Assembly (NCBI RefSeq): GCF_003261055.1
Contig: NZ_CP030073.1
Location: 744,001-808,000 of the forward strand
Length of the DNA stretch: 64,000 nt
Reading direction: 5' to 3'
Source: Streptomyces cadmiisoli
GTDB taxonomy: Bacteria > Actinomycetota > Actinomycetes > Streptomycetales > Streptomycetaceae
Part shown: in pieces, positions 1-64,000 of the stretch
How positions within the stretch are numbered: the stretch's first letter is position 1
Layout: each line of letters starts with the position of its first letter
The notes under the pieces: generated by a model
Seen by the model: only the letters and a program-made list of their open reading frames with translations
What the model was told of the DNA's origin: nothing
The model's database searches: none
Position numbers and translations under genes: made by a program

Positions 1-7
1 ATGGTGC

Positions 8-1120
8 TCACTGACCGCCTCCCCGCACGAAGAAGCCCGGCGCCCTGCCGGGACCGAACGGCGCCGCGCCCGCATCGGTCGACGCCGTCCTGGACTCGTC
101 GGCCCGGTACAGGCCGGGCCCGTCGATGCGCAGATTGTCCAAGAAGCTCCCCGCCGAGCGGGCGGCCGTACTGATCAGCCGCTGGGAATGGCCGAAGTCC
201 CAGGGAGAGGGCCAGGCCTCGATGCCGGTCGGCAGCATCACGGTCGGGATGTGCCGGGACACCTCGTGCAGGTCGCGCTGGATCTGGTGGTGCAGCAGCA
301 GCAGTCCGGCCCTGGCAGCGATGGCGCCGGCACGTCGGCGCGGGATGTCCGGGCTCAAGGGCGAGCTCTCCGGCCCGGCGGACAGCACCACCACGCTGGC
401 AGCGCCGGCTTGCAGGGCCGCCAGTACCGGGAGATAGGCGACCACCCCGCCGTCGACCAGGGTCCGGCCCTCACGGTCCACCGGGGGCAGCATCCCGGGG
501 ATGGCCGCGCTGGCCAGGAGCGCCGACGGGAGGTCCCCGTGGTCGAGCAGCACCGGAGCGCCGGTGACCAGGTCCATGGCCACCGCGGTGAAGGGGACGA
601 CCAGCTCCTCGATCCGGGACGGCAGCCCGGACCCCGCGATCAGTCGGCGCAGGCCCCGGTCGGTGAAGACACTCGCCCGCGACGACGGGTAGCCGAGCGT
701 GTACACATCGCGGCGGCGCAACTGGCTCCATACGTTGTCGAGCCATGGAGCGGCCTTTTCGGGGTGCGCGGCGGCAATCGCCCCGTTGAGGGCGCCCACC
801 GAGGTTCCCACGATCATGTCCGGGGCGAATCCGCGCTGCTCCAGTGCGTACCCGACCCCCACGTGCGCCGCTCCGAGGACACCACCGGCCCCCACCACTG
901 CGGCCACCGGTCGCGGCAGAGAGGCCAGGCCCGTCGCCGCCGACTCCCCAGGGGCGGGGCCCTCGGCACCCGGACGCGTCCCCTCGGCGCGCGCCATGTC
1001 ACCCGGTACCGCCGGACGCTGCTCGGGGCCGCGGTCACGACCGCTCTCTGCACCGCCGACTCCGGCACCGAAGGCACGGCGTACCCATGGGGCTGGACTC
1101 CGGTTACTCGGAACCCTCAT
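8..1120 (-). CDS. Patatin-like phospholipase family protein
   Basis: Predicted serine lipid acyl hydrolase of the patatin/RssA-type fold, 370 residues. A disordered Pro/Ala/Gly-rich N-terminus of about 70 residues precedes the domain. The oxyanion loop VVGAGGVLG lies at about 75-83, the nucleophile elbow GTSVGA at 105-110 (Ser107), and the second member of the Ser/Asp dyad in LVDGG (Asp223). This is the RssA/NTE-like bacterial subgroup; the substrate cannot be read from sequence. No signal peptide is visible, so it is probably cytoplasmic or membrane-associated. The frame stays open upstream, but the ATG at 1120 has a GGAG five bases before it, and residues encoded further upstream look non-coding. 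It lies divergent to a decayed phosphatase gene. Confidence 0.85.
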   Translation of the reverse strand: MRVPSNRSPAPWVRRAFGAGVGGAESGRDRGPEQRPAVPGDMARAEGTRPGAEGPAPGESAATGLASLPRPVAAVVGAGGVLGAAHVGVGYALEQRGFAPDMIVGTSVGALNGAIAAAHPEKAAPWLDNVWSQLRRRDVYTLGYPSSRASVFTDRGLRRLIAGSGLPSRIEELVVPFTAVAMDLVTGAPVLLDHGDLPSALLASAAIPGMLPPVDREGRTLVDGGVVAYLPVLAALQAGAASVVVLSAGPESSPLSPDIPRRRAGAIAARAGLLLLHHQIQRDLHEVSRHIPTVMLPTGIEAWPSPWDFGHSQRLISTAARSAGSFLDNLRIDGPGLYRADESRTASTDAGAAPFGPGRAPGFFVRGGGQ

Positions 1121-1447
1121 GTCCACTCCACGCACCGACGGGGTTCGTGTGCCAACCAGGACCGGACGGCACCCCGATCGCGGGATGTGAACCACCATCT
1201 CGGCGGGTGGGCCTCTCCAGGGCGGGATTGAGCACCCGATATCACCCCAAGGGTATTCCTCGAAGCCGGGCGCACGCTCGCCCGAATCAATGTGTCCCGG
1301 TGATTGATCATGGTCACCGTCACAGCGGAATGCGCTGGTGGGAAGCCGGGAGAAGATCGCCCCGACGGCGTCCGCGGCCACGGGCCCGTCCCGGGTTTAC
1401 GCGGAACGCTTGCGGGCGTGAGCGCGGGAGCGGGCAGAATACCGTCA
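1121..1447. other. Divergent intergenic region, no gene seen
   Basis: Spacer of 327 bases between the patatin gene and the decayed phosphatase, presumably holding the lipase promoter. A GGGTAT at 1251-1256 lacks a matching GNNT box at the sigma-B spacing. No RNA gene or repeat was recognised. Confidence 0.5.
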
Positions 1448-2481
1448 ATGGAGAGCGGGCCGGGAGAGCGTGACGTACCTGCCGCCGACGTGGACGCCGC
1501 GCTGCTGACGGCATTGTTCGCCGCGGTGGACGTCGGTGTGTACGCCGTCGACGACGAAGGCACGGTGATCGCCTGCAATCCGGCCGCCGAGCAGTTGCTG
1601 GGCTACCCACCGGGCACCCTGATCGGGGTCAACGCCCACCGCACGTTGCACCCGCCGGCCCTGGAGCGAGCCACCAGCCCTCTGCATCGTCCGTACCCCC
1701 GACGACACGGCGTCGGCAGAGCGGACCAGCGGCGACCGCGCCGCACTGCTGCGGGCCGACGGCACACCCTACAGGTGTCGTGGACCGCGGCCCCGCTGCC
1801 CACGGCGACGGAACACGGCGAAGGTGCGGTGGTCGTGTTCCATGACGCGACCGCCCAGCGGGTGCGGGAAGGACGCCGCGCCGAGCGGTACGCGCACAGC
1901 GAGACGATGCGTGAACAGGCCGAATACGATCTGGCGGAGACGACCTGGCTGGGTGAGCTGACGCCGGCCATGACCAGCACCCTGAACGCGGACGAAGCGC
2001 TGCACCGTCTGGTGCGCCAGCCGGTGCCCCGTCTCGCGGACACCGCCCTGATCGACCTGGCCGGCGGGGGCACTCAGCGCCGTGTGGCCGCGGCCCATCA
2101 CGCCGCCGGCCTCCTGCCGACCGGTCTGTCCGGGGAACCGCTGTCGGAGCACCCCGCGCATCAGGCAGCCGTCGCCCGGGTCGTGCGGGGCGGCGGCACC
2201 CGGTACCTGGAGAACCTCGCGGCCACGGCGGGGGACGAGGCGACCTGCCCGAGGTCCCGGGTATCGAACTGGCCGCCCACTACCGGCCGGCCCAGCACGC
2301 GGCATAAGTCGGCGGTGACCGGTACGACGCCTTCCTCCTCGACGAGGGTGACCTGGTCGTCGTCATCGGCGACGACACTCAGGCGGCCCCGCTCGACGAA
2401 CTCTGCGCGAAGCTCGCCGAGCACCTCGGTGACACCCGGGACGACATCACCCTCATCGCCGGGCGCACGCCGACTGGCTGA
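1448..2481 (+). pseudogene. Decayed PAS-GAF-PP2C (SpoIIE-type) phosphatase
   Basis: Remnant of a PAS-GAF-SpoIIE phosphatase. From ATG 1448 the PAS start is readable (AVDDEGTVIACNPAAEQLLG). Sequence similarity then moves to another frame at about 1680-1775 (ERTSGDRAALLRADGTPY) and returns at VSWTAAPL. A GAF-like stretch (LADTALIDLAGGG) follows. At about 2250 the frame shifts again to VPGIELAAHYRPAQHAA, which ends in TAA at 2305-2307, directly before the PP2C metal motif VGGDRYD (normally VGGDWYD). After DLVVVIGD most of the phosphatase core is missing, and only the C-terminal DDITLIAGR survives. Several frameshifts, one nonsense codon and an internal deletion together argue for true decay rather than one sequencing error. 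Two intact homologues lie at 20184-21506 and 56505-58253. Confidence 0.8.
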
Positions 2482-2488
2482 CACTCCG

Positions 2489-4405
2489 TTACAGGGCCCC
2501 CACCTGGCCGAGGGCCGTCCGCAGGGCGAGCGGGGTCGCCGCCGCCCAGGCCTGCGGTGAGCAGGAGTGCGGGTACGGGACGGGCGACGCGGTCGCCGAG
2601 CGGTCGTAGCCGGCGAGTACCTCCGGCAGTCGGTATCCGTAGCGTGCCGCGGCGGCTGTCAGCCCCTCGCTGAGCCGGCGGACCTCCTCCAGGAGGCCGT
2701 GACGGGCGAGGCCGAGCGCGATGAGTCCGTTGTCGTGCGGCCATGCGCTGCCGCGGTGATACGACAGCGGGTGATAGGGCTTCTGCCCGGCAGCCAGGGT
2801 TCTGATCGCCCAGCCGGAGAAGAAGTCCGGTTCCAGAAGCCTGCGGCCCACCCTGCGGCCTCGGTCCTCGTCGAGGATCCCCGACCAGAGCAGGTGACCG
2901 GCGTCGGATGCGAGGACATCGACCTGACGTCCTGCGCCGTCCAGCGCAAGAGCGGGAAAGTCCACACCGGGCATCCAGAAGTCCCGCAGGAAGCGGTCTC
3001 TCAACCGCCCCGCCAGATCCCGCAGTCGGGCCGCGTAGGTCTCGTCCGCCCATACGTCGTGGGCCAGTCGAGCCGTGCGGATCAGGGCGTCGTACGCGTA
3101 TCCCTGTACCTCCGACACAGCGATGGGGCCCTCGGCGGGGGTGCCGTCGCTGAAGCAGATGGCGTCCGCGGAGTCCTTCCAGTTCTGATTGATCAAGCCG
3201 TTCGGATCGGGGGTGTAGACGAGGTAGCCATGACTGTCGAGCCCGCCGTCGGTGAGCATCCAGTCGACGGCCTGCCGGGCGTGCTGCTCCAGCCGAACGG
3301 CGAGCGACCGGTCGCCGGTCGCCTCGTAGTGGGCGTGCAGCAGGACGAGGAACAGCGGGGTGGCGTCGACGGTGCCGTAGTAGCGGCCGTACGGGACCTG
3401 GCGGAAGTGCGCGAGTTCACCGCGCCTGGTTTCGTGGACGATGCGTCCGGGCTGCTCCCCGCTGAACGCGTCGTGGCGCTGCCCCTGGGTGGCGGCGAGA
3501 GCGCTCAGGGTGGCGGCTGCCGTCTCGGGCCGGTGGGGAAGCAGGAAGTAGGACGTGATCAGCGAATCCCGGCCGAACAGCGTGAGAAACCACGGGATGC
3601 CCGCGGCCGGGACGAAGACGTCCTGCCCGTCCACGCCGGTCGCCGCGATCGTCAGCAGATCCAGGTCGGCGAGTCCCTGATCGGCCGCCCGCATCAAATC
3701 GTCTGCGGAGTCGGCGAGTTGAGGTCGCTCGATGCGCTCGGCCTGCGGGATGTGCCGTGAGCCGTGCGGCTGGGCGCGTACGGTCAGGTGGAGTTCCGCC
3801 TCGGCGTGAGGCTCCAGCCGAAGTCGCCAGCGCAGGGTCCGCGATGACTGCTCCCCGGGGGCCTCTACCACGACCTCGGGAGCGGGCCGGCAGCTGACCG
3901 TCGTTCGTGCTTGCCATTCGCCTCTGCGGTATTCCAGCCGAATGCCGTCGTCGGTGGTGTGCCCGGAGCGTACGACGTCGGGCTTGGCGAAGTGCCGGTC
4001 GTCGGCGCGGAGTTCGAACAGGTCGGCGAAGTCCGCGTCGACGCTCAGGGCCAGCTCGGCGGTGACCGGCTCCGGGCGGTTGCTGACGAAGCGCAGGTGC
4101 TCGGTGAAGGTGCCCGCGGTCAAGGTCTGCTCGCGGAACACCGCGTAGGCGGGTGGTTCGTCGCGGGTCCCCGCGGGGGTGAGGACGCAGGTGCTGGTGT
4201 CACCGTTCTCCGCCGTTCGGGACGGCGTCAGTGTGGTGGGTGCGTTCCCGTCGACGGTGAGCCGCCAGCGGCTGAGGTGTCGCGCGTCGTTCAGGAAGAG
4301 TCCGTCGGGCGCCCTGCCGCTCACGCCCTGGATGTCGCCGTTTCGGCCGAGCCGGACGAAGGTGGCGTCGCGCACGAGTTGTATCTGCTCGCCGGCCTCA
4401 GTCAT
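2489..4405 (-). CDS. Glycogen debranching N-terminal domain glycosidase
   Basis: 638-residue protein of the amylo-alpha-1,6-glucosidase type. An N-terminal beta-sandwich (about 1-210, the glycogen-debranching N-terminal domain; DARHLSRWRLTVDG) is followed by an (alpha/alpha)6 barrel. The barrel carries the family landmark LTLFGRDSLITSYF at about 280 and the aromatic run VPYGRYYGTVDATPLF near 340. There is no signal peptide, so it acts on an imported oligosaccharide or glycoside. It ends the minus-strand arm of the sugar locus. Its ATG overlaps the stop of the preceding glycosidase by eight bases, indicating translational coupling. The name implies alpha-1,6-glucan, but linkage to dehydrogenase and isomerase genes suggests another glycoside; the substrate is open. 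Confidence 0.8.
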   Translation of the reverse strand: MTEAGEQIQLVRDATFVRLGRNGDIQGVSGRAPDGLFLNDARHLSRWRLTVDGNAPTTLTPSRTAENGDTSTCVLTPAGTRDEPPAYAVFREQTLTAGTFTEHLRFVSNRPEPVTAELALSVDADFADLFELRADDRHFAKPDVVRSGHTTDDGIRLEYRRGEWQARTTVSCRPAPEVVVEAPGEQSSRTLRWRLRLEPHAEAELHLTVRAQPHGSRHIPQAERIERPQLADSADDLMRAADQGLADLDLLTIAATGVDGQDVFVPAAGIPWFLTLFGRDSLITSYFLLPHRPETAAATLSALAATQGQRHDAFSGEQPGRIVHETRRGELAHFRQVPYGRYYGTVDATPLFLVLLHAHYEATGDRSLAVRLEQHARQAVDWMLTDGGLDSHGYLVYTPDPNGLINQNWKDSADAICFSDGTPAEGPIAVSEVQGYAYDALIRTARLAHDVWADETYAARLRDLAGRLRDRFLRDFWMPGVDFPALALDGAGRQVDVLASDAGHLLWSGILDEDRGRRVGRRLLEPDFFSGWAIRTLAAGQKPYHPLSYHRGSAWPHDNGLIALGLARHGLLEEVRRLSEGLTAAAARYGYRLPEVLAGYDRSATASPVPYPHSCSPQAWAAATPLALRTALGQVGAL

Positions 4406-5750
4406 GGCTCGTGTCCTTGTCGGTGTGCAGCAGGTCGAGCGCGAGAGCGGCCGTCCAGGAGAAGTTGCGGGCGCCGCGGGCCTCGCCGGTTGCCGGGTCG
4501 ATGTATTCGGCGAACCCGGAGCGTCCGGCCTCCGTGACGACGGCTCGGCTCAGGCGCCGGGCGTCTTCGTGCCGGCCGTGCGTACGCAGTCCGCGTTCGA
4601 TCAGCCAGGCTGTGTTGAACCAGGCCGGGCCGCGCCAGTATCGCTTGGGGTCGAAGCTGGGTCCGGTCAGGTCGTAGCTGGGGACCAGGTCGGTGGCCGG
4701 TGCCCGGAAGCCGGGTCCGTTCAGAGTCTCCACCAGAGCGTTCACCAGGTCGGTGGGCAGGCCGGGGATGATGAGCGGGACGAGGCCGGCGACGCTGCGT
4801 TCGTCGATGAGGGTGTCGTCGACGAGGTCGCGGGCGCGGAAGAGGCCGGACTTGTCGTCCCACAGGCGGTCGACGACGGTCCGGGTCAGCTGGGCGGCTC
4901 GCTCCGTGTGCGGTTCGGGGGAACGACCGAGGTGTGCGGCGATGCGCGCCAGGGCGAGCTCGCTCGTTACCAGCAGGGCGTTGAAGGCCGGGTCCTCGAC
5001 GGCGAAGCGGTGAGTCGCCGTCCGGTCGTCGTAGTTGGCGGCGCGATAGCTTTCGGCCAGGCGGACGTAGCGGCCGTAGTCGAGGTCGGTGGGGCGGTCG
5101 GCGGGGTTGCCGTTGGCGAGGTCGGCGCGGCGGAAGGCGTCGGCGGGCTCGACACGGGCGAGCGGCCGGTCCCAGCAGGGGCTGTTGTCCATGCCGGGCT
5201 CCCACGGGTGGATCACGGCGGCCAGTCCCCCGTCGGCCAGTCGGCGCCGGGTGAGGAGGTAGTCGTGCCAGGCAGTCAGCCCGGGGTACATCCTGCTCAG
5301 GAAGCCGCGGCGGTCCGACTCGGCGGGGTCGGAGCAGTGCACCAGCCATGCGGCGAGGGCGTGCACCGGGGGCTGGACGATGCCGGAGGTCTCGGGGGAG
5401 GCCGGGGCGCCCCCGGCCCGACCGGCCTGGGAGGACTGCCAGAAGTCGGGGCTCGGGAAATAGGCGCCGTACGGCACACGCGGGTTGAACACGATGTGCG
5501 GGAGGCGGCCGTCCGCCCATTGTCCGGCCAGCAGGGACTCGAGTTCCTGCTGGGCGCGGCGTACCGAGAAATGGCGCAGCCCTATGGCGATGAACGCGGA
5601 GTCCCAGCTCCACTGGTGGGGGTAGAGGGTGCGCGAGGGCACCGTGGAGCTACCCGTCCAGTTGTCGATGAGGACCCGCGCCGCACCGCGCCGCAGTGTC
5701 AGGTGGTCTGCGGGCGCGGTGGGCGCGGGCTGTTCCAGGAGGGACTTCAC
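4398..5750 (-). CDS. MGH1-like (GH63-type) glycoside hydrolase
   Basis: 450-residue (alpha/alpha)6-barrel glycosidase resembling the GH63/mannosylglycerate-hydrolase-like group. Typical landmarks are YPHQWSWDSAFIAIGLRH near 45, EPGMDNSPCWDR near 185 (probable catalytic Asp), YWRGPAWFNTAWLIERGL near 375 and a C-terminal ARNFSWTAALALDLL. It lacks a signal peptide and is presumably cytoplasmic. The GTG start at 5750 is chosen because it forms a GTGA overlap with the isomerase gene; the frame stays open upstream but there reads antisense to that gene. With the downstream debranching-type enzyme it forms a pair of unlike cytoplasmic glycosidases for one imported substrate. The actual glycoside is not deducible. 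Confidence 0.8.
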   Translation of the reverse strand: MKSLLEQPAPTAPADHLTLRRGAARVLIDNWTGSSTVPSRTLYPHQWSWDSAFIAIGLRHFSVRRAQQELESLLAGQWADGRLPHIVFNPRVPYGAYFPSPDFWQSSQAGRAGGAPASPETSGIVQPPVHALAAWLVHCSDPAESDRRGFLSRMYPGLTAWHDYLLTRRRLADGGLAAVIHPWEPGMDNSPCWDRPLARVEPADAFRRADLANGNPADRPTDLDYGRYVRLAESYRAANYDDRTATHRFAVEDPAFNALLVTSELALARIAAHLGRSPEPHTERAAQLTRTVVDRLWDDKSGLFRARDLVDDTLIDERSVAGLVPLIIPGLPTDLVNALVETLNGPGFRAPATDLVPSYDLTGPSFDPKRYWRGPAWFNTAWLIERGLRTHGRHEDARRLSRAVVTEAGRSGFAEYIDPATGEARGARNFSWTAALALDLLHTDKDTSHD

Positions 5751-6547
5751 GCGCCGGACCTCTTGAGGAAGGCGGGAACGGAACGGACGGCGTCGACGGG
5801 GTCGCCGGTCAATCGGCACTCGGCGGCGAGGTATCCGTCGTAGGCGATGGTGTGCAGGGCGCCGAGCCAGGCGGGCCAGTCGAGGTGTCCGGCGCCGGGC
5901 TGGAAGCGGTTGGAGTCGGAGACCTGGGCGTGGCCGATGACGTCCGCGTGGGCGAGTATCGCGGCGGCGGGGTCGGACTCCTCGATGTTCATGTGGTAGC
6001 TGTCGATGCCGATCCTGACCGAGTCGAGGCCGGTGGCCCGGATCAGGTCGGCGGCCTGGTCGAGCCGGTTGACCATGTGGTCCTCGTAGCGGTTCAGCGG
6101 TTCCAGGAAGAGCGTTACGCCTTCGCTGCGCGCGTGTTCGCCGAGTTCGGTGAGACCCGCCAGCAGGATGTCGCGGTCTTCCTCCTCGGTACGAGGGGGC
6201 TCGAAGGGGGGCAGGCGGCGGGAGAACATGCCGTAGGACGCGGGGGTCTGGGCGCCCAGGCCGCCGATCTCGCCCATCACGGTGAGCTGCGACTTCATCT
6301 GACGGATGGCGTCGCGGCGCAGCTCCGGGTCGAAGGCACCGAAGAAGTGCAGCATCTCGACGCAGACGGTGGGCATGACCACACCGTCCTTGCGTGCCTG
6401 CTTGAGTTCGTCGAGCCGGGAAGCGAAGTGCTGGTCGCCCTTGCCGCGCAACTCGATGGCGTCGTAGCCGGCGTTCTGCGCGAACTCCCATTTGGCCTGC
6501 AGGGTGTCTCCGGGCAGGAGTTGCTCCTGTGCGGCGGTCTTGAGCAT
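5747..6547 (-). CDS. Sugar phosphate isomerase/epimerase (TIM barrel)
   Basis: 266-residue protein of the xylose-isomerase-like/AP-endonuclease-2 TIM barrel family (IolE/IolI/tagatose epimerase group). The metal-site pattern is visible: Glu in LFLEPLNRYEDH, Asp and His in IGIDSYHMNIEE, His in GHAQVSDSNR and a late Glu in AAECRL. Such enzymes isomerise, epimerise or dehydrate keto-sugars or inosose intermediates. It sits between the MDR dehydrogenase (20-base gap) and the glycosidase, with a GTGA overlap to the latter. A GAAAGG lies seven bases before the ATG. Likely step: conversion of the 3-keto or keto sugar made by the dehydrogenase or the Gfo/Idh enzyme of this locus; this is inference from context. 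Confidence 0.8.
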   Translation of the reverse strand: MLKTAAQEQLLPGDTLQAKWEFAQNAGYDAIELRGKGDQHFASRLDELKQARKDGVVMPTVCVEMLHFFGAFDPELRRDAIRQMKSQLTVMGEIGGLGAQTPASYGMFSRRLPPFEPPRTEEEDRDILLAGLTELGEHARSEGVTLFLEPLNRYEDHMVNRLDQAADLIRATGLDSVRIGIDSYHMNIEESDPAAAILAHADVIGHAQVSDSNRFQPGAGHLDWPAWLGALHTIAYDGYLAAECRLTGDPVDAVRSVPAFLKRSGA

Positions 6548-6567
6548 GTGGGGGCCTTTCAGGGCTC

Positions 6568-7614
6568 TCAGAATTCCAGGACGACCTGAAGCGCCTCGGC
6601 GGGGCGCTCGTCCAGCAGTACGTAGGCGTCGGCGGCGTCGGCGACCGGGATCACATGGCTGACCAGGGAGGTCACGTCCACGGATCCGTCGGCGATCAGC
6701 CGCAGGAAGGTCTGCTGAAGGCGCTCGACGCTCCAGCGGTTCGACAGCTGAGGGGGGACGCCGCCGATCTGGGAGCAGATGAGCTGCACGCGGTTGTGGT
6801 GGAACTCGTCGCCCAGGCGAAGGCCGATGCCGTCGCCCTGGTAGAAGCCGGAGGCCACCACGCGGCCTCCGACGGCGACGGAGCGGAGGGCGTCGTGCAG
6901 GGCGGGGTAGGCGCCGCTGATTTCGATGGCGAGGTCGGCACCGGCGCCGGCGGTGGCCTCGCGGATCCGTTCGGCGACCTGGTCGGTGCGGGCGTTGAGG
7001 GTGTGCTGCGCGCCGTAGCGCCGGGCGGTCTCCAGCCGGCTGTCGAGTGCGTCGACGGCGGTGACGCGGGCGCCGCTGAGCTGGGCGAGGCGGGTGGTGA
7101 GCAGGCCGATCACACCTTGTCCGAAGACGGCGACGTCCTCGCCCAGGTGGATGTCACCGGCCAGGACGGCGTTGTAGGCGATGGCACCGACGCGGGCGAA
7201 GGCGCCGCCCAGCGGCTCCAGTCCGGCCGGGAGGGTGTGGCCCACCATGCGCTCGGCGGGGACGATGCCTTCGCTGCGGTGGCCCCAGATGCCCCACACC
7301 AGGTCGCCGGGGACCGGCATACCCGCGGTGCCGGCCAGCTCCGGCGACACCTCGACCACCTCGCCGACCTCGGAGTAGCCCCACCCGGCCACCGGGTACT
7401 CGATGCCGGCCGCGCCTTCGCGGAAGAGGCGGGCTTCGGGGTCCCAGGTCCGCGTCAGGTACGGGTTGGTGCCCCGGTAAGCGGTGAGCTCGGTGCCGGC
7501 CGAGATGCCCGAGTAGAGGGTGCGAACCCGCAGATGCCCGAGGGGCAGTTCGGCTCTGACCTGCTCGGTTACCTCCACCTGGCGAGGGCCGGTGAACTGG
7601 ACGACGCGTTCCAC
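6568..7614 (-). CDS. Zinc-type alcohol dehydrogenase (MDR superfamily)
   Basis: 348-residue medium-chain dehydrogenase/reductase. The GroES-like N-domain (LYSGISAGTELTAYRG, about 34-49) is followed by a Rossmann fold with VAVFGQGVIGLL near 162 and the acidic NAD-binding residue in VTAVDALDS. The usual catalytic-zinc Cys of GHE-type ADHs is not evident in the ISAGTE segment, as in the subgroup linked to bacteriochlorophyllide or sugar dehydrogenases, so zinc dependence is doubtful. The start is GTG at 7614, with CGGAG seven bases upstream. It is the first gene of the minus-strand catabolic arm and diverges from the ABC importer across a 136-base control region. Expected role: oxidation of a polyol or sugar. 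Confidence 0.8.
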   Translation of the reverse strand: MERVVQFTGPRQVEVTEQVRAELPLGHLRVRTLYSGISAGTELTAYRGTNPYLTRTWDPEARLFREGAAGIEYPVAGWGYSEVGEVVEVSPELAGTAGMPVPGDLVWGIWGHRSEGIVPAERMVGHTLPAGLEPLGGAFARVGAIAYNAVLAGDIHLGEDVAVFGQGVIGLLTTRLAQLSGARVTAVDALDSRLETARRYGAQHTLNARTDQVAERIREATAGAGADLAIEISGAYPALHDALRSVAVGGRVVASGFYQGDGIGLRLGDEFHHNRVQLICSQIGGVPPQLSNRWSVERLQQTFLRLIADGSVDVTSLVSHVIPVADAADAYVLLDERPAEALQVVLEF

Positions 7615-7648
7615 GAAGGGCTCCGGATGGTGCGATGGGCTGTGCGAT

Positions 7649-7698
7649 CAACTGGTTGCGTCGACGATATCTCGAACTTATGTCTTGTCAACCAGCAA
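7649..7698. promoter_or_regulatory. Divergent control region with paired CAAC sites
   Basis: Between the dehydrogenase and the importer, CAACTGGTTG (7649-7658, arms CAAC/GTTG) and CAACCAGCAA (7689-7698) begin exactly 40 bp apart, about four helical turns. CTGGTTG and CAACCAG also form an inverted pair. They are candidate operators for the ROK regulator encoded downstream at 11105. The assignment is inference from position and symmetry. Confidence 0.4.
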
Positions 7699-7750
7699 AA
7701 GTGATGCTGAGATGCGTGACCAGTAGACGTAAGTGGGAACGAGGACACGC

Positions 7751-9157
7751 ATGCGCATCAGGACCCTGCGGTCAAGGATGACCGTGGCCGGCGTCACAGC
7801 CGCCCTGGGCACCGGGCTACTGGCCGGCTGCTCCACCGGCGGCACCGGGCCTGGCACGCCGGACCGGCAGATCACGGTCTGGTCACAGGAAAACCTTCCG
7901 GACCGCATCGCGGCGACGCAGAAGATCATCGACGGGTTCGAGAACGAGACCGGGATCAAGGTCAAGCTCGTCGGTGTCGACGAGGGCCAGATGCCGCAGC
8001 TGATCATGTCGGCCGCCGCCGCGGGCAAACTGCCGGACGTCATCGGCGCCGCGCCGATGGGCCAGGTCTGGCAGATGTACAGCAACGGCCTGCTCAACAC
8101 CGACATACCGAAGAAGATCATCTCCGGTCTCGGGCGGGACACCTTCAACGCCAACGCCGTCGACCTGACGTCCGACGGGGCCACCAGTCTGAGTGTCCCT
8201 TCCGACGCCTGGCTCCAACTGCTGGTCTACCGCAAGGACCAGTTCGGGCAGAAGAACCTGGCGACCCCGGACACGTACGCACACGCCGTATCCGCGGCCA
8301 AGGCCCTCACCGGCAAGGGCAACGACGGCATCTCGGCGGCCACCGACCCGAGCGACGTCTTCACCTCGCAGAGCTTCGAGAGCATCGCCCTGGCCAACGA
8401 CTGCCAACTGGTCGACGACCGGCACGAGGTCGCCCTCGACTCCCCGCGGTGCGCGACCGCGTTCCGCACCTACGACCAGCTCACCCGTGCCTACGGTGCA
8501 CCGGGCACCCAGACGGTGGACTCCACCCGAGCCACCTACTTCTCCGGCCGGTCCTCGATGATCATCTGGTCGTCGTTCCTGCTGGACGAGCTCGCAGGAC
8601 TGCGCAAGGACGCCCTGCCCAGTTGTCCCGAGTGCCGCGACGACTCGCGATACCTGTCGGACAACAGCGGCATCGTCACCGCCATGAAGGGCCCTGACGC
8701 CCGCGAGGCGGCGCAGTTCGGCGAGATCACCTCCTGGGTGACCACCAAGACAGCGGAGACCGACGCCTCCCGCGAGTTCATCGAGTACATGATGGGCAGC
8801 GGCTACGAGTCCTGGTTCGGCATGTCCCCCGAGGGCAAGATCCCGGTCCGCAAAGGCACCGCCGCCGAGCCCGACCGCTATATCGACGCATGGCGGCACA
8901 GCGAGATCGGCGTCGACACGAAGAAGCCCTTCGACCAGGTCTTCCCCACGAGTCTGCTCAACCAGCTCGCCGACGGCGTCAGCAACATGCGCCGCTGGGG
9001 CATCACCCAGGGCGAGGGAGCACTCGTCGGCGCGACCAACGGCGAACTGCCCGTTCCCAAGGCCATCGGCGCCATGAGCGGCGGCCAGACCTCCCCCTCC
9101 GAAGCGGCACGCGAAGCCGACGACGAGATCTCCGCCCTGCAGAAGTCTCTCCAGTAG
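7751..9157 (+). CDS. Sugar ABC transporter substrate-binding lipoprotein
   Basis: 468-residue extracellular solute-binding protein, family 1 (CUT1, MalE-like). It has a basic N-terminus, a hydrophobic stretch and a lipobox LLAGC with the lipidated Cys at 27, followed by a Ser/Gly/Thr linker. It captures an oligosaccharide or glycoside and delivers it to the two permeases that follow. The ATG at 7751 has GAGGA five bases upstream; an in-frame GTG at 7733 is less well placed. No ATPase gene is in this operon, as is normal for Streptomyces CUT1 systems served by the shared MsiK-type ATPase. An internal segment carries paired Cys (PSCPEC), unusual but probably structural. Confidence 0.9.
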   Translation: MRIRTLRSRMTVAGVTAALGTGLLAGCSTGGTGPGTPDRQITVWSQENLPDRIAATQKIIDGFENETGIKVKLVGVDEGQMPQLIMSAAAAGKLPDVIGAAPMGQVWQMYSNGLLNTDIPKKIISGLGRDTFNANAVDLTSDGATSLSVPSDAWLQLLVYRKDQFGQKNLATPDTYAHAVSAAKALTGKGNDGISAATDPSDVFTSQSFESIALANDCQLVDDRHEVALDSPRCATAFRTYDQLTRAYGAPGTQTVDSTRATYFSGRSSMIIWSSFLLDELAGLRKDALPSCPECRDDSRYLSDNSGIVTAMKGPDAREAAQFGEITSWVTTKTAETDASREFIEYMMGSGYESWFGMSPEGKIPVRKGTAAEPDRYIDAWRHSEIGVDTKKPFDQVFPTSLLNQLADGVSNMRRWGITQGEGALVGATNGELPVPKAIGAMSGGQTSPSEAAREADDEISALQKSLQ

Positions 9158-9188
9158 CCGCCCGCATGCACGTCACGAAGGTCCCCTC

Positions 9189-10208
9189 ATGACAACTGTC
9201 CCCACCGGCACGCCGAAGCGCCGGGACATCAGCCCCCCGTCCACCGGCGGGCCGGCCCCCACCGGGCGACGCCCCATGACCGCCAGCCGACGCGCCAACC
9301 GCGCGGGCCTGGCATTCGTATCGCCCACCTTCCTCGTCGTCCTGGTGGTCGTCGTCCTGCCCATCCTGTGGACCGTCCTGCTGGCGTTCCAGGACGCCAA
9401 ACTGGTCGACATCCAGGGCATGAGCCTGCTCGGCAACTGGTCCCTGGACAACTTCACCCAGGTCTTCGACTCCGCCGGATTCTGGTCCAGCCTCAACACG
9501 ACCCTGATCTACACCGCGGGCAGCACAGCCGGGTCGGTCCTGCTCGGTCTGATCGCCGCGCTCGCCCTGCGCACACCGTTCCGGGGCCGCGGACTGCTGC
9601 GCGCCGCCATGCTGCTGCCCTACGTCGCACCGGTCGTGGCGGTGGCGTTCGTCTGGGAGGTCGCCCTCAGCCCGCAGTACGGCATCATCAACAACTGGGG
9701 CCAGCGCTTCTTCGGCTGGGACGACCCCCTGGCCTTCCTCTCCACCCGCTCGTACGAAGTCGACTTCCTCGGGCTGCACTTCGGCATTCCGCTGGCCCTG
9801 CTGACCGTCATCGCCTTCGAGATATGGCGCTACTTCCCCTTCGCGTTCCTGTTCATCCTGGCCCGGCTGCAAGCCGTCCCCGACGGCCTGGAGGAGGCCG
9901 CCCTGGTGGACGGCGCCACGCCGACCCAGCGCTTCCGGCACATCCTGCTCCCGCAGCTGATGCCCGTCATCGCCCTGCTCTGTGTGCTCCGGTTCATCCT
10001 GACCTTCAACAAGTTCGACGACGTCTACCTGCTGACCGGAGGCGGCGCCGGCACCGACCTGGCAGCCATCCGCGTCTACGACTTCCTCACCTCCCGCTAC
10101 GACGTGGGAGCCGCGGCAGCCCAGGCACTCGTCCTCGCCATCTCGCTGATGATCCTGCTGGGCCTCTACTTCAAGTTCTTCGGCAACAAGGTCCAGGAGG
10201 AATCGTGA
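9189..10208 (+). CDS. Carbohydrate ABC permease, MalF type
   Basis: 339-residue integral membrane permease. A cytoplasmic N-tail of about 40 residues precedes six predicted helices. The EAA loop (LEEAALVDGATPTQRFRHIL, about 236-255) that docks the ATPase is intact. It pairs with the downstream MalG-type subunit in a CUT1 importer. A 31-base gap follows the binding-protein gene, and its TGA overlaps the next GTG in GTGA. An AAGG seven bases before the ATG supports the start. Confidence 0.9.
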   Translation: MTTVPTGTPKRRDISPPSTGGPAPTGRRPMTASRRANRAGLAFVSPTFLVVLVVVVLPILWTVLLAFQDAKLVDIQGMSLLGNWSLDNFTQVFDSAGFWSSLNTTLIYTAGSTAGSVLLGLIAALALRTPFRGRGLLRAAMLLPYVAPVVAVAFVWEVALSPQYGIINNWGQRFFGWDDPLAFLSTRSYEVDFLGLHFGIPLALLTVIAFEIWRYFPFAFLFILARLQAVPDGLEEAALVDGATPTQRFRHILLPQLMPVIALLCVLRFILTFNKFDDVYLLTGGGAGTDLAAIRVYDFLTSRYDVGAAAAQALVLAISLMILLGLYFKFFGNKVQEES

Positions 10209-11089
10209 CCCGCAAGGCCGCCCTGACAAGGGCCCAGTTCGAGGACAGGTTCTTCGGCGTCCTGCGCTGGGTGGTCATCGCGTTCCTCGCCGTGATCACC
10301 GTCCTGCCCTTCTACTACATGGTGCTGCTGTCCCTGAAGCCCATCGACGCCCTCCTGCTCGACCCGGGATCGCTGTGGGTCTCGGCGAAGGACTTCACAC
10401 TCGCCACCTACCGCGACGTGCTCAAGTCCACCGACTCCGGCGGCCAGGGCTTCATGAAGTTCCTGATCAACTCCGCACTGGTGTCACTGGGAACGGTCCT
10501 GCTGACCCTGCTGGCGGCCGTGCCGGGCGCCTACGCGGTCAGCCGGCTGAAGTTCTTCGGACGGCGACAGGTCAGCGCCCTCTTCCTGGCCGTCTACATG
10601 TTCCCAGCGACCCTGCTGGCCGTCCCGCTGTTCGTCATCTTCGCCAAGCTGGGCCTCTCCTCCAGCCTGTTCGGACTCGCCGTCGTCTACGTCGCGCAGA
10701 CCGTCCCGGTGTCCATCTACATGCTGAAGAACTACCTCACCACCATCCCCTACTCCATCGAGGAGGCGGCGGCGCTCGACGGTTGCAGCAGGCTCCAGAC
10801 GGTCCGCAAGGTGATCCTGCCGCTCGCCCTGCCCTCCCTGATGGCGACCGGACTCTACGTCTTCATGATCGCCTGGAACGAGTTCCTCTTCGCGCTGCTC
10901 TTCCTGGCCGCCGAACCCGACAGCTGGACGGTCTCCCTGGGCCTGGCGCAGCTGTCCAACGGCATCGAAGTCTCCAAGACCGTGCTCATGGCGGGTTCCG
11001 TGGTGCTGACGATCCCGGTGGTCCTGCTGTTCTTCGCCGCCGAACGCCTGCTGACCGAGGGCCTGACCAGCGGCGCCGACAAGAGCTGA
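10205..11089 (+). CDS. Carbohydrate ABC permease, MalG type
   Basis: 294-residue inner-membrane permease with six predicted helices. The EAA motif (IEEAAALDGCSRLQTVRKVI) lies near 183-202. The start is GTG, chosen because it overlaps the preceding stop (GTGA) and has AGGAGG four to five bases upstream. A longer open frame in phase upstream is antisense-like shadow sequence within the MalF gene. It works with the MalF-type subunit and, presumably, a shared ATPase encoded elsewhere. Confidence 0.9.
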   Translation: MTRKAALTRAQFEDRFFGVLRWVVIAFLAVITVLPFYYMVLLSLKPIDALLLDPGSLWVSAKDFTLATYRDVLKSTDSGGQGFMKFLINSALVSLGTVLLTLLAAVPGAYAVSRLKFFGRRQVSALFLAVYMFPATLLAVPLFVIFAKLGLSSSLFGLAVVYVAQTVPVSIYMLKNYLTTIPYSIEEAAALDGCSRLQTVRKVILPLALPSLMATGLYVFMIAWNEFLFALLFLAAEPDSWTVSLGLAQLSNGIEVSKTVLMAGSVVLTIPVVLLFFAAERLLTEGLTSGADKS

Positions 11090-11104
11090 AACGTAGGGGA
11101 CATT

Positions 11105-12328
11105 GTGACAACGCCGAGCCAGGTCAGCGCGGGAGAACTGCTGCAGCTCATCCGCAGCGGCCACGCCAACACCCGCGCCGACCTGCTTCGGGCGACCGGT
11201 CTGTCGCGCTCCACCATCGGGCAGCGACTCGACCTGCTCAACCGGGCAGGTTGGCTGCGGTCCACCACGGGCGCCTCCACCGGGGGCCGCCCGTCGGAGC
11301 AGATCGTCTTCGACACCAGCCACGCCTACGTCATCGCCGTGGACCTGGAGACCCGGCACGCCCGCGCCGCCGTACTCGACCTCGCGGGTCACATCATGGC
11401 CGAGCACACCGGCCCGATGGACATCACCGACGGGCCCGAGCAGGTCCTGGACCAGATCACCACCTGGTTCCCGGACCTGATCACGGCGGCGGGTGTCGAC
11501 GCCACCCGGATCGGCGGGATCGGCCTGTCCGTGCCCGGGCCCGTCGACTGGGAGGCCGGTCATGTCGCGGAACCGCCCATCATGCCCGGCTGGGACCGGT
11601 ATCCCATCCGCGAGCGCCTGCAGAAGGCCTACACCCACACTGTAGGCGCACGGCGCGAAGAGGGACCGGTCCCCGTCTTCATCGACAACGACGCCAACTT
11701 GATGGCACTGGCCGAGCAGCAGGCCAACCACCGCGACTGCTCCGCCTTCGTCCTCGTCAAAGTCTCCACCGGCATCGGCGCCGGTGTCGTGATCAACAAC
11801 GAGGTGTACCGCGGCATCGACGGAGGCGCCGGCGACATCGGCCACATCCGCCTTCACGACGAACCCGATGCCTTGTGCATGTGCGGGTCCTACGGCTGCC
11901 TGGCGGCGGTCGCCAGCGGCCGCGCCCTCGCCAAGAAGCTCTCCGCCCTGCACACCGACACCGTGTCCGGCTCCGACGTGAGGCGTCTGCTCAGCGAAGG
12001 ACACCCGGCTGCGGTCCGACTGGCCAGGGAAGCGGGCCGACGCGTCGGAGAAGTCCTCGGCACCGTCATCACCCTTCTCAACCCCGGCGTACTGATGCTC
12101 GCCGGCGACCTTTCCGGGGTGCCGTTCATGACCGGGGTACGCGAACTGCTGTACCAGCGCGCCATGCCCCGCACCACGGCCAACCTGCAGATCGTCATCT
12201 CACAGCTCGGCGAGCACGCCGCGCTGACCGGGGCGGCGACCATGGTGGTCGAATCCCTCTACTCCCCCGCCCGGGCCGACGCCCGGCTGGGCGCTTTGGC
12301 CCCCTCCCCGCAGACAGGAACAACGTGA
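11105..12328 (+). CDS. ROK family transcriptional regulator
   Basis: 407-residue NagC/XylR-like ROK regulator. An N-terminal winged helix-turn-helix (about 10-60, TRADLLRATGLSRSTIGQRL) precedes an actin-like sugar-kinase fold with FIDNDANLMALAEQ and the zinc motif CMCGSYGCLAAVASG. In active ROK kinases and many regulators the last part reads GCLE; here Glu is replaced by Ala, consistent with a pure sensor. The GTG start has GGGGA a few bases before it. It lies between the importer and the Gfo/Idh oxidoreductase (GTGA overlap), so it is very likely the local repressor. Candidate operators lie at 7649-7698. Confidence 0.85.
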   Translation: MTTPSQVSAGELLQLIRSGHANTRADLLRATGLSRSTIGQRLDLLNRAGWLRSTTGASTGGRPSEQIVFDTSHAYVIAVDLETRHARAAVLDLAGHIMAEHTGPMDITDGPEQVLDQITTWFPDLITAAGVDATRIGGIGLSVPGPVDWEAGHVAEPPIMPGWDRYPIRERLQKAYTHTVGARREEGPVPVFIDNDANLMALAEQQANHRDCSAFVLVKVSTGIGAGVVINNEVYRGIDGGAGDIGHIRLHDEPDALCMCGSYGCLAAVASGRALAKKLSALHTDTVSGSDVRRLLSEGHPAAVRLAREAGRRVGEVLGTVITLLNPGVLMLAGDLSGVPFMTGVRELLYQRAMPRTTANLQIVISQLGEHAALTGAATMVVESLYSPARADARLGALAPSPQTGTT

Positions 12329-13218
12329 CCACCTCTCCCGCCCCCTGGGCGCATCGCCCTGTCGAGGTCGGCCTCGTCGGCGCCGGCCCCTGGGCCCGAG
12401 CCATGCACGCCCGCATGCTGGCGACGGGCCCGGAGACCCGCCTCGCCGCCGTCTGGGCCCGGCGCACCGAAGCCGCCGAGCAGACCGCCGCACCCTACGC
12501 GGCACCGGTCGCGCACAGCTTCGAGGAGCTGCTCGACCGGTGTGAAGCGGTGGCCTTCGCCGTCCCGCCCGCGGTCCAGGCCGAACTGGCGCCGCTCGCG
12601 GCGAAGAAGGGCAAGGCACTGCTGCTGGAAAAGCCTCTCGGGCCGGATCTGGCCGCCGCCCGACGTGTGGCGGACGCCGTCGCCGAGACCGGCGTCGTCT
12701 CCCAACTGGTGCTGACCAAGCGCTACCACCCGGCCACCCGGGCCTTCCTCACCGCCGCCCGGCGCCTCGACATCACCGGCGCCCGTTCCTGCTACCTCCA
12801 CGGTGCCTTCCTGGGCGGCGACTTCGCCACCGGCTGGCGCCTGGAGCAGGGTGCGCTGCTGGACCTGGGACCGCACCTTCTCGACCTCCTGGACGCGGCG
12901 ATCGGCCCCATCACAGCGATCCGCAGCTCGGGTGACTCACGACGCTGGACAGAGCTGACACTCGATCACGAGAACGGTGCGGTCAGCCAGGCATCCCTGT
13001 CGGGGGCGGTGAATGTCTCCCGCCCCATCACCCGCGTCGAACTCTTCGGTTCCGAACCCGACCTGAGCTACGACACCGCAGGCATCGATCACGAAGAGTG
13101 CTGGCCGGTCCTGCGACAGGAGTTCGCCGCAGCCGTACGCACGAACACCGCGCCCGAACTGGACGCGGCCCGCGGCCTTTATCTCCAAGAGCTGATCGAG
13201 CAGGCTCTGAACAACTGA
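12325..13218 (+). CDS. Gfo/Idh/MocA family oxidoreductase
   Basis: 297-residue NAD(P)-dependent sugar oxidoreductase. The Rossmann motif VGLVGAGPWARAMHARM is at about 15-31, and the cofactor/catalytic motif LEKPLG at 101-106 contains the conserved Lys103. Family members oxidise sugars, inositols or 3-keto intermediates. The GTG start overlaps the ROK stop (GTGA), with AGGAA upstream. As last gene of the plus-strand arm it is followed by two tandem hairpins. With the MDR dehydrogenase and the isomerase on the opposite arm it could form a keto-sugar route for glycoside breakdown (inference). Confidence 0.85.
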   Translation: MTTSPAPWAHRPVEVGLVGAGPWARAMHARMLATGPETRLAAVWARRTEAAEQTAAPYAAPVAHSFEELLDRCEAVAFAVPPAVQAELAPLAAKKGKALLLEKPLGPDLAAARRVADAVAETGVVSQLVLTKRYHPATRAFLTAARRLDITGARSCYLHGAFLGGDFATGWRLEQGALLDLGPHLLDLLDAAIGPITAIRSSGDSRRWTELTLDHENGAVSQASLSGAVNVSRPITRVELFGSEPDLSYDTAGIDHEECWPVLRQEFAAAVRTNTAPELDAARGLYLQELIEQALNN

Positions 13219-13314
13219 ACTCGTCAACGGATCAAGCGCAGGGATCCGGCACGCCCGAAAGCCCTGGCGGGGCAGCATTCTCCTTGCTTCGCGGCCGACT
13301 GCCCGGTCCCTGAA

Positions 13315-13375
13315 TTCCTTTTCCCTGAAAAGGAAAACGTGATGTCTCCTGTCTCGGTGACAGGAGACACCACGT
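13315..13375. terminator. Tandem hairpins between convergent genes
   Basis: Two adjacent stem-loops. The first (13315-13335) is TTCCTTTTC/GAAAAGGAA around a CCT loop. The second (13337-13375) is TGTCTCCTGTC/GACAGGAGACA around TCGGT, extended by ACGTG/CACGT with one mismatch. They lie between the oxidoreductase and the convergent aldo/keto reductase and probably terminate both. Confidence 0.75.
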
Positions 13376-13451
13376 CTGAAAACGATCTCATGGATGGGTC
13401 TGAGTGACAGTCCCCGTCAAAATCCACAAGCCATGAATGCCGGTCCCGGCA

Positions 13452-14438
13452 TCAGCGGTCGGTGGAGGCGAGTTGCTGCGGCGTGTATCGTGCGCCACTG
13501 ACCGTGTCCGGCCGAATGACACTCTCCAACGACGAGAGTTCCTCCGCCGTCAATTCGATGTCGGCCGCCGCAGCGTTCTCCGCGAGGAATCCACGTCGCT
13601 TGGTTCCCGGGATGGGAACCGCACCCTGCGCCGCCACCCACGCCAGTGCCACCTGAGCAGGCGTTGCTCCCCGCTGTTCCGCGATCCCCCGCACATGGTC
13701 GACCAGGACCAGGTTGGCCTCGATGTTCTCGGGCGAGAACCGGGGCAGCCCTCGTCGGGAATCGTCGGGATCCAGGTCGTCCACGCTGCGGATGGAGCCC
13801 GAGAGGAAGCCTCGCCCCATCGGCGAGTAGGCCACGAGACCGATCCCCAGTTCATCCATGGTCGCCTTCGTCCCGTTGTCCAGCAGATCACGGCTGAACA
13901 GCGACATCTCCGACTGCACCGCGGTCAGCGGATGTACCGCGTGGGCGCGCCGGATCGTTGCCGCGGAGACCTCCGACAGGCCGATGTACCGTACCTTCCC
14001 CGCCTCGACCAGCTCCGCCATGCCCCCGATCGTCTCCTCGATGGGGGTGTTCGGGTCCACCCGATGCATGTAGTAGAGGTCGATCACGTCGGTGTTCAAC
14101 CGTCGCAGCGATCGTTCCACGGCCCGGCGTATGTGAGCCGGTCTGCCGTCCAGCGGGCCGGGCTGCCCGTCGTCCGAGAAGTCGAGGCCGAACTTCGTCG
14201 CCAGATGAATTTCGTCCCGGCGATGACCGAGTGCGCGGCCGAGGAGCCGTTCGTTCTCGAACGGGCCGTAGGATTCCGCCGTGTCGAAGAAGTTGATGCC
14301 GAGGTCCACCGCATGATTGAGCGTGGCAATGGACTCACTGTCATCGCGGCGCGACCCGTACTCCCCGCTCATCCCCATCGCGCCGAATCCCTGCGCGGAA
14401 ACTCCCAGTCCCTGACTTCCCAGTTCGACTGTCTTCAC
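13452..14438 (-). CDS. Aldo/keto reductase
   Basis: 328-residue NADPH-dependent (beta/alpha)8 reductase of the YajO/AKR13-like type. The catalytic tetrad is visible: Asp and Tyr in FFDTAESYG (about 50-58), Lys in ATKFG and His in MHRVD. NADPH-loop residues occur in VPIPGTKRR. It reduces aldehydes or ketones, probably in detoxification; the substrate is unknown. It starts with GTG at 14438 with GGGAG about a dozen bases upstream. It is monocistronic and shares the tandem terminator with the sugar operon. Confidence 0.9.
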   Translation of the reverse strand: MKTVELGSQGLGVSAQGFGAMGMSGEYGSRRDDSESIATLNHAVDLGINFFDTAESYGPFENERLLGRALGHRRDEIHLATKFGLDFSDDGQPGPLDGRPAHIRRAVERSLRRLNTDVIDLYYMHRVDPNTPIEETIGGMAELVEAGKVRYIGLSEVSAATIRRAHAVHPLTAVQSEMSLFSRDLLDNGTKATMDELGIGLVAYSPMGRGFLSGSIRSVDDLDPDDSRRGLPRFSPENIEANLVLVDHVRGIAEQRGATPAQVALAWVAAQGAVPIPGTKRRGFLAENAAAADIELTAEELSSLESVIRPDTVSGARYTPQQLASTDR

Positions 14439-14862
14439 CGCTGTCGTCGTCTCCCGCCTGCGCGATATCGCACGGTGCTACTGATCTCTCGGCCCGGACG
14501 CGGGGTCGCGGCTTTCCCCACCACGCGTCTTCAGCCTGAATCTGTGCGCTGTTGGCAGGGGGTCCACGACCGGCCCGCCCATGCACATGAAACTCTACAC
14601 AACGTTTCGAACCAAAACACTTAATGGTGGATCCGAACAGTGTGACTCGGCTGCGAGTACGGCATCCGAGCGGTGCGCAACAAGGGGAAGGATCGCCCGG
14701 CAGCGACCAGCGGGCTCGATACCCGCCCGGTCGGCAGGGGCGGCAGCCGTGGCGGACAGCTCACGTCGCCACGGCCGGCCCAGCGGTCAACTGTGTTCTG
14801 GGAGCGGCATCTTTCACCACTCGCACAGGCACTTCACCGTCTCTCGAGTTCGTGTGAGGTCC
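14439..14862. other. Intergenic region, no gene seen
   Basis: 424 bases upstream of the aldo/keto reductase and downstream of the broken gene. It contains a comparatively A/T-rich patch at about 14590-14630 that may hold the reductase promoter. A tRNA T-arm-like hairpin at 14710-14726 has no matching acceptor or anticodon arms. Nothing else is recognisable. Confidence 0.5.
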
Positions 14863-15321
14863 TCAGGCTGACAGCAGGCGGTTGAAGAACGACCGGTACT
14901 TCCGCAGGGCCCTGCGCAGGTCTTCGGTGTTCGCCTCCTCACCGCGGTTCCACTGCCCCTCCAGGTCCTTCTTGTGCTCGGCGAACGTTGCCGCCATCGT
15001 CTGCATCACGTCCGCGACCAGTGTGTCCGCAGCTCGGACGGCTTCACGAGGGTCGTCGACGAACTCGTTCTGGATCTCATGCCAGCGGGCGTGGAAGTTC
15101 TCCTCGTCCTCCGACGGCAGGAGTTACACCTCTTCCTCCGCCATCGGCATGGCCTCGTCCCGAGCGGGAGGTGCCGTGGATTCACCGGCCGGTTCGGTGG
15201 CTTCGCCGGGAAAGGCGGGGGACCCCGTCCGGCCTTCGTCTTCGATGCTGCCGCGGGGGGTGGCGAGGTCCTCGGTGGACAGGCCGCTCCCGCCGGATCC
15301 TGAAGTGTGCTCGCGTCGCAT
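14863..15321 (-). pseudogene. Conserved actinobacterial protein broken by in-frame TAA
   Basis: The reading frame from ATG 15321 (GGAGG four bases upstream) encodes MRREHTSGSGGSG and an acidic, disordered N-terminus ending AEEEV. It then meets TAA at 15124-15126. The same frame continues without a shift as LLPSEDEENFHARWHEIQNE and ends RSFFNRLLSA with TGA at 14863-14865. The second half (FVDDPREAVRAADTLVADVM) closely parallels the neighbouring gene (FVDRPEDAVQDADILVTSLM), so it was clearly coding. The simplest reading is a single nonsense substitution in an otherwise intact gene, or a base error. Function is unknown. Confidence 0.75.
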
Positions 15322-15378
15322 CTCTCCTCCGCTCATCGTGTGTGTCCGGTCGGAAGTTCCGATGTCCGTCCGACGTGG

Positions 15379-15936
15379 TCACGCTCGGGCGTGCCGGGCC
15401 TGGCCACCATCTGAAAGCAGTTCCTCGAACAGCACGCGGTAGTGCACCATGGCACCCCTCAGCTGCTCCGTGGTCGCCTTGTGCGTCCTGCTGAGCTGGT
15501 TGACCTCATGAGCCGCGCGATAGTGCTCGAGCGTACGGCCGTGCTCGACGGAGAGGTCCTTGAGGCGCTGTGACACACCCTCGGTGGGGTAGCCGCGCTC
15601 ACGCATCAGTGAGGTCACCAGGATGTCGGCGTCCTGCACGGCGTCCTCGGGGCGGTCCACGAACTCTCCCTGGACGCTCCGCCAGTCCTCGGCATACCGC
15701 TCCCGGACGCCGGTGGACAGCGGCCGGATGTCCAGCTCGTCGTGGCGCTTCTGGCGGGCCTCGAGGTCACGCTCCGCCGCGCGCCGACTGCCGGTGTCCT
15801 CGACCGCACGCTCGTACTCAGGGCCGAACCGTTCACGCAGGCGCTGCCGCCGCATGACGAAGAGGCCTGCCACGGCAAGCACCGCAACCACGATGACGAT
15901 GGGAAGGATGATCGCTAGGAGGGTCTCTGTTGACAT
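15379..15936 (-). CDS. Membrane-anchored conserved hypothetical protein
   Basis: 185-residue protein with one N-terminal transmembrane helix (about 6-28, LLAIILPIVIVVAVLAVAGL). A highly charged, predicted helical cytoplasmic region follows (RRAAERDLEARQKRHDE). The C-terminal domain resembles the gene just downstream: W-x-x-x-Q-x-E-F-V-D-x-P-x-x-A-V-x-x-A-D. The pair is a common Streptomyces neighbourhood of unknown function. The ATG has GGAGG about seven bases upstream. It probably forms a transcription unit with the broken paralogue 57 bases downstream. Confidence 0.75.
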   Translation of the reverse strand: MSTETLLAIILPIVIVVAVLAVAGLFVMRRQRLRERFGPEYERAVEDTGSRRAAERDLEARQKRHDELDIRPLSTGVRERYAEDWRSVQGEFVDRPEDAVQDADILVTSLMRERGYPTEGVSQRLKDLSVEHGRTLEHYRAAHEVNQLSRTHKATTEQLRGAMVHYRVLFEELLSDGGQARHARA

Positions 15937-16334
15937 CGGACCGACCTCCTCACAGGCGCCGAATCTGCTTCAAGCTGTGTCCGCACGATGCGGAGATGCC
16001 GTCCCGAGCAGGCCTGTCACCGCACCGGCGACGACTTCCGGCAGTGGTTCGTTCCGTCTCCGGATCCGGAATGGCTACACACACCGGACTCCCCACCACT
16101 CAAAAGAACAAACATCGCATTTCAGGCTGCGGCTCACCATGGCCGGCTGCGCCGTGCGCATGACACGCAGGTTCTCCGAACGCTGTCACAACCGCGGCCA
16201 GGGGCGGGGGTTGACCGTCACAGCAACGGTCGTGACCCACGGCCGCCACTCGGCGAGTTGCTCCCCGGTGGGTGGCGTCTCGCGAACGAACGCATTCGCC
16301 GCGCACCGCAGAAGGCTCAAGGGCCCTGCGCCTG
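15937..16334. other. Intergenic region, no gene seen
   Basis: 398 bases between two minus-strand genes. It must contain the promoter of the membrane-anchored protein and the end of the EEP-VanY operon. The stretch 16070-16130 is less G/C-rich than its surroundings. No RNA gene or repeat was recognised. Confidence 0.5.
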
Positions 16335-17348
16335 TTACGCCTTCAGCTTGGCGGCGACCGGCCGGTGGTCGCTGCCGGTGGCGGGGAGGGTCCAGGCGTC
16401 GGTGGGGGTGACGCCCCGGGTGAGGATGTGGTCGATACGGGCGACCGGGAACGCGGCGGGCCAGCTGAACCCGAAGCCCCTGCCGGCTTCGTCCTGGACG
16501 GACGTGAGCCGGGAGTTGAGCGGGGCCAGGGCCCGGTCGGTGGTGGCACCGTTGAGATCGCCCATCAGCAGGACCTTCTGCTGCCGTTCCTGGCCAACCG
16601 CGTGATCGAGTGCGGTCAGGACGTGGTCGCGCCGTGCGGTGGCGAAACCGGAGACGCCGACGCGAACGGAGGGCAGGTGCACCACATAGACCGCGAGCGG
16701 GCCCTTCGGGCCCTGGACGCGGGCGCGCAGGGAACGGCTCCAGCCGGGGTCGATGGTGACGCGCTCCGAAGCGGTGACGGGGTAGCGGCTCCACAGGGCA
16801 ACGGTGCCGACGCGGACCGAGTACGTGAGCCGATGGTCCAGCACCTTCCGGTAGACGGGCAGCGTGTCGTCGGTGATCTCTTCCAGGGCCACCAGATCGG
16901 GGTCGGCGGCGAGCAGCGTGCGGGCGGTTCCCACAGGGTCGGCGTTGGCAGCGCCTACGTTGTGGGTGACGACCGTCAGATTCGCCCCGGCGTCCGACTG
17001 CCGGCCGAGAAGCAGTGGCCCGAACATCGCAGCCCATGTGGCACCGAGAAGGAGGACGGCGACTCCGGCCGGCACCGACCTGCGGAGGAAAGCGGCCGAC
17101 AGCAGCACAGGTACGGCCAAGCCCGTCCAGGGCAGCAGGGTTTCGAGCAGGCTGCCGAGACGGCCGACCGAATTGGGCACCAGCGAGTGACAGGTCAGCA
17201 CGATCCAAGCCACAAGCGCGAGGACGGTCGGCACCCGGTCTCTGTGCCGTCCCCGACCACGCCAAGCGGATGTACGGCCCGGCTGGTCGGGTGCCGGCTC
17301 AGGGTGAGGTGATCGCTGCCCGGCCCCGTGCGGGTCAGCCGGCGGCAT
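16335..17348 (-). CDS. Membrane endonuclease/exonuclease/phosphatase family protein
   Basis: 337 residues. A charged N-tail precedes three predicted membrane helices (about 40-120; TVLALVAWIVLT, WTGLAVPVLLSAAFL, GVAVLLLGATWAAMFGPLLL). An extracellular EEP (DNase I-like) domain follows, with THNVGAANAD, the metal Glu in LVALEEI, LLMGDLNGA and a terminal GSDHRPV. This is the UPF0294-like group common in actinobacteria; the substrate is probably a phosphodiester or a lipid phosphate. It overlaps the VanY gene by 14 bases, so the two are co-transcribed and probably act together at the envelope. Confidence 0.8.
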   Translation of the reverse strand: MPPADPHGAGQRSPHPEPAPDQPGRTSAWRGRGRHRDRVPTVLALVAWIVLTCHSLVPNSVGRLGSLLETLLPWTGLAVPVLLSAAFLRRSVPAGVAVLLLGATWAAMFGPLLLGRQSDAGANLTVVTHNVGAANADPVGTARTLLAADPDLVALEEITDDTLPVYRKVLDHRLTYSVRVGTVALWSRYPVTASERVTIDPGWSRSLRARVQGPKGPLAVYVVHLPSVRVGVSGFATARRDHVLTALDHAVGQERQQKVLLMGDLNGATTDRALAPLNSRLTSVQDEAGRGFGFSWPAAFPVARIDHILTRGVTPTDAWTLPATGSDHRPVAAKLKA

Positions 17349-17979
17349 TGTTCCGGGGCGTGGGACAGGTGCCGCCGGGGCTGGTCAGCAACTCGAAGTG
17401 CCACAACTCGTTGGCGTATGCCTGGCACAGGCCGTACGCGGAGCCGAAGCGGATGAGCCAGTCGTCGGCGTCGGTGGGGCCGATGTCCACCGCTTCCCCG
17501 GACACATGAGTCGACTTCTCCGGGGTGTTCACGAATTCCCGCGCCTTCTCCAGACTCCCGTACTTCTCGATGCCTTCCTCCAGCAGCCGCTGCTGATGTT
17601 CCTTGCTGCGCCATCCCGACGTGACCACGAACGCGACGCCGTCTTCGCGGGCATCACGGGCCGCTTCCTGCACCGCCTTCAGCAGACGCCTTTCCAGACG
17701 GCTGACGGCCGGGTGCCAGGTGTCGAAAGGGGTGATGTCACGGTCGGCCGGCAGGGCACCGTCGTCGTCCGCCTCGGGAGGGACGGCCGTGGGCGCCACG
17801 CCACCGTCCGGCGAATGCGCTGTTGGCGCGGTTGCCCGCGCGGCAGGTTCGCTCCAGGTCGTCACGACCCATGTGGCCGACAGCACCAGCACGGCGAACG
17901 CGCAGATTCCCGCCACCAGTGAGCCGCGGGATCGGCGCGCAGCCGTGACTGAGGGGCTCGCCCCGTGGTCGTTGTACAT
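17335..17979 (-). CDS. VanY-type D-Ala-D-Ala carboxypeptidase (M15)
   Basis: 214-residue envelope zinc peptidase. One N-terminal membrane helix or signal anchor (about 20-42) and a flexible linker precede the M15 domain. Zinc-site landmarks are present: SGWRSKEHQ, STHVSGEAVDIGP (His and Asp ligands) and ELWHFEL (Glu catalyst plus His ligand). It should trim D-Ala from peptidoglycan stem peptides. The ATG at 17979 has GGAGG five bases upstream; open sequence further upstream is rejected. It diverges from a two-component system, an arrangement reminiscent of VanRS-VanY, although no vanHAX genes are here, so glycopeptide resistance is not implied. Confidence 0.85.
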   Translation of the reverse strand: MYNDHGASPSVTAARRSRGSLVAGICAFAVLVLSATWVVTTWSEPAARATAPTAHSPDGGVAPTAVPPEADDDGALPADRDITPFDTWHPAVSRLERRLLKAVQEAARDAREDGVAFVVTSGWRSKEHQQRLLEEGIEKYGSLEKAREFVNTPEKSTHVSGEAVDIGPTDADDWLIRFGSAYGLCQAYANELWHFELLTSPGGTCPTPRNNAAG

Positions 17980-18184
17980 CGTGGCCTCCAGGCGTCTGCG
18001 ACGGAGCGGCGGGTTCCGCTCGGTGCTGCCTGGAGTCAAGGACCGGCCGCGTTTCCGGGCCGTCTCGATTTCCCGATACGTTTTCGATACGCCCGAACCG
18101 CTCGAATGGACAGGGCCGGACACGGCGCCGGCCGCCGGTCCGGCGCACGGCGGGAAGGTCGGCGGGGGCGTTCCGCAGCACGGA

Positions 18185-18247
18185 GATCACTCTTCGTGAT
18201 CGCCGCTCGTCGAGCCGTACGCTGGACCGTCAGCCGAATATCGGCTG
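18185..18247. promoter_or_regulatory. Two 17-bp palindromes before the response regulator
   Basis: GATCAC-TCTTC-GTGATC (18185-18201) and CAGCCGA-ATA-TCGGCTG (18231-18247) are perfect inverted repeats, both 17 bp and 46 bp apart start to start. They lie in the VanY/response-regulator divergent region, the second ending 27 bases before the ATG. They could be operators for the regulator or a leader hairpin. Confidence 0.45.
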
Positions 18248-18274
18248 GTTTGCGACAAGAGCGGGAGAGGCCGT

Positions 18275-18952
18275 ATGCGCGTGCTGATTGTCGAGGACGA
18301 GCTGTATCTCGCCGAGGCGGTGCAGGCCGGTCTGAGGCTCGAAGCCATCGCTTCCGACATCGCCGGGGACGGCGACACCGCCTTGGAGCGCCTCGACGTG
18401 AACGAGTACGACGTCGTCGTCCTCGACCGCGACATCCCCGGCACGCACGGCGACGACGTGTGCCGGACCATCGTGGAGCGCCGCCTCGGCTGCCGCGTGC
18501 TGATGCTGACGGCGGCGGGCCTGCTCAACGAGAAGGTCACCGGGTTCGAGATCGGCGCCGACGACTACCTGACCAAGCCTTTCGACCTCAAGGAGCTGGT
18601 CGTACGGCTCCGGTCGCTGGCCCGCCGGCCCAAGGACAGCACTCCCCCTGTCATCGAGTACGCCGGAATCCGGCTGGACCCGTTCCGTCGTGAAGTCTTC
18701 CGCGACGGGAAATACGTGGCGCTCACCAGGAAGCAGTTCGCCGTCCTGGAAGTCCTCATGACGGCCCGGGGCGGGGTCGTCAGCGCGGAGACGCTGCTGG
18801 AGCGTGCCTGGGACGAGAACGTCGACCCGTTCACCAACGCGGTCCGCATCACCATGTCCACGCTCCGCAAACGGCTGGGCGAGCCGTGGTCGATCCACAC
18901 CGTGCCCGGCGTCGGATACCGGCTCGCCGAACCGGCGGAGCACAGCCGGTGA
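18275..18952 (+). CDS. OmpR/PhoB-family response regulator
   Basis: 225-residue two-component regulator. The receiver domain (1-118) has the acidic pair in VEDE, phospho-acceptor Asp51 in VVVLDRDIPG, switch Thr in LMLTAA and Lys in LTKPFD. A winged-helix DNA-binding domain (about 130-220) ends in VPGVGYRLAEP. GGGAGAGG lies upstream of the ATG. It is co-translated with the histidine kinase through a GTGA overlap. The divergent VanY-EEP pair is its most likely target, which would make this a cell-wall-sensing module (inference). Confidence 0.9.
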   Translation: MRVLIVEDELYLAEAVQAGLRLEAIASDIAGDGDTALERLDVNEYDVVVLDRDIPGTHGDDVCRTIVERRLGCRVLMLTAAGLLNEKVTGFEIGADDYLTKPFDLKELVVRLRSLARRPKDSTPPVIEYAGIRLDPFRREVFRDGKYVALTRKQFAVLEVLMTARGGVVSAETLLERAWDENVDPFTNAVRITMSTLRKRLGEPWSIHTVPGVGYRLAEPAEHSR

Positions 18953-20127
18953 ACCCGCGATCAGGACGCCACCCGGCCGCCGTCTCGGCACCGGCGGCGG
19001 ACGACCCGGCACGCCCCCTTCGGCCCCGGCGGCTGACCGCCCGCATGAAGCTCACCCTCACGTACGCCCTGTTCGTCGTCGTCGCGGGCGCCTTCACCCT
19101 GGCTGTCATCTACCTGGCCATGCGCTTCGTACCCAACTACCCCCTGACCGCCGCGAACCCACGGGACGAAGGCGGCGCCCCCTCCCGGCAGGAGATCCTG
19201 GAGACCCTGCTCGAAGCCTCCGGCATCACCCTGCTCCTGCTGGCGCTCGTCGGGGTGGGCGGCGGATGGTTCATCGCGGGCCGCGTCCTGCGCCCCTTGC
19301 AGGACATCACCCGAGCGGCCAGGCGGGCTGCCGACGGCTCCCTGGACCACCGTGTCGGACTCACCGGTCCGCGCGACGAGTTCACGGACCTCTCCGACAC
19401 CTTCGACACCATGCTCGCCCGACTGCAGCGGTCCTTCGACGCGCAGCAACGCTTCGCCGCGAACGCCTCGCACGAGCTGCGCACCCCGCTCGCCATCAAC
19501 CGCACCATGCTCGACGTCGCCACCGCCGACCCCGACGGCCAGGACTACCCCCGACTCGTGGCCCGGCTGCGTGAGACGAACCAGCGCGGTATCGAGGTCA
19601 CAGACGCCCTGCTGCAACTCTCGGTCCTCGAGAACACGCCGCCCACCACCCAGCCGCTCGATCTGGCGGACACCGGAAGCGAAGCCCTCGACCTCGTCCG
19701 CGAGGAGGCCGGGACCCGGGATGTCACCCTGTTCACCGACATCCGCCCCGCCCCGGCGACCGGCGACGTCGTACTGCTCCGGCAGCTCACCCTGAACCTG
19801 CTCCACAACGCCCTGAGGCACAACCTGCCCACCGGCGGATCGCTCACCCTGACCACCGGCGTCGATCCGGCACACCCCGGGCGCGCCGTCCTGACCGTCA
19901 GCAACACCGGACCCCTCCTGCCCGATACGGTCGACCACCTGACCGAACCGTTCCTGCGTGGCAGCGGGCGCCTGGCCGAGAAGGATCCCGTACGCCGCGG
20001 GCACGGCCTCGGTCTGGCCATCGTCGCCGGCATCGTCCGGGCCCACCACGGCGATCTGCTGCTGACACCCGACCCCGGCGGCGGACTCACCGTCCGTGTG
20101 TCACTCCCGGCGGGTGTGCCGGCTTAG
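18949..20127 (+). CDS. Sensor histidine kinase
   Basis: 392-residue membrane kinase. Helix 1 (about 36-58) and helix 2 (about 92-112) flank a short extracytoplasmic loop of about 30 residues. HAMP (LRPLQDITRAAR) follows. HisKA carries the phospho-acceptor His175 in ASHELRTPLA, and HATPase_c has LNLLHNALRHN and GHGLGLAIVAGI. The GTG start is fixed by the GTGA overlap with the regulator. The very short sensor loop suggests sensing of a membrane or cell-wall signal rather than a large ligand. Confidence 0.9.
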   Translation: MNPRSGRHPAAVSAPAADDPARPLRPRRLTARMKLTLTYALFVVVAGAFTLAVIYLAMRFVPNYPLTAANPRDEGGAPSRQEILETLLEASGITLLLLALVGVGGGWFIAGRVLRPLQDITRAARRAADGSLDHRVGLTGPRDEFTDLSDTFDTMLARLQRSFDAQQRFAANASHELRTPLAINRTMLDVATADPDGQDYPRLVARLRETNQRGIEVTDALLQLSVLENTPPTTQPLDLADTGSEALDLVREEAGTRDVTLFTDIRPAPATGDVVLLRQLTLNLLHNALRHNLPTGGSLTLTTGVDPAHPGRAVLTVSNTGPLLPDTVDHLTEPFLRGSGRLAEKDPVRRGHGLGLAIVAGIVRAHHGDLLLTPDPGGGLTVRVSLPAGVPA

Positions 20128-20183
20128 CGGCTGATCTCGGAGGAGACCGGCTCCGCCTTCGGATCGTCCGGCGACGAACGGGT

Positions 20184-21506
20184 TCATCGGGCAGGCGGGA
20201 GACGAACGGCCAGGAGGGCGATGTCGTCGTTGCTGCCGCCCGCGAGCCCGGCGAGCAGTTCGTCGCAGAAGGTGGACAGCGGTTCTCGGGCCAGGGCGGC
20301 GGCGTGTTCACGCAGCCGGGCCAGGCCGCGGTCGATGTCTTCGCCGGGGCGCTCGATCAGACCGTCGGTGTAGAGGAGCAACGTGGAGGCCGGCGGCAAG
20401 GTGTGGATCCTGCTGGGACGGGGGGTGTGCGGGTCGATGCCGAGCAGAACGCCGTTGTGCGTGTCCAGATAGCAGGTGTCGCCGTCGTGCGCCACGAGCA
20501 GTGGGGGCGGATGCCCGGCGTTGGCGATGTCGAGTTGCCAGCGGCCCTGCGGGGCGGGCTGGGGAACGGGTTGCAGGTGCGCGTAGATACAGGTCGCGGT
20601 GTGTCCGCCGTAGAGGGTGTGGGCGATGGCGTCCAGGCGGCGCAGGATGTCGCCGGGCGGTTCGAGCCGGTCGCAGACGAGAGCGCGGAGCATGTTGCGC
20701 AGTTGCCCCATGGTGACCGCGGCCGACAGGTCGTGACCGGTCACATCTCCGATGATCAGCGCTGTCGCGCCGTCCGGGAGCGGGAAACAGTCGTACCAGT
20801 CCCCGCCCACCTCCACCGCGGCACGAGCGGGCACATACCGAGCGGCGACGCTCAACGGAGTCACATCGGGCAACACCGGCAGCAGGGAGCGCTGGAGGTG
20901 TTCGGCGGTGCTCTGCACCGAGGTGTACAGACGGCTGTTGTCGACGGCCAGGGCGGTGCGGTGGGCCAGGTCTTCCACCAGCGCGAGGTCGTTCTCGGTG
21001 AGGGCCAGGGCCTCGCCGGTGCGCGCCAGCGTCAGGGCCCCGAGGACCTGCCGCCGGGCCCGCAGCGGCGCGATCACCGCTGAGCGGGCACCCAGACGGG
21101 AGAACAGCGCGACCTGCTCCGTATGGAGGGCGCTGTCGTCGACCATCGAGGTCATCGCGGACGGATCGACCAGCAGCGGGCCCGCACCGCGGAGTACCCG
21201 CGCCAGCGGATCGGCCGACGTCTCCGGTACGGGTGGGAGCTGCCCCTCCAGATGAGAGGTGGGCAGCCGCTCCCAGTGCGCCACCACCACCCGGCGGGGA
21301 CGCCGGTGCTCATCGAGCAGATCCGCCGCGCACCAGTCGCCCAGCTGCGGCAGGAGGACCTGGCACAGCCGCCGCAGAGCCAGCGTGCCGTCCAGGGTGC
21401 TCGACAGGGCATCGGTGGCCTCGGCCAGCAGGGCGAGGCGCTGCAAGGCCGCCTGCAACACGCCGTCGACGTCGCTCCCGCCGTCGACATGCTCCTCATC
21501 CACCAT
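20184..21506 (-). CDS. GAF-PP2C (SpoIIE-type) protein phosphatase
   Basis: 440-residue soluble Ser/Thr phosphatase. A GAF-like sensor (about 20-195; LALVEDLAHRTALAVDN at its end) precedes a SpoIIE/RsbU domain. The domain has VGGDWYDCF, IGDVTGHDLSAAV, NAGHPPPLL, LLLYTDGLIE and NDDIALLAVR, so all metal-binding acidic residues are kept. Such enzymes dephosphorylate STAS anti-anti-sigma factors; the STAS protein at 52791 is one possible partner, but many exist in Streptomyces. It is convergent with the histidine kinase. The ribosome site before its ATG is weak (GAGCGG). Confidence 0.85.
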   Translation of the reverse strand: MVDEEHVDGGSDVDGVLQAALQRLALLAEATDALSSTLDGTLALRRLCQVLLPQLGDWCAADLLDEHRRPRRVVVAHWERLPTSHLEGQLPPVPETSADPLARVLRGAGPLLVDPSAMTSMVDDSALHTEQVALFSRLGARSAVIAPLRARRQVLGALTLARTGEALALTENDLALVEDLAHRTALAVDNSRLYTSVQSTAEHLQRSLLPVLPDVTPLSVAARYVPARAAVEVGGDWYDCFPLPDGATALIIGDVTGHDLSAAVTMGQLRNMLRALVCDRLEPPGDILRRLDAIAHTLYGGHTATCIYAHLQPVPQPAPQGRWQLDIANAGHPPPLLVAHDGDTCYLDTHNGVLLGIDPHTPRPSRIHTLPPASTLLLYTDGLIERPGEDIDRGLARLREHAAALAREPLSTFCDELLAGLAGGSNDDIALLAVRLPPAR

Positions 21507-21656
21507 CCGCTCATCGTCACACGCGACACGTGACGGATCGCGGCGACACAGGCTGCCTCAGGCAGCCCGGCACGATGATCGCGGCGCCTCGCATCGGGGG
21601 CCGGCCGTCCAGCTCACCGAGCTCGGCACGGGCCGCGGCCGAGGACGACAAGAGCA

Positions 21657-21851
21657 TCAGAGGCGGGCTTCCGCAGCCATCCTGCGGTGATCATCCGCGA
21701 TCTGTACGGCCAGCGACTCGGGCACCCTGCCGCTGTCCAGCCCGCATGTGCACCGCACCACCGCGCACCCGGTCGGGTCGTGCTCGACCCACCCACCCCG
21801 GTGAGTCCTGTCCCGGACAACGGCATGCACGACGGTCGTGTGTTCCACCAT
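21657..21851 (-). CDS. Small hypothetical protein with CxC motif
   Basis: Possible 64-residue protein starting MVEHTTVVHAVVRD. Its VRCTCGLDSGRVP segment has a Cys-x-Cys resembling small actinobacterial proteins with a zinc-ribbon-like knuckle. The frame remains open upstream to 21989, but that part has no protein-like character. The ribosome site is weak. It could equally be a chance frame. Confidence 0.35.
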   Translation of the reverse strand: MVEHTTVVHAVVRDRTHRGGWVEHDPTGCAVVRCTCGLDSGRVPESLAVQIADDHRRMAAEARL

Positions 21852-22004
21852 TCGCCCAGGCTGAGGGCCGAAACCCGGCCCTGCCAACCCCACGGCCGCC
21901 AATCGAGTCGGCACACGTCGTTCCCCGCGGGCTGTCACGCGGTGCGCCGGACGTGGAGCCCGTCGGGCGGACGCCCTCGCAGCCGTCACGACGCCGATGC
22001 GTCA

Positions 22005-22661
22005 TCAGGTCGGCATGTCGGGGGTCAGCTCGCCTGTGACCAGGTAGACCACGCGCTGCGCCATCGACACCGCGTGATCGGCGAACCGCTCGTAGTACCG
22101 GCCGACGAGCGTGACGTCCACGGCCGTCTCCACCCCGTGCTGCCACCGGTCGTCCATCAGATGCTGGAAGATCACCCGGTGCAGTTCGTCCATCCGGTCG
22201 TCGTCCTTCTCCAACTGCAGCGCCGCGTCGACGTCCTCCGTCACGACCACTTCGGCGGCCTGCGCCATCAGGCGCTGCGCCAGTTGGCCCATCTCCAGCA
22301 CGGTGCGGCGCAGGTCACGCGGCACGGGGCGTGCGGGGTAGCGCATCCGGGCCAGCTTGGCCACGTGCTGAGCCAGCACCCCGCAGCGTTCCAGGTCCGC
22401 GCTCATCCGCAGGGACGTGACCACGACCCGTAGATCCCTGGCGACAGGCTGCTGCCGCGCCAGCACCGCGACCGCCCGGTTCTCGAGGTCGCGCTGGAGG
22501 TCGTCCAGCTTCTCACCGGTGGCGATGACACTCTCGGCCAGCCCCAGATCCGCATCCAGCAGAGCCGTCGTCGCCAGGCCCATGGACGAACCGACGAGAT
22601 TCGCCAGCTCCACCAGGCCGTCCCTGATCTCGTCCAGCTCCCCGTGATAGGCCTCCCGCAT
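22005..22661 (-). CDS. phoU: Phosphate signalling regulator PhoU
   Basis: 218-residue all-helical protein made of two three-helix PhoU repeats. The family patterns ENRAVAVLARQQPVARDLR (about 61-79) and VGRYYERFADHAVSMAQRV (about 187-205) are present. PhoU links the Pst transporter to PhoR and damps the Pho regulon. No pst or phoRP genes are adjacent, so this may be a second copy acting at a distance. The ATG at 22661 has GAGGA four bases upstream; open sequence further upstream is rejected. Confidence 0.9.
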   Translation of the reverse strand: MREAYHGELDEIRDGLVELANLVGSSMGLATTALLDADLGLAESVIATGEKLDDLQRDLENRAVAVLARQQPVARDLRVVVTSLRMSADLERCGVLAQHVAKLARMRYPARPVPRDLRRTVLEMGQLAQRLMAQAAEVVVTEDVDAALQLEKDDDRMDELHRVIFQHLMDDRWQHGVETAVDVTLVGRYYERFADHAVSMAQRVVYLVTGELTPDMPT

Positions 22662-23007
22662 AGCGTCCTCACCGCCCGTTCGTGCACTTGTCGGCCGTCC
22701 CCCGAATGCCAGGCTCGCACAGAACCCCGCGGGGCAGGCGTCGAGGCGATACGGCTGGCTGATCCGAGGCGGGGACCCGGCCACAAGCGTCCGAAAGCGC
22801 TCCGGGCATGCGCACTGGGCAGAGGGCCGTCCGTACACCGGCCGGGCCCTCCGGCCGGCCGCGGTCGCCGGCGTCGGCATCAAGCACACGGATGTCACGT
22901 CTCGCTTCCCGATGCACTCACCGTCGGCGATCGCGTTCCCGGCCGCCCGCCGTGCGGGATGTGCCGGCTGCCGTCCCGGCCGGGTCGATGGCGATGACGC
23001 GCCGCTG
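22662..23007. other. Intergenic region, no gene seen
   Basis: 346 bases between phoU and the end of the GH127 gene, both on the minus strand. It should contain the phoU promoter and a GH127 terminator, but no convincing hairpin or promoter box was found. Confidence 0.5.
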
Positions 23008-24975
23008 CTACCCCGCTGGGGGGCTGACCGGCGGCTCGGTCGTGGGCAGCCACACGCGCATCGTCGAGGGCCCGCGGTTCGCCCAGGAGTGGTAGGGGAC
23101 CAAGGTGATGCCGGTGCGCTCCGCCGTGGTGGGGGTGGCGGGCTCGTCCGGGCCGTCCGTGGGCGGCTCGGTCGGCCCGTCGAGCGGACGGTAGGGCCAT
23201 GGAGTGTCCCGCGCCTGGTCAGATGTGATGAGCTCGCCCTGTACGACGACGGTGCCCTGCGGTCCGTCCACCGGCTCTGCGGACCGGTCCACTCGCACCG
23301 CGTCCACCTCGTGCCCTGTCGGCAGGTCCACCGACTCCGCGCAGTGGACGAGGGGGCCCCGCTGGACGGCCAGGGTGCCGCGGATCGCGTCGACGCGCGG
23401 ATCGGGTGCGATCCAGCGGGGGGTCACAGGCAGTTCGAGACGGATCTCGTCCCCGGGCCGGAAACGTCGCGTGACCTCGGCGGTGCCCGGGGCGACGGCC
23501 CGGCGTGTGCCGTCCGGCTCGGTCAGCCATGCCGTGGTGCCCTCGGTCCACGCGGGGACCCGCAGTGACAGGGTCCAAGAGTGACCGGGTGAGCTGCTGA
23601 TGCCTACGGTCACACGTCCGCCCGAGGGGTAGTCCGTACGGACCTGGAGCGCGACGCCCTGGGTGGCGATGTCCATGTCGGTGTACTGGTGCAGTTGGAT
23701 GCCGTGGTCGTCCGTCGTCGCCAGGTACGCGGGGAGCACGGCCAGGGTTCGGGCCACGTTCGTCGGGCAGCAGGACACCGCGAACCACGGTGCGCGCAGG
23801 CTCGATTCGGCGCGTGGGCTGTCGGTGCCGGCGGGCGGTACGGTGCCCCGACGGCGCCGGTGGAGGGTGTTGGCGTAGAAGAAGGAGCGGCCGTCCTCGG
23901 ACGGTGAGGCGGCGACCACGTTGAACAGGGTCCGTTCGGCGAGGTCGGCGAAGCGCGGCTCGCCGGTGGCCAGCAGGAGGCGCCAGCAGAGCATGACGGA
24001 GGCGACACCGGCGCAGGTCTCGGAGTAGGCGCGGTCGGGCGGCAGGACGAAGTCGTCGCCGAAGGCCTCGTCGCGGTGGTGGGAGCCCATGCCGCCGGTG
24101 AGGTAGGTGCGGCGGGCGACGGTCGCCTCCCACTGCCGGACGACGGCGGCCAGCAGGTCGTCGTCGCCGGTCTCCACCGCCACGTCGACGGCGCCGGCCG
24201 CGAGGTAGAGGGCGCGGACGGCGTGGCCGCGCAGGATCGTGGCCTCCCGCACGGGCATGTCGTCCTGGTAGTAGGCGCGACCGAACTCGGGGTCGGCGAG
24301 AGTGCCGCGGCCCCGGCGGTCCACGAAGAGGGCGGCCTGGCCGAGGTAGCGCTGCTCCCCCGTCGCCCGGGCCAGCTCCACCAGGGCGGTCTCGATCTGC
24401 GGGTGTCCGCAGACGCCCTCGATGCCGCCCGGCCCGAAGGTGGCGCAGACGTGGTCGGCGGCCCGGCGGGCGATCTTGGCGAGCGCGCCTTCGCCCCGCG
24501 CCCGTGTCTGGGCGACGCCGGCCTGGATCATGTGGCCGTAGCAGTACAGTTCGTGGCCCCATTCGAGGTCGCCGTAGCGGGGGCCCTGACCGGGCCGGCC
24601 GAAGGCGGTGTTGAGGTAGCCGTCCGGTTCCTGCACGGGGGCGATCGCGTCGGTGATGGTGTCGAGTGCTGCACCGGCGTCGGGGCCGCGCTCCCAGGCC
24701 ATGGCTTCGAGGAGCTTGTAGACGTCGGAGTCGGCGAACTCGCGGCCACGCCGGTCCTTTGGGAGGCGGCCCTCGGCGGCGGCCCGGAAGTTGCCGATCC
24801 AGCCGACGCGTTCCATCCAGTCGTGGCAGTGGCCGAGGGTGGCGGTCGTGTTGATGTGGCGGCGCCGGGCCCAGAAGCCGGAGGTGATCGTGACCTCGTC
24901 CAGGCCCAGGGGGCGCAGCCGTCCCCGGGTCGGCGCCACGGGCAGGACGGTCGACGGCTGTGTGTTGTCCTTCAC
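23008..24975 (-). CDS. GH127 beta-L-arabinofuranosidase
   Basis: 655-residue (alpha/alpha)6-barrel retaining glycosidase (GH127, formerly DUF1680). The unusual zinc-thiolate active site of the family is present: Glu319 and Cys321 in YSETCAG, and Cys402/Cys403 in SCCPTN. In the characterised Bifidobacterium enzyme the second Cys of this pair is the nucleophile. A beta-sandwich C-terminus follows. There is no signal peptide, so it cleaves beta-L-arabinofuranosyl units after import. It starts with GTG at 24975 with GAAGG nine bases upstream. It is the last gene of a binding protein-permease-permease-hydrolase operon, implying that the transporter carries beta-arabinofuranosides. Confidence 0.9.
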   Translation of the reverse strand: MKDNTQPSTVLPVAPTRGRLRPLGLDEVTITSGFWARRRHINTTATLGHCHDWMERVGWIGNFRAAAEGRLPKDRRGREFADSDVYKLLEAMAWERGPDAGAALDTITDAIAPVQEPDGYLNTAFGRPGQGPRYGDLEWGHELYCYGHMIQAGVAQTRARGEGALAKIARRAADHVCATFGPGGIEGVCGHPQIETALVELARATGEQRYLGQAALFVDRRGRGTLADPEFGRAYYQDDMPVREATILRGHAVRALYLAAGAVDVAVETGDDDLLAAVVRQWEATVARRTYLTGGMGSHHRDEAFGDDFVLPPDRAYSETCAGVASVMLCWRLLLATGEPRFADLAERTLFNVVAASPSEDGRSFFYANTLHRRRRGTVPPAGTDSPRAESSLRAPWFAVSCCPTNVARTLAVLPAYLATTDDHGIQLHQYTDMDIATQGVALQVRTDYPSGGRVTVGISSSPGHSWTLSLRVPAWTEGTTAWLTEPDGTRRAVAPGTAEVTRRFRPGDEIRLELPVTPRWIAPDPRVDAIRGTLAVQRGPLVHCAESVDLPTGHEVDAVRVDRSAEPVDGPQGTVVVQGELITSDQARDTPWPYRPLDGPTEPPTDGPDEPATPTTAERTGITLVPYHSWANRGPSTMRVWLPTTEPPVSPPAG

Positions 24976-25053
24976 GCGTTCATGCCTTCGGTAGGTCCTT
25001 CCGGTTGTCCGTCAGGTGGTGGGGGTGCCGCGGAATTCAGCCTTGATCGGTAT

Positions 25054-25893
25054 TCAGCCCTTGAGCGCGCCCGACATGAAGCCGCGTACGTAGTGCCGTT
25101 GCAGCAGCAGGAAGACCAGCAGGCAGGGGACGGCGAGGACGACCACACCGGCTTCGGTCGCCCCGTAGTCGACGGCTCCCATGCTCTGCTGCCGCAGGTT
25201 GGCGACGGCCAGCGGCAACGGCGCCTTCTCGCTGTCGGAGATGAGGATCAGGGGTGCGATGAAGTCGTTCCAGGCGGCGAGGAAGGCGAACAGTCCCACG
25301 GTGATCAGCCCGGGGCGTACCGCTGGGAGGAGGACGCGGCGCAGCGCGCCGGCCGTGCCGCAGCCGTCGACGAGCGCGGACTCCTCCAGTTCGCGTGGTA
25401 CCGCCTCGAAGGAGATCCGCATCATGAAGGTGGCGAACGGCAGTTGGAACACGGCCAGGACGAGGCTCAGTCCCACCAGCGAGTTCTGGAGGTGGATCCT
25501 GTCGAGCAGCACATAGAGCGGGATGAGGAGCGTGGCGTAGGGGACCATCAGGATGGCCAGGGTGAGCAGGAACAGCGCGTTCCTGCCGGGGAAGTCGAAG
25601 CGGGCGAAGGCGTAGCCGCCGAGCAGCGACACGCCGAGGGTGACCGCGACGGTGAGCGCCGAGACGGCGGTGCTGTTGAGGAGGTAGCGCCACAGTCCGG
25701 CGTCGTAGTCGAGCAGGGTGCGATAGTTGCCGAGTCCGTAGCCGGACTGCTGGGCGGTGCCGGGCTGGGGGCTGACCGAGGCCCAGGTGTTCCACAGCAG
25801 CGGGAAGAGGAAGAGGACGGCCAGTCCTCCGGCGACGATGTAGTGGGGTGTGCGGCCGAGGGCACGGTTGAGCACGGCCGGGTCCCTCCTCAT
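25054..25893 (-). CDS. Carbohydrate ABC permease, MalG type
   Basis: 279-residue membrane permease with six predicted helices and the EAA-type loop (LEESALVDGCGTAGALRRVL) near 177-196. Within that loop the canonical EAA reads EES, a tolerated change. Its ATG overlaps the MalF stop (ATGA). It is followed after 78 bases by the GH127 gene. Confidence 0.9.
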   Translation of the reverse strand: MRRDPAVLNRALGRTPHYIVAGGLAVLFLFPLLWNTWASVSPQPGTAQQSGYGLGNYRTLLDYDAGLWRYLLNSTAVSALTVAVTLGVSLLGGYAFARFDFPGRNALFLLTLAILMVPYATLLIPLYVLLDRIHLQNSLVGLSLVLAVFQLPFATFMMRISFEAVPRELEESALVDGCGTAGALRRVLLPAVRPGLITVGLFAFLAAWNDFIAPLILISDSEKAPLPLAVANLRQQSMGAVDYGATEAGVVVLAVPCLLVFLLLQRHYVRGFMSGALKG

Positions 25894-26849
25894 GACTCGT
25901 CGGCGCGGCGCAGGCCACGGAACTGCAGGACGTTGAGCAGGAGCAGCGCGCCGAGCACGATGATCGACAGGGCCGCCGCGGTGCCGAGGTCCAGCCGCTG
26001 GAACGCCTCGCGGTAGATCAACTGCACGATCGTGACCGTGCTGTTGTCGGGTCCCCCCTTGGTGAGGATGAAGAACTGGTCGAAGGCCAGCAGCGAGCCC
26101 GTGACGCAGAGCAGCAGGGACAGGGCGAGGGAGGGGCGCAGCAGCGGAAGGGTGATGGAGCGGAAGATCTGCCCTCGGCTCGCGCCGTCCGTCCGGGCCG
26201 CCTCGTACACCTCGTGGGGGATGCGCTGGAGACCCACGAGGAGGATGAGCATGTAGAAGCCGGCGAACTTCCAGACGACCAGGAACACGGTCGACAGCAG
26301 GGCGGAGGTCGGCGAGCCCAGGAACGAGACGGGGTCGTCGACGAGTCCCAGGCTTTCCAGGATCCGGCTGAGGGGGCCGGTCGTGGGGCTGTAGAGGCCC
26401 CAGAACAGCAGGGAGGCGGAGGCCAGTCCGACGGCCCCGGGCAGGAAGTAGACCGTGCGGAAGAAGCCCGCGGCGGGGCGGGATTCCTGGACGAGCAGGG
26501 CGAGCAGGAGCGCCAGGCCGAGGAGTACGACCGTGACGAGCACGGTGTAGAGGAGCGTGAAGCGGATCGCGGGCCAGAACAGAGGGCTGTCGGTGACGTC
26601 GGTGTAGTTCTCAGGGGCGTTGCCGCCCCGGTCGCCCGCGAGCAGGGGCCAGTCGCTGAGCGACATCTGTCCGACGAGCAGGAGCGGCAACAGGAAGAAG
26701 ACGGCCACGAACACGGCCGTGGGGGCGGCGTACGCGAGGCCCTGGGCGGTGCGGGACCTCCACAGGGGCGTGGTCGGTCGGGGGCGGACGGGGTGCTCCG
26801 GCCGGGCAGGTGACGCATGGGTCGCCCGGCCGGGCGCCTTGACCTGCAT
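25890..26849 (-). CDS. Carbohydrate ABC permease, MalF type
   Basis: 319-residue permease. A Pro/Arg-rich cytoplasmic tail of about 35 residues is followed by six predicted helices and an EAA loop (YEAARTDGASRGQIFRSI). The ATG at 26849 has GAGGAGA three bases upstream; the longer open frame beyond it is not supported. It works with the MalG-type subunit and the lipoprotein encoded upstream. An ATPase must be supplied in trans. Confidence 0.9.
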   Translation of the reverse strand: MQVKAPGRATHASPARPEHPVRPRPTTPLWRSRTAQGLAYAAPTAVFVAVFFLLPLLLVGQMSLSDWPLLAGDRGGNAPENYTDVTDSPLFWPAIRFTLLYTVLVTVVLLGLALLLALLVQESRPAAGFFRTVYFLPGAVGLASASLLFWGLYSPTTGPLSRILESLGLVDDPVSFLGSPTSALLSTVFLVVWKFAGFYMLILLVGLQRIPHEVYEAARTDGASRGQIFRSITLPLLRPSLALSLLLCVTGSLLAFDQFFILTKGGPDNSTVTIVQLIYREAFQRLDLGTAAALSIIVLGALLLLNVLQFRGLRRADES

Positions 26850-26928
26850 GGCTCTCCTCTGCCGATGGACGTGGGAGGTGGCGTGCCGGGTTGAGCTTCT
26901 GCCGGCGGGCCGGGTGCAGCGGTACCGG

Positions 26929-28248
26929 TCAGTCGCCCAGGGAGGCCGTGACCGCATCGTTGTCCTTCGCCACGGACGATCCGTCGCCGAACACCGCGTC
27001 GCGCATCAGGGCCAGCCAGGGCCCGTTGGGATCGTTGAAGGTCTGGCCGAACTTCAACGCGTAGGGGGTCCGGCCGTGCGCGACGAGTTCGTTGATCGTC
27101 ACCAGCCGCGGGTCCGCCTCGGAGTGCTTGTTGGAGGCCAGATCGGTGCGTGCCACGACATCTTTGTTGGCGGCGACCACGTCCACCTGCGCCTCGTCGT
27201 CGAGGGACCAGGCGAGGAAGTTCCAGGCCTGGTCGGCGGACTTGCTGGTGGCGGAGATACCGACGGCGTCGCCGCCGACGAACGTGGACTTGCCGCCGTC
27301 GGGTCCCGGGATGGGGGCGACCCCGAGGTCGAGGTCCTCGGGCATCAGGCCGAGGGTGGTCGACGGCATGGGCATCACGCCGACCTTGCCCTTGGGGAAC
27401 ACGCCGGTCCAGGTCGCGCCCGTCTCGTCGCGGGCACCGGGCGCCACGATGTCGTCCTGGACCCATCCGCGGTAGGTGTCGTAGACCTTCCGCGCGGTGT
27501 CGGAGGCGAGGTCGGCCTCGGTGCCCTCCTCGTTCAGCACGTCCTCGTCGGCGGCCCAGATGGACGGCCACCAGGTGAAGACACCGCAGCCGCCGCAGTT
27601 GCCGCCGAAGAACGTGCCGCTGACGTCGCCGCCCAGCGCGTCCACGGCGCGTGCCTGCTCGTCCCACTCGGCGAGCGTGGTCGGCGGCTTCTCCGGGTCG
27701 AGCTTCGCCTCGCGGTACAGGTCCTTGTTGTAGAAGAGGACCGAGAGGTCGAGGGTGTGCGGCACGACGTACTTCTTGCCCTCGTACGTACCGGCCTTGA
27801 TGTGCGACTGGGCGAGGGAGTCGGCGAACGGCAGGGCGTCGACACGGTCGGTGAGGTCGGAGAAGAGGCCGCTGGAGGTGTAGTTCGGCACGAACACCAC
27901 GTCCGAGGCGAACAGGTCGGGCAGATCGCCGGAGCCGGCCGCTGCGCCCACCTTGGCCTGGTAGTCGTCGGTGGGGATGACGGTCAGTTCGATCTCGTTG
28001 TCGTGGTTCGCGTTGTACGCCTTGACCAGCGCCTCGCTCTGCGGGCGGGTCGCGGCCCGGGTCCACATCGTCAGCTTCGTGCCGTCGTCGACGCCCTTCG
28101 CGTTCGCCGCGCCGCCTCCTCCGTTCCCGCCGCCCGAGCCACCGTCCCCCGATCCGCAGGCAGTGATCAGGCCCACGGCGGCCAGGAGCGCGACGGCGCC
28201 GGTGGCGATCCGGTGTACGGGCCTGCGTGGTCCGGTCGTGCTCCCCAT
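26929..28248 (-). CDS. Sugar ABC transporter substrate-binding lipoprotein
   Basis: 439-residue family-1 solute-binding lipoprotein with lipobox LITAC (Cys31) and a Gly/Ser-rich linker (CGSGDGGSGGGNGG). It probably binds arabinofuranosyl oligosaccharides, judged from its operon partner GH127. The ATG at 28248 has GGGGGAG six bases upstream. It is the first gene of the operon and diverges from a LacI regulator across a 223-base region that contains a palindromic operator candidate. Confidence 0.9.
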   Translation of the reverse strand: MGSTTGPRRPVHRIATGAVALLAAVGLITACGSGDGGSGGGNGGGGAANAKGVDDGTKLTMWTRAATRPQSEALVKAYNANHDNEIELTVIPTDDYQAKVGAAAGSGDLPDLFASDVVFVPNYTSSGLFSDLTDRVDALPFADSLAQSHIKAGTYEGKKYVVPHTLDLSVLFYNKDLYREAKLDPEKPPTTLAEWDEQARAVDALGGDVSGTFFGGNCGGCGVFTWWPSIWAADEDVLNEEGTEADLASDTARKVYDTYRGWVQDDIVAPGARDETGATWTGVFPKGKVGVMPMPSTTLGLMPEDLDLGVAPIPGPDGGKSTFVGGDAVGISATSKSADQAWNFLAWSLDDEAQVDVVAANKDVVARTDLASNKHSEADPRLVTINELVAHGRTPYALKFGQTFNDPNGPWLALMRDAVFGDGSSVAKDNDAVTASLGD

Positions 28249-28313
28249 GGCGACTCCCCCTCTGTGATCGGCTTCCACAACGATGTGCGCCGAGGCAGAA
28301 ACAGCCCGAAAAG

Positions 28314-28326
28314 GCTTTCAGAAAGC
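28314..28326. promoter_or_regulatory. Palindromic operator candidate GCTTTC-A-GAAAGC
   Basis: A perfect 6-1-6 inverted repeat lies in the divergent region, 66 bases before the binding-protein ATG. Size, symmetry and place fit a LacI-family operator controlling the GH127 operon and probably lacI itself. It differs from the motif shared by the 36-50 kb locus. Confidence 0.5.
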
Positions 28327-28471
28327 TAGGACGGGCCTGATGCCCCGTCAATCCCTGCGGAGCACACTGGTACAGCCCTCCGCCGAAACCTGCGGAAACT
28401 GCCAGGACACCTCGTCGCCGAAAGTTCTCGCGTACGGTTTACGCACGCGGCGTGAGACAGGAGAACACCCC

Positions 28472-29500
28472 ATGGCACAGGCCACCGGCCCCTCTCGTTC
28501 GTATCCCGCCACGCTCAGCGACGTCGCCCGGCTCGCGGGAGTCTCCGTCGCCACCGCGTCCAAGGCCCTCAACGGCCGCAGCCAGGTGCGCGCGGAGACC
28601 AGGCAGCGAGTGATCGACGCAGCCGAGCGGCTGTCGTTCCGGCCCAACCAGTTGGCCCGCGGTCTGCTCGCCGGGCGTACGGGCACCGTCGGCCTGCTCA
28701 CCAGTGATCTGGAGGGCCGGTTCAGCATTCCGATCCTCATGGGCGCCGAGGACGCGTTCGGCGCCGGCGAGGTCGCCGTGTTCCTCTGCGACGCCCGCGG
28801 AGACGCGATCCGCGAGCAGCACCATGTGCGCGCGCTGCTCGGAAGGCGCGTCGACGGACTCATCGTGGTGGGCAGCCGGACCGACCCGCGTCCGTCCCTC
28901 GGCCGTGAACTGCCCGTCCCCGTCGTCTACGCGTACGCCCCGTCGCAGGACCCGGCCGATGTGTCGATCGTTCCGGACAACGTCGGCGCCGGACGGATCG
29001 CCGTGGAGCATCTGCTCGCCTGCGGCCGCACCCGGATCGCGCACATCACCGGAGACCCCGGATACCTCGCGGCACGCGACCGGGCCGAAGGCGCGCTGGC
29101 CGCGCTTGCCGATGCCGGCCTGTCGCCGGTCGGCGAGCCGCGCTTCGGGGCGTGGTCGGAGGGGTGGGGGCGAGCGGCCACCGCGCTCCTGCTCGACCGG
29201 CATCCGGATGTGGACGCGGTGCTGTGCGGCAGCGATCAGATCGCGCGCGGCGTCATGGAGGTCCTGCGTGAGCGCGGACATCGCGTCCCGGAGGACGTGG
29301 CGGTCATGGGCTTCGACAACTGGCAGGTCCTGACGTCCGGTGCACGGCCGCCGCTGACCAGCGTCGACATGAACTTCGAACAGGTCGGGCGCGCCGCCGC
29401 GCACGCCCTGTTCGGCGCGATCGACGGCGGCCGCCGAGCGGGGGTCGAGGCCCTGCCCTGCCGGGTGGTGATCAGGGGGTCGACGGCGGCGCTGTCCTGA
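28472..29500 (+). CDS. LacI family transcriptional regulator
   Basis: 342-residue repressor. The N-terminal LacI helix-turn-helix (TLSDVARLAGVSVATASKAL, about 14-33) and hinge helix (FRPNQLARGLLAG) are followed by a periplasmic-binding-protein-like sensor domain with VMGFDNW. AGGAG lies eight bases before the ATG; upstream in-phase sequence is non-coding. It is divergent to the GH127 operon and therefore its probable regulator, with a sugar effector. It is only distantly similar to the LacI at 49007. Confidence 0.9.
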   Translation: MAQATGPSRSYPATLSDVARLAGVSVATASKALNGRSQVRAETRQRVIDAAERLSFRPNQLARGLLAGRTGTVGLLTSDLEGRFSIPILMGAEDAFGAGEVAVFLCDARGDAIREQHHVRALLGRRVDGLIVVGSRTDPRPSLGRELPVPVVYAYAPSQDPADVSIVPDNVGAGRIAVEHLLACGRTRIAHITGDPGYLAARDRAEGALAALADAGLSPVGEPRFGAWSEGWGRAATALLLDRHPDVDAVLCGSDQIARGVMEVLRERGHRVPEDVAVMGFDNWQVLTSGARPPLTSVDMNFEQVGRAAAHALFGAIDGGRRAGVEALPCRVVIRGSTAALS

Positions 29501-29518
29501 GCCGCCGTCGGGCGGCTC
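29499..29518. terminator. Hairpin between convergent lacI and VOC genes
   Basis: GAGCCGCC/GGCGGCTC, a perfect 8-bp stem with a GTCG loop, overlaps the lacI stop codon and precedes the end of the convergent VOC gene. It is short but G/C-rich, as is usual for actinobacterial terminators. Confidence 0.55.
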
Positions 29519-29578
29519 GACGTCAGTGTGCAGGTCCGGTCGTTCCCCTGAGGGACCAACCGCCGTCTCGGAGGACGC

Positions 29579-30013
29579 TCAGTCGAGACAGAACTCGTTG
29601 CCCTCGATGTCCTGCATCACGATGCACGACTCGTTGTCCTCATCGGCAGTCAGCAGTCGCACGCGTACCGCACCGAGCGCGACCAGTCGAGTGCATTCGG
29701 CTTCGAGCGTGGCCAGGCGCTCCTCACCCACGAGTCCGGTGCCGACGCGCACATCGAGATGCACCCGATTCTTGACGACCTTGCCCTCCGGAACGCGCTG
29801 AAAGTACAGCCGCGGGCCCACACCTGAGGGATCACTGCACGCGAACCATGAACCCCGCTCCTCAGCCGGCAGTGAGCGATTGAAATCGTCCCAAGTGGCG
29901 AACCCTTCCGGTGGCTGCGGTACGACATAACCCAACACCTCGCACCAAAAACGAGCGACGCGCTCAGGCTCTGCGCAGTCGAAAGTGACTTGGAACTGCT
30001 TCACCGATGACAT
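29579..30013 (-). CDS. VOC (glyoxalase-like) family protein
   Basis: 144-residue vicinal-oxygen-chelate fold protein. Two beta-alpha-beta-beta-beta modules are visible (FQVTFDCAEPERVARFWCEV at the start, NRVHLDVRV and QDIEGNEFCLD in the second half). Candidate metal ligands are His in RVHLDV and Glu in GNEFCL, with a weak first-module ligand. This subgroup is usually annotated glyoxalase-like; some members give antibiotic tolerance, but nothing here points to a substrate. Monocistronic, convergent with lacI. Confidence 0.8.
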   Translation of the reverse strand: MSSVKQFQVTFDCAEPERVARFWCEVLGYVVPQPPEGFATWDDFNRSLPAEERGSWFACSDPSGVGPRLYFQRVPEGKVVKNRVHLDVRVGTGLVGEERLATLEAECTRLVALGAVRVRLLTADEDNESCIVMQDIEGNEFCLD

Positions 30014-30473
30014 CGGCCCACCGTAGCAGGGAAGCTCTGTTACGCACTTTCCGGTTGCCGCACAAGAACCGCCGCCGACGACCCCTCACCGTCGCCACGC
30101 CCGCGTCCCCGCCGGGCCGTCGACCACCCTGGACAACAGCCAATCAAACCGGACAGTCCGCCAGAATTCATGGGTTTGGGAAGCGGACAGCAATCACCGA
30201 TCAGGGAATCAATCCCACTTCTCACACCGCATCGAAGCGGAGTATGGCACCTCACCTGAACCAGGCAAATCAACCAACGGTCGCCGCCACCAACGGACCT
30301 GACGAACCCGCCCTTCACCTCAGATTCACTGCGCAGTCGTGAGCGGTTCATGCTAGCTTTGCAACCCCTCCGGCACCCTTCCGCAGGTATGTGAATTTCT
30401 CCCAACGGCCTTGTCGCCACTACAAGAGATGCTCCGGCAGGGAGGGGCCCCGCATTTCCGGGAGAGCATGACG
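30014..30473. other. A/T-richer spacer before the glycosyltransferase
   Basis: 460 bases. Hand counting gives about 57% G+C over 30121-30300, clearly below the surrounding genes. It must carry the promoters of the VOC gene and the GT2 gene. No open frame with protein-like character, RNA gene or clear repeat was found. The lower G+C hints at imported DNA or a long regulatory leader. Confidence 0.5.
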
Positions 30474-32474
30474 ATGACCGGCCCGACCGTTTCGGTAATC
30501 ATCGCCGCGTACAATGCGATGCCTTATCTGACGCGCTGCGTTTCATCAGCCGCCGAGCAAAGCATCGGCCGGGACGCGTTGGAAATCATCGTGGTGAACG
30601 ACGGCTCGACCGACGGCACCGCCGCCGAACTCAAGCGTCTGGCCGATGAGTACCCGGGGCTGCTGCGCCTCTTCGACCAGCCGAACTCGGGTGGACCGTC
30701 GGTACCGCGCAACGTCGGGCTCGATCACGCCCGTGGCCGCTTCGTCTTCTTCCTGGACGCCGACGACCACCTCGGGCCCGAAGCCCTGGAACGCATGGTC
30801 GCCATGGCAGAGGAGAACGACACCGACATCGTTGTCGGCAAGATGGTGGGCGTCGGCGGCCGTAAGGCACCCACCTCGATGTTCCGCCACAACCAGCCGA
30901 AGACCGACGTCTTCTCGTCCCGCGTGTACTGGACGCTCAACCCGATGAAACTGTTCCGTCGGGACTTGCTGGAGCGGCACGAACTGCGCTTCCCCACCGA
31001 CCTTTCCATCGGCGAGGACCAGCTGTTCGTGGGCGCCGCCTACCTCCACGCCGCCGGTGTCTCCGTACTGGCCGACTACGACTGCCTGTTCTGGATGCTG
31101 CGCGAGGACGAGAGCAACATCACCGTGCAGTCCGGAGGCTCCGAACCCCGCCTGCGATACCTGCCACGCGTGGTCGACATGATTCTCGAGAACGTCCCAC
31201 CCGGCCCTGGACGCGACCACCTGGCCCACCGGCACCTGACCGTCCCGGTGCAGAAGTTCCTCCACAATCAACTGGTCCGCGAGGACCCCGCCACCCAGCA
31301 GAAGACGCTGCGGCGACTCGCCGAGATCATCGAACCGCTGTGGCACGACGGGATGAACGAGCGCCTCTCCGCGCTGGCCCGGCTGCGCCTCCACCTGGTG
31401 CGCCACCGCAGGCTCGACGAACTCCTCGAATTCATCACCTTCGAGGAGACGCTCGCGGACAGCAGTGTGGCCACGCCGGTCCTCGTCGAGGACGGTCGGG
31501 CACTGGCCCGCTACCCGTTCCTCCGCGACCCCGCACTCGCCGTCCCCGACATCTGCTACGACGTCACCGCCCAGCTCGGCACCCGCCACCAGGTGACCCG
31601 AGCGGAGCTGTACGGCACAACCCTGCACCTGGCCGGCCATGCCTACATCCACCGGGTGGAGACCGACGACGTCACCACCGAACTCGTGCTGCGCGAACGC
31701 GACCGGGGGACGGAGTACCGGCTTCCCGTGGACCACACGGCGACGCCCGGGCTCGGCGCCGAAGAGGACGAGGGCCACTACACGTACGAGCATGCCGGTT
31801 TCGAGGCAAGCGTCGACATCACCACGGCCGCCGACGGCGAGCCACTGGACGACGGGCTGTGGGACATCTCCCTCGCGATCGGCGCACAAGGCCTGTCCCG
31901 AGAGGTCCGCATCGGCAGCAAGCGGGCCACCACCGTCTCGGGAAAGCCCACGACACATGTCGTCGACGTGACCGGAGACCTGCGGGCCATCACGCTCTAC
32001 ACGACCAAGCCGCACGGCAACCTCACCCTCGACCTCGGCGAGAACAAGCACACGGTGCCGGCACACCTGAGCCTGACCGGGGCCCGTTGGGCCAAGGACG
32101 CACCGAGCGAACTGGAATTCACCGGACGGTGCACACTGTCCGCGTTCCCGGACTCCACCCTGACCATCGCCCTCGACCACGGCCAGGGCGGCACCGGGCC
32201 CACCTTCCCCGTCAGTCACCTCTCGGCAGACGGGACCTTCTCGATACGGATCCCGGTCACCAGCCTCCCCGCCGGCGTGTGGCAGGGCGAGCTTCGTCTC
32301 GGTCGGTGGGCGCTGCCCCTCCCGGCCCGGCCCAGGCAAGCGGCTCCCGCCAAGTGGCGCCGCCACGGCCTGCCCTGGTACGCGAAGCCCACGACCACCG
32401 GCAACGACCACTTCGCACTGCACGTCGCACGGACCGATGTCGTACGAGCCCTGATCCGACGTTTCAAGCGTTGA
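30474..32474 (+). CDS. GT2 glycosyltransferase with C-terminal beta domains
   Basis: 666-residue protein. The N-terminal GT-A domain (about 1-230) has VSVIIAAYNAM, the nucleotide-binding NDGSTDGT, the metal motif LDADDH and IGEDQLF. A helical linker (about 230-330) follows. About 300 residues of predicted beta-sandwich then resemble the C-terminal domains of teichoic-acid-type GT2 enzymes, with a basic tail (RALIRRFKR) that could contact the membrane. It probably decorates a cell-surface polymer. The ATG at 30474 is preferred because GGAGAG lies seven bases upstream; an ATG at 30468 is too close. It stands alone, with no polymerase neighbour. Confidence 0.8.
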   Translation: MTGPTVSVIIAAYNAMPYLTRCVSSAAEQSIGRDALEIIVVNDGSTDGTAAELKRLADEYPGLLRLFDQPNSGGPSVPRNVGLDHARGRFVFFLDADDHLGPEALERMVAMAEENDTDIVVGKMVGVGGRKAPTSMFRHNQPKTDVFSSRVYWTLNPMKLFRRDLLERHELRFPTDLSIGEDQLFVGAAYLHAAGVSVLADYDCLFWMLREDESNITVQSGGSEPRLRYLPRVVDMILENVPPGPGRDHLAHRHLTVPVQKFLHNQLVREDPATQQKTLRRLAEIIEPLWHDGMNERLSALARLRLHLVRHRRLDELLEFITFEETLADSSVATPVLVEDGRALARYPFLRDPALAVPDICYDVTAQLGTRHQVTRAELYGTTLHLAGHAYIHRVETDDVTTELVLRERDRGTEYRLPVDHTATPGLGAEEDEGHYTYEHAGFEASVDITTAADGEPLDDGLWDISLAIGAQGLSREVRIGSKRATTVSGKPTTHVVDVTGDLRAITLYTTKPHGNLTLDLGENKHTVPAHLSLTGARWAKDAPSELEFTGRCTLSAFPDSTLTIALDHGQGGTGPTFPVSHLSADGTFSIRIPVTSLPAGVWQGELRLGRWALPLPARPRQAAPAKWRRHGLPWYAKPTTTGNDHFALHVARTDVVRALIRRFKR

Positions 32475-32718
32475 GGGTCAGATATTCGCCGTCAGCTCAC
32501 GAGCGGCTGCGTTCCTGCATGTCACGCAGCGCTCGCCTTCGCCTCACGAGTGTCCTGCATCGTGTTGGCATGCCTGACGGGGAGGGTTGGGCGTCAAAGG
32601 ACTGATGACGTCGACTTCTTCACAAAGGGTGCTATTTTGCACAGAACTTGGCGAACTGTCGGACAGGACGGCAGCTCGGGCCGGTGGCCGAAGCACTCAG
32701 GAAAGGCGTCGATGGTTC

Positions 32719-33378
32719 ATGTCAGGTGGATTCGGTGACACGGCACAGGATCGCCGGGTGCGTGTGCAGGGTGAGCCCGTCAACTCCTTTCCTCGGCTCG
32801 CACCGGAGGCGGAACGAGGCGAGGTGCGCCGGATCACCGTGGTGGGCGAAGAGATCCTGCATCGCCGATGCCGAGAGGTGACCGAATTCGGAAGCCCGGA
32901 GCTGGCGAAGCTCATCGACGACATGTTCGCCACCAATCAGGTGGCGGAGGGGGCGGGTCTCGCCGCCAACCAGGTCGATGTGGATCTGCAACTGTTCGTG
33001 TGGGACATCACCGACGACTGGGGTGTCCGTCATGTCGGGCACATCGCCAACCCGGTCCTGGACGAGGTGCCCGCCGAGCATCGCCGTCTGGTGGAGGAGC
33101 CCGAAGGGTGCCTGTCCGTGCCCGGCCCCTACCGCGTCGTCCCCCGCCTCGATCGTGCCGTCGTCCGGGGCCGCGACAAGGACGGCGATCCCCTGGTGAT
33201 CGAAGGCCGGGGCTACTTCGCCCGGTGCCTGCAGCACGAGACCGACCACCTGCGCGGCCACTTGTACGTAGACCGTCTCGCGCAACGGGAACGCAAAGCA
33301 GCCCTCAGGGAGATGAGGGACACCCAGGACGAGGTGTTCGCCCGGCGCGCTGCTGTGGCCAGACAACTCGGCAAGTGA
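32719..33378 (+). CDS. def: Peptide deformylase
   Basis: 219-residue metal hydrolase that removes N-formyl from nascent proteins. All three motifs are present: GAGLAANQV (78-86), EGCLSVP (129-135, metal Cys131) and QHETDHL (172-178, two His ligands and catalytic Glu). An N-terminal extension of about 35 residues precedes the fold. Streptomyces usually carry several def genes; this one is isolated from fmt and may be an accessory copy. The ATG at 32719 has AGGAAAGG about 12 bases upstream, a long spacing, so the start is only fairly certain. Confidence 0.9.
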   Translation: MSGGFGDTAQDRRVRVQGEPVNSFPRLAPEAERGEVRRITVVGEEILHRRCREVTEFGSPELAKLIDDMFATNQVAEGAGLAANQVDVDLQLFVWDITDDWGVRHVGHIANPVLDEVPAEHRRLVEEPEGCLSVPGPYRVVPRLDRAVVRGRDKDGDPLVIEGRGYFARCLQHETDHLRGHLYVDRLAQRERKAALREMRDTQDEVFARRAAVARQLGK

Positions 33379-33474
33379 CACCGCCGTCCCGCTGACCGCG
33401 CCGGTCCCAGGCGATCCCCACGGCTCCGCTCACAGCTGTGTCCGGCGCCAGGTCGTCGCACACCCCACTCCCGC

Positions 33475-34032
33475 TCACGGCGATGTGATGCGCATCGCCC
33501 ATGCCGTCAGCGCGGCGAAATCGTCGGGCTCAAGGCCGCGCCTGGGGTCGACCCGGTGCAGTAGAGCAGGACCGTGGTGATGTTCCTGCACCCAGGCGTG
33601 ATCTGCCTCCGAGATCTCGTCGTCGACCCAAGCGAATGGACGGCACTTCGCCCATGCCACGATCTCCGGTGTCTTCCAGAACACACCACCCGCGGGCTCG
33701 GGACGTGGTGAGGGCCAGGGTATGTAGGGCAGCGTAGGCAGCCCCAGAACCGGCGCGATGAATTCGTCGGCTTCCTCCTCCCACGTCGTCGCCCAGACGA
33801 GGTCGAAGGGAAGGGCCGTCAGCGCCGGACCGTGGTTCGGGTTCAGCCACACCCGAAGAGGCTTCACCGGCCTGTTCGGTAGTCCCCACTCGGCCAGTCT
33901 GCGTCGTTCCGCGGCCTCCCAGCGGGGCGTCATCATGCGATGCGTCTCATACCCCTCGGGCCGACGGTACGGCTTGGCCGCATACGGATTCAGCGGTCCG
34001 TCCACATCGACAAGCAGCACCGGACGCACCAC
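33475..34032 (-). CDS. HAD-like domain protein
   Basis: 185-residue protein beginning VLLVDVDGPLNP, the DxDG motif I of HAD phosphohydrolases (Asp9, Asp11). WATTWEEEADEF supplies the Thr of motif II and FAWVDDE the acidic motif. It matches the compact HAD type seen in actinobacteria and in RNA-repair fusion proteins. A phosphatase role is likely; the substrate is unknown. It starts at GTG 34032 and is convergent with the deformylase gene. Confidence 0.75.
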   Translation of the reverse strand: MVRPVLLVDVDGPLNPYAAKPYRRPEGYETHRMMTPRWEAAERRRLAEWGLPNRPVKPLRVWLNPNHGPALTALPFDLVWATTWEEEADEFIAPVLGLPTLPYIPWPSPRPEPAGGVFWKTPEIVAWAKCRPFAWVDDEISEADHAWVQEHHHGPALLHRVDPRRGLEPDDFAALTAWAMRITSP

Positions 34033-34370
34033 CTCACCCCCTTTTCATCCTCCGTCCGCAGATTAACGGCCGACGACCGGATCACCCAGTGAGATTCCCG
34101 GGAGAACCGCTCCCGTGATCGTGTCCCCAGACGGCGTGGGCTGCCGACCGGCACGCCCGAACCTCGCACCACCCCACTCGTACTGTGATCCAAGGAGGGA
34201 TCGGCCGCAGCGGGCGCGCTGTCATCAGCACGTTCAAGGTTTGTTCCAGGTTTCCGCAAGCGCCGTCGTGCAGGGTCGTGACACCACCCAAGAGGGGGTC
34301 ACACGGCGGCTCCAGCCACTCTGCCGTTCGACCCGCCTCCCCGTGCAGGGGGATGACGAGGAGGAGTCGC
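34033..34370. other. Divergent intergenic region
   Basis: 338 bases between the HAD gene and the secreted-protein gene. It presumably contains both promoters. No motif strong enough to name was seen. Confidence 0.5.
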
Positions 34371-34856
34371 ATGCGCAGCAAGACCGCACCGACCACCACG
34401 GCTAAGGGGCGTACGGTCCCCTATCTGCTCACCACGCTCGCGTCGGCCGCGGCACTCGCGCTGGTTCCGTCTGCCGCGGGGGCGCAGACGGCCGGCACGG
34501 TCTACGGGGCCACCTACGGGGACTGCTACGAGGCCTTCGGCTGGTACGAGTGGACAGCCGACGGGTCGGCCGGGGGGTACCCGAAGTACGACACCGACGG
34601 CAGCATCGAAGTCATTCAGCTGGAGAACTGCAACAGCTGGATCGACAAGGGGATTCTCCAGTACTCCGGCAAGAAGTGGCAGAACGGCGGCTGGACGACG
34701 CTCGGTTGGCGGCAGCCGCCCGGCTTCGTCGGAGGCGACGGAAGCGGCCCCGGAGAGATCGACTACTTCGTCGACTTCAAGGACGTACGTGACATTCGCT
34801 TCCGCGTCTGCAACGTCCACGACGGCATCGTGGACGGATGCAGCTCCGTCTCCTGA
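34371..34856 (+). CDS. Small secreted protein, function unknown
   Basis: 161 residues. A signal peptide with basic N-region and hydrophobic core ends at PSAAGAQTAG (cleavage near residue 40). The mature part of about 120 residues is Trp/Tyr/Gly-rich and has four Cys (GDCYEAF, ENCNSW, FRVCNVH, DGCSSV), probably two disulfides. No catalytic motif is recognised. GAGGAG lies five bases before the ATG. It is convergent with the GH43 gene and shares a terminator with it. Confidence 0.75.
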   Translation: MRSKTAPTTTAKGRTVPYLLTTLASAAALALVPSAAGAQTAGTVYGATYGDCYEAFGWYEWTADGSAGGYPKYDTDGSIEVIQLENCNSWIDKGILQYSGKKWQNGGWTTLGWRQPPGFVGGDGSGPGEIDYFVDFKDVRDIRFRVCNVHDGIVDGCSSVS

Positions 34857-34936
34857 TCGAGCGCAGCGCAGGGACAGGGGCCGGGTCCGCGTGACCCGGG
34901 GGGCCCTTGCGATACGAGCCGCAGTGCGGGGGAGAA

Positions 34937-34981
34937 GGCCCGTTCGTTCAAACGCCGGCGGGGTGTTTGGGCGAACGGGCC
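34937..34981. terminator. Long hairpin between convergent genes
   Basis: GGCCCGTTCG/CGAACGGGCC (10 bp) encloses CAAAC/GTTTG (5 bp) around a G/C-rich loop. It lies between the secreted-protein gene and the GH43 gene and probably works in both directions. A second hairpin, CCGGGTC/GACCCGG, sits at 34881-34899. Confidence 0.75.
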
Positions 34982-35002
34982 CTTCGAGCGTGCTCCTTTG
35001 CC

Positions 35003-36085
35003 CTACTCGAAGAACTTCAGGCCCCACCCGGTGTCCGTGTTGGGGCCGGGGACGTTGGCGCGGCTGTAGGCGGTGTTGCCCCACCAGCAGAAGGTTCCGG
35101 TGTACCAGTACCGGTTCTGCCAGGAGTACGGCGTCCCCTTCGGTACCGCGTGGAACATCATCGGGAACGTCGGCCCGGCGGGAGGGCTGGTGGCGATGTC
35201 GCCGTCGAGCAGGACGAACGTGTGGTGGCCGGGGCCGTTGACGTGCAGGGTCGGGTCCCAACCCGCCATCATCGTGGCGCGATTGGAACCGAACAGGCAG
35301 CCGTTGGACTTGTACCAGTCCCACACGTACGTCGGGTCGCCGCCGGCCCGCAGCCGCAGATCGGCCAGACAGTACTGGTCGCTCCAGCTGCCGTTGGCGG
35401 AGTACACGATGTGCAGCTGCCCGTTGGGGTCCTTGATGGCCTCGGGTGACTCGTTGATGTACGGGTTGCCGACCACCCGCTCCCAGCTCTCCCGCGGCTG
35501 GGAGATGATGTGGCGCGCGCCGGTCGGTGTGGTCGGGCTGCTCATCCGGGCGATGTAGAGGTTCTGCTCGATGTCGGTGTCGCCGGCCCAGCCGGACCAG
35601 ACGAACCAGCGCTGTCCGTTGAAGGTGAACAGGGTTCCGTCGATGGCCCATTTGTCGTCAGGCAGGGCCAGTTTCGTCTCGGCGGTGTAGCCGCTGTCCG
35701 GGGTGGCCGAGCTGATCACGTACATGCGGTGGGCGGGTCCGCGGCCGGCCGTGAAGTAGATGTAGTAGCGGCCGGTGTCGCGCACGATCTCGGGGGCCCA
35801 GACGTCGCCCAGGTTCCGGGTGTCCGACCAGACCTGCCGGGCGGGTGCCGAGGCCAGGCCGGCCGTCGAGGGGGCCTGCCGCACCGTGATGCCGGCACCG
35901 GTGGACTGCACCGCGATGTATGTGCCGCCGACTCTGATGACGCTCGGGTCCGCGGCCCGCAGCCCGGTCTGCTCCGCCCGGGCGGGTTCGGCGGATGTCA
36001 GCGCCAGTACGGCGGCGAGGACGCCGGACAGCACAAAGGCGGCTGCGCCGGAGAGACGGCGTGAAAGCTGCATGGTCCCGCCCAT
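35003..36085 (-). CDS. Secreted GH43 glycosidase (arabinofuranosidase-like)
   Basis: 360-residue secreted enzyme with a five-bladed beta-propeller. The signal peptide ends near residue 38 (AEPARAEQ). Propeller landmarks are AADPSVIRV (Asp46, base), KWAIDGTLF (Asp149, pKa modulator) and NESPEAI (Glu212, candidate acid). GH43 enzymes release alpha-L-arabinofuranose, xylose or galactofuranose from plant or microbial polymers. The start at 36085 is chosen for GGAGG six bases upstream; an ATG 12 bases further in is possible. It diverges from the PA14-GH2 gene, and an operator-like site lies 39 bases before its ATG. Confidence 0.85.
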   Translation of the reverse strand: MGGTMQLSRRLSGAAAFVLSGVLAAVLALTSAEPARAEQTGLRAADPSVIRVGGTYIAVQSTGAGITVRQAPSTAGLASAPARQVWSDTRNLGDVWAPEIVRDTGRYYIYFTAGRGPAHRMYVISSATPDSGYTAETKLALPDDKWAIDGTLFTFNGQRWFVWSGWAGDTDIEQNLYIARMSSPTTPTGARHIISQPRESWERVVGNPYINESPEAIKDPNGQLHIVYSANGSWSDQYCLADLRLRAGGDPTYVWDWYKSNGCLFGSNRATMMAGWDPTLHVNGPGHHTFVLLDGDIATSPPAGPTFPMMFHAVPKGTPYSWQNRYWYTGTFCWWGNTAYSRANVPGPNTDTGWGLKFFE

Positions 36086-36123
36086 CGTTGGCCTCCGCTG
36101 CGACGCCCCGGCCGCCGGAGATC

Positions 36124-36141
36124 TTTTACATCGATGAAAGA
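36124..36141. promoter_or_regulatory. LacI-type operator, copy 1 (GH43 side)
   Basis: TTTACATCGATGAAAG (core CATCGATG) lies within a near-palindrome 39 bases upstream of the GH43 ATG. It matches three other sites in the window at the consensus TTT-A/C-CA-A/T-CG-A/T-T. Confidence 0.6.
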
Positions 36142-36329
36142 ACGCTCCCACAGCATCGTGAGCGGCGTCGGCATTGTCAACGGCCCGGAGACTGCCGAGG
36201 TCACCCGTGCAAGTGGGGCGCGGGGATCAACTGCCGTCGGTGCGGCCGTCCGTGACGGCGCGGCAGTCCAGTGATGCGAGAGGTCTGGACAGCCACCCGA
36301 GGGCGTGTTGTCATTCCGCTGTCACAGGA

Positions 36330-36345
36330 TTTCCAACGTTGAAAG
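36330..36345. promoter_or_regulatory. LacI-type operator, copy 2 (PA14-GH2 side)
   Basis: TTTCCAACGTTGAAAG (core CAACGTTG) sits 78 bases before the PA14-GH2 ATG, within the 337-base divergent region shared with GH43. It matches copy 1 at 13 of 16 positions. Confidence 0.6.
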
Positions 36346-36422
36346 AGCCGCCTGACCGCACCCGTACCGGCGTTCTCCTGTGACCGGTTCCGGTCGAAGG
36401 CCTTCGTGCGAGGAAAGGTTCG

Positions 36423-39400
36423 ATGACAAGACGACACATCCGCCCACGCGCCAGAGTGTGGGCGCTGCTGACCGCGGCGGCCCTGGTACTGCCTCCGAGC
36501 GGGCTGATGGCCACCGCCTCCGCCGCGGAGCCGGCCGGCCAGGCGTCCGCGCCCGGCGCCGAGCAGTCCGGCGTCGAGGTGCACGGCCTGAAGGGCGAGT
36601 ACTTCAGCATGTCGGCGCCCGGCGCCCGGGACTTCGCCGAGCTCGGTGGCACCCTGCTCGATCCGCAGATCAACTTCTCCGGCCTCACCAGCACCTTCCA
36701 GGAACTGAACGGCAGGACGGAGCACACGACGGCCCGCTGGACGGGGCAGATCGAGGCACCGACCACCGGTGACTACACCTTCTACGCCATCGGCGACAAC
36801 GGCTTCCGCCTCTTCATCGACGGAAAGCCGGTCATCGACCACTGGGAGCCGGACTGGGACCGGGAACAGACCAGCGCCCCGGTGAAGTTGACCGCCGGCC
36901 AGAAGTACGACTTCCGCCTGGAGATGTTCCAGGACTTCGGCGGCTCCAACATGTTCCTGCGCTGGTCCACCCCGGACCAGCCCAAGCAGCTCGTGCCCAT
37001 GTCGGCGTTCACTCCGCCGGAGGGCTTCGAGGTCTACCCGGTAGAACTGTCCGTGGCAGCGGACGGCCGGCGACTGCGGGCCCGGTTCGAGGGCAGGGTC
37101 GGTGACCTCCGGACGGTCAAGGACCACCTGAAGGTCGAAGCCGACACCACGGCCATGCCCCTGAAGTCGGTCACCACCGCCCCCGGCGACCGCAACTCCC
37201 TGCTCGTGACGCTGGCCGAGCCCATCCAGAAGAACCAGCAGGTGCGGGTCACCTACGACGGTGAGGGCGGTCTGACATCGGGCGGCGAGACCGTGCCCAA
37301 GGTCATCCGCTACGCCGAGAACGCCTCCACCCACCGGCTCACCACCACCTGGGGCGACCGGCTCGACGAGAAGAACCCGCTGCCGGAGTACCCGCGCCCG
37401 CAGCAGGTGCGCTCCAAGTGGAAGAACCTCAACGGCTCCTGGCAGTTCAGCGGCGCCGAGGCGGGCGAGCAGCCGGTGTTCGGCACGGACCTCGACGAGA
37501 AGATCGTCGTACCCTTCCCGGTCGAGTCCCAGCTCTCCGGGCTGGAGCGGCACGAAGACCACATGTTCTACCGCAAGCTGGTGAACGTGCCGAAGGACTG
37601 GAAGGTCGGCAAGGACGGCAAGAGCAACCGGCTGAAGCTCAACTTCGGCGCCGTCGACTACCAGGCGCGGGTATGGGTCAACGGCACGCAGGTCGCCCAG
37701 CACACCGGCGGTTACGACGCCTTCAGCGCCGACATCACCGACGCGCTCGAGGGCAGCGGGCCGCAGGAGGTGGTGGTCGCCGTCACCGACACCGGCGGCG
37801 CCGACCAGCCGATGGGCAAGCAGTCCGTCAACCCCGGCGGCATCTTCTACACCCAGTCGTCGGGCATCTGGCAGACCGTCTGGATGGAACCGGTGGCCAC
37901 TACAGCCATCGATAACGTTGTCACCACTCCGGACATCGACACGAGCAGCCTCGCCGTGACGGTGGAGTCGGACAAGGCCTCCGCCGGGGCCCGTGTCGAG
38001 GCTGTCGCCCGCGACAAGCGCGGCAAGGTCGTCGGCAAGGTGAGCGGGCCGGCCAACAAGCAGCTACGGCTGCCGGTGGCCGACCAGCACCTGTGGAGCC
38101 CGGACAACCCCTACCTCTACGACCTCGACGTCCAGCTCACCGACGGCAGGTCGACCGACAAGGTCGGCAGCTACTTCGGTATGCGGAAGATAGGCATCGA
38201 GAAGGTCGGCGGTTTCCAGAAGCTGGTCCTCAACGACAAGCCGATCTTCTCCCTCGCCACGCTCGACCAGGGCTTCTGGCCGGACGGCCTGTACACCGCG
38301 CCCAGCGACGAGGCCCTCGCGTTCGACCTCGAGGCGCACAAGGAACTGGGCTTCAACGCCGTCCGCAAGCACATCAAGGTGGAGTCGCCGCGCTGGTTCT
38401 ACCACGCGGACCGGCTCGGTCTGCTGGTCTGGCAGGACTTCGTCTCCGGGAACATCACCAACGAGACCGGGCGGCGCGCCTTCGTCGACCAGGGCAGGGA
38501 AGTGATGCGGGAGCACCACAACTCGCCCTCCGTGATCAGCTGGATCGTCTTCAACGAGGGCTGGGGCGAGTGGGACCGCACAGAGACCGGCCGCATCGCC
38601 GAGTCCGTCAAGGCCGCCGACCCGTCCCGTGTCGTCAACGCCCACAGCGGTGTCAACTGCTGCAACTCGAAGGGTGACTCGGGCAAGGGCGACATCATCG
38701 ACCACCACGACTACAACAACGAGGACCCGCCGTTCCCCGACCACCGGGCCGCGATGGACGGCGAGCACGGCGGCTTCGTCCTGCGTACGCCGGGCCACAT
38801 GTGGCCGGGTGCCCCGACGGTGATCTACAGCGGTGTCGCCGACAAGGAAGCGCTGACCCGCAGGTACGTGGAGAACACCGAGGAGTTCTACCTCGACCAG
38901 GCCGGGGCCGAGCTGTCCGGTTCGGTCTACACCCAGATCACCGACCTGGAGAACGAGCTCAACGGCCTGTACACGTACGACCGCCGGGAGATCAAGGTCG
39001 ACCCGGTCAGGGTCCGTGAGATCAACCGCAAGGTCGTCGCGGCCGGTGCCGCCGCGGGCGAGCGGCAGCCGCTGAAGGGCGGCGGCCACTGGTCCCTCGA
39101 CGAGGGCAGTGGCACCACCGCGAAGGACGGCGGCCCCAAGGCCAAGTCCCTGACCCTCACCGAGGGCACCACGTGGACGCCCGGCGTCAGCGGTAGCGCC
39201 CTGACGTTCGACGGCCAGGGCCAGCACGCCGAGACCGACGGCCCCGTGCTGGACACCACCGGAAGCTACTCGGTGTCCGCCTGGGTGCGGCTGGACGAAC
39301 TGCCCGGCAACTACGCCACCGCGGTCAGCCAGGACACCCGGCGCCAGGCCAGCCCCTTCTACCTCCAGTACGGCCAGGGCGCCTTCGCCTTCAGCACCCC

Positions 39401-39695
39401 GGGCGGGAACCGCGCCCGGCTGGTGACCGCAGCGGAGAAGGGCCGCTGGTACCACCTCGTCGGCGTCCGCGACAGCACGGACAACACGATCACGCTGTAC
39501 GTCGACGGAAAGCCGGCCGCGACCGTGACCGGTGGCGCGGCCTACCCCAGCACCGGTGCCCTCACCGTCGGCCGCGCCCAGTGGGACGGCAACGACACCG
39601 ACTTCTGGAACGGCTCGGTCGACGAGGTGCACGCCTATGACAAGGCGCTCACCGCCGAGGAGGTGAGCGCGCTCCACACGGACGAGATGCCGTAG
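36423..39695 (+). CDS. Secreted PA14-GH2-LamG glycosidase
   Basis: 1090-residue secreted multidomain glycosidase. Signal peptide to about 35 (ATASAAEPAG); PA14 carbohydrate-binding domain about 50-195; GH2 jelly-roll about 315-490 (LNGSWQF); Ig-like about 495-585; TIM barrel about 590-880 with acid/base Glu712 in VFNEGWGEWD and candidate nucleophile Glu781 in DGEHGGF; C-terminal LamG lectin domain about 895-1085. GH2 covers beta-galactosidase, glucuronidase, arabinofuranosidase and beta-galactofuranosidase activities; the neighbourhood favours a furanosidase. The ATG has GAGGAAAGG upstream. It shares its control region with GH43 and ends at a terminator interrupted by an IS element. Confidence 0.85.
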   Translation: MTRRHIRPRARVWALLTAAALVLPPSGLMATASAAEPAGQASAPGAEQSGVEVHGLKGEYFSMSAPGARDFAELGGTLLDPQINFSGLTSTFQELNGRTEHTTARWTGQIEAPTTGDYTFYAIGDNGFRLFIDGKPVIDHWEPDWDREQTSAPVKLTAGQKYDFRLEMFQDFGGSNMFLRWSTPDQPKQLVPMSAFTPPEGFEVYPVELSVAADGRRLRARFEGRVGDLRTVKDHLKVEADTTAMPLKSVTTAPGDRNSLLVTLAEPIQKNQQVRVTYDGEGGLTSGGETVPKVIRYAENASTHRLTTTWGDRLDEKNPLPEYPRPQQVRSKWKNLNGSWQFSGAEAGEQPVFGTDLDEKIVVPFPVESQLSGLERHEDHMFYRKLVNVPKDWKVGKDGKSNRLKLNFGAVDYQARVWVNGTQVAQHTGGYDAFSADITDALEGSGPQEVVVAVTDTGGADQPMGKQSVNPGGIFYTQSSGIWQTVWMEPVATTAIDNVVTTPDIDTSSLAVTVESDKASAGARVEAVARDKRGKVVGKVSGPANKQLRLPVADQHLWSPDNPYLYDLDVQLTDGRSTDKVGSYFGMRKIGIEKVGGFQKLVLNDKPIFSLATLDQGFWPDGLYTAPSDEALAFDLEAHKELGFNAVRKHIKVESPRWFYHADRLGLLVWQDFVSGNITNETGRRAFVDQGREVMREHHNSPSVISWIVFNEGWGEWDRTETGRIAESVKAADPSRVVNAHSGVNCCNSKGDSGKGDIIDHHDYNNEDPPFPDHRAAMDGEHGGFVLRTPGHMWPGAPTVIYSGVADKEALTRRYVENTEEFYLDQAGAELSGSVYTQITDLENELNGLYTYDRREIKVDPVRVREINRKVVAAGAAAGERQPLKGGGHWSLDEGSGTTAKDGGPKAKSLTLTEGTTWTPGVSGSALTFDGQGQHAETDGPVLDTTGSYSVSAWVRLDELPGNYATAVSQDTRRQASPFYLQYGQGAFAFSTPGGNRARLVTAAEKGRWYHLVGVRDSTDNTITLYVDGKPAATVTGGAAYPSTGALTVGRAQWDGNDTDFWNGSVDEVHAYDKALTAEEVSALHTDEMP

Positions 39696-39708
39696 CGGAG
39701 CAGTGTTG

Positions 39709-39725
39709 AAAGGGCCCCGGCGGGA
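39709..39725. terminator. Left arm of terminator split by IS30 element
   Basis: AAAGGGCCCCGGCGGGA is the exact complement of 41221-41237. Removing the element and one CT repeat restores a 17-bp stem with a loop of about 18 bases, 14 bases after the GH2 stop codon. The original terminator served the two convergent GH2 genes. Confidence 0.8.
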
Positions 39726-39735
39726 AGCACCTTCT

Positions 39736-39758
39736 GTTCTAGCGGTCGTTGCAACACT
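39736..39758. repeat. IS30 left terminal inverted repeat
   Basis: Begins GTTCTAGCGGTC and ends GCAACACT. It matches the right repeat at 21 of 23 positions, the two mismatches lying in the middle. Confidence 0.85.
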
Positions 39759-39765
39759 GCCTGGC

Positions 39766-41181
39766 TCAGGTGGTGAGTAGATCACGTAGACGCTCGGCTG
39801 GTGTATCCCAGCCGAGCGTCTTGCGTGGACGGCCGTTGAGCTCCTGGGCGACGTGTTCGAGGTCTTCGGGACTGTGCAGGCTCAGGTCGGTGCCCTTGGG
39901 GAAGTACTGCCGCAACAGGCCGTTGGTGTTCTCGTTCGAGCCGCGCTGCCAGGGCGAGGCAGGATCGCAGAAGTAGACCGGCATCCCCGTGGCCATGGTG
40001 AAGTGCTTGTGACGTGCCATCTCGGTTCCCTGGTCCCAGGTGAGCGAGCCCCGTAGGTGCGGGGGCAGGTTCTGGACGGTGCGGACCAGGCCGTCACGGA
40101 CTGCTGCGGCGTCGTGAGAGCTGCCGGGCAGGTGGACCAGCATGGTGTAGCGAGTGGTCCGCTCGACCAGCGTCCCGATGGCGGACCGGCCGTAGGCGCC
40201 GACGATGAGGTCGCCTTCCCAGTGACCCGGCACCGCCCGGTCTTCGACCTCGGGGGGACGGCTGCTGATCATCACCATCGGGTCGTTGAACCGGGGGGTG
40301 CGACGACCCGGGTCGCGTCGCGGCCTGCGGCGCGTGCGACCCGTGCGGACGGCTGCCTGGACTTCCCGCTTCAGACCGCCCCTGGCCTGCAAATACAGTG
40401 CCTGATAGATCGTCTCCACGCTCACCCGCATGTCCTGGTCGTCGGGATGGCTCTTGGTCAGAGCGTGGCAGATCTGTTCCGGAGACCACCGTCTGCGCAG
40501 ACCGTCCTGGACGAAGTTGCGCAACGGGCTCTCGCCCACGAGTTTGCGTTGCTTCGGCCGGGGCCTGCGTGCGGCGGCGACCCTGTGTGCCGCGTAGGGG
40601 AGGTAGCCGGCGGTCCCCGAGTTGTTCCGCAGCTCGCGTGAGATGGTGCTGGCCGGGCGTCCCAGGGCGCGTCCGATGGCCCGCAGGGACTGGCCGGCGG
40701 CGCGGAGGTCGCGTATCCGCTCCCGCTCCGAGAGGGACAGGAAGCGGGGGTGCAGCTTCTTCTCAAGAGACTTGAGGCTCACTACTGGCCTGACCGGCGT
40801 CTTCATGATCACACCGGACATCGTGACGGTTCCCGTCGTGTAGTTCACACGTCGGCCGTCGGGGTAGACCCGACCATTGCCGGACTTCCGGACGCCGTAG
40901 TCCCAGTCCTTGGCCGTGCGCACGTGCACTCCGACCCGTTCGGCAGCCTCCCGTCGCGAGACGCCCCGGGCTCGCAGCTCGACGTACTCCTCGCGCCGCG
41001 GATGCCCCAGATGCCCAGTGGTCATGCCCGCCTGACGGGCCAGCGTGAACGCTGTATTCAGGTTCAGCCCCAGCTCACGGGCCACGGGAGACACGCTCCC
41101 CACAACATCCAGCCGATCGAGGAAACGCCTCTTCAACGCCGGATCGAGCCTCTTACCGCCCACGGTCCTCGCAACTCCCAT
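39766..41181 (-). CDS. IS30-family transposase
   Basis: 471-residue DDE transposase. Two N-terminal helix-turn-helix regions (about 15-95 and 150-190, the latter LRAIGRALGRPASTISREL, the IS30 signature HTH) bind the ends. The catalytic core has Asp324 in HWEGDLIVG, Asp383 in TWDQGTEMA and Glu417 in RGSNENTNGLLRQYFPKG. It is longer than E. coli IS30 transposase (383) through an extra N-terminal DNA-binding part. The frame is intact, so it is probably functional. Confidence 0.95.
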   Translation of the reverse strand: MGVARTVGGKRLDPALKRRFLDRLDVVGSVSPVARELGLNLNTAFTLARQAGMTTGHLGHPRREEYVELRARGVSRREAAERVGVHVRTAKDWDYGVRKSGNGRVYPDGRRVNYTTGTVTMSGVIMKTPVRPVVSLKSLEKKLHPRFLSLSERERIRDLRAAGQSLRAIGRALGRPASTISRELRNNSGTAGYLPYAAHRVAAARRPRPKQRKLVGESPLRNFVQDGLRRRWSPEQICHALTKSHPDDQDMRVSVETIYQALYLQARGGLKREVQAAVRTGRTRRRPRRDPGRRTPRFNDPMVMISSRPPEVEDRAVPGHWEGDLIVGAYGRSAIGTLVERTTRYTMLVHLPGSSHDAAAVRDGLVRTVQNLPPHLRGSLTWDQGTEMARHKHFTMATGMPVYFCDPASPWQRGSNENTNGLLRQYFPKGTDLSLHSPEDLEHVAQELNGRPRKTLGWDTPAERLRDLLTT

Positions 41182-41189
41182 CGATCATG

Positions 41190-41212
41190 AGTGTTGCGAG
41201 GACCGCTAGAAC
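41190..41212. repeat. IS30 right terminal inverted repeat
   Basis: Reads AGTGTTGC at its inner edge and GACCGCTAGAAC at its outer edge; partner of 39736-39758. The transposase start codon is only nine bases inside it. Confidence 0.85.
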
Positions 41213-41220
41213 CTAAGCAC

Positions 41221-41237
41221 TCCCGCCGGGGCCCTTT
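41221..41237. terminator. Right arm of terminator split by IS30 element
   Basis: TCCCGCCGGGGCCCTTT followed by one more T. It pairs perfectly with 39709-39725 across the insertion. On the minus strand it would have ended the GH2-AbfB transcript. Confidence 0.8.
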
Positions 41238-41389
41238 TCGTGTGTCCTCGCACCGGCGAGACCGCGCCGCATCGTCGAGGTGACGCGCGGCCGATGGGGC
41301 GGTCCCGGGGCAATGACCATCCGGTGGGCCCCAAAGGGTCCGTCCGCCGCCGGCACGTACAGCGGTCGACGGCCGGCAACTGGCAGTGG

Positions 41390-41413
41390 CCACAGCCACA
41401 GCCACAGCCACAG
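41390..41413. repeat. Four tandem CCACAG hexamers
   Basis: A short perfect hexamer tandem in the 266-base gap between the IS element and the GH2-AbfB gene. Otherwise that gap holds only the terminator arm. No function is apparent. Confidence 0.6.
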
Positions 41414-41503
41414 CGCACGATGCCGTCGAACTGGGGCACGCCGAAGCGGCGGCGCGTCATCCGACACGCCGCCGCCCGCTCGGCTCTGTGCCTTACGCCC
41501 GGG

Positions 41504-43870
41504 TCACGGGGCCCACGGAGCCTCCACCGTCCATGTGGTGTCTTCCGTGAAGAGGGCGGGGTTGTCCCAGGTGTGCGTGCCGCCCGGCGTGGCGAGCCAC
41601 AACTGGGCGTCGTAGTGGCGCAGATACTGCTCCGGGAAGTTGTACGCCGACAGCCGCACTCCCCCGTTCGCGCCGCGGACCGGGCAGAAGGTGGCGTCGG
41701 CCCGGAACAGATCGCCGCTGCCGGCCTCCTTGTAGACGCGGTACTCGCGGTGTCGCAGGTACTCACCGGGGTAGTTGCGCGACTCGAAGCTGTAGCAGGA
41801 GCTGTTGGCGAGGCCGGCCACGATCCTCCACGTGGCGTCGTTCTTCAGCAGGGCGTCGCTGGCGCTGCCGACGACCTCCGTGAAGGCTGCGCCGTCCTTG
41901 TGGCGGATGTACCGGTCGGTGAGGCCGGGGGTGGTCACGCGCAGCGACCTGTATTGGCCGGTGGGCAGTGTGAGGGGCGCCGTCGAGCCGCGGGAGGCGT
42001 CGACGAGGGCGCGGTTGGCGGCCCTGATGCGGGCCTCGTCGACCTTGACGACCTGACGGTCGTAGGTGAGCAGGCCGTTGGCCTCGTTCTCGACGTCGGT
42101 GATCTCGGTGTACACGGACGCGGACAGGCCGCGCGGCATGCGTACCTCGCGGATCGCGTCCAGCAGGCCGGTCAGGCGGTTGTTCAGGTGGGCCGCGCTG
42201 GGCTGGTCCTCGTAGCTGAAGCCGCCCCCGGGGTACCACTCGTGGCCGGCGACCTTGAGACCCAGGCCGCCGAACTCACCCAGGACGGCGGCCCGGGTGG
42301 CGCTGGGCACGGTGGTGCCCGGACCGACGTAGACATGGTGGTCGACGATGTCGCCGTTGCCGCCGTCGACGGCACCGCAGCAGTTGACGCCGCTCATGTT
42401 GTTGACCAGCCGGGAGGGGTCGTAGGCCTTCACCTCGGTGGCGATACGGGCCTGGTCGTACTGGCCCCAGCCCTCGTTCTGGTTGACCCACATGATCAGT
42501 GAGGGTGAGCTGCGGTGCTGGTCGATGACACGGTCGTACTCGGCCTCCCACTGGGTGCGGGCGGCGGCGTCGGGGGTGCGCAGGTCCATGGAGGGCATGT
42601 CCTGCCAGACCAGCAGCCCGAGCCGGTCGGCCCAGTAGAACCAGCGCTGCGGCTCGACCTTGATGTGCTTGCGGACCATGTTGAAGCCCAGGTCCTTGTG
42701 CTTCTGGAGGTCGTGGCGGAGGGCCGCGTCGGTGGGCGCGGTGTAGATGCCGTCCGGCCAGTAGCCCTGGTCGAGCGTGCCGGTCTGGAAGACGAACTGC
42801 CCGTTGAGGACCGGGCGCAGGAGTCCGTCGACGCGGGCCAGTCCGACGGAACGCATACCGGTGTAGCTGCCGACGGAATCGACGGTCGTACCGCCGGAAA
42901 GCAGGTCGGCCCGCACGTCGTAGAGGAACGGGTCTTCGGGGGTCCACAGGCGCGGGTTCGGGACCGGGACGGTGAACTCGGCGCCGACCGGGCCGGTGGC
43001 CGTGCCGACCGTGCTGCCGCCGGTGGAGACGGTGACGCGGGCCTGGTGGCCGTTGGTGCCGGCGCCCCGGACGGTGACCTTGAGGCGGTTGTTCGCCAGG
43101 TCGGGGACCATGTCCAGACGCGTGATGTGCGCGGGGGCCGTGGGTTCGAGCCACACCGTCTGCCAGATGCCGGACGCGGCCGTGTAGAAGATGCCGCCGC
43201 CGGGGTGCGGGGCGACGTCGCGGATCCGCTGCTTGCCGACCGCCTGGCCACCGGTCTCGGTCGGGTCCCACACGGAGACGACGATCGTGTTGGTGCCGCC
43301 GTTGAGGAGGTCCGTGATGTCGTGGGAGAAGGCGTCGAAGCCTCCGCTGTGCGCGGCACCCGCCTGGCGGCCGTTGACCCACACGGTGGTACGCCAGTCG
43401 CTGGCGCCGAAGTGCAGTTGGACTCGGCGGCCGTTCCAGCCGGCAGGGACGGTGAAGGTGCGCTTGTACCAGAGCTTGTCGTTCTGGGTGATCCGGCGCT
43501 GGATGCCGGAGAGCGCGGACTCGGCGACGAACGGGACGCGGATCTGCTCCGTGAATGTCGCGGGCTGGCCGGCGTCGGCCGAGGTGACGGCGAAGTCCCA
43601 GATGCCGTTGAGATTCGCCCAGTCGGGGCGGGTGAGCTGAGGGCGCGGATATTCCGGGAGCGGGGTGGTGGTGGGGACCTCGTTGGTCCAGGGAGTGGTC
43701 ATCGGGGACGGTTTGGGTGTCCACGCCTGGGGCGCGGCCGTCGCCGTGCCGGTGGCGGTGAGGGCCGTACCGCCGACCAGGGTCAGGGCGGCGAGAGCGG
43801 TGGTGGCCCACCGCGCCCGCCGTCTGAGCCAGGTACCCGGCCGGCGTAGTGCGGGTGACATGGGACGCAT
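41504..43870 (-). CDS. Secreted GH2 glycosidase with AbfB (CBM42) domain
   Basis: 788-residue secreted enzyme. Signal peptide to about 46 (ATGTATAAPQ); GH2 jelly-roll about 70-250; Ig-like about 255-350; TIM barrel about 355-640 with acid/base Glu466 in NQNEGWGQY and nucleophile candidate Glu532 in VLGEFGGLG; C-terminal AbfB domain about 650-785 (SFESRNYPGEYLRH, LSAYNFPEQYLRHYD). AbfB modules bind arabinofuranose side chains, which points the activity to arabinofuranosides or related furanosides. GGAG lies five bases before the ATG. It follows the importer genes on the same strand after a hairpin, so it is probably the last gene of that operon. Confidence 0.88.
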   Translation of the reverse strand: MRPMSPALRRPGTWLRRRARWATTALAALTLVGGTALTATGTATAAPQAWTPKPSPMTTPWTNEVPTTTPLPEYPRPQLTRPDWANLNGIWDFAVTSADAGQPATFTEQIRVPFVAESALSGIQRRITQNDKLWYKRTFTVPAGWNGRRVQLHFGASDWRTTVWVNGRQAGAAHSGGFDAFSHDITDLLNGGTNTIVVSVWDPTETGGQAVGKQRIRDVAPHPGGGIFYTAASGIWQTVWLEPTAPAHITRLDMVPDLANNRLKVTVRGAGTNGHQARVTVSTGGSTVGTATGPVGAEFTVPVPNPRLWTPEDPFLYDVRADLLSGGTTVDSVGSYTGMRSVGLARVDGLLRPVLNGQFVFQTGTLDQGYWPDGIYTAPTDAALRHDLQKHKDLGFNMVRKHIKVEPQRWFYWADRLGLLVWQDMPSMDLRTPDAAARTQWEAEYDRVIDQHRSSPSLIMWVNQNEGWGQYDQARIATEVKAYDPSRLVNNMSGVNCCGAVDGGNGDIVDHHVYVGPGTTVPSATRAAVLGEFGGLGLKVAGHEWYPGGGFSYEDQPSAAHLNNRLTGLLDAIREVRMPRGLSASVYTEITDVENEANGLLTYDRQVVKVDEARIRAANRALVDASRGSTAPLTLPTGQYRSLRVTTPGLTDRYIRHKDGAAFTEVVGSASDALLKNDATWRIVAGLANSSCYSFESRNYPGEYLRHREYRVYKEAGSGDLFRADATFCPVRGANGGVRLSAYNFPEQYLRHYDAQLWLATPGGTHTWDNPALFTEDTTWTVEAPWAP

Positions 43871-43915
43871 CGTGACTCCTTCACTAGTGGGGGTGCGGAG
43901 ACGTGCGTGTGCGGA

Positions 43916-43946
43916 AGGCGGCCGGGACCTGAGGTTCCGGCCGCCT
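43916..43946. terminator. Intercistronic hairpin between permease and GH2
   Basis: AGGCGGCCGG/CCGGCCGCCT with inner ACC/GGT pairs gives a nearly loopless stem of about 14 bp. It lies between the second permease and the GH2-AbfB gene. Only 45 bases separate it from the GH2 start, too few for an obvious separate promoter, so a leaky terminator or RNA-processing element is likely. Confidence 0.6.
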
Positions 43947-44002
43947 GGATCCGGACGCGGCAGACGCGATCGCGAGTTGCACGCCTGCCGTGTCCGGGGC
44001 TC

Positions 44003-45037
44003 TCACATCAGCTGCCGTCTGCGGCCCAGCCAGGTCTGGGCGACGACGACGACAGCCAGGAAGGCACCGCTGACGACCTGCTGGTACGAGGAGTCGAGGG
44101 AGCCGATCTGGTTGATGACGTTCTGGATCACCTTCAGCAGCAGGACGCCGACCAGCGAGCCGCTGACGTAGCCGAGGCCGCCGGTCAGCAGGGTGCCGCC
44201 GATGACGACGGCGGAGATGGCCTCCAGTTCCATGCCGTTGCCGAGGATGGTGACGCCGGAGGCGAGCCAGGCGGCGTTGAGCGCGCCGGCCAGCCCGGCC
44301 AGCAGCCCGGACAGCGTGTAGACCAGGATCTTGGTGCGGGCGACGGGGGCGCCCATCAGGGCCGCCGCGTCCTCGTTGCCGCCGACGGCGTAGACGTGCT
44401 GTCCGAAGCGGGTGCGGCGCAGCACCAGGGCTCCGGCGGCGAACAGCGCCAGCGTGATCCACACGGGGTTGCCGAGGCCGAGGGTGGTGCCCTGGCCCAG
44501 TTCGGCAAGGAGGGAGCCCTTGCCGATCAGGAAGGTGTCCGCGCCCTCGTCCGTGATGGCCAGCATCAGACCGCGTGCGCCGAGCATGGCGGCCAGCGTG
44601 ACGATGAAGGGGGCCAGGCGGGACCGGGCCACGAGCAGCCCGTTGACGACGCCGATCAGCCCGCACACCGCCAGCGGCAGGAGCAGCGCCACCAGGGTGC
44701 CGTGGCGCGATCCCCAGGCGGCCAGGACACCGCCGAGCGCGAAGAGGGAACCGACCGACAGGTCGATGCCACCGGTGATGATCACGAAGGTCATGCCGAG
44801 GGCGACGATGGCCAGGAACGCCGAACTGGTCCCCATGTTGCCGATGTTGTCGCCGGTGGCGAAGGAGTCGAAGCTGAACGAGGCCACCAGGCAGACGATC
44901 ATCAGCACGGCCAGCGCGCCGTGCTGCTGGACGAGGGCGCTGATCCGCTCGGAGCGGGCGGAGCCGACCGGTTCGGTCTCCTCCGACGGCTGCTTGCTCG
45001 CGGTGGTCACGGGTGCGTCCGTTCTCGTGGCGGTCAT
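44003..45037 (-). CDS. ABC sugar permease (YjfF/RbsC type)
   Basis: 344-residue permease of the CUT2 (ribose/furanose) class. A cytoplasmic tail of about 35 residues precedes eight to ten predicted helices. The family segments MTFVIITGGIDLSVGSLFAL and VVIGGTLLTGGLGYVSGSLVG are present. The start is ATG at 45037, fixed by the ATGA overlap with the first permease; longer open sequence upstream is shadow of that gene. As second of two unlike permeases it occupies the position of YjfF in the E. coli galactofuranose importer. Confidence 0.9.
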   Translation of the reverse strand: MTATRTDAPVTTASKQPSEETEPVGSARSERISALVQQHGALAVLMIVCLVASFSFDSFATGDNIGNMGTSSAFLAIVALGMTFVIITGGIDLSVGSLFALGGVLAAWGSRHGTLVALLLPLAVCGLIGVVNGLLVARSRLAPFIVTLAAMLGARGLMLAITDEGADTFLIGKGSLLAELGQGTTLGLGNPVWITLALFAAGALVLRRTRFGQHVYAVGGNEDAAALMGAPVARTKILVYTLSGLLAGLAGALNAAWLASGVTILGNGMELEAISAVVIGGTLLTGGLGYVSGSLVGVLLLKVIQNVINQIGSLDSSYQQVVSGAFLAVVVVAQTWLGRRRQLM

Positions 45038-45996
45038 CGCTTCCCCCGTCCCCGTGCCGCGTACACGGCGGCGACGATCACTATGGCCTGGGCGATCTGG
45101 GTCCACGAGGGCGGCAGATCGTGCTTGATGAGCGTGGCCGTCAGCAGCTGGATCAGGACGGCTCCCGCCACGGTGCCGGCGATGTTGACCCGGCCGCCGG
45201 TCAGCGGGGTGCCGCCGACCACGACCGCGGTGATGGCGGACAGTTCCATCAAGTTGCCCAGGGAGGTCGGGTCGCTCGCCTGGAGGCGGGCGGTGGCGAG
45301 CACGCCCGCCACGGCGGCGAGCAGCGCGCAGACGACGTACACGATGATCAGTACGCGGCGTACGGGCAGTCCGGCGAGCTGGGCCGCGGGGCGGCTGTCG
45401 CCGATGGCGAGCAGTTGGCGCCCGAAGGTGGTGCGGCGGACCACGAAGGCGAGCAGCAGCGCCAGGGCGGTGGCGATCAGGATCAGATACGGGATGCCGA
45501 GGACGTCGCCGGAGCCGAGGGAGGCGAGCGACGGGTTGCGCAGGTCCTCCAGTTGCGGGAGCAGGACCAGCGCGAGGCCCCGGCCGCCGACCATGAGCGC
45601 CAGGGTCGCCACGATCGGCTGTACCCCGACGAACGCGACCAGTGCCCCGTTGGCCAGGCCGACTCCGGCCGCGAACACCGCCACCACCAGCAGGGCCGGC
45701 AGCAGCCCGTAGCCGAGGTAGAGGGCGGTGACGGAGGCGGCCAGTGCCATCACGGCGCCGACCGAGAGGTCGACGCCCTCGGTGCCGATGACCAGGGCCA
45801 TGCCGAGGGCGACGATGATGACCGGGGCGACCTGGACGGCCTGGGTGCGGAAGTTCTCCGCGGACATGAAGTGCGGGGTGATGACGATGTTGACGACGAG
45901 CAGGACCGCGACTCCGGCGTAGACGCCGTACGTCTGGAGCCATTGCAGGACGCGGGCCTTGTCCAGTGGGGCGGTGCGCAGGGTGGCTTCAGCCAT
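45034..45996 (-). CDS. ABC sugar permease (YtfT/RbsC type)
   Basis: 320-residue CUT2 permease with eight to ten predicted helices. It has LGMALVIGTEGVDLSVGAVM and AITAVVVGGTPLTGGRVNIA. The first overlaps the ATPase stop by eight bases. Two different permeases, rather than a homodimer as in RbsC, are typical of the YtfQRT-YjfF furanose importer and a few xylose or arabinose systems. Confidence 0.9.
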   Translation of the reverse strand: MAEATLRTAPLDKARVLQWLQTYGVYAGVAVLLVVNIVITPHFMSAENFRTQAVQVAPVIIVALGMALVIGTEGVDLSVGAVMALAASVTALYLGYGLLPALLVVAVFAAGVGLANGALVAFVGVQPIVATLALMVGGRGLALVLLPQLEDLRNPSLASLGSGDVLGIPYLILIATALALLLAFVVRRTTFGRQLLAIGDSRPAAQLAGLPVRRVLIIVYVVCALLAAVAGVLATARLQASDPTSLGNLMELSAITAVVVGGTPLTGGRVNIAGTVAGAVLIQLLTATLIKHDLPPSWTQIAQAIVIVAAVYAARGRGKR

Positions 45997-47551
45997 CGGT
46001 CGCCGCCTCCTTGGCCACGGCGGGCGCGGGGGCGTCCCCGGCGATGGTCCGCATCAGCTTGTCCTCGGTGACGTCGTCGCCGGTCAGCTCGCCGACCACG
46101 GCACCGTCCTTCAGTACGACCACGCGGTCGGACCCTTCGATCAGTTCCTCCAGGTCGGAGGAGATGAGCAGGACGCCCAGGCCGTCGGCGGCCAGTTCGT
46201 CGACGAGCTTTTGCACCTCGGCCTTGGCGCCGACGTCGATGCCGCGGGTGGGCTCGTCCAGCAGCAGCACCTTGGGGTTCATCGCGAGCCAGCGGGCGAG
46301 CAGCACCTTCTGCTGGTTGCCGCCGGAGAGTTCGCCGACCTTCTGATGCGGGGAGGACGCCTTGATCCGCAGTCGCTCGACGAAGGTGTCCACGATGCTG
46401 TCGACGCGGGCCTCGGAGACGAGGCCGAAGCGGGACAGCCGGGGCAGGACGGCGAGCGCGATGTTCTCGCGGACCGACAGGCCGGGGACGATGCCCTCGC
46501 TCTTGCGGTCCTCGGGCAGCAGGCTGACGCCCGCCCGGATGGCGGCCGGTGTCGAGCCGCCGCGCAGAGGGACGCCGGCCACGGTCACACGGCCCGAACG
46601 CACCGGCAGGGCACCGGAGATGGCCTTCGCCGTCTCGGTGCGTCCGGAGCCGAGCAGACCGCCCAGCCCGACGACCTCACCGGGCCGGATGCTCAGGCTG
46701 ACCCCGTGCAGCTGGTGCGGGACCGTCAGTTCCTCGGCCTCCAGCACCGGTCGGGTGCCTGCCGCTGCGTGGTCGCCGGTGAACTTCGTCAGGCCCTCCT
46801 TGCGGACCTCGCCGAGGTCCCGGCCGAGCATGGTCGACACCAGGGTGAGCCGGTCGAGGTCGGCCAGCCGGCCGTGGTGGACGCGACGGCCGTCGCGCAG
46901 CACGGTGACGGTGCTGCACACGGCGTACAGCTCGTCCAGGCGGTGGCTGACGTAGACGACCGCGATGCCCTCGTCACGCAGGCGCCGGATCACCGAGAAC
47001 AGCGTCTCCACCTCGCGTGGTTCGAGGGAGGAGGTCGGTTCGTCCATGACGACGATCCGCGCGTCGGTGGCCACGGCGCGGGCGAGGGCCACCATCTGCT
47101 GGGCGCCGACGCCGAGGCTGCGCAGCGGGCGGCGGACGTCCACCCGGACGCCGTAGGTGCGCAGGATCTCCTCGGCCTGGCGGTTCATGCGGGCGACGTC
47201 GAGGACTCCGATGCGGTTGCGGGGCTCGCGGCCCAGGAAGAGGTTGCGGGCGACGCTGAGCAGCGGGATCAGGTTGACCTCTTGGTAGATGGTCGAGATC
47301 CCCGCCTTCTGCGCGTCCAGGGGGGTGGCGAAGGAGACCTTGCGGCCCTGGAAGGTGATCTCGCCGGCGTCGGGCCGGTACACGCCGGTCAGGAGCTTGA
47401 TGAGGGTCGACTTGCCGGCGCCGTTCTCGCCGATGAGTGCGTGGACCTCACCCGCGTGCAGGGTGAGGTCCACGTCGTCCAGGGCCCGGACGCCGGGGAA
47501 GGTCTTGCTCAGGCCGCGGACGGCGAGGACTTCGGCGGGTGGTGCCGCCAC
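45989..47551 (-). CDS. Sugar ABC importer ATPase (YtfR/RbsA type)
   Basis: 520-residue protein with two fused ABC domains, as in CUT2 importers. The first half has Walker A GENGAGKSTL (about 37-46) and VVMDEPTSSLEP. The second half has a degenerate Walker A (GGLLGSGRTETAKA), an intact signature LSGGNQQKVLLARWL and LLDEPTRGIDVG. It energises the two permeases. A hairpin separates it from the binding-protein gene upstream, which would keep its level below that of the binding protein. Confidence 0.92.
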   Translation of the reverse strand: MAAPPAEVLAVRGLSKTFPGVRALDDVDLTLHAGEVHALIGENGAGKSTLIKLLTGVYRPDAGEITFQGRKVSFATPLDAQKAGISTIYQEVNLIPLLSVARNLFLGREPRNRIGVLDVARMNRQAEEILRTYGVRVDVRRPLRSLGVGAQQMVALARAVATDARIVVMDEPTSSLEPREVETLFSVIRRLRDEGIAVVYVSHRLDELYAVCSTVTVLRDGRRVHHGRLADLDRLTLVSTMLGRDLGEVRKEGLTKFTGDHAAAGTRPVLEAEELTVPHQLHGVSLSIRPGEVVGLGGLLGSGRTETAKAISGALPVRSGRVTVAGVPLRGGSTPAAIRAGVSLLPEDRKSEGIVPGLSVRENIALAVLPRLSRFGLVSEARVDSIVDTFVERLRIKASSPHQKVGELSGGNQQKVLLARWLAMNPKVLLLDEPTRGIDVGAKAEVQKLVDELAADGLGVLLISSDLEELIEGSDRVVVLKDGAVVGELTGDDVTEDKLMRTIAGDAPAPAVAKEAATDG

Positions 47552-47589
47552 CTGTGCCTCCAGAAGGAATGGGTCGAGGGAGGACGGTG

Positions 47590-47616
47590 GGGGCCCGGAG
47601 CGGACGTCCGGGCCCC
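47590..47616. terminator. Intercistronic hairpin after binding-protein gene
   Basis: GGGGCCCGGA/TCCGGGCCCC, perfect 10 bp with a 7-base loop, starts nine bases after the binding-protein stop codon. Such hairpins between binding-protein and ATPase genes commonly stabilise or partly terminate the first message, raising binding-protein output. Confidence 0.65.
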
Positions 47617-47624
47617 TGGGGTGA

Positions 47625-48719
47625 TCAGTAGGCCTTGCCGATGTCCGTCTTCGCGTTGTCCGCGGTGTAGGCGCCGTCCTCGATGATGACGTCCTGCGCG
47701 ACTTCCTCGCCCTTGGTGAAGGTGTCGAGGGTCTGGAACGCCAGCGGCCCGAAGCGCGGGTTGGACTCGATGACGCCGCTGATCCAGCCGTCGACGATGC
47801 CCTGGACGGCGTTGCGGGTGCCGTCGACCGTGACGATCTTGACGTCGCCCGGCTTCTTGCCGGCGCCCTTGAGCGCGGCCACCGCGCCCAGGCCCATCTC
47901 GTCGTTCTCCGCGTAGATGCCCTTGATGCCGGGCTTCGACTGGATGAGCTGCTCGGTGACCTGCTGGCCCTTCTCGCGGGCGAAGTCGCCGGTCTGCTCG
48001 AACACCACCTTCAGATCGGGCGCCTTCTCGGCGATCCGGTCCTTGAAGCCCTTGGTGCGTTCGGTGGTGACGTTGTTGCCGGCCGAGCCGAGCAGGATCG
48101 CGACCTCGCCCTTGCCGCCCGTGGCCTCGATCATCTGGTCGGCGGCGCGCCGCCCCTGCTCGACGAAGTCCGAGGCGATGAAAGAGACGTAGTCCTTGCA
48201 GGCGGTGGCGTTGATCTTGCGGTCGATCGTGACGATCGGGACCTTCTTGGCGGCGGCGGCCTGCAGCACCGGGTCCCAGCCGTCGGAGTTGAGCGGGGCG
48301 ATGACCAGCAGGTCGGCGCCCTTCGCGAGCAGGTCCTGGACGTCGCTGATCTGCTTGGAGAACTGCGACTGGGCGTTGGCCGTCAGCAGCTTGACACCCC
48401 GCTTCTCGGCCTCGTCCTTGATGGACTGGGTCTCCGCGATGCGGAACGGGTTGGCCTCCTTCTCCGACTGGGAGAAGCCGACGGTCGCGTTCTCGAGGTC
48501 CAGCTTCTGGCCGCCGTAGGCGTCGACGGTGCAGGTCTTGCTGCCCGGCTTGGGCGTGGCGACCTTCTGCTCGGCGCCGGCGGCGGCCGGGGACTTGCTG
48601 CCGGTCGCCGCGTCGTCCTCCGACTTGGCGCAGGCGGTGGCGGTCAGGGCCACCGCGGCGGCCAGGGCCACGACCGTGGGACGGCTGAGGAGGCGAGGAC
48701 GGTGAGTTGTGCGCTGCAT
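47625..48719 (-). CDS. Furanose-type ABC substrate-binding lipoprotein (YtfQ-like)
   Basis: 364-residue binding lipoprotein of the RbsB/YtfQ class with lipobox LTATAC (Cys30). The mature part keeps the YtfQ-style opening VGFSQSEKEANPFRIAETQS and ligand-loop segments LLVIAPLNSDGWDPVL, IDRKINA, YAENDEMGLGAV and TVDGTRNAVQ. In E. coli YtfQ binds galactofuranose; the ligand here is inferred from that resemblance and from the furanosidase neighbours. It is the first gene of a five-gene unit (binding protein, ATPase, two permeases, GH2). An operator-like site lies 111 bases before its ATG. Confidence 0.9.
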   Translation of the reverse strand: MQRTTHRPRLLSRPTVVALAAAVALTATACAKSEDDAATGSKSPAAAGAEQKVATPKPGSKTCTVDAYGGQKLDLENATVGFSQSEKEANPFRIAETQSIKDEAEKRGVKLLTANAQSQFSKQISDVQDLLAKGADLLVIAPLNSDGWDPVLQAAAAKKVPIVTIDRKINATACKDYVSFIASDFVEQGRRAADQMIEATGGKGEVAILLGSAGNNVTTERTKGFKDRIAEKAPDLKVVFEQTGDFAREKGQQVTEQLIQSKPGIKGIYAENDEMGLGAVAALKGAGKKPGDVKIVTVDGTRNAVQGIVDGWISGVIESNPRFGPLAFQTLDTFTKGEEVAQDVIIEDGAYTADNAKTDIGKAY

Positions 48720-48829
48720 GGTGACCCCGATCCGGGCGACGCTGAAAGGGAACTGGGGGCGAGCTGGTCAAGCAGGAACAGTGCTCTCCCCCCGGCGGAA
48801 ATCGTTGTCAGGTCCGCCGCAATGAGGTT

Positions 48830-48845
48830 TTTACATCGTTGGAAG
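48830..48845. promoter_or_regulatory. LacI-type operator, copy 3 (importer operon)
   Basis: TTTACATCGTTGGAAG lies 111 bases upstream of the YtfQ-like gene. It keeps the TTTACATCG left half of copy 1 and the CG-T-TG centre of copy 2. Confidence 0.6.
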
Positions 48846-48897
48846 GATGCTGTAAACCCCCTCTGCACTCGCGCACTTGGACTACGCCGACGCCCAA

Positions 48898-48981
48898 TTC
48901 CCCGCAACGGGCGCCGAATTCCGCCGTACGGACGCGCTCTTCCGCCGTACGGACGCCGGGTCCCGCCGTACGGACGCCGAG
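48898..48981. repeat. 21-bp tandem array with CCGTACGG palindromes
   Basis: Three near-identical 21-mers (starts 48919, 48940, 48961), each containing CCGCCGTACGGACGC, and one degenerate copy before them at 48898. The array lies just after the lacI stop and 180-260 bases upstream of the importer start. The period equals two helical turns or seven codons (FRRTDAx if read on the plus strand). Confidence 0.7.
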
Positions 48982-49006
48982 CCCTCCCTCTGCAGGAACG
49001 TCCGCC

Positions 49007-50014
49007 CTACCGTCGCCCCACCGTGCTCTCGCGCTCCACCAGCGTGTAGTCCGCCCGGATCCGCCGGGGTTCGGGTACCGCACCACCGAGCCGGGCCAGC
49101 ACGGACTCGACCGCGAGCCTGCCGATGGCTTCCTTGTCGGGCGACACGGATGTGAGGGTCACCGCGCCGAAACGCCCCTCGACGACGTCGTCGAAACCGA
49201 CGACCGCGATGTCCTCGGGAATCCGCAGGCCCCGCTCGTGCAGCACCCGCATCGCGCCGATCGCCATGGGGTCGTTGTAGGCGAACACCGCGTCGGGACG
49301 CCGCCCGCTGTCCAGGATGCGGCTCATGGCCGCCGCGCCGTCCGCGTGCCCCCAGCCGTCCGTCTCCGCCACGAGCCCGTCGTCGGCCGGGAGTCCCGCG
49401 GCGCCCAACTCCTCACGCCAGCCGCGCACACGCAGTTGCGCCGGCTCACTGCGGGCGCGCCGGGCGCCGATGAAGGCCACCTCGCGGCGCCCCAGCCCGA
49501 CCAGGTGCCGTACCGCGGCGCGGGCCGCGTCGACGTTGTCGATGGCGATGTGGTCGTACGGCAGGTCGTACTCCCGCTCGCCCAGCAGCACCAGCGGCAC
49601 CTGCTCCGAGCGGTGGCGCAGATCCTCGGTCTCCAACTCGATCGGGCTGAGGATGAGCCCGTCGATGACGCGTGCCCGGAAACCCTGACTGACCAGCACC
49701 TCCTGTTCACGGCGGCCGCCGGTGTGGTCCAGCAGCACGATGTAGTCGTGCGCGGCGGCGGCGTTGATGACGGCCGCGGTCAGTTCGGCGAAGTAGGGGT
49801 TGCCGAGTTCCGGCAGGGCCAGCGCGATGATGCCGGTGCGGCCCTTGCGGAGGTGTCGGGCGGTCAGATTGGGCTGGTAGCCGAGCGCGTCGATGGACCG
49901 CTGGACGCGATCGCGCATGGCCGGTGTGACGTGCTGGTAGTTGTTCACCACGTTGGAGACGGTCTTGATGGAGACCCCAGCGTGCGCGGCGACGTCCTTG
50001 AGGCTGACCCGCAA
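49007..50014 (-). CDS. LacI family transcriptional regulator
   Basis: 335-residue repressor. The helix-turn-helix (SLKDVAAHAGVSIKTVSNVV, 4-23) and hinge (YQPNLTARHLRKG) precede a sugar-sensing domain with VVGFDDVVEGRFGAVTLTSV. It lies directly upstream of, and in the same direction as, the importer operon. An operator-like site 92 bases before its ATG suggests autoregulation. The same motif before the importer, GH43 and PA14-GH2 genes makes this protein the likely repressor of all of them, with a furanose as inducer. Confidence 0.9.
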   Translation of the reverse strand: MRVSLKDVAAHAGVSIKTVSNVVNNYQHVTPAMRDRVQRSIDALGYQPNLTARHLRKGRTGIIALALPELGNPYFAELTAAVINAAAAHDYIVLLDHTGGRREQEVLVSQGFRARVIDGLILSPIELETEDLRHRSEQVPLVLLGEREYDLPYDHIAIDNVDAARAAVRHLVGLGRREVAFIGARRARSEPAQLRVRGWREELGAAGLPADDGLVAETDGWGHADGAAAMSRILDSGRRPDAVFAYNDPMAIGAMRVLHERGLRIPEDIAVVGFDDVVEGRFGAVTLTSVSPDKEAIGRLAVESVLARLGGAVPEPRRIRADYTLVERESTVGRR

Positions 50015-50437
50015 GGCATTCCCTTCGAAGTGGCCCCGACTCGGGTGGTCGGTGTGGGTGTGGTGTCGTCACCGTGAGCCGTTCGCCGAGTCCCTGAGGG
50101 TAAGTTTTACAACGTTATATCGCCGGGGTCGTCGCACTGACAAGGCGCCGGAGGGTACGTTCCGGCTGGGCCCCGGCACCGTCCGGCCGGCGGGGCGAAG
50201 GCCAGGTGGGGCGAGGGCGGGGGGCCTGGGGCGCCTTGCCTCAGGGGGCCGCTGGTCCCCGGTTGGGGGGGCGGTGGCGGTCGCGGGTGGCGGTGACGGT
50301 GGCGGCCGGGGAGGCCCGACCGGCTGCGGAGCCCGCGCGTGGTGGCCGAGCTGTGGGTCAAGAGGGCAGCGCCGGCGCCCGTCGCCCTCCGGCACCGCGA
50401 CGACTGCTTCGCCGCGCCGGCGCCGAGTTGATCGTGC
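50015..50437. other. Intergenic region with lacI promoter
   Basis: 423 bases between lacI and the deaminase gene, both on the minus strand. It holds the operator candidate at 50106-50121. The stretch 50160-50340 is extremely G-rich on the plus strand (repeated GGGGC and GGCGG words) and has no protein-like frame. Confidence 0.5.
50106..50121. promoter_or_regulatory. LacI-type operator, copy 4 (lacI promoter)
   Basis: TTTACAACGTTATATC combines the TTTACA left half with the AACGTT centre; the right half is degenerate. It lies 92 bases before the lacI ATG in an A/T-richer patch that probably contains the promoter. Confidence 0.5.
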
Positions 50438-50845
50438 CTACTTCGCGTCGAGCTGGTGGTCGGCCCACACGTAGCTGTCGGGGAGCAAGTCGGTGATGGC
50501 GACGGTGCGGACTCGGTCGTTTTCGCCGACGATGACGTTGAGGGTCGGGAAGTAGTCCAGAAGGACCTGCCGGCACCGGCCGCACGGAGGGACGACCCCC
50601 CGCTCGCGGTCGCCCACGGCGACGACCGTGTCCAGGTCATAGACGCCCTGAGCGGCTGCCGCGCCGATGAGGACCAGTTCGGCGCAGGGGCCTCCGGTGA
50701 AGTGGTAGGCGTTCACCGCAGTGACGATCCGGCCGTCCCGGGCGCGGCCGGCGGCCGCCATGGTGTGGTTGTCGCCCCGGCAGCGACTGCGAGCGACGTT
50801 CGCCGCCGCCTGGATGAGGTCGTGGTCGACGTGGTGGGTCTGCAT
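50438..50845 (-). CDS. Blasticidin-S deaminase-like cytidine deaminase
   Basis: 135-residue zinc deaminase. Landmarks are NAYHFTGGPCAELVLIG and VPPCGRCRQVLLDYFP, giving Cys54, Glu56, Cys88 and Cys91. By recall, these match in kind and numbering the zinc ligands and catalytic Glu of the fungal (Aspergillus terreus) blasticidin-S deaminase, and the C-terminal LLPDSYVW resembles that enzyme's LLPSGYVW. Ordinary cytidine deaminases have a different N-terminal substrate region. It could detoxify blasticidin S or a related peptidyl nucleoside, or act on cytidine. It stands alone between lacI and a GNAT gene. Confidence 0.82.
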   Translation of the reverse strand: MQTHHVDHDLIQAAANVARSRCRGDNHTMAAAGRARDGRIVTAVNAYHFTGGPCAELVLIGAAAAQGVYDLDTVVAVGDRERGVVPPCGRCRQVLLDYFPTLNVIVGENDRVRTVAITDLLPDSYVWADHQLDAK

Positions 50846-51055
50846 GATCGTCTTCTCTGCCTTCGTCGGGTTTCACGTGACGTTGACCCGACTGACGCGG
50901 GCGCGCAAGTCAATATGAAGGCGCACTTGCACCGCGGGGCGATTTGCGGCGGTTCGCGCAGCCGCGTTCCTTGGCCCTCGGCCTGGTACCGGCACCATCA
51001 CCATCCCGTCGAGCCACCCCCGGCATACGTGTTCGTCTCGCGTGAGCGGCCCGAT

Positions 51056-51529
51056 TCACCGCGCCGCCTTCGGCGTCCACCGAAGAGTCATGTCGGGCAG
51101 GTTCTCCATGTTGCGAGCGCCGACGTCGGTGTCGAGGACGGTGAAGCCGTGGCGCGCGTAGAACGCGCGGGCATCGGTGTTCTGCTGAAACACGTGCAGG
51201 GACAGCCCGTCCGGGCTGTGCCGCCTGACCTCGTCGAGCAGCAGCGTACCGATGCCCTGACGGCGGATGTCCGGACGCAGATAGAGGTGTTCGAGCATGT
51301 CACCGTCCAAAGACGCGTAACCGCTGATCTCCCCATCGCGCACCGCGACCCAGGTGCGGCCCTGCTTGAGCACAACGTCCCGGACCCAGCGGGTCACCTG
51401 CTCGGGACTACGCGTCTGCGGAGGCAGATACGGCATGGTGGCCGACCGAGAGGCCAGGTGGACGCGCGCGATCACGGCTGCATCCGCCTCTTCCGCGCAC
51501 CTGATCAGAGTCTTGGCGTCATCACTCAC
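51056..51529 (-). CDS. GNAT family N-acetyltransferase
   Basis: 157-residue acetyl-CoA-dependent transferase. Motif A LRPDIRRQGIGTLLLDEV (about 83-100) provides the pyrophosphate loop. LHVFQQNTDARAFYARHGF covers motif B. Acceptor unknown. It is 210 bases upstream of the deaminase on the same strand; both could act on nucleoside antibiotics, but that link is speculative. Confidence 0.85.
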   Translation of the reverse strand: MSDDAKTLIRCAEEADAAVIARVHLASRSATMPYLPPQTRSPEQVTRWVRDVVLKQGRTWVAVRDGEISGYASLDGDMLEHLYLRPDIRRQGIGTLLLDEVRRHSPDGLSLHVFQQNTDARAFYARHGFTVLDTDVGARNMENLPDMTLRWTPKAAR

Positions 51530-51704
51530 GCCGGGAACCTACAAGGTGGGTTGCGCCTTGATCCAGGGGTCGACCGGGTGGTTGCAGCCGACGACAGCTC
51601 CGGCTGCGATCGAGGCAGCCGGACGATCACCAAGCCGAGTACCGAGACGGAACCCGTGTACAACTCGGGTGACGGCGGACAACGGTCGGCGCTACGTTGC
51701 AGCA

Positions 51705-52307
51705 GTGGTCAACGATGGGGCAGGCCGCTTGGGCGCCGAGGCCGCACGGCGCTTGGCGCAAACCGGGCTCTACGAGTTCGAGCCAGGGCTGACCGACGCG
51801 GAGTTCGCGCGCGTCGAGCGGGAGTACGGCTTCGAGTTCGCGGACGACCATCGAGCGTTCCTTGCCACCGGCCTTCCGGTCAACGTTCCTCCTTCCGAGG
51901 GTCAGACGTGGTCCAAGCCATGGCCCGAGTGGCGCAGCGGCGATCCAGACACGTTGCGGAATCAAATCGGCCGGCCGGTTGAGGGCGTTCTTTTCGATGT
52001 CGAGAGCAACATGTTCTGGCACGAGGCATGGGGCGAGCGTCCGGCCGGTGCTGCGGCTGCCCTGGCCGCAGCACGACGCCGGCTCGCGGAGGTACCGGTG
52101 CTCGTGCCGGTCTACGCCCACCGATATCTTCCCGCCGGCCGGGGAAACTTCGGTCACCCTGTGCTCTCGATCTGGCAGACCGACATCATCTACTACGGGC
52201 TGGACCTGGCCGACTACATGCGCCAGGAGTTCAACGAGGCACGAGGCGACGTCGACGAGACATGGGATCCGAGGGCAACGGTCCCCTTCTGGCGTGATCT
52301 TGTGTGA
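51705..52307 (+). CDS. SUKH/SMI1-like hypothetical protein
   Basis: 200-residue soluble protein. The segment LTDAEFARVEREYGFEFADD, followed by HRAFLATGLPVN, resembles the opening helices of SMI1/KNR4 (SUKH) proteins, a family that includes toxin-immunity proteins. The later DIIYYGLDLADYMRQEF fits the same fold. No toxin gene is adjacent. The start is uncertain: GTG 51705 is in phase at the beginning of similarity but has no clear ribosome site, and GTG 51669 is an alternative. Confidence 0.6.
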   Translation: MVNDGAGRLGAEAARRLAQTGLYEFEPGLTDAEFARVEREYGFEFADDHRAFLATGLPVNVPPSEGQTWSKPWPEWRSGDPDTLRNQIGRPVEGVLFDVESNMFWHEAWGERPAGAAAALAAARRRLAEVPVLVPVYAHRYLPAGRGNFGHPVLSIWQTDIIYYGLDLADYMRQEFNEARGDVDETWDPRATVPFWRDLV

Positions 52308-52440
52308 CTCCTGAGGAGCGTGCCGACATCTGCGTGGGCTTTCGAGCACGCGGGTGAAGAAATTCGACACGCAAGCGGTGGCCGGGGAGCTGCCGGTGAG
52401 TAGCGTGCCTCGTATGGGATGGGGCGAACTGATCACCCGG

Positions 52441-52638
52441 GCGTTCCAGATTCCCGCCGCAGTCGACGGAGGTCAGGACGTCGTGCCAAGTGACGTCGAT
52501 TTCGACGTCAGTGCCATCAGGAAGGCCGGGAGCCAGATCCGCGGCGAGCGCGGCAGCCCGCTCGGCCGCCGCCCGGTCGGGGTGCCACTGAGGATCGGTC
52601 GGAAGGATCGACAAGACATCGTCGCTCAATGGGCTCAC
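52441..52638 (-). pseudogene. 3'-truncated hypothetical gene fragment
   Basis: From GTG 52638 the frame encodes LSDDVLSILPTDPQWHPDRA, then ending DVEIDVTWHDVLTSVDCGGNLER. This looks like the N-terminal part of a recurrent Streptomyces protein in which a zinc-ribbon CxxC normally follows the NLER segment. After 52441 the frame continues without protein-like character, so the 3' part seems lost. The family assignment rests on memory of similar proteins. Confidence 0.4.
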
Positions 52639-52790
52639 TCGATTCTTCGCGCTCACTGCGTTCGGCCGGTCCGGCGATCGTCGAGCCACATGGGAATTCG
52701 GGCCGTTCCGGCGCTGATACCAGGGCCCACGGCAGCCCAGGCCCGACGGCCGGCTCACCCTGTGGCGGCTCTCCCGGCGGAACGGGAGCG

Positions 52791-53162
52791 TCACGCCGCA
52801 CGGCACGCAGCATCGGGAACCCAGCGTGATGGTGGTCGAACAGCGTGGGGCTCGTGGAGCAGAAAGCCGCAGCGGGTCACTTCGATGATGCGGGCCATGA
52901 TGGGGGGCGGGTAGTGCAGTTGCAGCGTCATTCCGGCATCGACGGCGAGCCGGGATGACGTGATGAAGGCGCTGAGTCCGCTGGCGTCGCAGAAGGTGAC
53001 CGCCGTGAGGTCGACGTCGGTGGTGCGGATGCCGTCGTGCACGCATGCGGCGAGGGCGGTGCGCACGAGCGGGGCGGTGGCCAGGTCGATCTCTCCAGCA
53101 AGGGTGATGAGTGCGCGTGAGGTGTGGTCATGGCGGTAGACGTTCAGCAGTGGGAGAGGCAT
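52791..53162 (-). CDS. STAS-domain anti-anti-sigma factor
   Basis: 123-residue SpoIIAA/RsbV-like protein. The STAS fold shows LITLAGEIDLATAPLV (about 18-33) and DLTAVTFCDASGLSAF with the phosphorylatable Ser61. When unphosphorylated such proteins sequester anti-sigma kinases. PP2C phosphatases at 20184 or 56505 might act on it, and no cognate kinase gene is adjacent. The ATG at 53162 has GAGGA three bases upstream; upstream open sequence is rejected. Confidence 0.85.
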   Translation of the reverse strand: MPLPLLNVYRHDHTSRALITLAGEIDLATAPLVRTALAACVHDGIRTTDVDLTAVTFCDASGLSAFITSSRLAVDAGMTLQLHYPPPIMARIIEVTRCGFLLHEPHAVRPPSRWVPDAACRAA

Positions 53163-53450
53163 GGTTCCTCGGCTCGGAGTGTCTGCCGGAGGGTGCCGCG
53201 TGGCCGGGCTCCGGGCCGGGCCCCTTTCGGCGTGGCGCCCGTACGGGTGTGTGGGGCAGGGCCTGAACGGCCGGTGCGGCGACCCAGGTCGGCGAGCGAG
53301 TCCTGGCCCGTCGGCAGGCCTTCCGTCGAGTCGACGGAGCCGGTCTCGCAACATGCATCCCGGATGGCCGTGATGGAAGCCGGTGACGCAATGGCTGTGC
53401 CGTGAGTTGAGCAAGTGGAGGTGGCGCACCTTGAGAACTCATTCCCCGGA

Positions 53451-54080
53451 TCACGGCCACGGTCGCCTGTGTCTCCACGGTCCGCACCTTCCCATCGGCT
53501 GCAGCGACGTCTTGGCGGTCGTGGTCCGGATCCGTGGACGTGCCCTCTGATCGCGGGACCGTTGCTCACCTTGGGCGTTCATGACCGTTTCAACAGCCCC
53601 GCCGCTCCTGCGCAGCGTCCGCAGACGCGCCGCCTCTTCCATCAAGCGGCTTGCGGTCGACGTGCCGAGTGGGTCACTCGCGGCGGCCATCAGCCAAGCG
53701 GCAGACTCAGGAGTCGTCTCCGGCGGGACCACCAGAAGGTTCCAACGGCCCATGCGGTACGAGAACAACAGCAGCTCGTGCGGGTCCTGCTCGGCCAGGA
53801 ACCACCCAACGGTCACGACGTGCCCGGCGACGGGCACCTTGCGCGGAACGACCGGCCAATGGGTCGGATTCACCGTGACCCGGGTGATCCGCCCGCGCAG
53901 GGGATCCAGTGCCGCGGTCAGGGAGGGGAGTTCCGCCCCGAGATCACGGGAGCGCGGCCACCACGCGCCGTCCAACACAGGCGGTACGGAACTTGCCGGA
54001 GCCAGCAGCAGACGCACCGAGAACGAGAAGAACCAGTAATCGGCGTCGGCCTTCGACGGGTGGGAGATGGGCCCAGTCAT
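53451..54080 (-). CDS. DUF5994 family protein (copy 1)
   Basis: 209 residues. The DUF5994 core has VLDGAWWPRSRDL, the segment RITRVTVNPTHWPVVPRKV, then LLLFSYRMGRWNLLVVPPET and AAWLMAAAS. The family is actinobacterial and uncharacterised; conserved Trp, Arg and Asp of DGAWWPRS suggest a ligand pocket. It is the longest of three paralogues within 2 kb, with an extra Arg-rich C-terminus of about 50 residues that may not be conserved. It starts at ATG 54080. The 288 bases downstream to the STAS gene hold nothing recognisable. Confidence 0.75.
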   Translation of the reverse strand: MTGPISHPSKADADYWFFSFSVRLLLAPASSVPPVLDGAWWPRSRDLGAELPSLTAALDPLRGRITRVTVNPTHWPVVPRKVPVAGHVVTVGWFLAEQDPHELLLFSYRMGRWNLLVVPPETTPESAAWLMAAASDPLGTSTASRLMEEAARLRTLRRSGGAVETVMNAQGEQRSRDQRARPRIRTTTAKTSLQPMGRCGPWRHRRPWP

Positions 54081-54480
54081 GACCCGAACCTTGCCCCGGG
54101 CCAGCCGCGACCGGCCCGTCGTATTCGATCGCCGAAAACGACACAAGCCCGGAAGCCGGTGCGCGAAGTATCCTCGGTGATTTCAGGGTACTCCTCGGAC
54201 AGTCTCGACGTGGCCCGTCGGCCGCCGCCGTTCGACCCGGCCCAGCCGAGGACCTCCAGCACGGCAAAATCCGCATGTCCTGGCCGGAGACCAGTTCCTC
54301 GAAGGTCACCTGCAGGGGATGGGACCGGAGTCCCCGGAACCGTCCGCTCGGCTCTTTCGGGGAGTAGCGTGAGCATATCGGGAGCATTTCGCGCACCGAC
54401 TCCGACGCCGGTGTCGTTCCCGGTTTGGGACGACACCGGCCGGCTACGCTCGCGCAGTGGGCCGGAGACAGGTTTGCACG
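54081..54480. other. Divergent region between DUF5994 genes
   Basis: 400 bases between two divergent DUF5994 genes. A GTAT-14-GGGTAC at 54168-54191 formally fits a sigma-B promoter for the plus strand but lies about 290 bases from the next start. No gene was recognised. Confidence 0.45.
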
Positions 54481-55044
54481 ATGCTCGCGACCACTTCTCA
54501 GCCCGCAGTGCGGGCTGTCCCCTTCAGGGCCCCTACCGCGCGCCTCGCGCTCAAATCCGAGAGCCCTTCCGCAGGCCGCGCCGGGCTGGACGGCGCCTGG
54601 TGGCCTCGTTCACGTGACCTGCAGAGCGAGCTCTGCGACCTGGCGGACGTGCTGGATCCGCTGTGGGGGCGGATCACCCGTATCGCCGTCAACCCCCGCT
54701 TCTGGCCGCTGCTCCTGCCGAGGATCTTCGTCAACGGCCATGTGGTGAACGTCGGTTCATTTACCTCGAAGCTGGATCCGCACAAGATTCTCTTGCTCTC
54801 CTACACCGCGGGCCGCTGGGACCTTTTGGTGATCCCCCCGGAGACCGGCGCCACCACGGCCGCCCGGCTGATGGCCGCGGCAAGTGCGGACACCGGCCCG
54901 GCGATGACCGCGACCGCGCTCCTGCGGGCGGAGAAGGCCCGCCAGGCGCGCCTGGTGCACCGCTTCGACGCACTTCACCGGCAACGGATCGCCGCCGCGG
55001 CGGGGCAGAGCGTGGCGGGTCCCGTCGCGTCCCCTCACGCGTGA
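54481..55044 (+). CDS. DUF5994 family protein (copy 2)
   Basis: 187 residues with LDGAWWPRSRDLQSELCDL, RITRIAVNPRFWPLLLPRI, ILLLSYTAGRWDLLVIPPET and AARLMAAAS, closely parallel to copy 1. A charged C-terminal helix follows (LLRAEKARQARLVHRFD). The ATG at 54481 has GGAGACAGG about nine bases upstream; GTG 54457 is in phase but less likely. Its end overlaps copy 3, which is convergent, by 10 bases. Confidence 0.8.
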   Translation: MLATTSQPAVRAVPFRAPTARLALKSESPSAGRAGLDGAWWPRSRDLQSELCDLADVLDPLWGRITRIAVNPRFWPLLLPRIFVNGHVVNVGSFTSKLDPHKILLLSYTAGRWDLLVIPPETGATTAARLMAAASADTGPAMTATALLRAEKARQARLVHRFDALHRQRIAAAAGQSVAGPVASPHA

Positions 55045-55433
55045 TCGCCCGCGGCGGCCGCCATGAGCGGTTCCGCGACCTCCTCGGTCGTGTCCGGAGG
55101 CACGACCACCAGGTCCCAGCGTCCGCGGCCGGCGGCGAGCAGCACAACTGTGTGCGGAGCGGACGCCGTGAGGGTCCTGTGCAGTCGTACGACCTGATTG
55201 AAGAGGAGCATCCGGCCGGGCAACGCGGACCACGCCGCGCCGTTGACGGTGACACTGGTGATGTGGCCCCACGTACGCGGCAACCCGGCAAGGAGCGACG
55301 GGAGTTCCTCGAGCAGGTCGTACGACCGAGGCCACCACGCCCCGTCGATGGGCCGGGGCAGGCCGCCGTGGGGCGCCAGGCGCAGGCGGAGGAGGGGGTG
55401 GGACGGCAGTGGGGGCTGCGTTGCGGTTGTCAT
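55035..55433 (-). CDS. DUF5994 family protein (copy 3)
   Basis: 132 residues, essentially the bare domain: IDGAWWPRSYDLLEELPSLL, HITSVTVNGAAWSALPGRML, GRWDLVVVPPDTTEEVAEPL. It is the minimal copy and defines the domain at about 120 residues. Convergent and overlapping with copy 2, so the two transcripts are antisense to each other at their 3' ends. Confidence 0.8.
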   Translation of the reverse strand: MTTATQPPLPSHPLLRLRLAPHGGLPRPIDGAWWPRSYDLLEELPSLLAGLPRTWGHITSVTVNGAAWSALPGRMLLFNQVVRLHRTLTASAPHTVVLLAAGRGRWDLVVVPPDTTEEVAEPLMAAAAGDHA

Positions 55434-55481
55434 GAAAGCTCCTGTCGACTGCTGTGCAGCGGAGGAAGTGAGTGTTCGGTG

Positions 55482-55691
55482 TCAGGGCTGACGGCGCCAC
55501 CGGTTGGTGGCCTGGTCGTGACGCCGGGTTCGGAACGGGCGCTCACCGGGCATGCGGCAGCGAGGCTTCACGCTCCGGCCGACGTGGTGAAGCAGCGCGA
55601 TGCGTACAAGTCCCGCGACGAACAGGACGGTTACGCCGTACACCCACATACCGCCGATGCCCCGGACCGTTGCGAACGGCAGGGCGGGCAT
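55482..55691 (-). CDS. Possible small membrane protein
   Basis: 69-residue frame with one hydrophobic helix (MWVYGVTVLFVAGLVRIALL) and a basic C-tail (RTRRHDQATNRWRRQP). The start is uncertain (ATG 55691, or GTG 55721) and no good ribosome site was found. It lies 48 bases from the DUF5994 copy 3 start on the same strand. It may be real, but codon evidence is limited. Confidence 0.35.
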   Translation of the reverse strand: MPALPFATVRGIGGMWVYGVTVLFVAGLVRIALLHHVGRSVKPRCRMPGERPFRTRRHDQATNRWRRQP

Positions 55692-56120
55692 GAGGACGCA
55701 CAGCGGAGGGACGGCGCGCACCCTGGCACGGACGTCGCCGTCGACGCTCCGGAGAGGAGCCTGACGATCTGATTGCCGTGGGAGTGTTCGGGCTGAATGA
55801 CACAGAGGTCTCCGTGGCCTGGATGCGGATGACGCGACCGAGGTCACGGGCTGACCGTGCGAGGGCGGATGGCGTGCTGTGGCAGGTGCGTGGTCCGGTG
55901 GACTCCGGAGCACGAGACGACCATCCGGTGTCGGGCCGATTCCGGCATAGGAAAGATCCTCGTTTTCTCCACCTTACTCCCGTCCGGATGCCTGGCGCCG
56001 CTGTTCGTAAGCGGCGCCGCGTTCATGCAGGACGGCATCGGACGTTGCTCACGGCACTGACAGGGGCCCTGAGGAGACCCCTGGTAGCGGGCACCTGCTC
56101 GGGGCCGTGGCCGGAGTAGA
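55692..56120. other. Intergenic region, no gene seen
   Basis: 429 bases upstream of the small winged-helix-like gene. A pyrimidine-rich A/T patch at 55955-55985 is the likeliest promoter area. No repeat or RNA gene was recognised. Confidence 0.45.
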
Positions 56121-56468
56121 GTGAACACCGAGAGTCAGTCCTTCGCACCCCGGCGTCCAACGCTGTCTGCGGGGTCCGCACGAGTGGCGGCGACCATGGC
56201 AACACTGCACCAGCGGAAGAACTACCGCGAAGCAATCATGAAATCCCTGTACAAGGGCATGGAAGGCAGTGGTGTCCCTGACACCCCCGGGGCCAGGCTG
56301 CGTGACGATCTGGCGATTCCCGAGCAGGACCTCGCCGCGGCCTGCACCTATCTCGTGGAAGAAGGGCTCGTCACGGTGCGCTGGGCTCACGGAGACACAC
56401 CCGCCACGGTCACGCTGACTCATCAGGGGATCCGTGTCATGGAAGCCGAAGAGGAGGATCACGGCTGA
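56121..56468 (+). CDS. Small winged-helix-like hypothetical protein
   Basis: 115 residues. The part from MATLHQRKNYREAIMKSLY onward has the helix-helix-helix-strand-strand pattern of a MarR-like winged helix (LAAACTYLVEEGLVTVRW, then TVTLTHQGIRVMEAE), a compact form common in actinobacteria. The GTG at 56121 has CGGAG five bases upstream and is taken as start; ATG 56196 is an alternative that removes a disordered N-terminus. Ends 36 bases before the phosphatase gene, probably co-transcribed with it. Confidence 0.65.
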   Translation: MNTESQSFAPRRPTLSAGSARVAATMATLHQRKNYREAIMKSLYKGMEGSGVPDTPGARLRDDLAIPEQDLAAACTYLVEEGLVTVRWAHGDTPATVTLTHQGIRVMEAEEEDHG

Positions 56469-56504
56469 CCGGGCGGTGCCCTGCAATGAGTGGAGGGCGG
56501 CGTG

Positions 56505-58253
56505 GTGAAGGATGTGCCCGGCGCGCGGGATGCGGGATGGTCGTGGACGGCCGAGCCGGGCTTTTGGCAGCAGGTCGTCGAGCAGCTGACCACGGCCCTG
56601 ATGGTCGTGGATCCGGCCGGACGCATCCTCGCCGTCAACCCGACCGCCGAACGGCTGCTGCGCCGTGACGCGGCCGCGATGCGCGGAAAGGACGCACACG
56701 ATCTGCTGCACCGGGATGCGGGCGGTGGCACGCTCCGCCAGGAGCAGTGCCCGCTGCTCCGGGCCTTGGCCGAGGGGGTCGCCGCGCAGGGGGAAGGCGA
56801 CAGTTTTCTACGCGGTGACCATCGCCTGGTCATGATCTCCTGGTCCGCTTCACCGCTGGCGGACGAGGGCTCCTTCAAGGGCATGGCCGTGCTGTTCACC
56901 GACATCACGGGCGACCACGGCGCGCATCGGGAACGTGCGGCCCGTACGAGGGCTCTGGAGGACCTCACCGAGCGGCTCACGCTGGTCGCGGAGATCACCG
57001 ACGTGCTCGGCCAGACCCTGGAAACCGACGAGGCCCTGGCACGGCTGGGGCGCCTGCTCGTTCCGCGCCTCGCCGACTGGGCGGCGGTGGACCTCCGAAC
57101 CAGTTCCGAGCAGGTCAACCGGGTCGCGGTCACCAGTATCGCGGGCCGGGACCCCGCGCTGGAGGGCCGCTGCGAACGCCTTCCCGGGGCTGAGGCGGCA
57201 GATCGGTCGCCTCTTGTCCAGGTGCTACACGGCGGCGATCCTGTGCTGCAAACCGAGGTACGGACGGCCGGACCAGCCGACTCTCCCCTGGCAGCCGTCC
57301 ACAGCGACTTCCTGCGGACGGTGGGCGCGACGTCGGCCATGACGGTGCCGCTGGGTTCCAGACGGCAGATCACCGGCGCCCTGTCCGTGGTGCGTACCGA
57401 CCCGGCGCACCCCTTCGACACCGACGACCTGGAGGTGGTGAGCGACATCGGCCGACGAGTCGGCCTGGTCATCGACAACGCACGCCGCTTCGGCCGCCAG
57501 CGCGCCGTCGCCGAGGCCATGCAGCGGAATCTGCTCGCCCCACTCCCCCAGCCCGGCCGCCTGCGGCTGGCCGCCCGCTACCAGCCCGCCCCGGCCGGCT
57601 CCCAGGTCGGCGGCGACTGGTACGACGCGTTCGTGTTGAAGGACGGTACGCTCGCGCTGGTGATCGGCGACGTGGTCGGCCACGACCTGACCGCGGCGGC
57701 CGGCATGGCCCAACTGCACGGCATCCTGCGCTCACTGGCCTGGGACCACACGGGACCGCCCGGCTCCGTCATCGACCGGCTCGACGACGCCATGCCCGCC
57801 ATCACCACCGTCCCCATGGCCACCCTCGTCCTCGCCCGGGTCGAAGGTCACCCGAACATCGGCCCGTGGACTGTGCGATGGACCAGCGCCGGACATCCGC
57901 CGCCTCTCCTGCTGACACCCGGCGGGCACGCGCAGTATCTCGAAGCCGGCCAGGGACTCGTCCTCGGCGCTCCCGTGGACAGCAGCACCAGCCGACCGAA
58001 CGGCATACGGTCCCTGCGGCCGGGTTCCACCCTGCTGCTCTACACCGACGGCCTGATCGAGATCCCCGGGAGCGACCTGGACACCGGCTTGGGCCGCCTG
58101 CGCCGCCACGCCCTCGCGCTCGCCCAGGCACCGCTGGACACACTGTGCGACCAACTGCTCGCCCGTATGCCGCCCGGCAGTGCCGACGACGTGGCCCTCC
58201 TCGCTCTGCGCCTTCCTTCCGACACCATGACAGAGGACGGGATGGTGCGCTGA
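56505..58253 (+). CDS. PAS-GAF-PP2C (SpoIIE-type) protein phosphatase
   Basis: 582-residue sensor phosphatase. PAS domain about 20-125 (VVDPAGRILAVNPTAERLL, AVLFTDIT); GAF about 150-320 (VSDIGRRVGLVIDNARRF); SpoIIE domain about 330-575 with VGGDWYDAF, IGDVVGHDLTAAAGMAQLH, SAGHPPPLLL, LLLYTDGLIEIPG and DDVALLALR. All acidic metal ligands are intact. It should dephosphorylate an anti-anti-sigma protein in response to a small molecule or redox cue. GTG 56505 is preferred for GGAGGG seven bases upstream; GTG 56502 and 56490 are possible. It has the same architecture as the decayed gene at 1448. Confidence 0.88.
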   Translation: MKDVPGARDAGWSWTAEPGFWQQVVEQLTTALMVVDPAGRILAVNPTAERLLRRDAAAMRGKDAHDLLHRDAGGGTLRQEQCPLLRALAEGVAAQGEGDSFLRGDHRLVMISWSASPLADEGSFKGMAVLFTDITGDHGAHRERAARTRALEDLTERLTLVAEITDVLGQTLETDEALARLGRLLVPRLADWAAVDLRTSSEQVNRVAVTSIAGRDPALEGRCERLPGAEAADRSPLVQVLHGGDPVLQTEVRTAGPADSPLAAVHSDFLRTVGATSAMTVPLGSRRQITGALSVVRTDPAHPFDTDDLEVVSDIGRRVGLVIDNARRFGRQRAVAEAMQRNLLAPLPQPGRLRLAARYQPAPAGSQVGGDWYDAFVLKDGTLALVIGDVVGHDLTAAAGMAQLHGILRSLAWDHTGPPGSVIDRLDDAMPAITTVPMATLVLARVEGHPNIGPWTVRWTSAGHPPPLLLTPGGHAQYLEAGQGLVLGAPVDSSTSRPNGIRSLRPGSTLLLYTDGLIEIPGSDLDTGLGRLRRHALALAQAPLDTLCDQLLARMPPGSADDVALLALRLPSDTMTEDGMVR

Positions 58254-58533
58254 ACCTCCAGGACGCCGGGGGGGTGATGCCGTGGTCGGCGAGGACAGTC
58301 CACGAGCGCCGGGCGTCCTGGGCACGCCCGAACTGCTCAGCACTGGCGCGGCCCATGCGTGCACGCATCTCCGACAGGCCGATGTCGAACCGCCGTTGAC
58401 ATACCTGTGGCCGTCGATGGCCGCCACGCACCGCCGATCGGCGCGACCGGCCGGAGCAGTGTGTACACACCCGGTCCGTGCGAATGGCTGCTCCGATGAC
58501 GGCACGTCATTTCACGGCCTCAGCACCCGCCCC

Positions 58534-58689
58534 CTACCAGTAGTGCCGTCGCCCGGCGACGGCGTGACCCATCGCGCCGAGGGCCCACAGGACCACTCCC
58601 ACGGCTACGAGGATGATTCCTATGGTCCACAGGATGGACAGCCCGGCGACGAGGCCGATGACGAGCAGAATGACACCCAAGACGATCAT
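58534..58689 (-). CDS. Small DUF6131-like membrane protein
   Basis: 51 residues, almost wholly two membrane helices: MIVLGVILLVIGLVAGLSIL and WTIGIILVAVGVVLWALG, with a short tail GRRHYW. AAGGAG five bases before the ATG is an excellent ribosome site. Such mini-membrane proteins accompany actinobacterial Asp23/AmaP clusters. It is the last gene of the minus-strand envelope run. Confidence 0.8.
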   Translation of the reverse strand: MIVLGVILLVIGLVAGLSILWTIGIILVAVGVVLWALGAMGHAVAGRRHYW

Positions 58690-58773
58690 GATGTCTCCTT
58701 ATGAGGAGTGGAATCTGTGCCCCTTCGAGGTACGAGAGACCGCGAGGGACCGGCACGGGAACGGTCGTCCTCC

Positions 58774-59382
58774 TCACTCCGCCCGGTGCGGTTTGTGGCG
58801 AGCGACTTCCAGACGGACCTCCGTGGGTATGGGCCCGGACCCGGTCGACCGACCGGCGGTGCGGAGCGGACCTTCACGGAGGGCTTCGAGGGCGGCGTCG
58901 GGTTCCGTCTGCGGGCTGAGGACGAGCCGGACGCGGGTCAGGGGACGGGCTGGCCGGCCCGTGATGCGTACGGCCGCGTCCTCGATCCCCGGCAGGGCAC
59001 CCGCTTCTGCGGCGATCGCGTCGCTGAGCACGCGGTCGCGCAGCTCGACACCGTCCTGCGGGGGTGTATTGCCGACCGGCAGGGCGCCGGGACGGCGTTG
59101 GCGCAGTTGGGCGAGCAGCCACCACAGGGCCAGCAGGGCGACGAGAACGAGGGCGGCGATGACCGCGGGCCACCACCACCAGCCCTGACTGCTCCAGCGG
59201 GCCCGGTCGGCGGAGCCGAGCAGGACGTCGTCCGGAGTGGTCAGGGGCCAGCCGACCGGTGGGACCACACCGTGCCGCCGGTAGATGTCGAGCCCGGCGA
59301 AGAGGATCAGCAGACCGCCGCCGAGCAGAACCAGCCCGGCGAGGGCCAGCAGACTGCGGTTGAGTACGGGGCGCGGCGTCAT
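58774..59382 (-). CDS. AmaP-like alkaline-shock membrane anchor protein
   Basis: 202 residues. Two membrane helices (about 12-30 and 72-93: WPAVIAALVLVALLALWWLL) flank a loop of about 40 residues; a cytoplasmic C-terminal domain of about 100 residues follows (VLSDAIAAEAGALPGIEDAA). This layout matches AmaP, the membrane anchor of Asp23 in Firmicutes and its actinobacterial relatives. It would tether the Asp23 proteins encoded upstream to the membrane. The ATG is at 59382, 29 bases after the DUF6286 gene. Confidence 0.75.
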   Translation of the reverse strand: MTPRPVLNRSLLALAGLVLLGGGLLILFAGLDIYRRHGVVPPVGWPLTTPDDVLLGSADRARWSSQGWWWWPAVIAALVLVALLALWWLLAQLRQRRPGALPVGNTPPQDGVELRDRVLSDAIAAEAGALPGIEDAAVRITGRPARPLTRVRLVLSPQTEPDAALEALREGPLRTAGRSTGSGPIPTEVRLEVARHKPHRAE

Positions 59383-59411
59383 GGTGCGGACTCCGGTCTG
59401 GATGCGGTCGG

Positions 59412-60116
59412 TCAGTCGGTGCGTCGCCGCACCCGTACGCCGATGCGGGGAGGGTGGGCGAGGGCGAGTCGGTCGGACTCGTCGTCCAGGACGGCGGTGA
59501 GGTCGTCCCTCACTTGCTGAAGGTCACGGAAGCGGACGTCCGCGCGGGCTTTCACTCTATGGCGGCGCACCCGGATCCGAGCCCTGCTGACCCCGGGTAC
59601 CCGCATAGCGGCGTCACGCAACAAATCAGCGGCGCCGTCACGATTCAGGAAGGCCCGCAGCCGGGGGCCGTCGGCGCGGGACCGCAGGGGCAGCCAGTGG
59701 CGCAGGCCGGGGGTGAGAGCCAGGACGACCAACCAGACGCCGACGACGGCGGCCACGCCGGCTCCCACGAGCATCCATACGTCGTCCACGGGACGGGTGG
59801 CCAGGGCGTCGGCCAGGTGCCGTCGCCATGCCGCCGCGGGGCGTCCGGCCCGTACGGCGATGACGTCGACCAGTGCCCCGACGGCCAGCACGAGGATCAC
59901 CGCGGCGACCAGTGCGGCCGGGATGCGGCGCACGGACCACGGGCGGTGGGCCCGGTGCCGTCCGTCGTGCTCCTCGGCCGTCAGGTTCGGCGGAGGCGCG
60001 TCGTGTTCGGGCGGACCCTGCTCCGCCGGGTCTCTGGGCTCCTTCGTCAGCGGCACGGTGGCACCGTTCGCGGACGGCGCGGGGCTGCGGTCGGGAGAGT
60101 CCGGGTCGGAGTTCAT
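59412..60116 (-). CDS. DUF6286 membrane protein
   Basis: 234 residues. A Pro/Asp/Glu-rich cytoplasmic tail of about 65 residues, two membrane helices (about 71-92 and 115-137: IPAALVAAVILVLAVGALVD and VWMLVGAGVAAVVGVWLVVL), then an AmaP-like C-terminal domain (LLRDAAMRVPGVSRARIRVR). It is a second membrane partner for Asp23-type proteins in the same operon. The ATG at 60116 has AAGGAGG seven bases upstream; the upstream open frame is rejected. Confidence 0.75.
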   Translation of the reverse strand: MNSDPDSPDRSPAPSANGATVPLTKEPRDPAEQGPPEHDAPPPNLTAEEHDGRHRAHRPWSVRRIPAALVAAVILVLAVGALVDVIAVRAGRPAAAWRRHLADALATRPVDDVWMLVGAGVAAVVGVWLVVLALTPGLRHWLPLRSRADGPRLRAFLNRDGAADLLRDAAMRVPGVSRARIRVRRHRVKARADVRFRDLQQVRDDLTAVLDDESDRLALAHPPRIGVRVRRRTD

Positions 60117-60169
60117 GTCCGGTCCTCCTTGCGGCGTCGTGTGGCCGGCGGCATGGGCAGGGTCGCGGC

Positions 60170-60580
60170 TCACAGGACCCGCCCGCGGCGGGCTGCGGTG
60201 GCCACCAGCCGCCGGATGGTGAGGGTCACCTCTCCCACGTCCAGCCCGGTCAGTTGACCCACCCGCTCGGCCACGTCGCGCCGGATCCGCTCGCAGACCT
60301 GAGGGATGTCGGTGGGGTAGGGCATGTCCATGGTCAGGTGCAGGCGCACCGATCCGGTGCGAACGGCCGCGGAGGCGCCGGGTGCCTTCGGTCCTCCCCC
60401 ACCGGGAGGCAGGGCGGCACACCGCGACTGGGCCGTGCGTGCGGCCTGGGCAGCGATGCGGGCGACCACCTTTTCCGGGATGACGGTGGCGCCTCGCTCT
60501 GCCGGGGGCGGCAGGCCGACCGGCCGCGACAGTGGGCTGGACTCCTCATCGCGGGTCGGTGAAGCGGGCCGGGTCGTCAC
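60170..60580 (-). CDS. Asp23/Gls24-like protein
   Basis: 136 residues. The Asp23 pattern VIPEKVVARIAAQAARTA (about 32-49) is followed by SVRLHLTMDMPYPTDIPQVC and LTGLDVGEVTLTIRRLV. A Ser/Pro-rich N-tail precedes it. It is less canonical than the protein at 60826. The GTG start at 60580 overlaps the stop of the small membrane gene (GTGA) and has GGAGG five bases upstream. Confidence 0.75.
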   Translation of the reverse strand: MTTRPASPTRDEESSPLSRPVGLPPPAERGATVIPEKVVARIAAQAARTAQSRCAALPPGGGGPKAPGASAAVRTGSVRLHLTMDMPYPTDIPQVCERIRRDVAERVGQLTGLDVGEVTLTIRRLVATAARRGRVL

Positions 60581-60744
60581 CGCTGCCTCCGTGCGTGGAG
60601 GTCGAGGTCGCCCTGTACTGCGAGGCCGACGATCAGCCCCACCGCTCCCAGGACCAGGACCAGCAGAAATGCCCAGAAGCCGCCGAAGTAGCCGGCGAAG
60701 CCGAGTGCCATACCGGCCGCGAGGCCCGTCGTTGCTGCGTTCAT
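60577..60744 (-). CDS. Small DUF2273-like membrane protein
   Basis: 55 residues with two closely spaced hydrophobic helices (TTGLAAGMALGFAGYFGGFW and FLLVLVLGAVGLIVGLAV) and a short charged tail. Size, topology and place between two Asp23 genes match the DUF2273-type subunit of alkaline-shock clusters. ATG 60744; its stop overlaps the next GTG. Confidence 0.8.
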   Translation of the reverse strand: MNAATTGLAAGMALGFAGYFGGFWAFLLVLVLGAVGLIVGLAVQGDLDLHARRQR

Positions 60745-60825
60745 CTTGCACTCACCCGTCTTACGAACGTACGTCGCCGTCCGTGTGAGGTGTTCACCCG
60801 TGCTCGCTCAGGGCGCGCCGGCTGA

Positions 60826-61311
60826 TCACCTCACGCGGCCCTCGTCCGGCTCGGCCTCTTCCTCCTCCTCGTCGGGCAGGTGCACGTCGTCGACGACGAT
60901 GTTCACCTCGACGACCTCCAGCCCGGTCATCCGTTCCACCGCGCTGATCACGTTGGTGCGTACGTCGCCGGCGACGTCGACGATGGAGACGCCGTACTCG
61001 ACGACGACATCGAGGTCCAACGCGGCCTGGCGTTCGCCCACCTCGACCTTCACTCCACGTGTGACGCCGCTGCCTCCGCCCGGGACGCGTTCGCGCATGG
61101 CGCCGAGGGCGCGGGCCATGCCGGCCCCAAGGTTGTGGATGCCCGGTACCTCGCGGGTGGCCGTGCCCGCGATCTTGGCCACCACACCGTCCGCGATGGT
61201 CGTCCTGCCCCGTGTCTCGGCCGGAGCCCCGGCCCCCGTACGGCCCTTGAGCGCGCTCACGCCCGAATCGGACCGGTTGCCCCCGCCGACGCTGGTGATG
61301 TTGTTCGTCAT
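60826..61311 (-). CDS. Asp23/Gls24 family envelope stress protein
   Basis: 161 residues. The core reads TTIADGVVAKIAGTATREVP (about 37-56), GVKVEVGERQAALDLDVVVE and VERMTGLEVVEVNIVVDDV, with an acidic tail (PDEEEEEAEPDEG). Asp23 proteins are abundant membrane-tethered factors linked to cell-envelope stress. It is the first gene of the minus-strand run and diverges from the sigma-factor operon. ATG 61311 has GAGG eight bases upstream. Confidence 0.9.
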   Translation of the reverse strand: MTNNITSVGGGNRSDSGVSALKGRTGAGAPAETRGRTTIADGVVAKIAGTATREVPGIHNLGAGMARALGAMRERVPGGGSGVTRGVKVEVGERQAALDLDVVVEYGVSIVDVAGDVRTNVISAVERMTGLEVVEVNIVVDDVHLPDEEEEEAEPDEGRVR

Positions 61312-61405
61312 GGCGGTCGCCTCGATCGCTAGGACACCTGCGTGGTGCCGTCGAAACGTTTGACATCGGGGACGCCGCACCTCTCACACCGAAATCATGT
61401 GACAT

Positions 61406-61430
61406 GCATCACATTCCCGTGCGGGGGTAC
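61406..61430 (+). promoter_or_regulatory. Sigma-B-type promoter before the sigma gene
   Basis: GCAT (61406-61409), 15 bases, GGGTAC (61425-61430) fits the Streptomyces sigma-B consensus GNNT-N14-16-GGGTAY. Transcription would begin near 61437, giving a leader of about 24 bases. This links the operon to the general stress response by inference. Confidence 0.5.
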
Positions 61431-61460
61431 ACGCTCGTTCCGAGCCCGCGCGGGAGCGTC

Positions 61461-62036
61461 ATGATCGAACAAACTGCTTCCCCACGGCTGGGATGCGATG
61501 CGCCGGACGCGCTGCTGGCCGTACGAGCGGCCGAGGGAGACGAGGACTCCTTCGCCGTTCTCGTCCAGCGGCACAGCCGGTCCCTCCTGGCCCTGGCCCG
61601 CTGCATGCTCGGCAACGCCCAGGACGCCGAGGACGCCGTGCAGGACGCCTTCGTCAGCGCTTGGCGGCGTCTACCGGAATACCGTCACGGCGCCGAGTTC
61701 CGCACGTGGATGTACCGCATCACCGTCAACCGCTGCCTGACCATGCGCCGGCGCCGACCGCCGTCGCTCTCCCTGGACTCGGTCCTCGAACCCGCGACGG
61801 GCGACGCCTGGAGCCAGCCCGCCCGGGCCGCCGAGCGGGACGCGGCCACGGCCGCGCTGTCCGACGCGCTCGCCGAACTGGATGCCGGGCAGCGGGTCTG
61901 CTGGATCCTGAGGGAGGTCCAGGGCATGCCGTACAAGGAGATCGCCCATGTGACGCGGAGCAGTGAGCAGACGGTGCGCGGCAGACTGTACAGGGCACGC
62001 CGGTCCCTTCAGGAGGCGATGGGCCCATGGCGCTAG
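61461..62036 (+). CDS. RNA polymerase sigma factor, ECF type
   Basis: 191 residues. Region 2 (about 30-98) has FAVLVQRHSRSLLALARCML, DAEDAVQDAFVSAWRRL and RTWMYRITVNRCL; region 4 (about 135-188) has LREVQGMPYKEIAHVTRSSE and VRGRLYRARRSLQEAM. Region 3 is missing, as in ECF sigmas. GGGAG lies four bases before ATG 61461. The next gene overlaps by 10 bases and encodes an Asp23-like protein with an anti-sigma-like zinc motif, so that protein may control this sigma factor. Confidence 0.92.
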   Translation: MIEQTASPRLGCDAPDALLAVRAAEGDEDSFAVLVQRHSRSLLALARCMLGNAQDAEDAVQDAFVSAWRRLPEYRHGAEFRTWMYRITVNRCLTMRRRRPPSLSLDSVLEPATGDAWSQPARAAERDAATAALSDALAELDAGQRVCWILREVQGMPYKEIAHVTRSSEQTVRGRLYRARRSLQEAMGPWR

Positions 62037-62701
62037 ACGACCCGCACGGGCGACCTCCCGAACCGCCCGGAGCCGACGGGACCCACGCCGGACGAGTCGC
62101 CGCCGGCGTGTCCGCGTTCGCGGGTGACGAGGTACTGGCCTGCGGCCGACTGCTCAGCCGGGTGTGGGAACAGGCGCAGGACACCGGGCCGACCCCGGAC
62201 CCCCACCCCACGTCGTGTCCCCACTGCCGCGACGCCGTCGAAGGACTGGCCCCGGTGAACGCGGCCACCCGGGCGCTGCGCACCGAGACCTCCCCCAGCC
62301 TGTACGCACTCGTCGATCGCATCATGAACGTCGTCAGGGCCGAAGTGCGGCTGGGCCGGTTGCTGCCCCTGGCCGACCCGGTCCGGGACCTGCGCATCGC
62401 CGAGAGCGCCGCCGCGAGGGTACTGCGGCAGGCGGCCGACGCGATCCCCGGTGCCCGGGCCGCGAACTGCCGGCTCGTCCGCGCGGAACAAGACACCGAG
62501 GTGCGGGTGACCATGACTCTGGCCGCCGCCCTCGACCGGCCGCTGACCGAGCGGGTCCACCAGGTGCGCCGATCGGTCCTCGACGCGGCCGGGCGGGAAC
62601 TGGGGCTCGTCGTCGTCGCCGTCGACATCACCGTGGTCGACGTACTGGAGACGGGGCCGACACCCGGCCCCGCCCTCTCCGTCCGCGGTGGTGCCTCATG
62701 A
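62027..62701 (+). CDS. Asp23-like protein with HX3CX2C motif
   Basis: 224 residues. The N-terminal part (about 20-75) contains HPTSCPHC (His60, Cys64, Cys67), the HX3CX2C signature of zinc anti-sigma factors. The rest (about 90-210) resembles Asp23-type domains (DLRIAESAAARVLRQAADAI, EVRVTMTLAAALDRPLTERV, LVVVAVDITVVDV). A protein joining an anti-sigma-like zinc knuckle to an envelope-stress domain, translationally coupled to a sigma gene, is a good candidate for its regulator. No membrane helix is present. Confidence 0.7.
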   Translation: MALDDPHGRPPEPPGADGTHAGRVAAGVSAFAGDEVLACGRLLSRVWEQAQDTGPTPDPHPTSCPHCRDAVEGLAPVNAATRALRTETSPSLYALVDRIMNVVRAEVRLGRLLPLADPVRDLRIAESAAARVLRQAADAIPGARAANCRLVRAEQDTEVRVTMTLAAALDRPLTERVHQVRRSVLDAAGRELGLVVVAVDITVVDVLETGPTPGPALSVRGGAS

Positions 62702-63075
62702 CCGCCGCGGACGCGACCACGCTCCTCGGTGTCACGGCCGAGGCTGCCCTCGCGGTTCACGGTGTGGCAGGCCTGCAGCCCCGCCTCGCCCATCGCCTCG
62801 CGGCAGCCGCGGCACGCACCCGTTCGGAGAGCACGCCTCAGCACACGTCGCCCGAGGCGGGCATACGCGCCGAACGCGCCCCGGACGGATCGGGATGGCA
62901 CATCGAGGTGCGCTGCGTCCTGGCCGAGGGCCGGCGGGCGCTGGACATCGCCCGGAGCGTTCACGACCGTGTGAGGGCCGCCGCCGTCTCCCACCTCGCC
63001 GCTCTCGGTACCGCGGAACAGGTCACCGTGGCGGTCACGGTGACACGGATCGCCGCCCGGCACGACACGCCCTGA
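62698..63075 (+). CDS. Asp23-like small protein
   Basis: 125 residues with the alpha-beta pattern of Asp23/Gls24 domains: LLGVTAEAALAVHGVAGLQP at the start, GWHIEVRCVLAEGRRALDIA and VTVAVTVTRI near the end. It lacks the longer conserved motifs, so the assignment rests on pattern and context. Its ATG overlaps the preceding stop (ATGA). Last gene of the sigma operon. Confidence 0.65.
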   Translation: MTAADATTLLGVTAEAALAVHGVAGLQPRLAHRLAAAAARTRSESTPQHTSPEAGIRAERAPDGSGWHIEVRCVLAEGRRALDIARSVHDRVRAAAVSHLAALGTAEQVTVAVTVTRIAARHDTP

Positions 63076-63475
63076 ACCTTCCGCCTGCGACGGCGTTGTC
63101 ACACCTTGCACGTGTCGCCGGTCTTCTGTGACGACAGTGATCGCCACCTGCGGTGCAAGCCTTCAGTGGCCGGCAACTCATCCTGACAGGGAAACACCAT
63201 GACCACCGTGGCCCCGGAGCACCGCGGAAGTCACCGCCGCACATGATCGAGGCGCGCGACGACCACCGTAGTTCCGACCGGGGCCCCGCTGATCGGTGGC
63301 CGGCCGGGCAGCACGGTCGCAGCCGATGAAGCAGGGGACCAACGCCGAGGAGGCGGAGGGACCTTGCGACATTGCCGCCGAGCCACCGCGGGGATCGCAG
63401 ACCGCCCGTGTGGGTGACCTTGCATCAACCGCGCTGTCGCCGTGAACAATCCCGAACGACAAGGAAACCTCAGCA
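63076..63475. other. Intergenic region before wrbA
   Basis: 400 bases. CTTGCAC (63105-63111) and GTGCAAG (63153-63159) form a wide inverted repeat that may end the sigma operon. A 15-codon frame at 63199-63246 with a weak ribosome site is probably chance. The wrbA promoter should lie near 63400-63450 but no clear box is seen. Confidence 0.5.
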
Positions 63476-64000
63476 GTGACCACTCCCGTCAAGCTCGCCG
63501 TCATCTACTACTCCTCCACAGGCACCGTCGCCACCATCGCCCAGGAGATCGCCCGGGCCGCGGAGAAGGCCGGCGCCGAGGTCCGTCTGCTCAAGGCCGC
63601 CGAGCTGGCCCCCCAGGCGGCGATCGACTCCAACCCCGCCTGGGCCGCGAACGCCGCCGCGACGGCCGACATCCCCGTCGCGACGCCGGACGACATGGTG
63701 TGGGCCGACGCCGTGATCTTCGGTTCGCCCACCCGCTTCGGCAACATCACCTCGCAGCTCAAGCAGTTCATCGACACCCTCGGTGGCCTCTGGGCACAGG
63801 GCATGCTGGCCGACAAGGTCTACAGCGGCTTCACCTCCACCGCCACCACCCACGGCGGCCAGGAGTCCACCCTCCTCGCGCTCTACAACTCCGTCCACCA
63901 CTTCGGCGGCATCCTCGTGACCCCCGGTTACACCGACCCGGCCAAGTTCACCGACGGCAACCCCTACGGCACCTCCCACGTGGACGCCCAGGGCAACAAC
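63476..64000 (+). CDS. wrbA: NAD(P)H:quinone oxidoreductase WrbA (cut by window edge)
   Basis: First 175 residues of a flavodoxin-fold quinone reductase. The FMN-phosphate loop YYSSTGTVATIAQEI (about 11-25), GSPTRFGNITSQLKQFIDT (about 81-99) and the WrbA-typical FTSTATTHGGQESTLLALY (about 121-139) are present; PGYTDPAKF and GTSHVD follow. It makes two-electron reductions of quinones under oxidative stress. The start is GTG 63476 with AAGGAAA eight bases upstream. About 25 C-terminal residues lie beyond the window. Confidence 0.92.
   Translation, partial: MTTPVKLAVIYYSSTGTVATIAQEIARAAEKAGAEVRLLKAAELAPQAAIDSNPAWAANAAATADIPVATPDDMVWADAVIFGSPTRFGNITSQLKQFIDTLGGLWAQGMLADKVYSGFTSTATTHGGQESTLLALYNSVHHFGGILVTPGYTDPAKFTDGNPYGTSHVDAQGNN

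Follow-up and report, generated by a model that had tools for sequence, protein, structure and literature searches.

A probable D-galactofuranose utilisation regulon in Streptomyces cadmiisoli, combining secreted GH2 enzymes with a YtfQRT-YjfF-like importer

The window, that is, the whole stretch of 64,000 nucleotides of Streptomyces cadmiisoli DNA analysed here, carries three genes for secreted glycoside hydrolases, a four-part sugar importer and a LacI-family regulator. Pfam confirms the set of genes that had been predicted earlier (a GH43, a PA14-GH2-LamG and a GH2-AbfB enzyme together with the importer), and the following features can be assigned.

35003..36085, minus strand: secreted GH43, probable alpha-L-arabinofuranosidase-like enzyme; a neighbour, probably of another regulon (GH43 Pfam, 116 bits)
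36125..36140, no strand given: CATCGATG-type operator 5' of the GH43 gene (operator pattern)
36330..36345, no strand given: CAACGTTG-type operator 5' of the PA14-GH2 gene (operator pattern)
36423..39695, plus strand: secreted PA14-GH2-LamG, probable PA14-type beta-D-galactofuranosidase (Pfam, including Laminin_G_3; 501 bits against PDB 9j6n)
39766..41181, minus strand: IS30-family transposase gene, not part of the system (NCBIfam transpos_IS30, 297 bits)
41504..43870, minus strand: secreted GH2-AbfB, predicted beta-D-galactofuranosidase of the ORF1110 (JHA19) type (AbfB, 155 bits; 1257 bits against 9j6n)
43871..44002, minus strand: spacer separating permease 2 from GH2-AbfB; strong hairpins, RNA z-score -4.9
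44003..45037, minus strand: permease 2, YjfF-like, its start overlapping the end of permease 1 (BPD_transp_2, NCBIfam YjfF)
45034..45996, minus strand: permease 1, YtfT-like (BPD_transp_2, NCBIfam YtfT)
45989..47551, minus strand: double ABC ATPase, YtfR-like (Pfam, NCBIfam YtfR)
47625..48719, minus strand: sugar-binding lipoprotein (SBP), GafA/YtfQ-like, outside the canonical GafA clade (Peripla_BP_4)
48830..48845, no strand given: operator 5' of the importer operon, centre CAACGATG (operator pattern)
49007..50014, minus strand: LacI-family regulator, proposed to act as sensor for the regulon (Pfam LacI and Peripla_BP_3)
50106..50121, no strand given: operator 5' of lacI, centre TAACGTTG (operator pattern)

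The GH43 gene probably starts at an ATG at 36085 or 36073, because the operator-like site lies inside the longer frame that opens with GTG. The two GH2 genes converge, with the IS30 transposase gene sitting between their 3' ends, and no IS30 gene was found at E 1e-20 in the stretches of the 80 named relatives.

Galactofuranose (Galf) is galactose in an unusual five-ring form that occurs in the cell walls of fungi, and Galf-specific galactofuranosidases (Galf-ases) have reportedly been known from Streptomyces since 2015. Of 591 residues of the window's GH2-AbfB enzyme that align with PDB 9j6n, 530 are identical, and the enzyme is the orthologue of ORF1110, with D423 and E464 (ORF1110 residues) in place. 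The PA14-GH2-LamG protein, with its N-terminal PA14 and GH2 domains and the active-site residues of the 9j6n type, matches the same structure at 267 of 575 residues; the published residues that could be compared are kept in GH2-AbfB (17/17), and the same 17 in PA14-GH2-LamG. The JHA19 report describes the AbfB enzyme as having Galf-ase activity without arabinofuranosidase (Araf-ase) activity, such that pNP-beta-D-Galf is hydrolysed and pNP-alpha-L-Araf is not (PMC4560423). A PA14 and GH2 architecture is likewise given for the JHA26 Galf-ase ORF0643 (PMC5391426). On the computed orthology, the window GH2-AbfB is predicted to be a Galf-ase of the ORF1110 type. In NCBIfam, the search of the GH2 proteins returned no model naming a galactofuranosidase, and the hits lay far below the cut-offs.

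The importer follows the order of E. coli ytfQ-ytfR-ytfT-yjfF (SBP, double ATPase, YtfT-type permease, YjfF-type permease), and the top NCBIfam model of each part is the corresponding one. Two unlike permeases and a fused ATPase in the E. coli order, as first read from the letters, are thereby borne out, and the likeness to YtfQRT-YjfF is supported. All the scores stay below the equivalog cut-offs, at 198 bits against 510 for the SBP, 583 against 850 for the ATPase, 177 against 535 for permease 1 and 236 against 363 for permease 2. The SBP lies outside the canonical GafA clade, and the importer is not a plain GafABCD orthologue.

In the GafA site, the furanose ring has Trp above and Phe below, mapped here to YtfQ residues 37 and 191, and in YtfQ the pairing of Arg38 with Asp111 makes room for Galf (PMC10191376). 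Arg38, Asp111 and Glu41 (YtfQ precursor numbering) are the same as in YtfQ in all 100 SBPs compared (the window and 99 loci), and all 100 replace Trp37 by Phe, with Phe191 retained; the Phe at YtfQ position 37 is residue 92 of the window lipoprotein. Gly36 has become Asn in the window-type SBP. Arg38 is present in GafA and window-type SBPs and absent from E. coli RbsB, MglB, AlsB and AraF. Cys30 of the lipoprotein is conserved in every one of the 21 proteins aligned. Structure comparison was dropped as a guide to the ligand: the likenesses to GafA and to RbsB lie within 1 Z unit and could not be separated, and on account of this tie the fold was not used for the ligand call. A second SBP at 36-40% identity occurs in six sampled genomes; the two that were read, G087 and G251, have one of canonical GafA type.

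Linkage of importer and enzymes was followed through the top 80 out of 431 relatives (79 with Streptomyces in the title, the other being Actinobacteria bacterium OV320), additional loci from 20 of the 29 genomes with SBP identity of 70% or less, and a non-Streptomyces sample of all 14 window-type matches plus 6 of the 26 at 34-40% identity. By SBP identity to the window, the loci fall into groups A (84-93%), B (75-84%) and C (49-68%). The SBP is found in 63 of 199 Streptomyces genomes, and 62 of the 63 also have a GH2 furanosidase gene, against 49 of the 136 genomes without the SBP. Among the matches listed, the two lie within 10 kb of each other in at least 57 of the 63; G075 has a GH2 match whose position falls outside those matches. 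GH2 furanosidase genes are present in 94 of the 100 fetched stretches, in three gene layouts, and in 6 of 10 non-Streptomyces loci with an SBP identity of at least 56%. A GalM homologue occurs in 22 of 101 Streptomyces stretches (18 of the 20 of group C), and GalK and GalT adjoin one non-Streptomyces locus.

A LacI-type operator resembling CAACGTTG precedes the importer, lacI and PA14-GH2, the site before the importer being a hybrid with one mismatch to each of the CAACGTTG and CATCGATG patterns. Operator-like sites lie upstream of 38 of 41 lacI orthologues in group A and 36 of 37 in group B, and of none of the 20 in group C, whose lacI follows the permeases; these counts cover orthologues alone, nine LacI paralogues below 60% among the wider 107 rows being left out. 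Operator counts omit stretches with fewer than 200 bases upstream (two for PA14-GH2, one for the SBP), and the background, 5.1% of 2000 random stretches at 12 of 16, was taken from these same loci and contains true sites. No CAACGTTG-type operator was found 5' of GH2-AbfB in 22 group A rows. Across the whole genome of 10.2 Mb, a third strong CAACGTTG-like operator lies beyond the window, 5' of a gene for a secreted GH127-lectin protein that was picked up through this operator and nothing else.

Taken together, these results make a D-galactofuranose utilisation regulon the probable identity of the locus (about 0.72). D-galactofuranose is the most likely sugar because the GH2 enzymes fall among characterised galactofuranosidases, and the one that the AbfB type joins reportedly lacks Araf-ase activity (PMC4560423). 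The two secreted GH2 enzymes, of the AbfB and PA14 types, would cut terminal beta-D-Galf off polymers such as fungal galactomannan, and the freed monosaccharide would be captured, before or after isomerisation, by the GafA/YtfQ-related lipoprotein and imported by the YtfR/YtfT/YjfF-like ABC pump. LacI would repress the importer, the Galf-ases and its own gene through the CAACGTTG-like operators, and the sugar would release it. In this strain the GH127-lectin enzyme may also belong to the regulon, and the GalM-type aldose 1-epimerase added by related loci could convert the imported ring form to galactopyranose for the Leloir pathway.

The place of GH43 in this scheme deserves a closer look, since the original prediction had set it in one unit with the GH2 enzymes and the importer, a grouping that is not well supported: its commonest operator is of the other type. 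CATCGATG precedes GH43 in all 9 group A loci and in 13 of the 30 loci taken from genomes, and also in G118 and G136, both without the SBP; in this genome GH43 has it in common with a homologue of GH93 exo-arabinanases and a CUT1/GH2 locus. The nine of nine passes of the operator threshold had been considered as evidence of membership and were dropped; all nine centres are CATCGATG, and the count therefore lends membership no support. The presence of an operator before GH43 does not differ with the SBP (12 of 26 against 1 of 4, P 0.61). GH43 might still belong to the Galf regulon, with galactofuranosides, or the side chains blocking them, as its substrate, given that the SBP occurs in 25 of 29 GH43 genomes (P 5.7e-11), that GH43 and PA14-GH2 share a promoter region in the window and some relatives, with CAACGTTG in reach of both in six of the nine group A loci, and that CAACGTTG on its own precedes GH43 in 2 of 30 loci and together with CATCGATG in 2 more; we consider this unlikely, though it deserves some weight. 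The best reading is an arabinan gene beside a Galf release-and-capture regulon.

It is improbable that the locus as a whole scavenges L-arabinofuranose (L-Araf) from arabinan or arabinoxylan, with GH43 and GH2 freeing the sugar for an arabinose-type GafABCD. AbfB domains bind arabinofuranose side chains, GH43 is nearest to the exo-1,5-alpha-L-arabinofuranosidase 3akf and close in fold to characterised Araf-ases, and one 47% relative adjoins araABD. Further, two studied GafA proteins prefer L-arabinose over galactose and one binds L-arabinose alone (PMC10191376). Against this stand the other operator of GH43 in most loci that have one and the reported substrate range of the AbfB-GH2 type. In addition, Phe40 of the Araf-only Shewanella protein, held to exclude Galf (PMC10191376), is Glu here if taken as aligned with YtfQ Glu41. 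None of the 101 Streptomyces stretches, the window among them, gave araA, araB or araD at E 1e-12; of the six canonical GafA stretches that were read, three did. The coupled release and capture of a furanose proposed originally is supported, and its choice between arabino- and galactofuranosides narrows to D-Galf as the most likely, on the GH2 grouping, the lack of araA/B/D and the GalM neighbours. An importer for galactopyranose, ribose or another monosaccharide, lying near Galf-ases for uptake after the furanose opens to pyranose, is less credible still: the SBP scores almost alike against ribose-binding protein 2ioy and 2vk2 (158 and 166 bits), the folds tie and Asn-Phe at 36-37 is as in RbsB, but the Arg38-Asp111 pair, the lack of Arg38 in E. 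coli RbsB, MglB, AlsB and AraF and the two unlike permeases best matched by YtfT and YjfF speak against it.

Known GH127 enzymes cleave beta-L-arabinofuranose. The GH127-lectin protein has the GH127 catalytic and middle domains and is distant from solved members (83 bits against 4qjy); in 25 of 43 genomes an orthologue is found no more than 15 kb from the SBP, the reading resting on the best 30 of 44 matches, one of them (L199) incomplete. Speculatively, a modified furanose pocket (Asn-Phe-Arg) could serve Galf uptake in a regulon of Galf-active enzymes of several folds, GH127-lectin acting on a 1,2-cis furanoside, for example alpha-D-galactofuranose, whose stereochemistry corresponds to that of beta-L-arabinofuranose, and GalM speeding the exchange of Galf to galactopyranose inside the cell. 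The literature search found no alpha-D-galactofuranosidase.

The overall contribution of Streptomyces Galf-ases to Galf metabolism was still described as unclear in a 2020 review (PMC7278926), and in a survey from 2023 Gaf importers were not directly linked to D-galactose catabolic genes (PMC10191376). No importer linked to Galf-ases was seen among the literature matches listed. If the proposed regulon is real, Galf-ases feeding a dedicated importer under one repressor would make up a predicted route by which fungal galactomannan yields galactose, and would offer a natural Galf-responsive switch and a sensor protein for a sugar absent from mammals.

Among known systems, ORF1110 of Streptomyces sp. 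JHA19 (GH2_18, PDB 9j6m/9j6n) has the catalytic chain and C-terminal AbfB of the window enzyme, and beside it, as in the window, lies a second secreted GH2 gene, joint expression being suggested by the authors (PMC4560423). The window GH2-AbfB gene follows importer genes, whereas a word search of the main text of the JHA19 paper gives no mention of an importer neighbour (PMC4560423). ORF0643 of Streptomyces sp. JHA26 shares the N-terminal PA14 and GH2 domains, a likeness of architecture, while the window protein has an extra LamG domain. L-arabinan regulons (GH43, GH93, CUT1 importer) resemble the window in its GH43, through the CATCGATG site shared with the GH93 homologue and the CUT1 locus; the sites at PA14-GH2, lacI and the importer are instead CAACGTTG-like. 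Finally, GafABCD or YtfQRT-YjfF of E. coli, Shewanella and M. smegmatis has the four parts, their order and the Arg38-Asp111 pair in common with the window importer, which differs in its scores below the equivalog cut-offs, in Phe for Trp37 and Asn for Gly36, in its place outside the canonical clade and in having Galf-ases and GalM, not araBAD, as its linked genes.

The locus at window 35003-50014, in a 10.24 Mb genome of two contigs (the window being 744001-808000 of contig 1 and its closest named relatives Streptomyces), brings together Galf-specific galactofuranosidases (Galf, D-galactofuranose) and a GafA-related importer that appear to be under one LacI operator; the parts are known and the combination is new to the literature searched. 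The genes run in the following order:

35003 onwards, minus strand: GH43
next, plus strand: PA14-GH2-LamG
39766-41181, minus strand: IS30 transposase
next, minus strand: GH2-AbfB
next, minus strand: two permeases
next, minus strand: double ATPase
47625-48719, minus strand: sugar-binding lipoprotein
next, to 50014, minus strand: LacI regulator

The original prediction had the genes it named in their right places but omitted the IS30 gene, which sits between the 3' ends of the convergent GH2 genes with neither disrupted, and to which none of the 80 named stretches (the best 80 of 431 relatives) shows a match. Strong hairpins lie in the gap between permease 2 and GH2-AbfB (window 43871-44002; RNA z-score -4.9), and the expression of GH2-AbfB may therefore be tuned separately from that of the importer.

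The enzyme step of this reading is well supported. GH2-AbfB matches the crystal structure of the Streptomyces sp. JHA19 beta-D-galactofuranosidase (ORF1110) at 1257 bits, with 530 of 591 residues identical, and the same structure is the top match of PA14-GH2-LamG (501 bits, 267/575). Eighteen Asp/Glu mutants of the JHA19 enzyme have been described, of which 17 fit the chain by one numbering offset and D336 did not; in the alignment all 17 comparable residues, including D423 and E464, are kept in both window enzymes. The JHA19 enzyme is described as having galactofuranosidase and no arabinofuranosidase activity and as freeing galactose from fungal galactomannan (PMC4560423). Another study holds furanosidase activity within GH2 to be specific to GH2_18 and GH2_19 (PMC12243196). 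Both window enzymes would be Galf-specific galactofuranosidases. Their pairing is not new, since a second secreted GH2 gene is reported to adjoin ORF1110 and joint action of the two was suggested (PMC4560423).

For the importer, the lipoprotein ranks GafA of M. smegmatis (193 bits), Shewanella (180) and E. coli (166) first among solved structures, followed by ribose-binding protein at 158 bits, and automated names of such proteins conflict, some giving galactofuranose transport (P0139, P0234) and others ribose. A tree of 49 binding proteins places the nine canonical GafA in one group (support 100/100) and the window type outside it; the window-type proteins do not resolve as a single clade, and long branches leave positions in the tree uncertain. 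Six of 296 sampled genomes of the class (G087, G225, G251, G281, G321 and G463) hold a window-type protein together with a second one at 36-40% identity, which is of canonical GafA type in G087 and G251, the two read. In YtfQ precursor numbering, Arg38, Asp111, Arg167, Phe191, Asn220 and Asp248 are kept in 100 window-type proteins (the window and 99 loci), as is Glu41, while positions 36-37 are Asn-Phe against Gly-Trp in YtfQ; Arg38 is absent from E. coli RbsB, MglB, AlsB and AraF. According to PMC10191376, the Asp111-Arg38 pair creates the space for Galf, and a Phe of the Shewanella protein, by our reading the one that aligns with Glu41, possibly shuts Galf out. Judged from these residues and the roles given there, the pocket would be compatible with Galf, and we infer that Galf is the transported sugar.

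Allowing at most three mismatches, TTNCAACGTTGNAAA gives 10 strand matches in the window, that is, five places against 1.83 expected:

36125: before GH43
36330: before PA14-GH2
48830: before the importer
49944: within the 5' part of lacI
50106: before lacI

Across related loci, grouped by lipoprotein identity to the window (A 84-93%, B 75-84%, C 49-68%) and scored at a threshold of at least 12 of 16, such a site precedes the lipoprotein gene in 100/100 rows, lacI orthologues in 74/98 (A 38/41, B 36/37, C 0/20) and PA14-GH2 in 35/36 (A 29/29, C 6/7), with none upstream of the control genes for the ATPase (0/101) and permease 2 (0/98). The single site upstream of GH2-AbfB (1/34) is as expected if that gene follows the importer. 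The centre of the lipoprotein operator is CAACGATG in 80 of 81 A and B loci and TAACGTTG in 19 of 20 C loci, and group C PA14-GH2 sites have weaker centres such as TATCGTTG and CAACGATG. Shared control by one LacI operator, as predicted from this comparison, is well supported.

As to the linkage of importer and enzymes, a GH2 furanosidase gene is present in 94 of 100 stretches (the 80 named and 20 further; A 40/43, B 37/37, C 17/20); the six without comprise two contigs under 5 kb and L073, L114, L122 and L129, with the GH2 gene of L122 9.7 kb distant. Three layouts recur. In the first, GH2-AbfB comes straight behind permease 2 in the same orientation (A 19/43, B 1/37), usually with a convergent PA14-GH2. 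The second, typical of B, has a PA14-GH2 relative (about 49% identity) upstream of lacI and on the opposite strand. In the third, typical of C, the GH2 genes lie beyond the lipoprotein gene, and lacI comes after the permeases. Of 199 Streptomyces genomes, 63 carry the lipoprotein and 111 the GH2 core: 62 have both, one has the lipoprotein alone, 49 have GH2 alone and 87 have neither (Fisher P 1.7e-19, without correction for kinship). Among the matches listed, a GH2 match shares the contig with the lipoprotein gene, no more than 9.7 kb away, for 57 of the 63. Outside Streptomyces, the gene is present in six and absent in four of 10 stretches with at least 56% lipoprotein identity; among four more distant loci (47-50%) only L151 gives weak partial matches. 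Apart from a 120-residue match in L157, the six canonical GafA stretches hold no GH2 furanosidase gene; three of the six carry araBAD.

The operator alone also points to a further gene. With at most one mismatch, TTNCAACGTTGNAA occurs at three places genome-wide, against none for a control pattern. Two of them are at the GH43/PA14-GH2 promoter region and at the importer; the third, at 737750, falls 6.2 kb to the left of the window. This third site stands about 64 bases upstream of a gene whose secreted GH127 product bears ricin-type lectin domains. Of 199 Streptomyces genomes, 43 have an orthologue of it and 38 of these also have the lipoprotein; in 25 of the 43 the two genes are within 15 kb of each other. 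In the best 30 loci the operator lies upstream of GH127 in 20 (downstream control 0/30), namely in 20/25 with the lipoprotein against 0/5 without (P 0.0018). The genome-wide operator search, backed by gene order elsewhere, makes the GH127-lectin gene a candidate regulon member. At window 23008-28278 a second GH127 gene, whose 655 aa product scores 307 bits against beta-L-arabinofuranosidase 4qjy, stands beside CUT1 importer genes; this reads as a separate putative beta-L-arabinofuranoside locus.

GH43 resembles exo-1,5-alpha-L-arabinofuranosidases. Its operator centre is CATCGATG in 9/9 group A loci, six of which also show the divergent neighbour's CAACGTTG site; 30 genome loci give CATCGATG in 13 (two with CAACGTTG too), one-base variants in four, CAACGTTG alone in two and no operator in 11. 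With at most one mismatch, the CATCGATG pattern finds four places in the window's genome (control 1): GH43, a hybrid site in the importer promoter, a LacI/CUT1/GH2 locus and a GH93 exo-arabinanase homologue (L236 8333-9571, contig 1 at about 8.413 Mb). In the third (L172 414-6850, contig 1, 8.270-8.284 Mb) the site lies between lacI and a CUT1 importer; the GH2 furanosidase-like protein there has no evident signal peptide, and its nearest structure, 7xyr, is an uncharacterised GH2_19 according to PMC12243196. It looks as though furanose oligosaccharides are imported and then cut inside the cell. Since GH43 shares its operator type with the CUT1/GH2 and GH93 loci, it more likely serves arabinan, and the hybrid importer site leaves room for cross-control.

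Catabolic neighbours give some hints. A GalM homologue is found in 18/20 C, 3/44 A and 1/37 B stretches; in group C (L111-L130, e.g. L122 3831) this GalM-type aldose 1-epimerase gene lies near lacI, and its product may hasten the interconversion of ring forms once the sugar has been imported. GalK and GalT occur at one non-Streptomyces locus, L152, and araA, araB and araD in none of 101 Streptomyces stretches. Against this hint of galactose catabolism, the window has no GalM match, and at L154 a lipoprotein relative (47% identity) and importer stand beside araA, araB and araD; sugar preference may therefore vary across the wider group.

Overall, the proposed regulon offers a testable home for an enzyme class of unclear role. 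Of the two types of actinobacterial galactofuranosidase described in a genome note, AbfB and PA14 (PMC5391426), the window carries one each. Each part of its importer falls under its NCBIfam equivalog cut-off, yet the parts and their gene order equal those of the E. coli YtfQRT-YjfF system.
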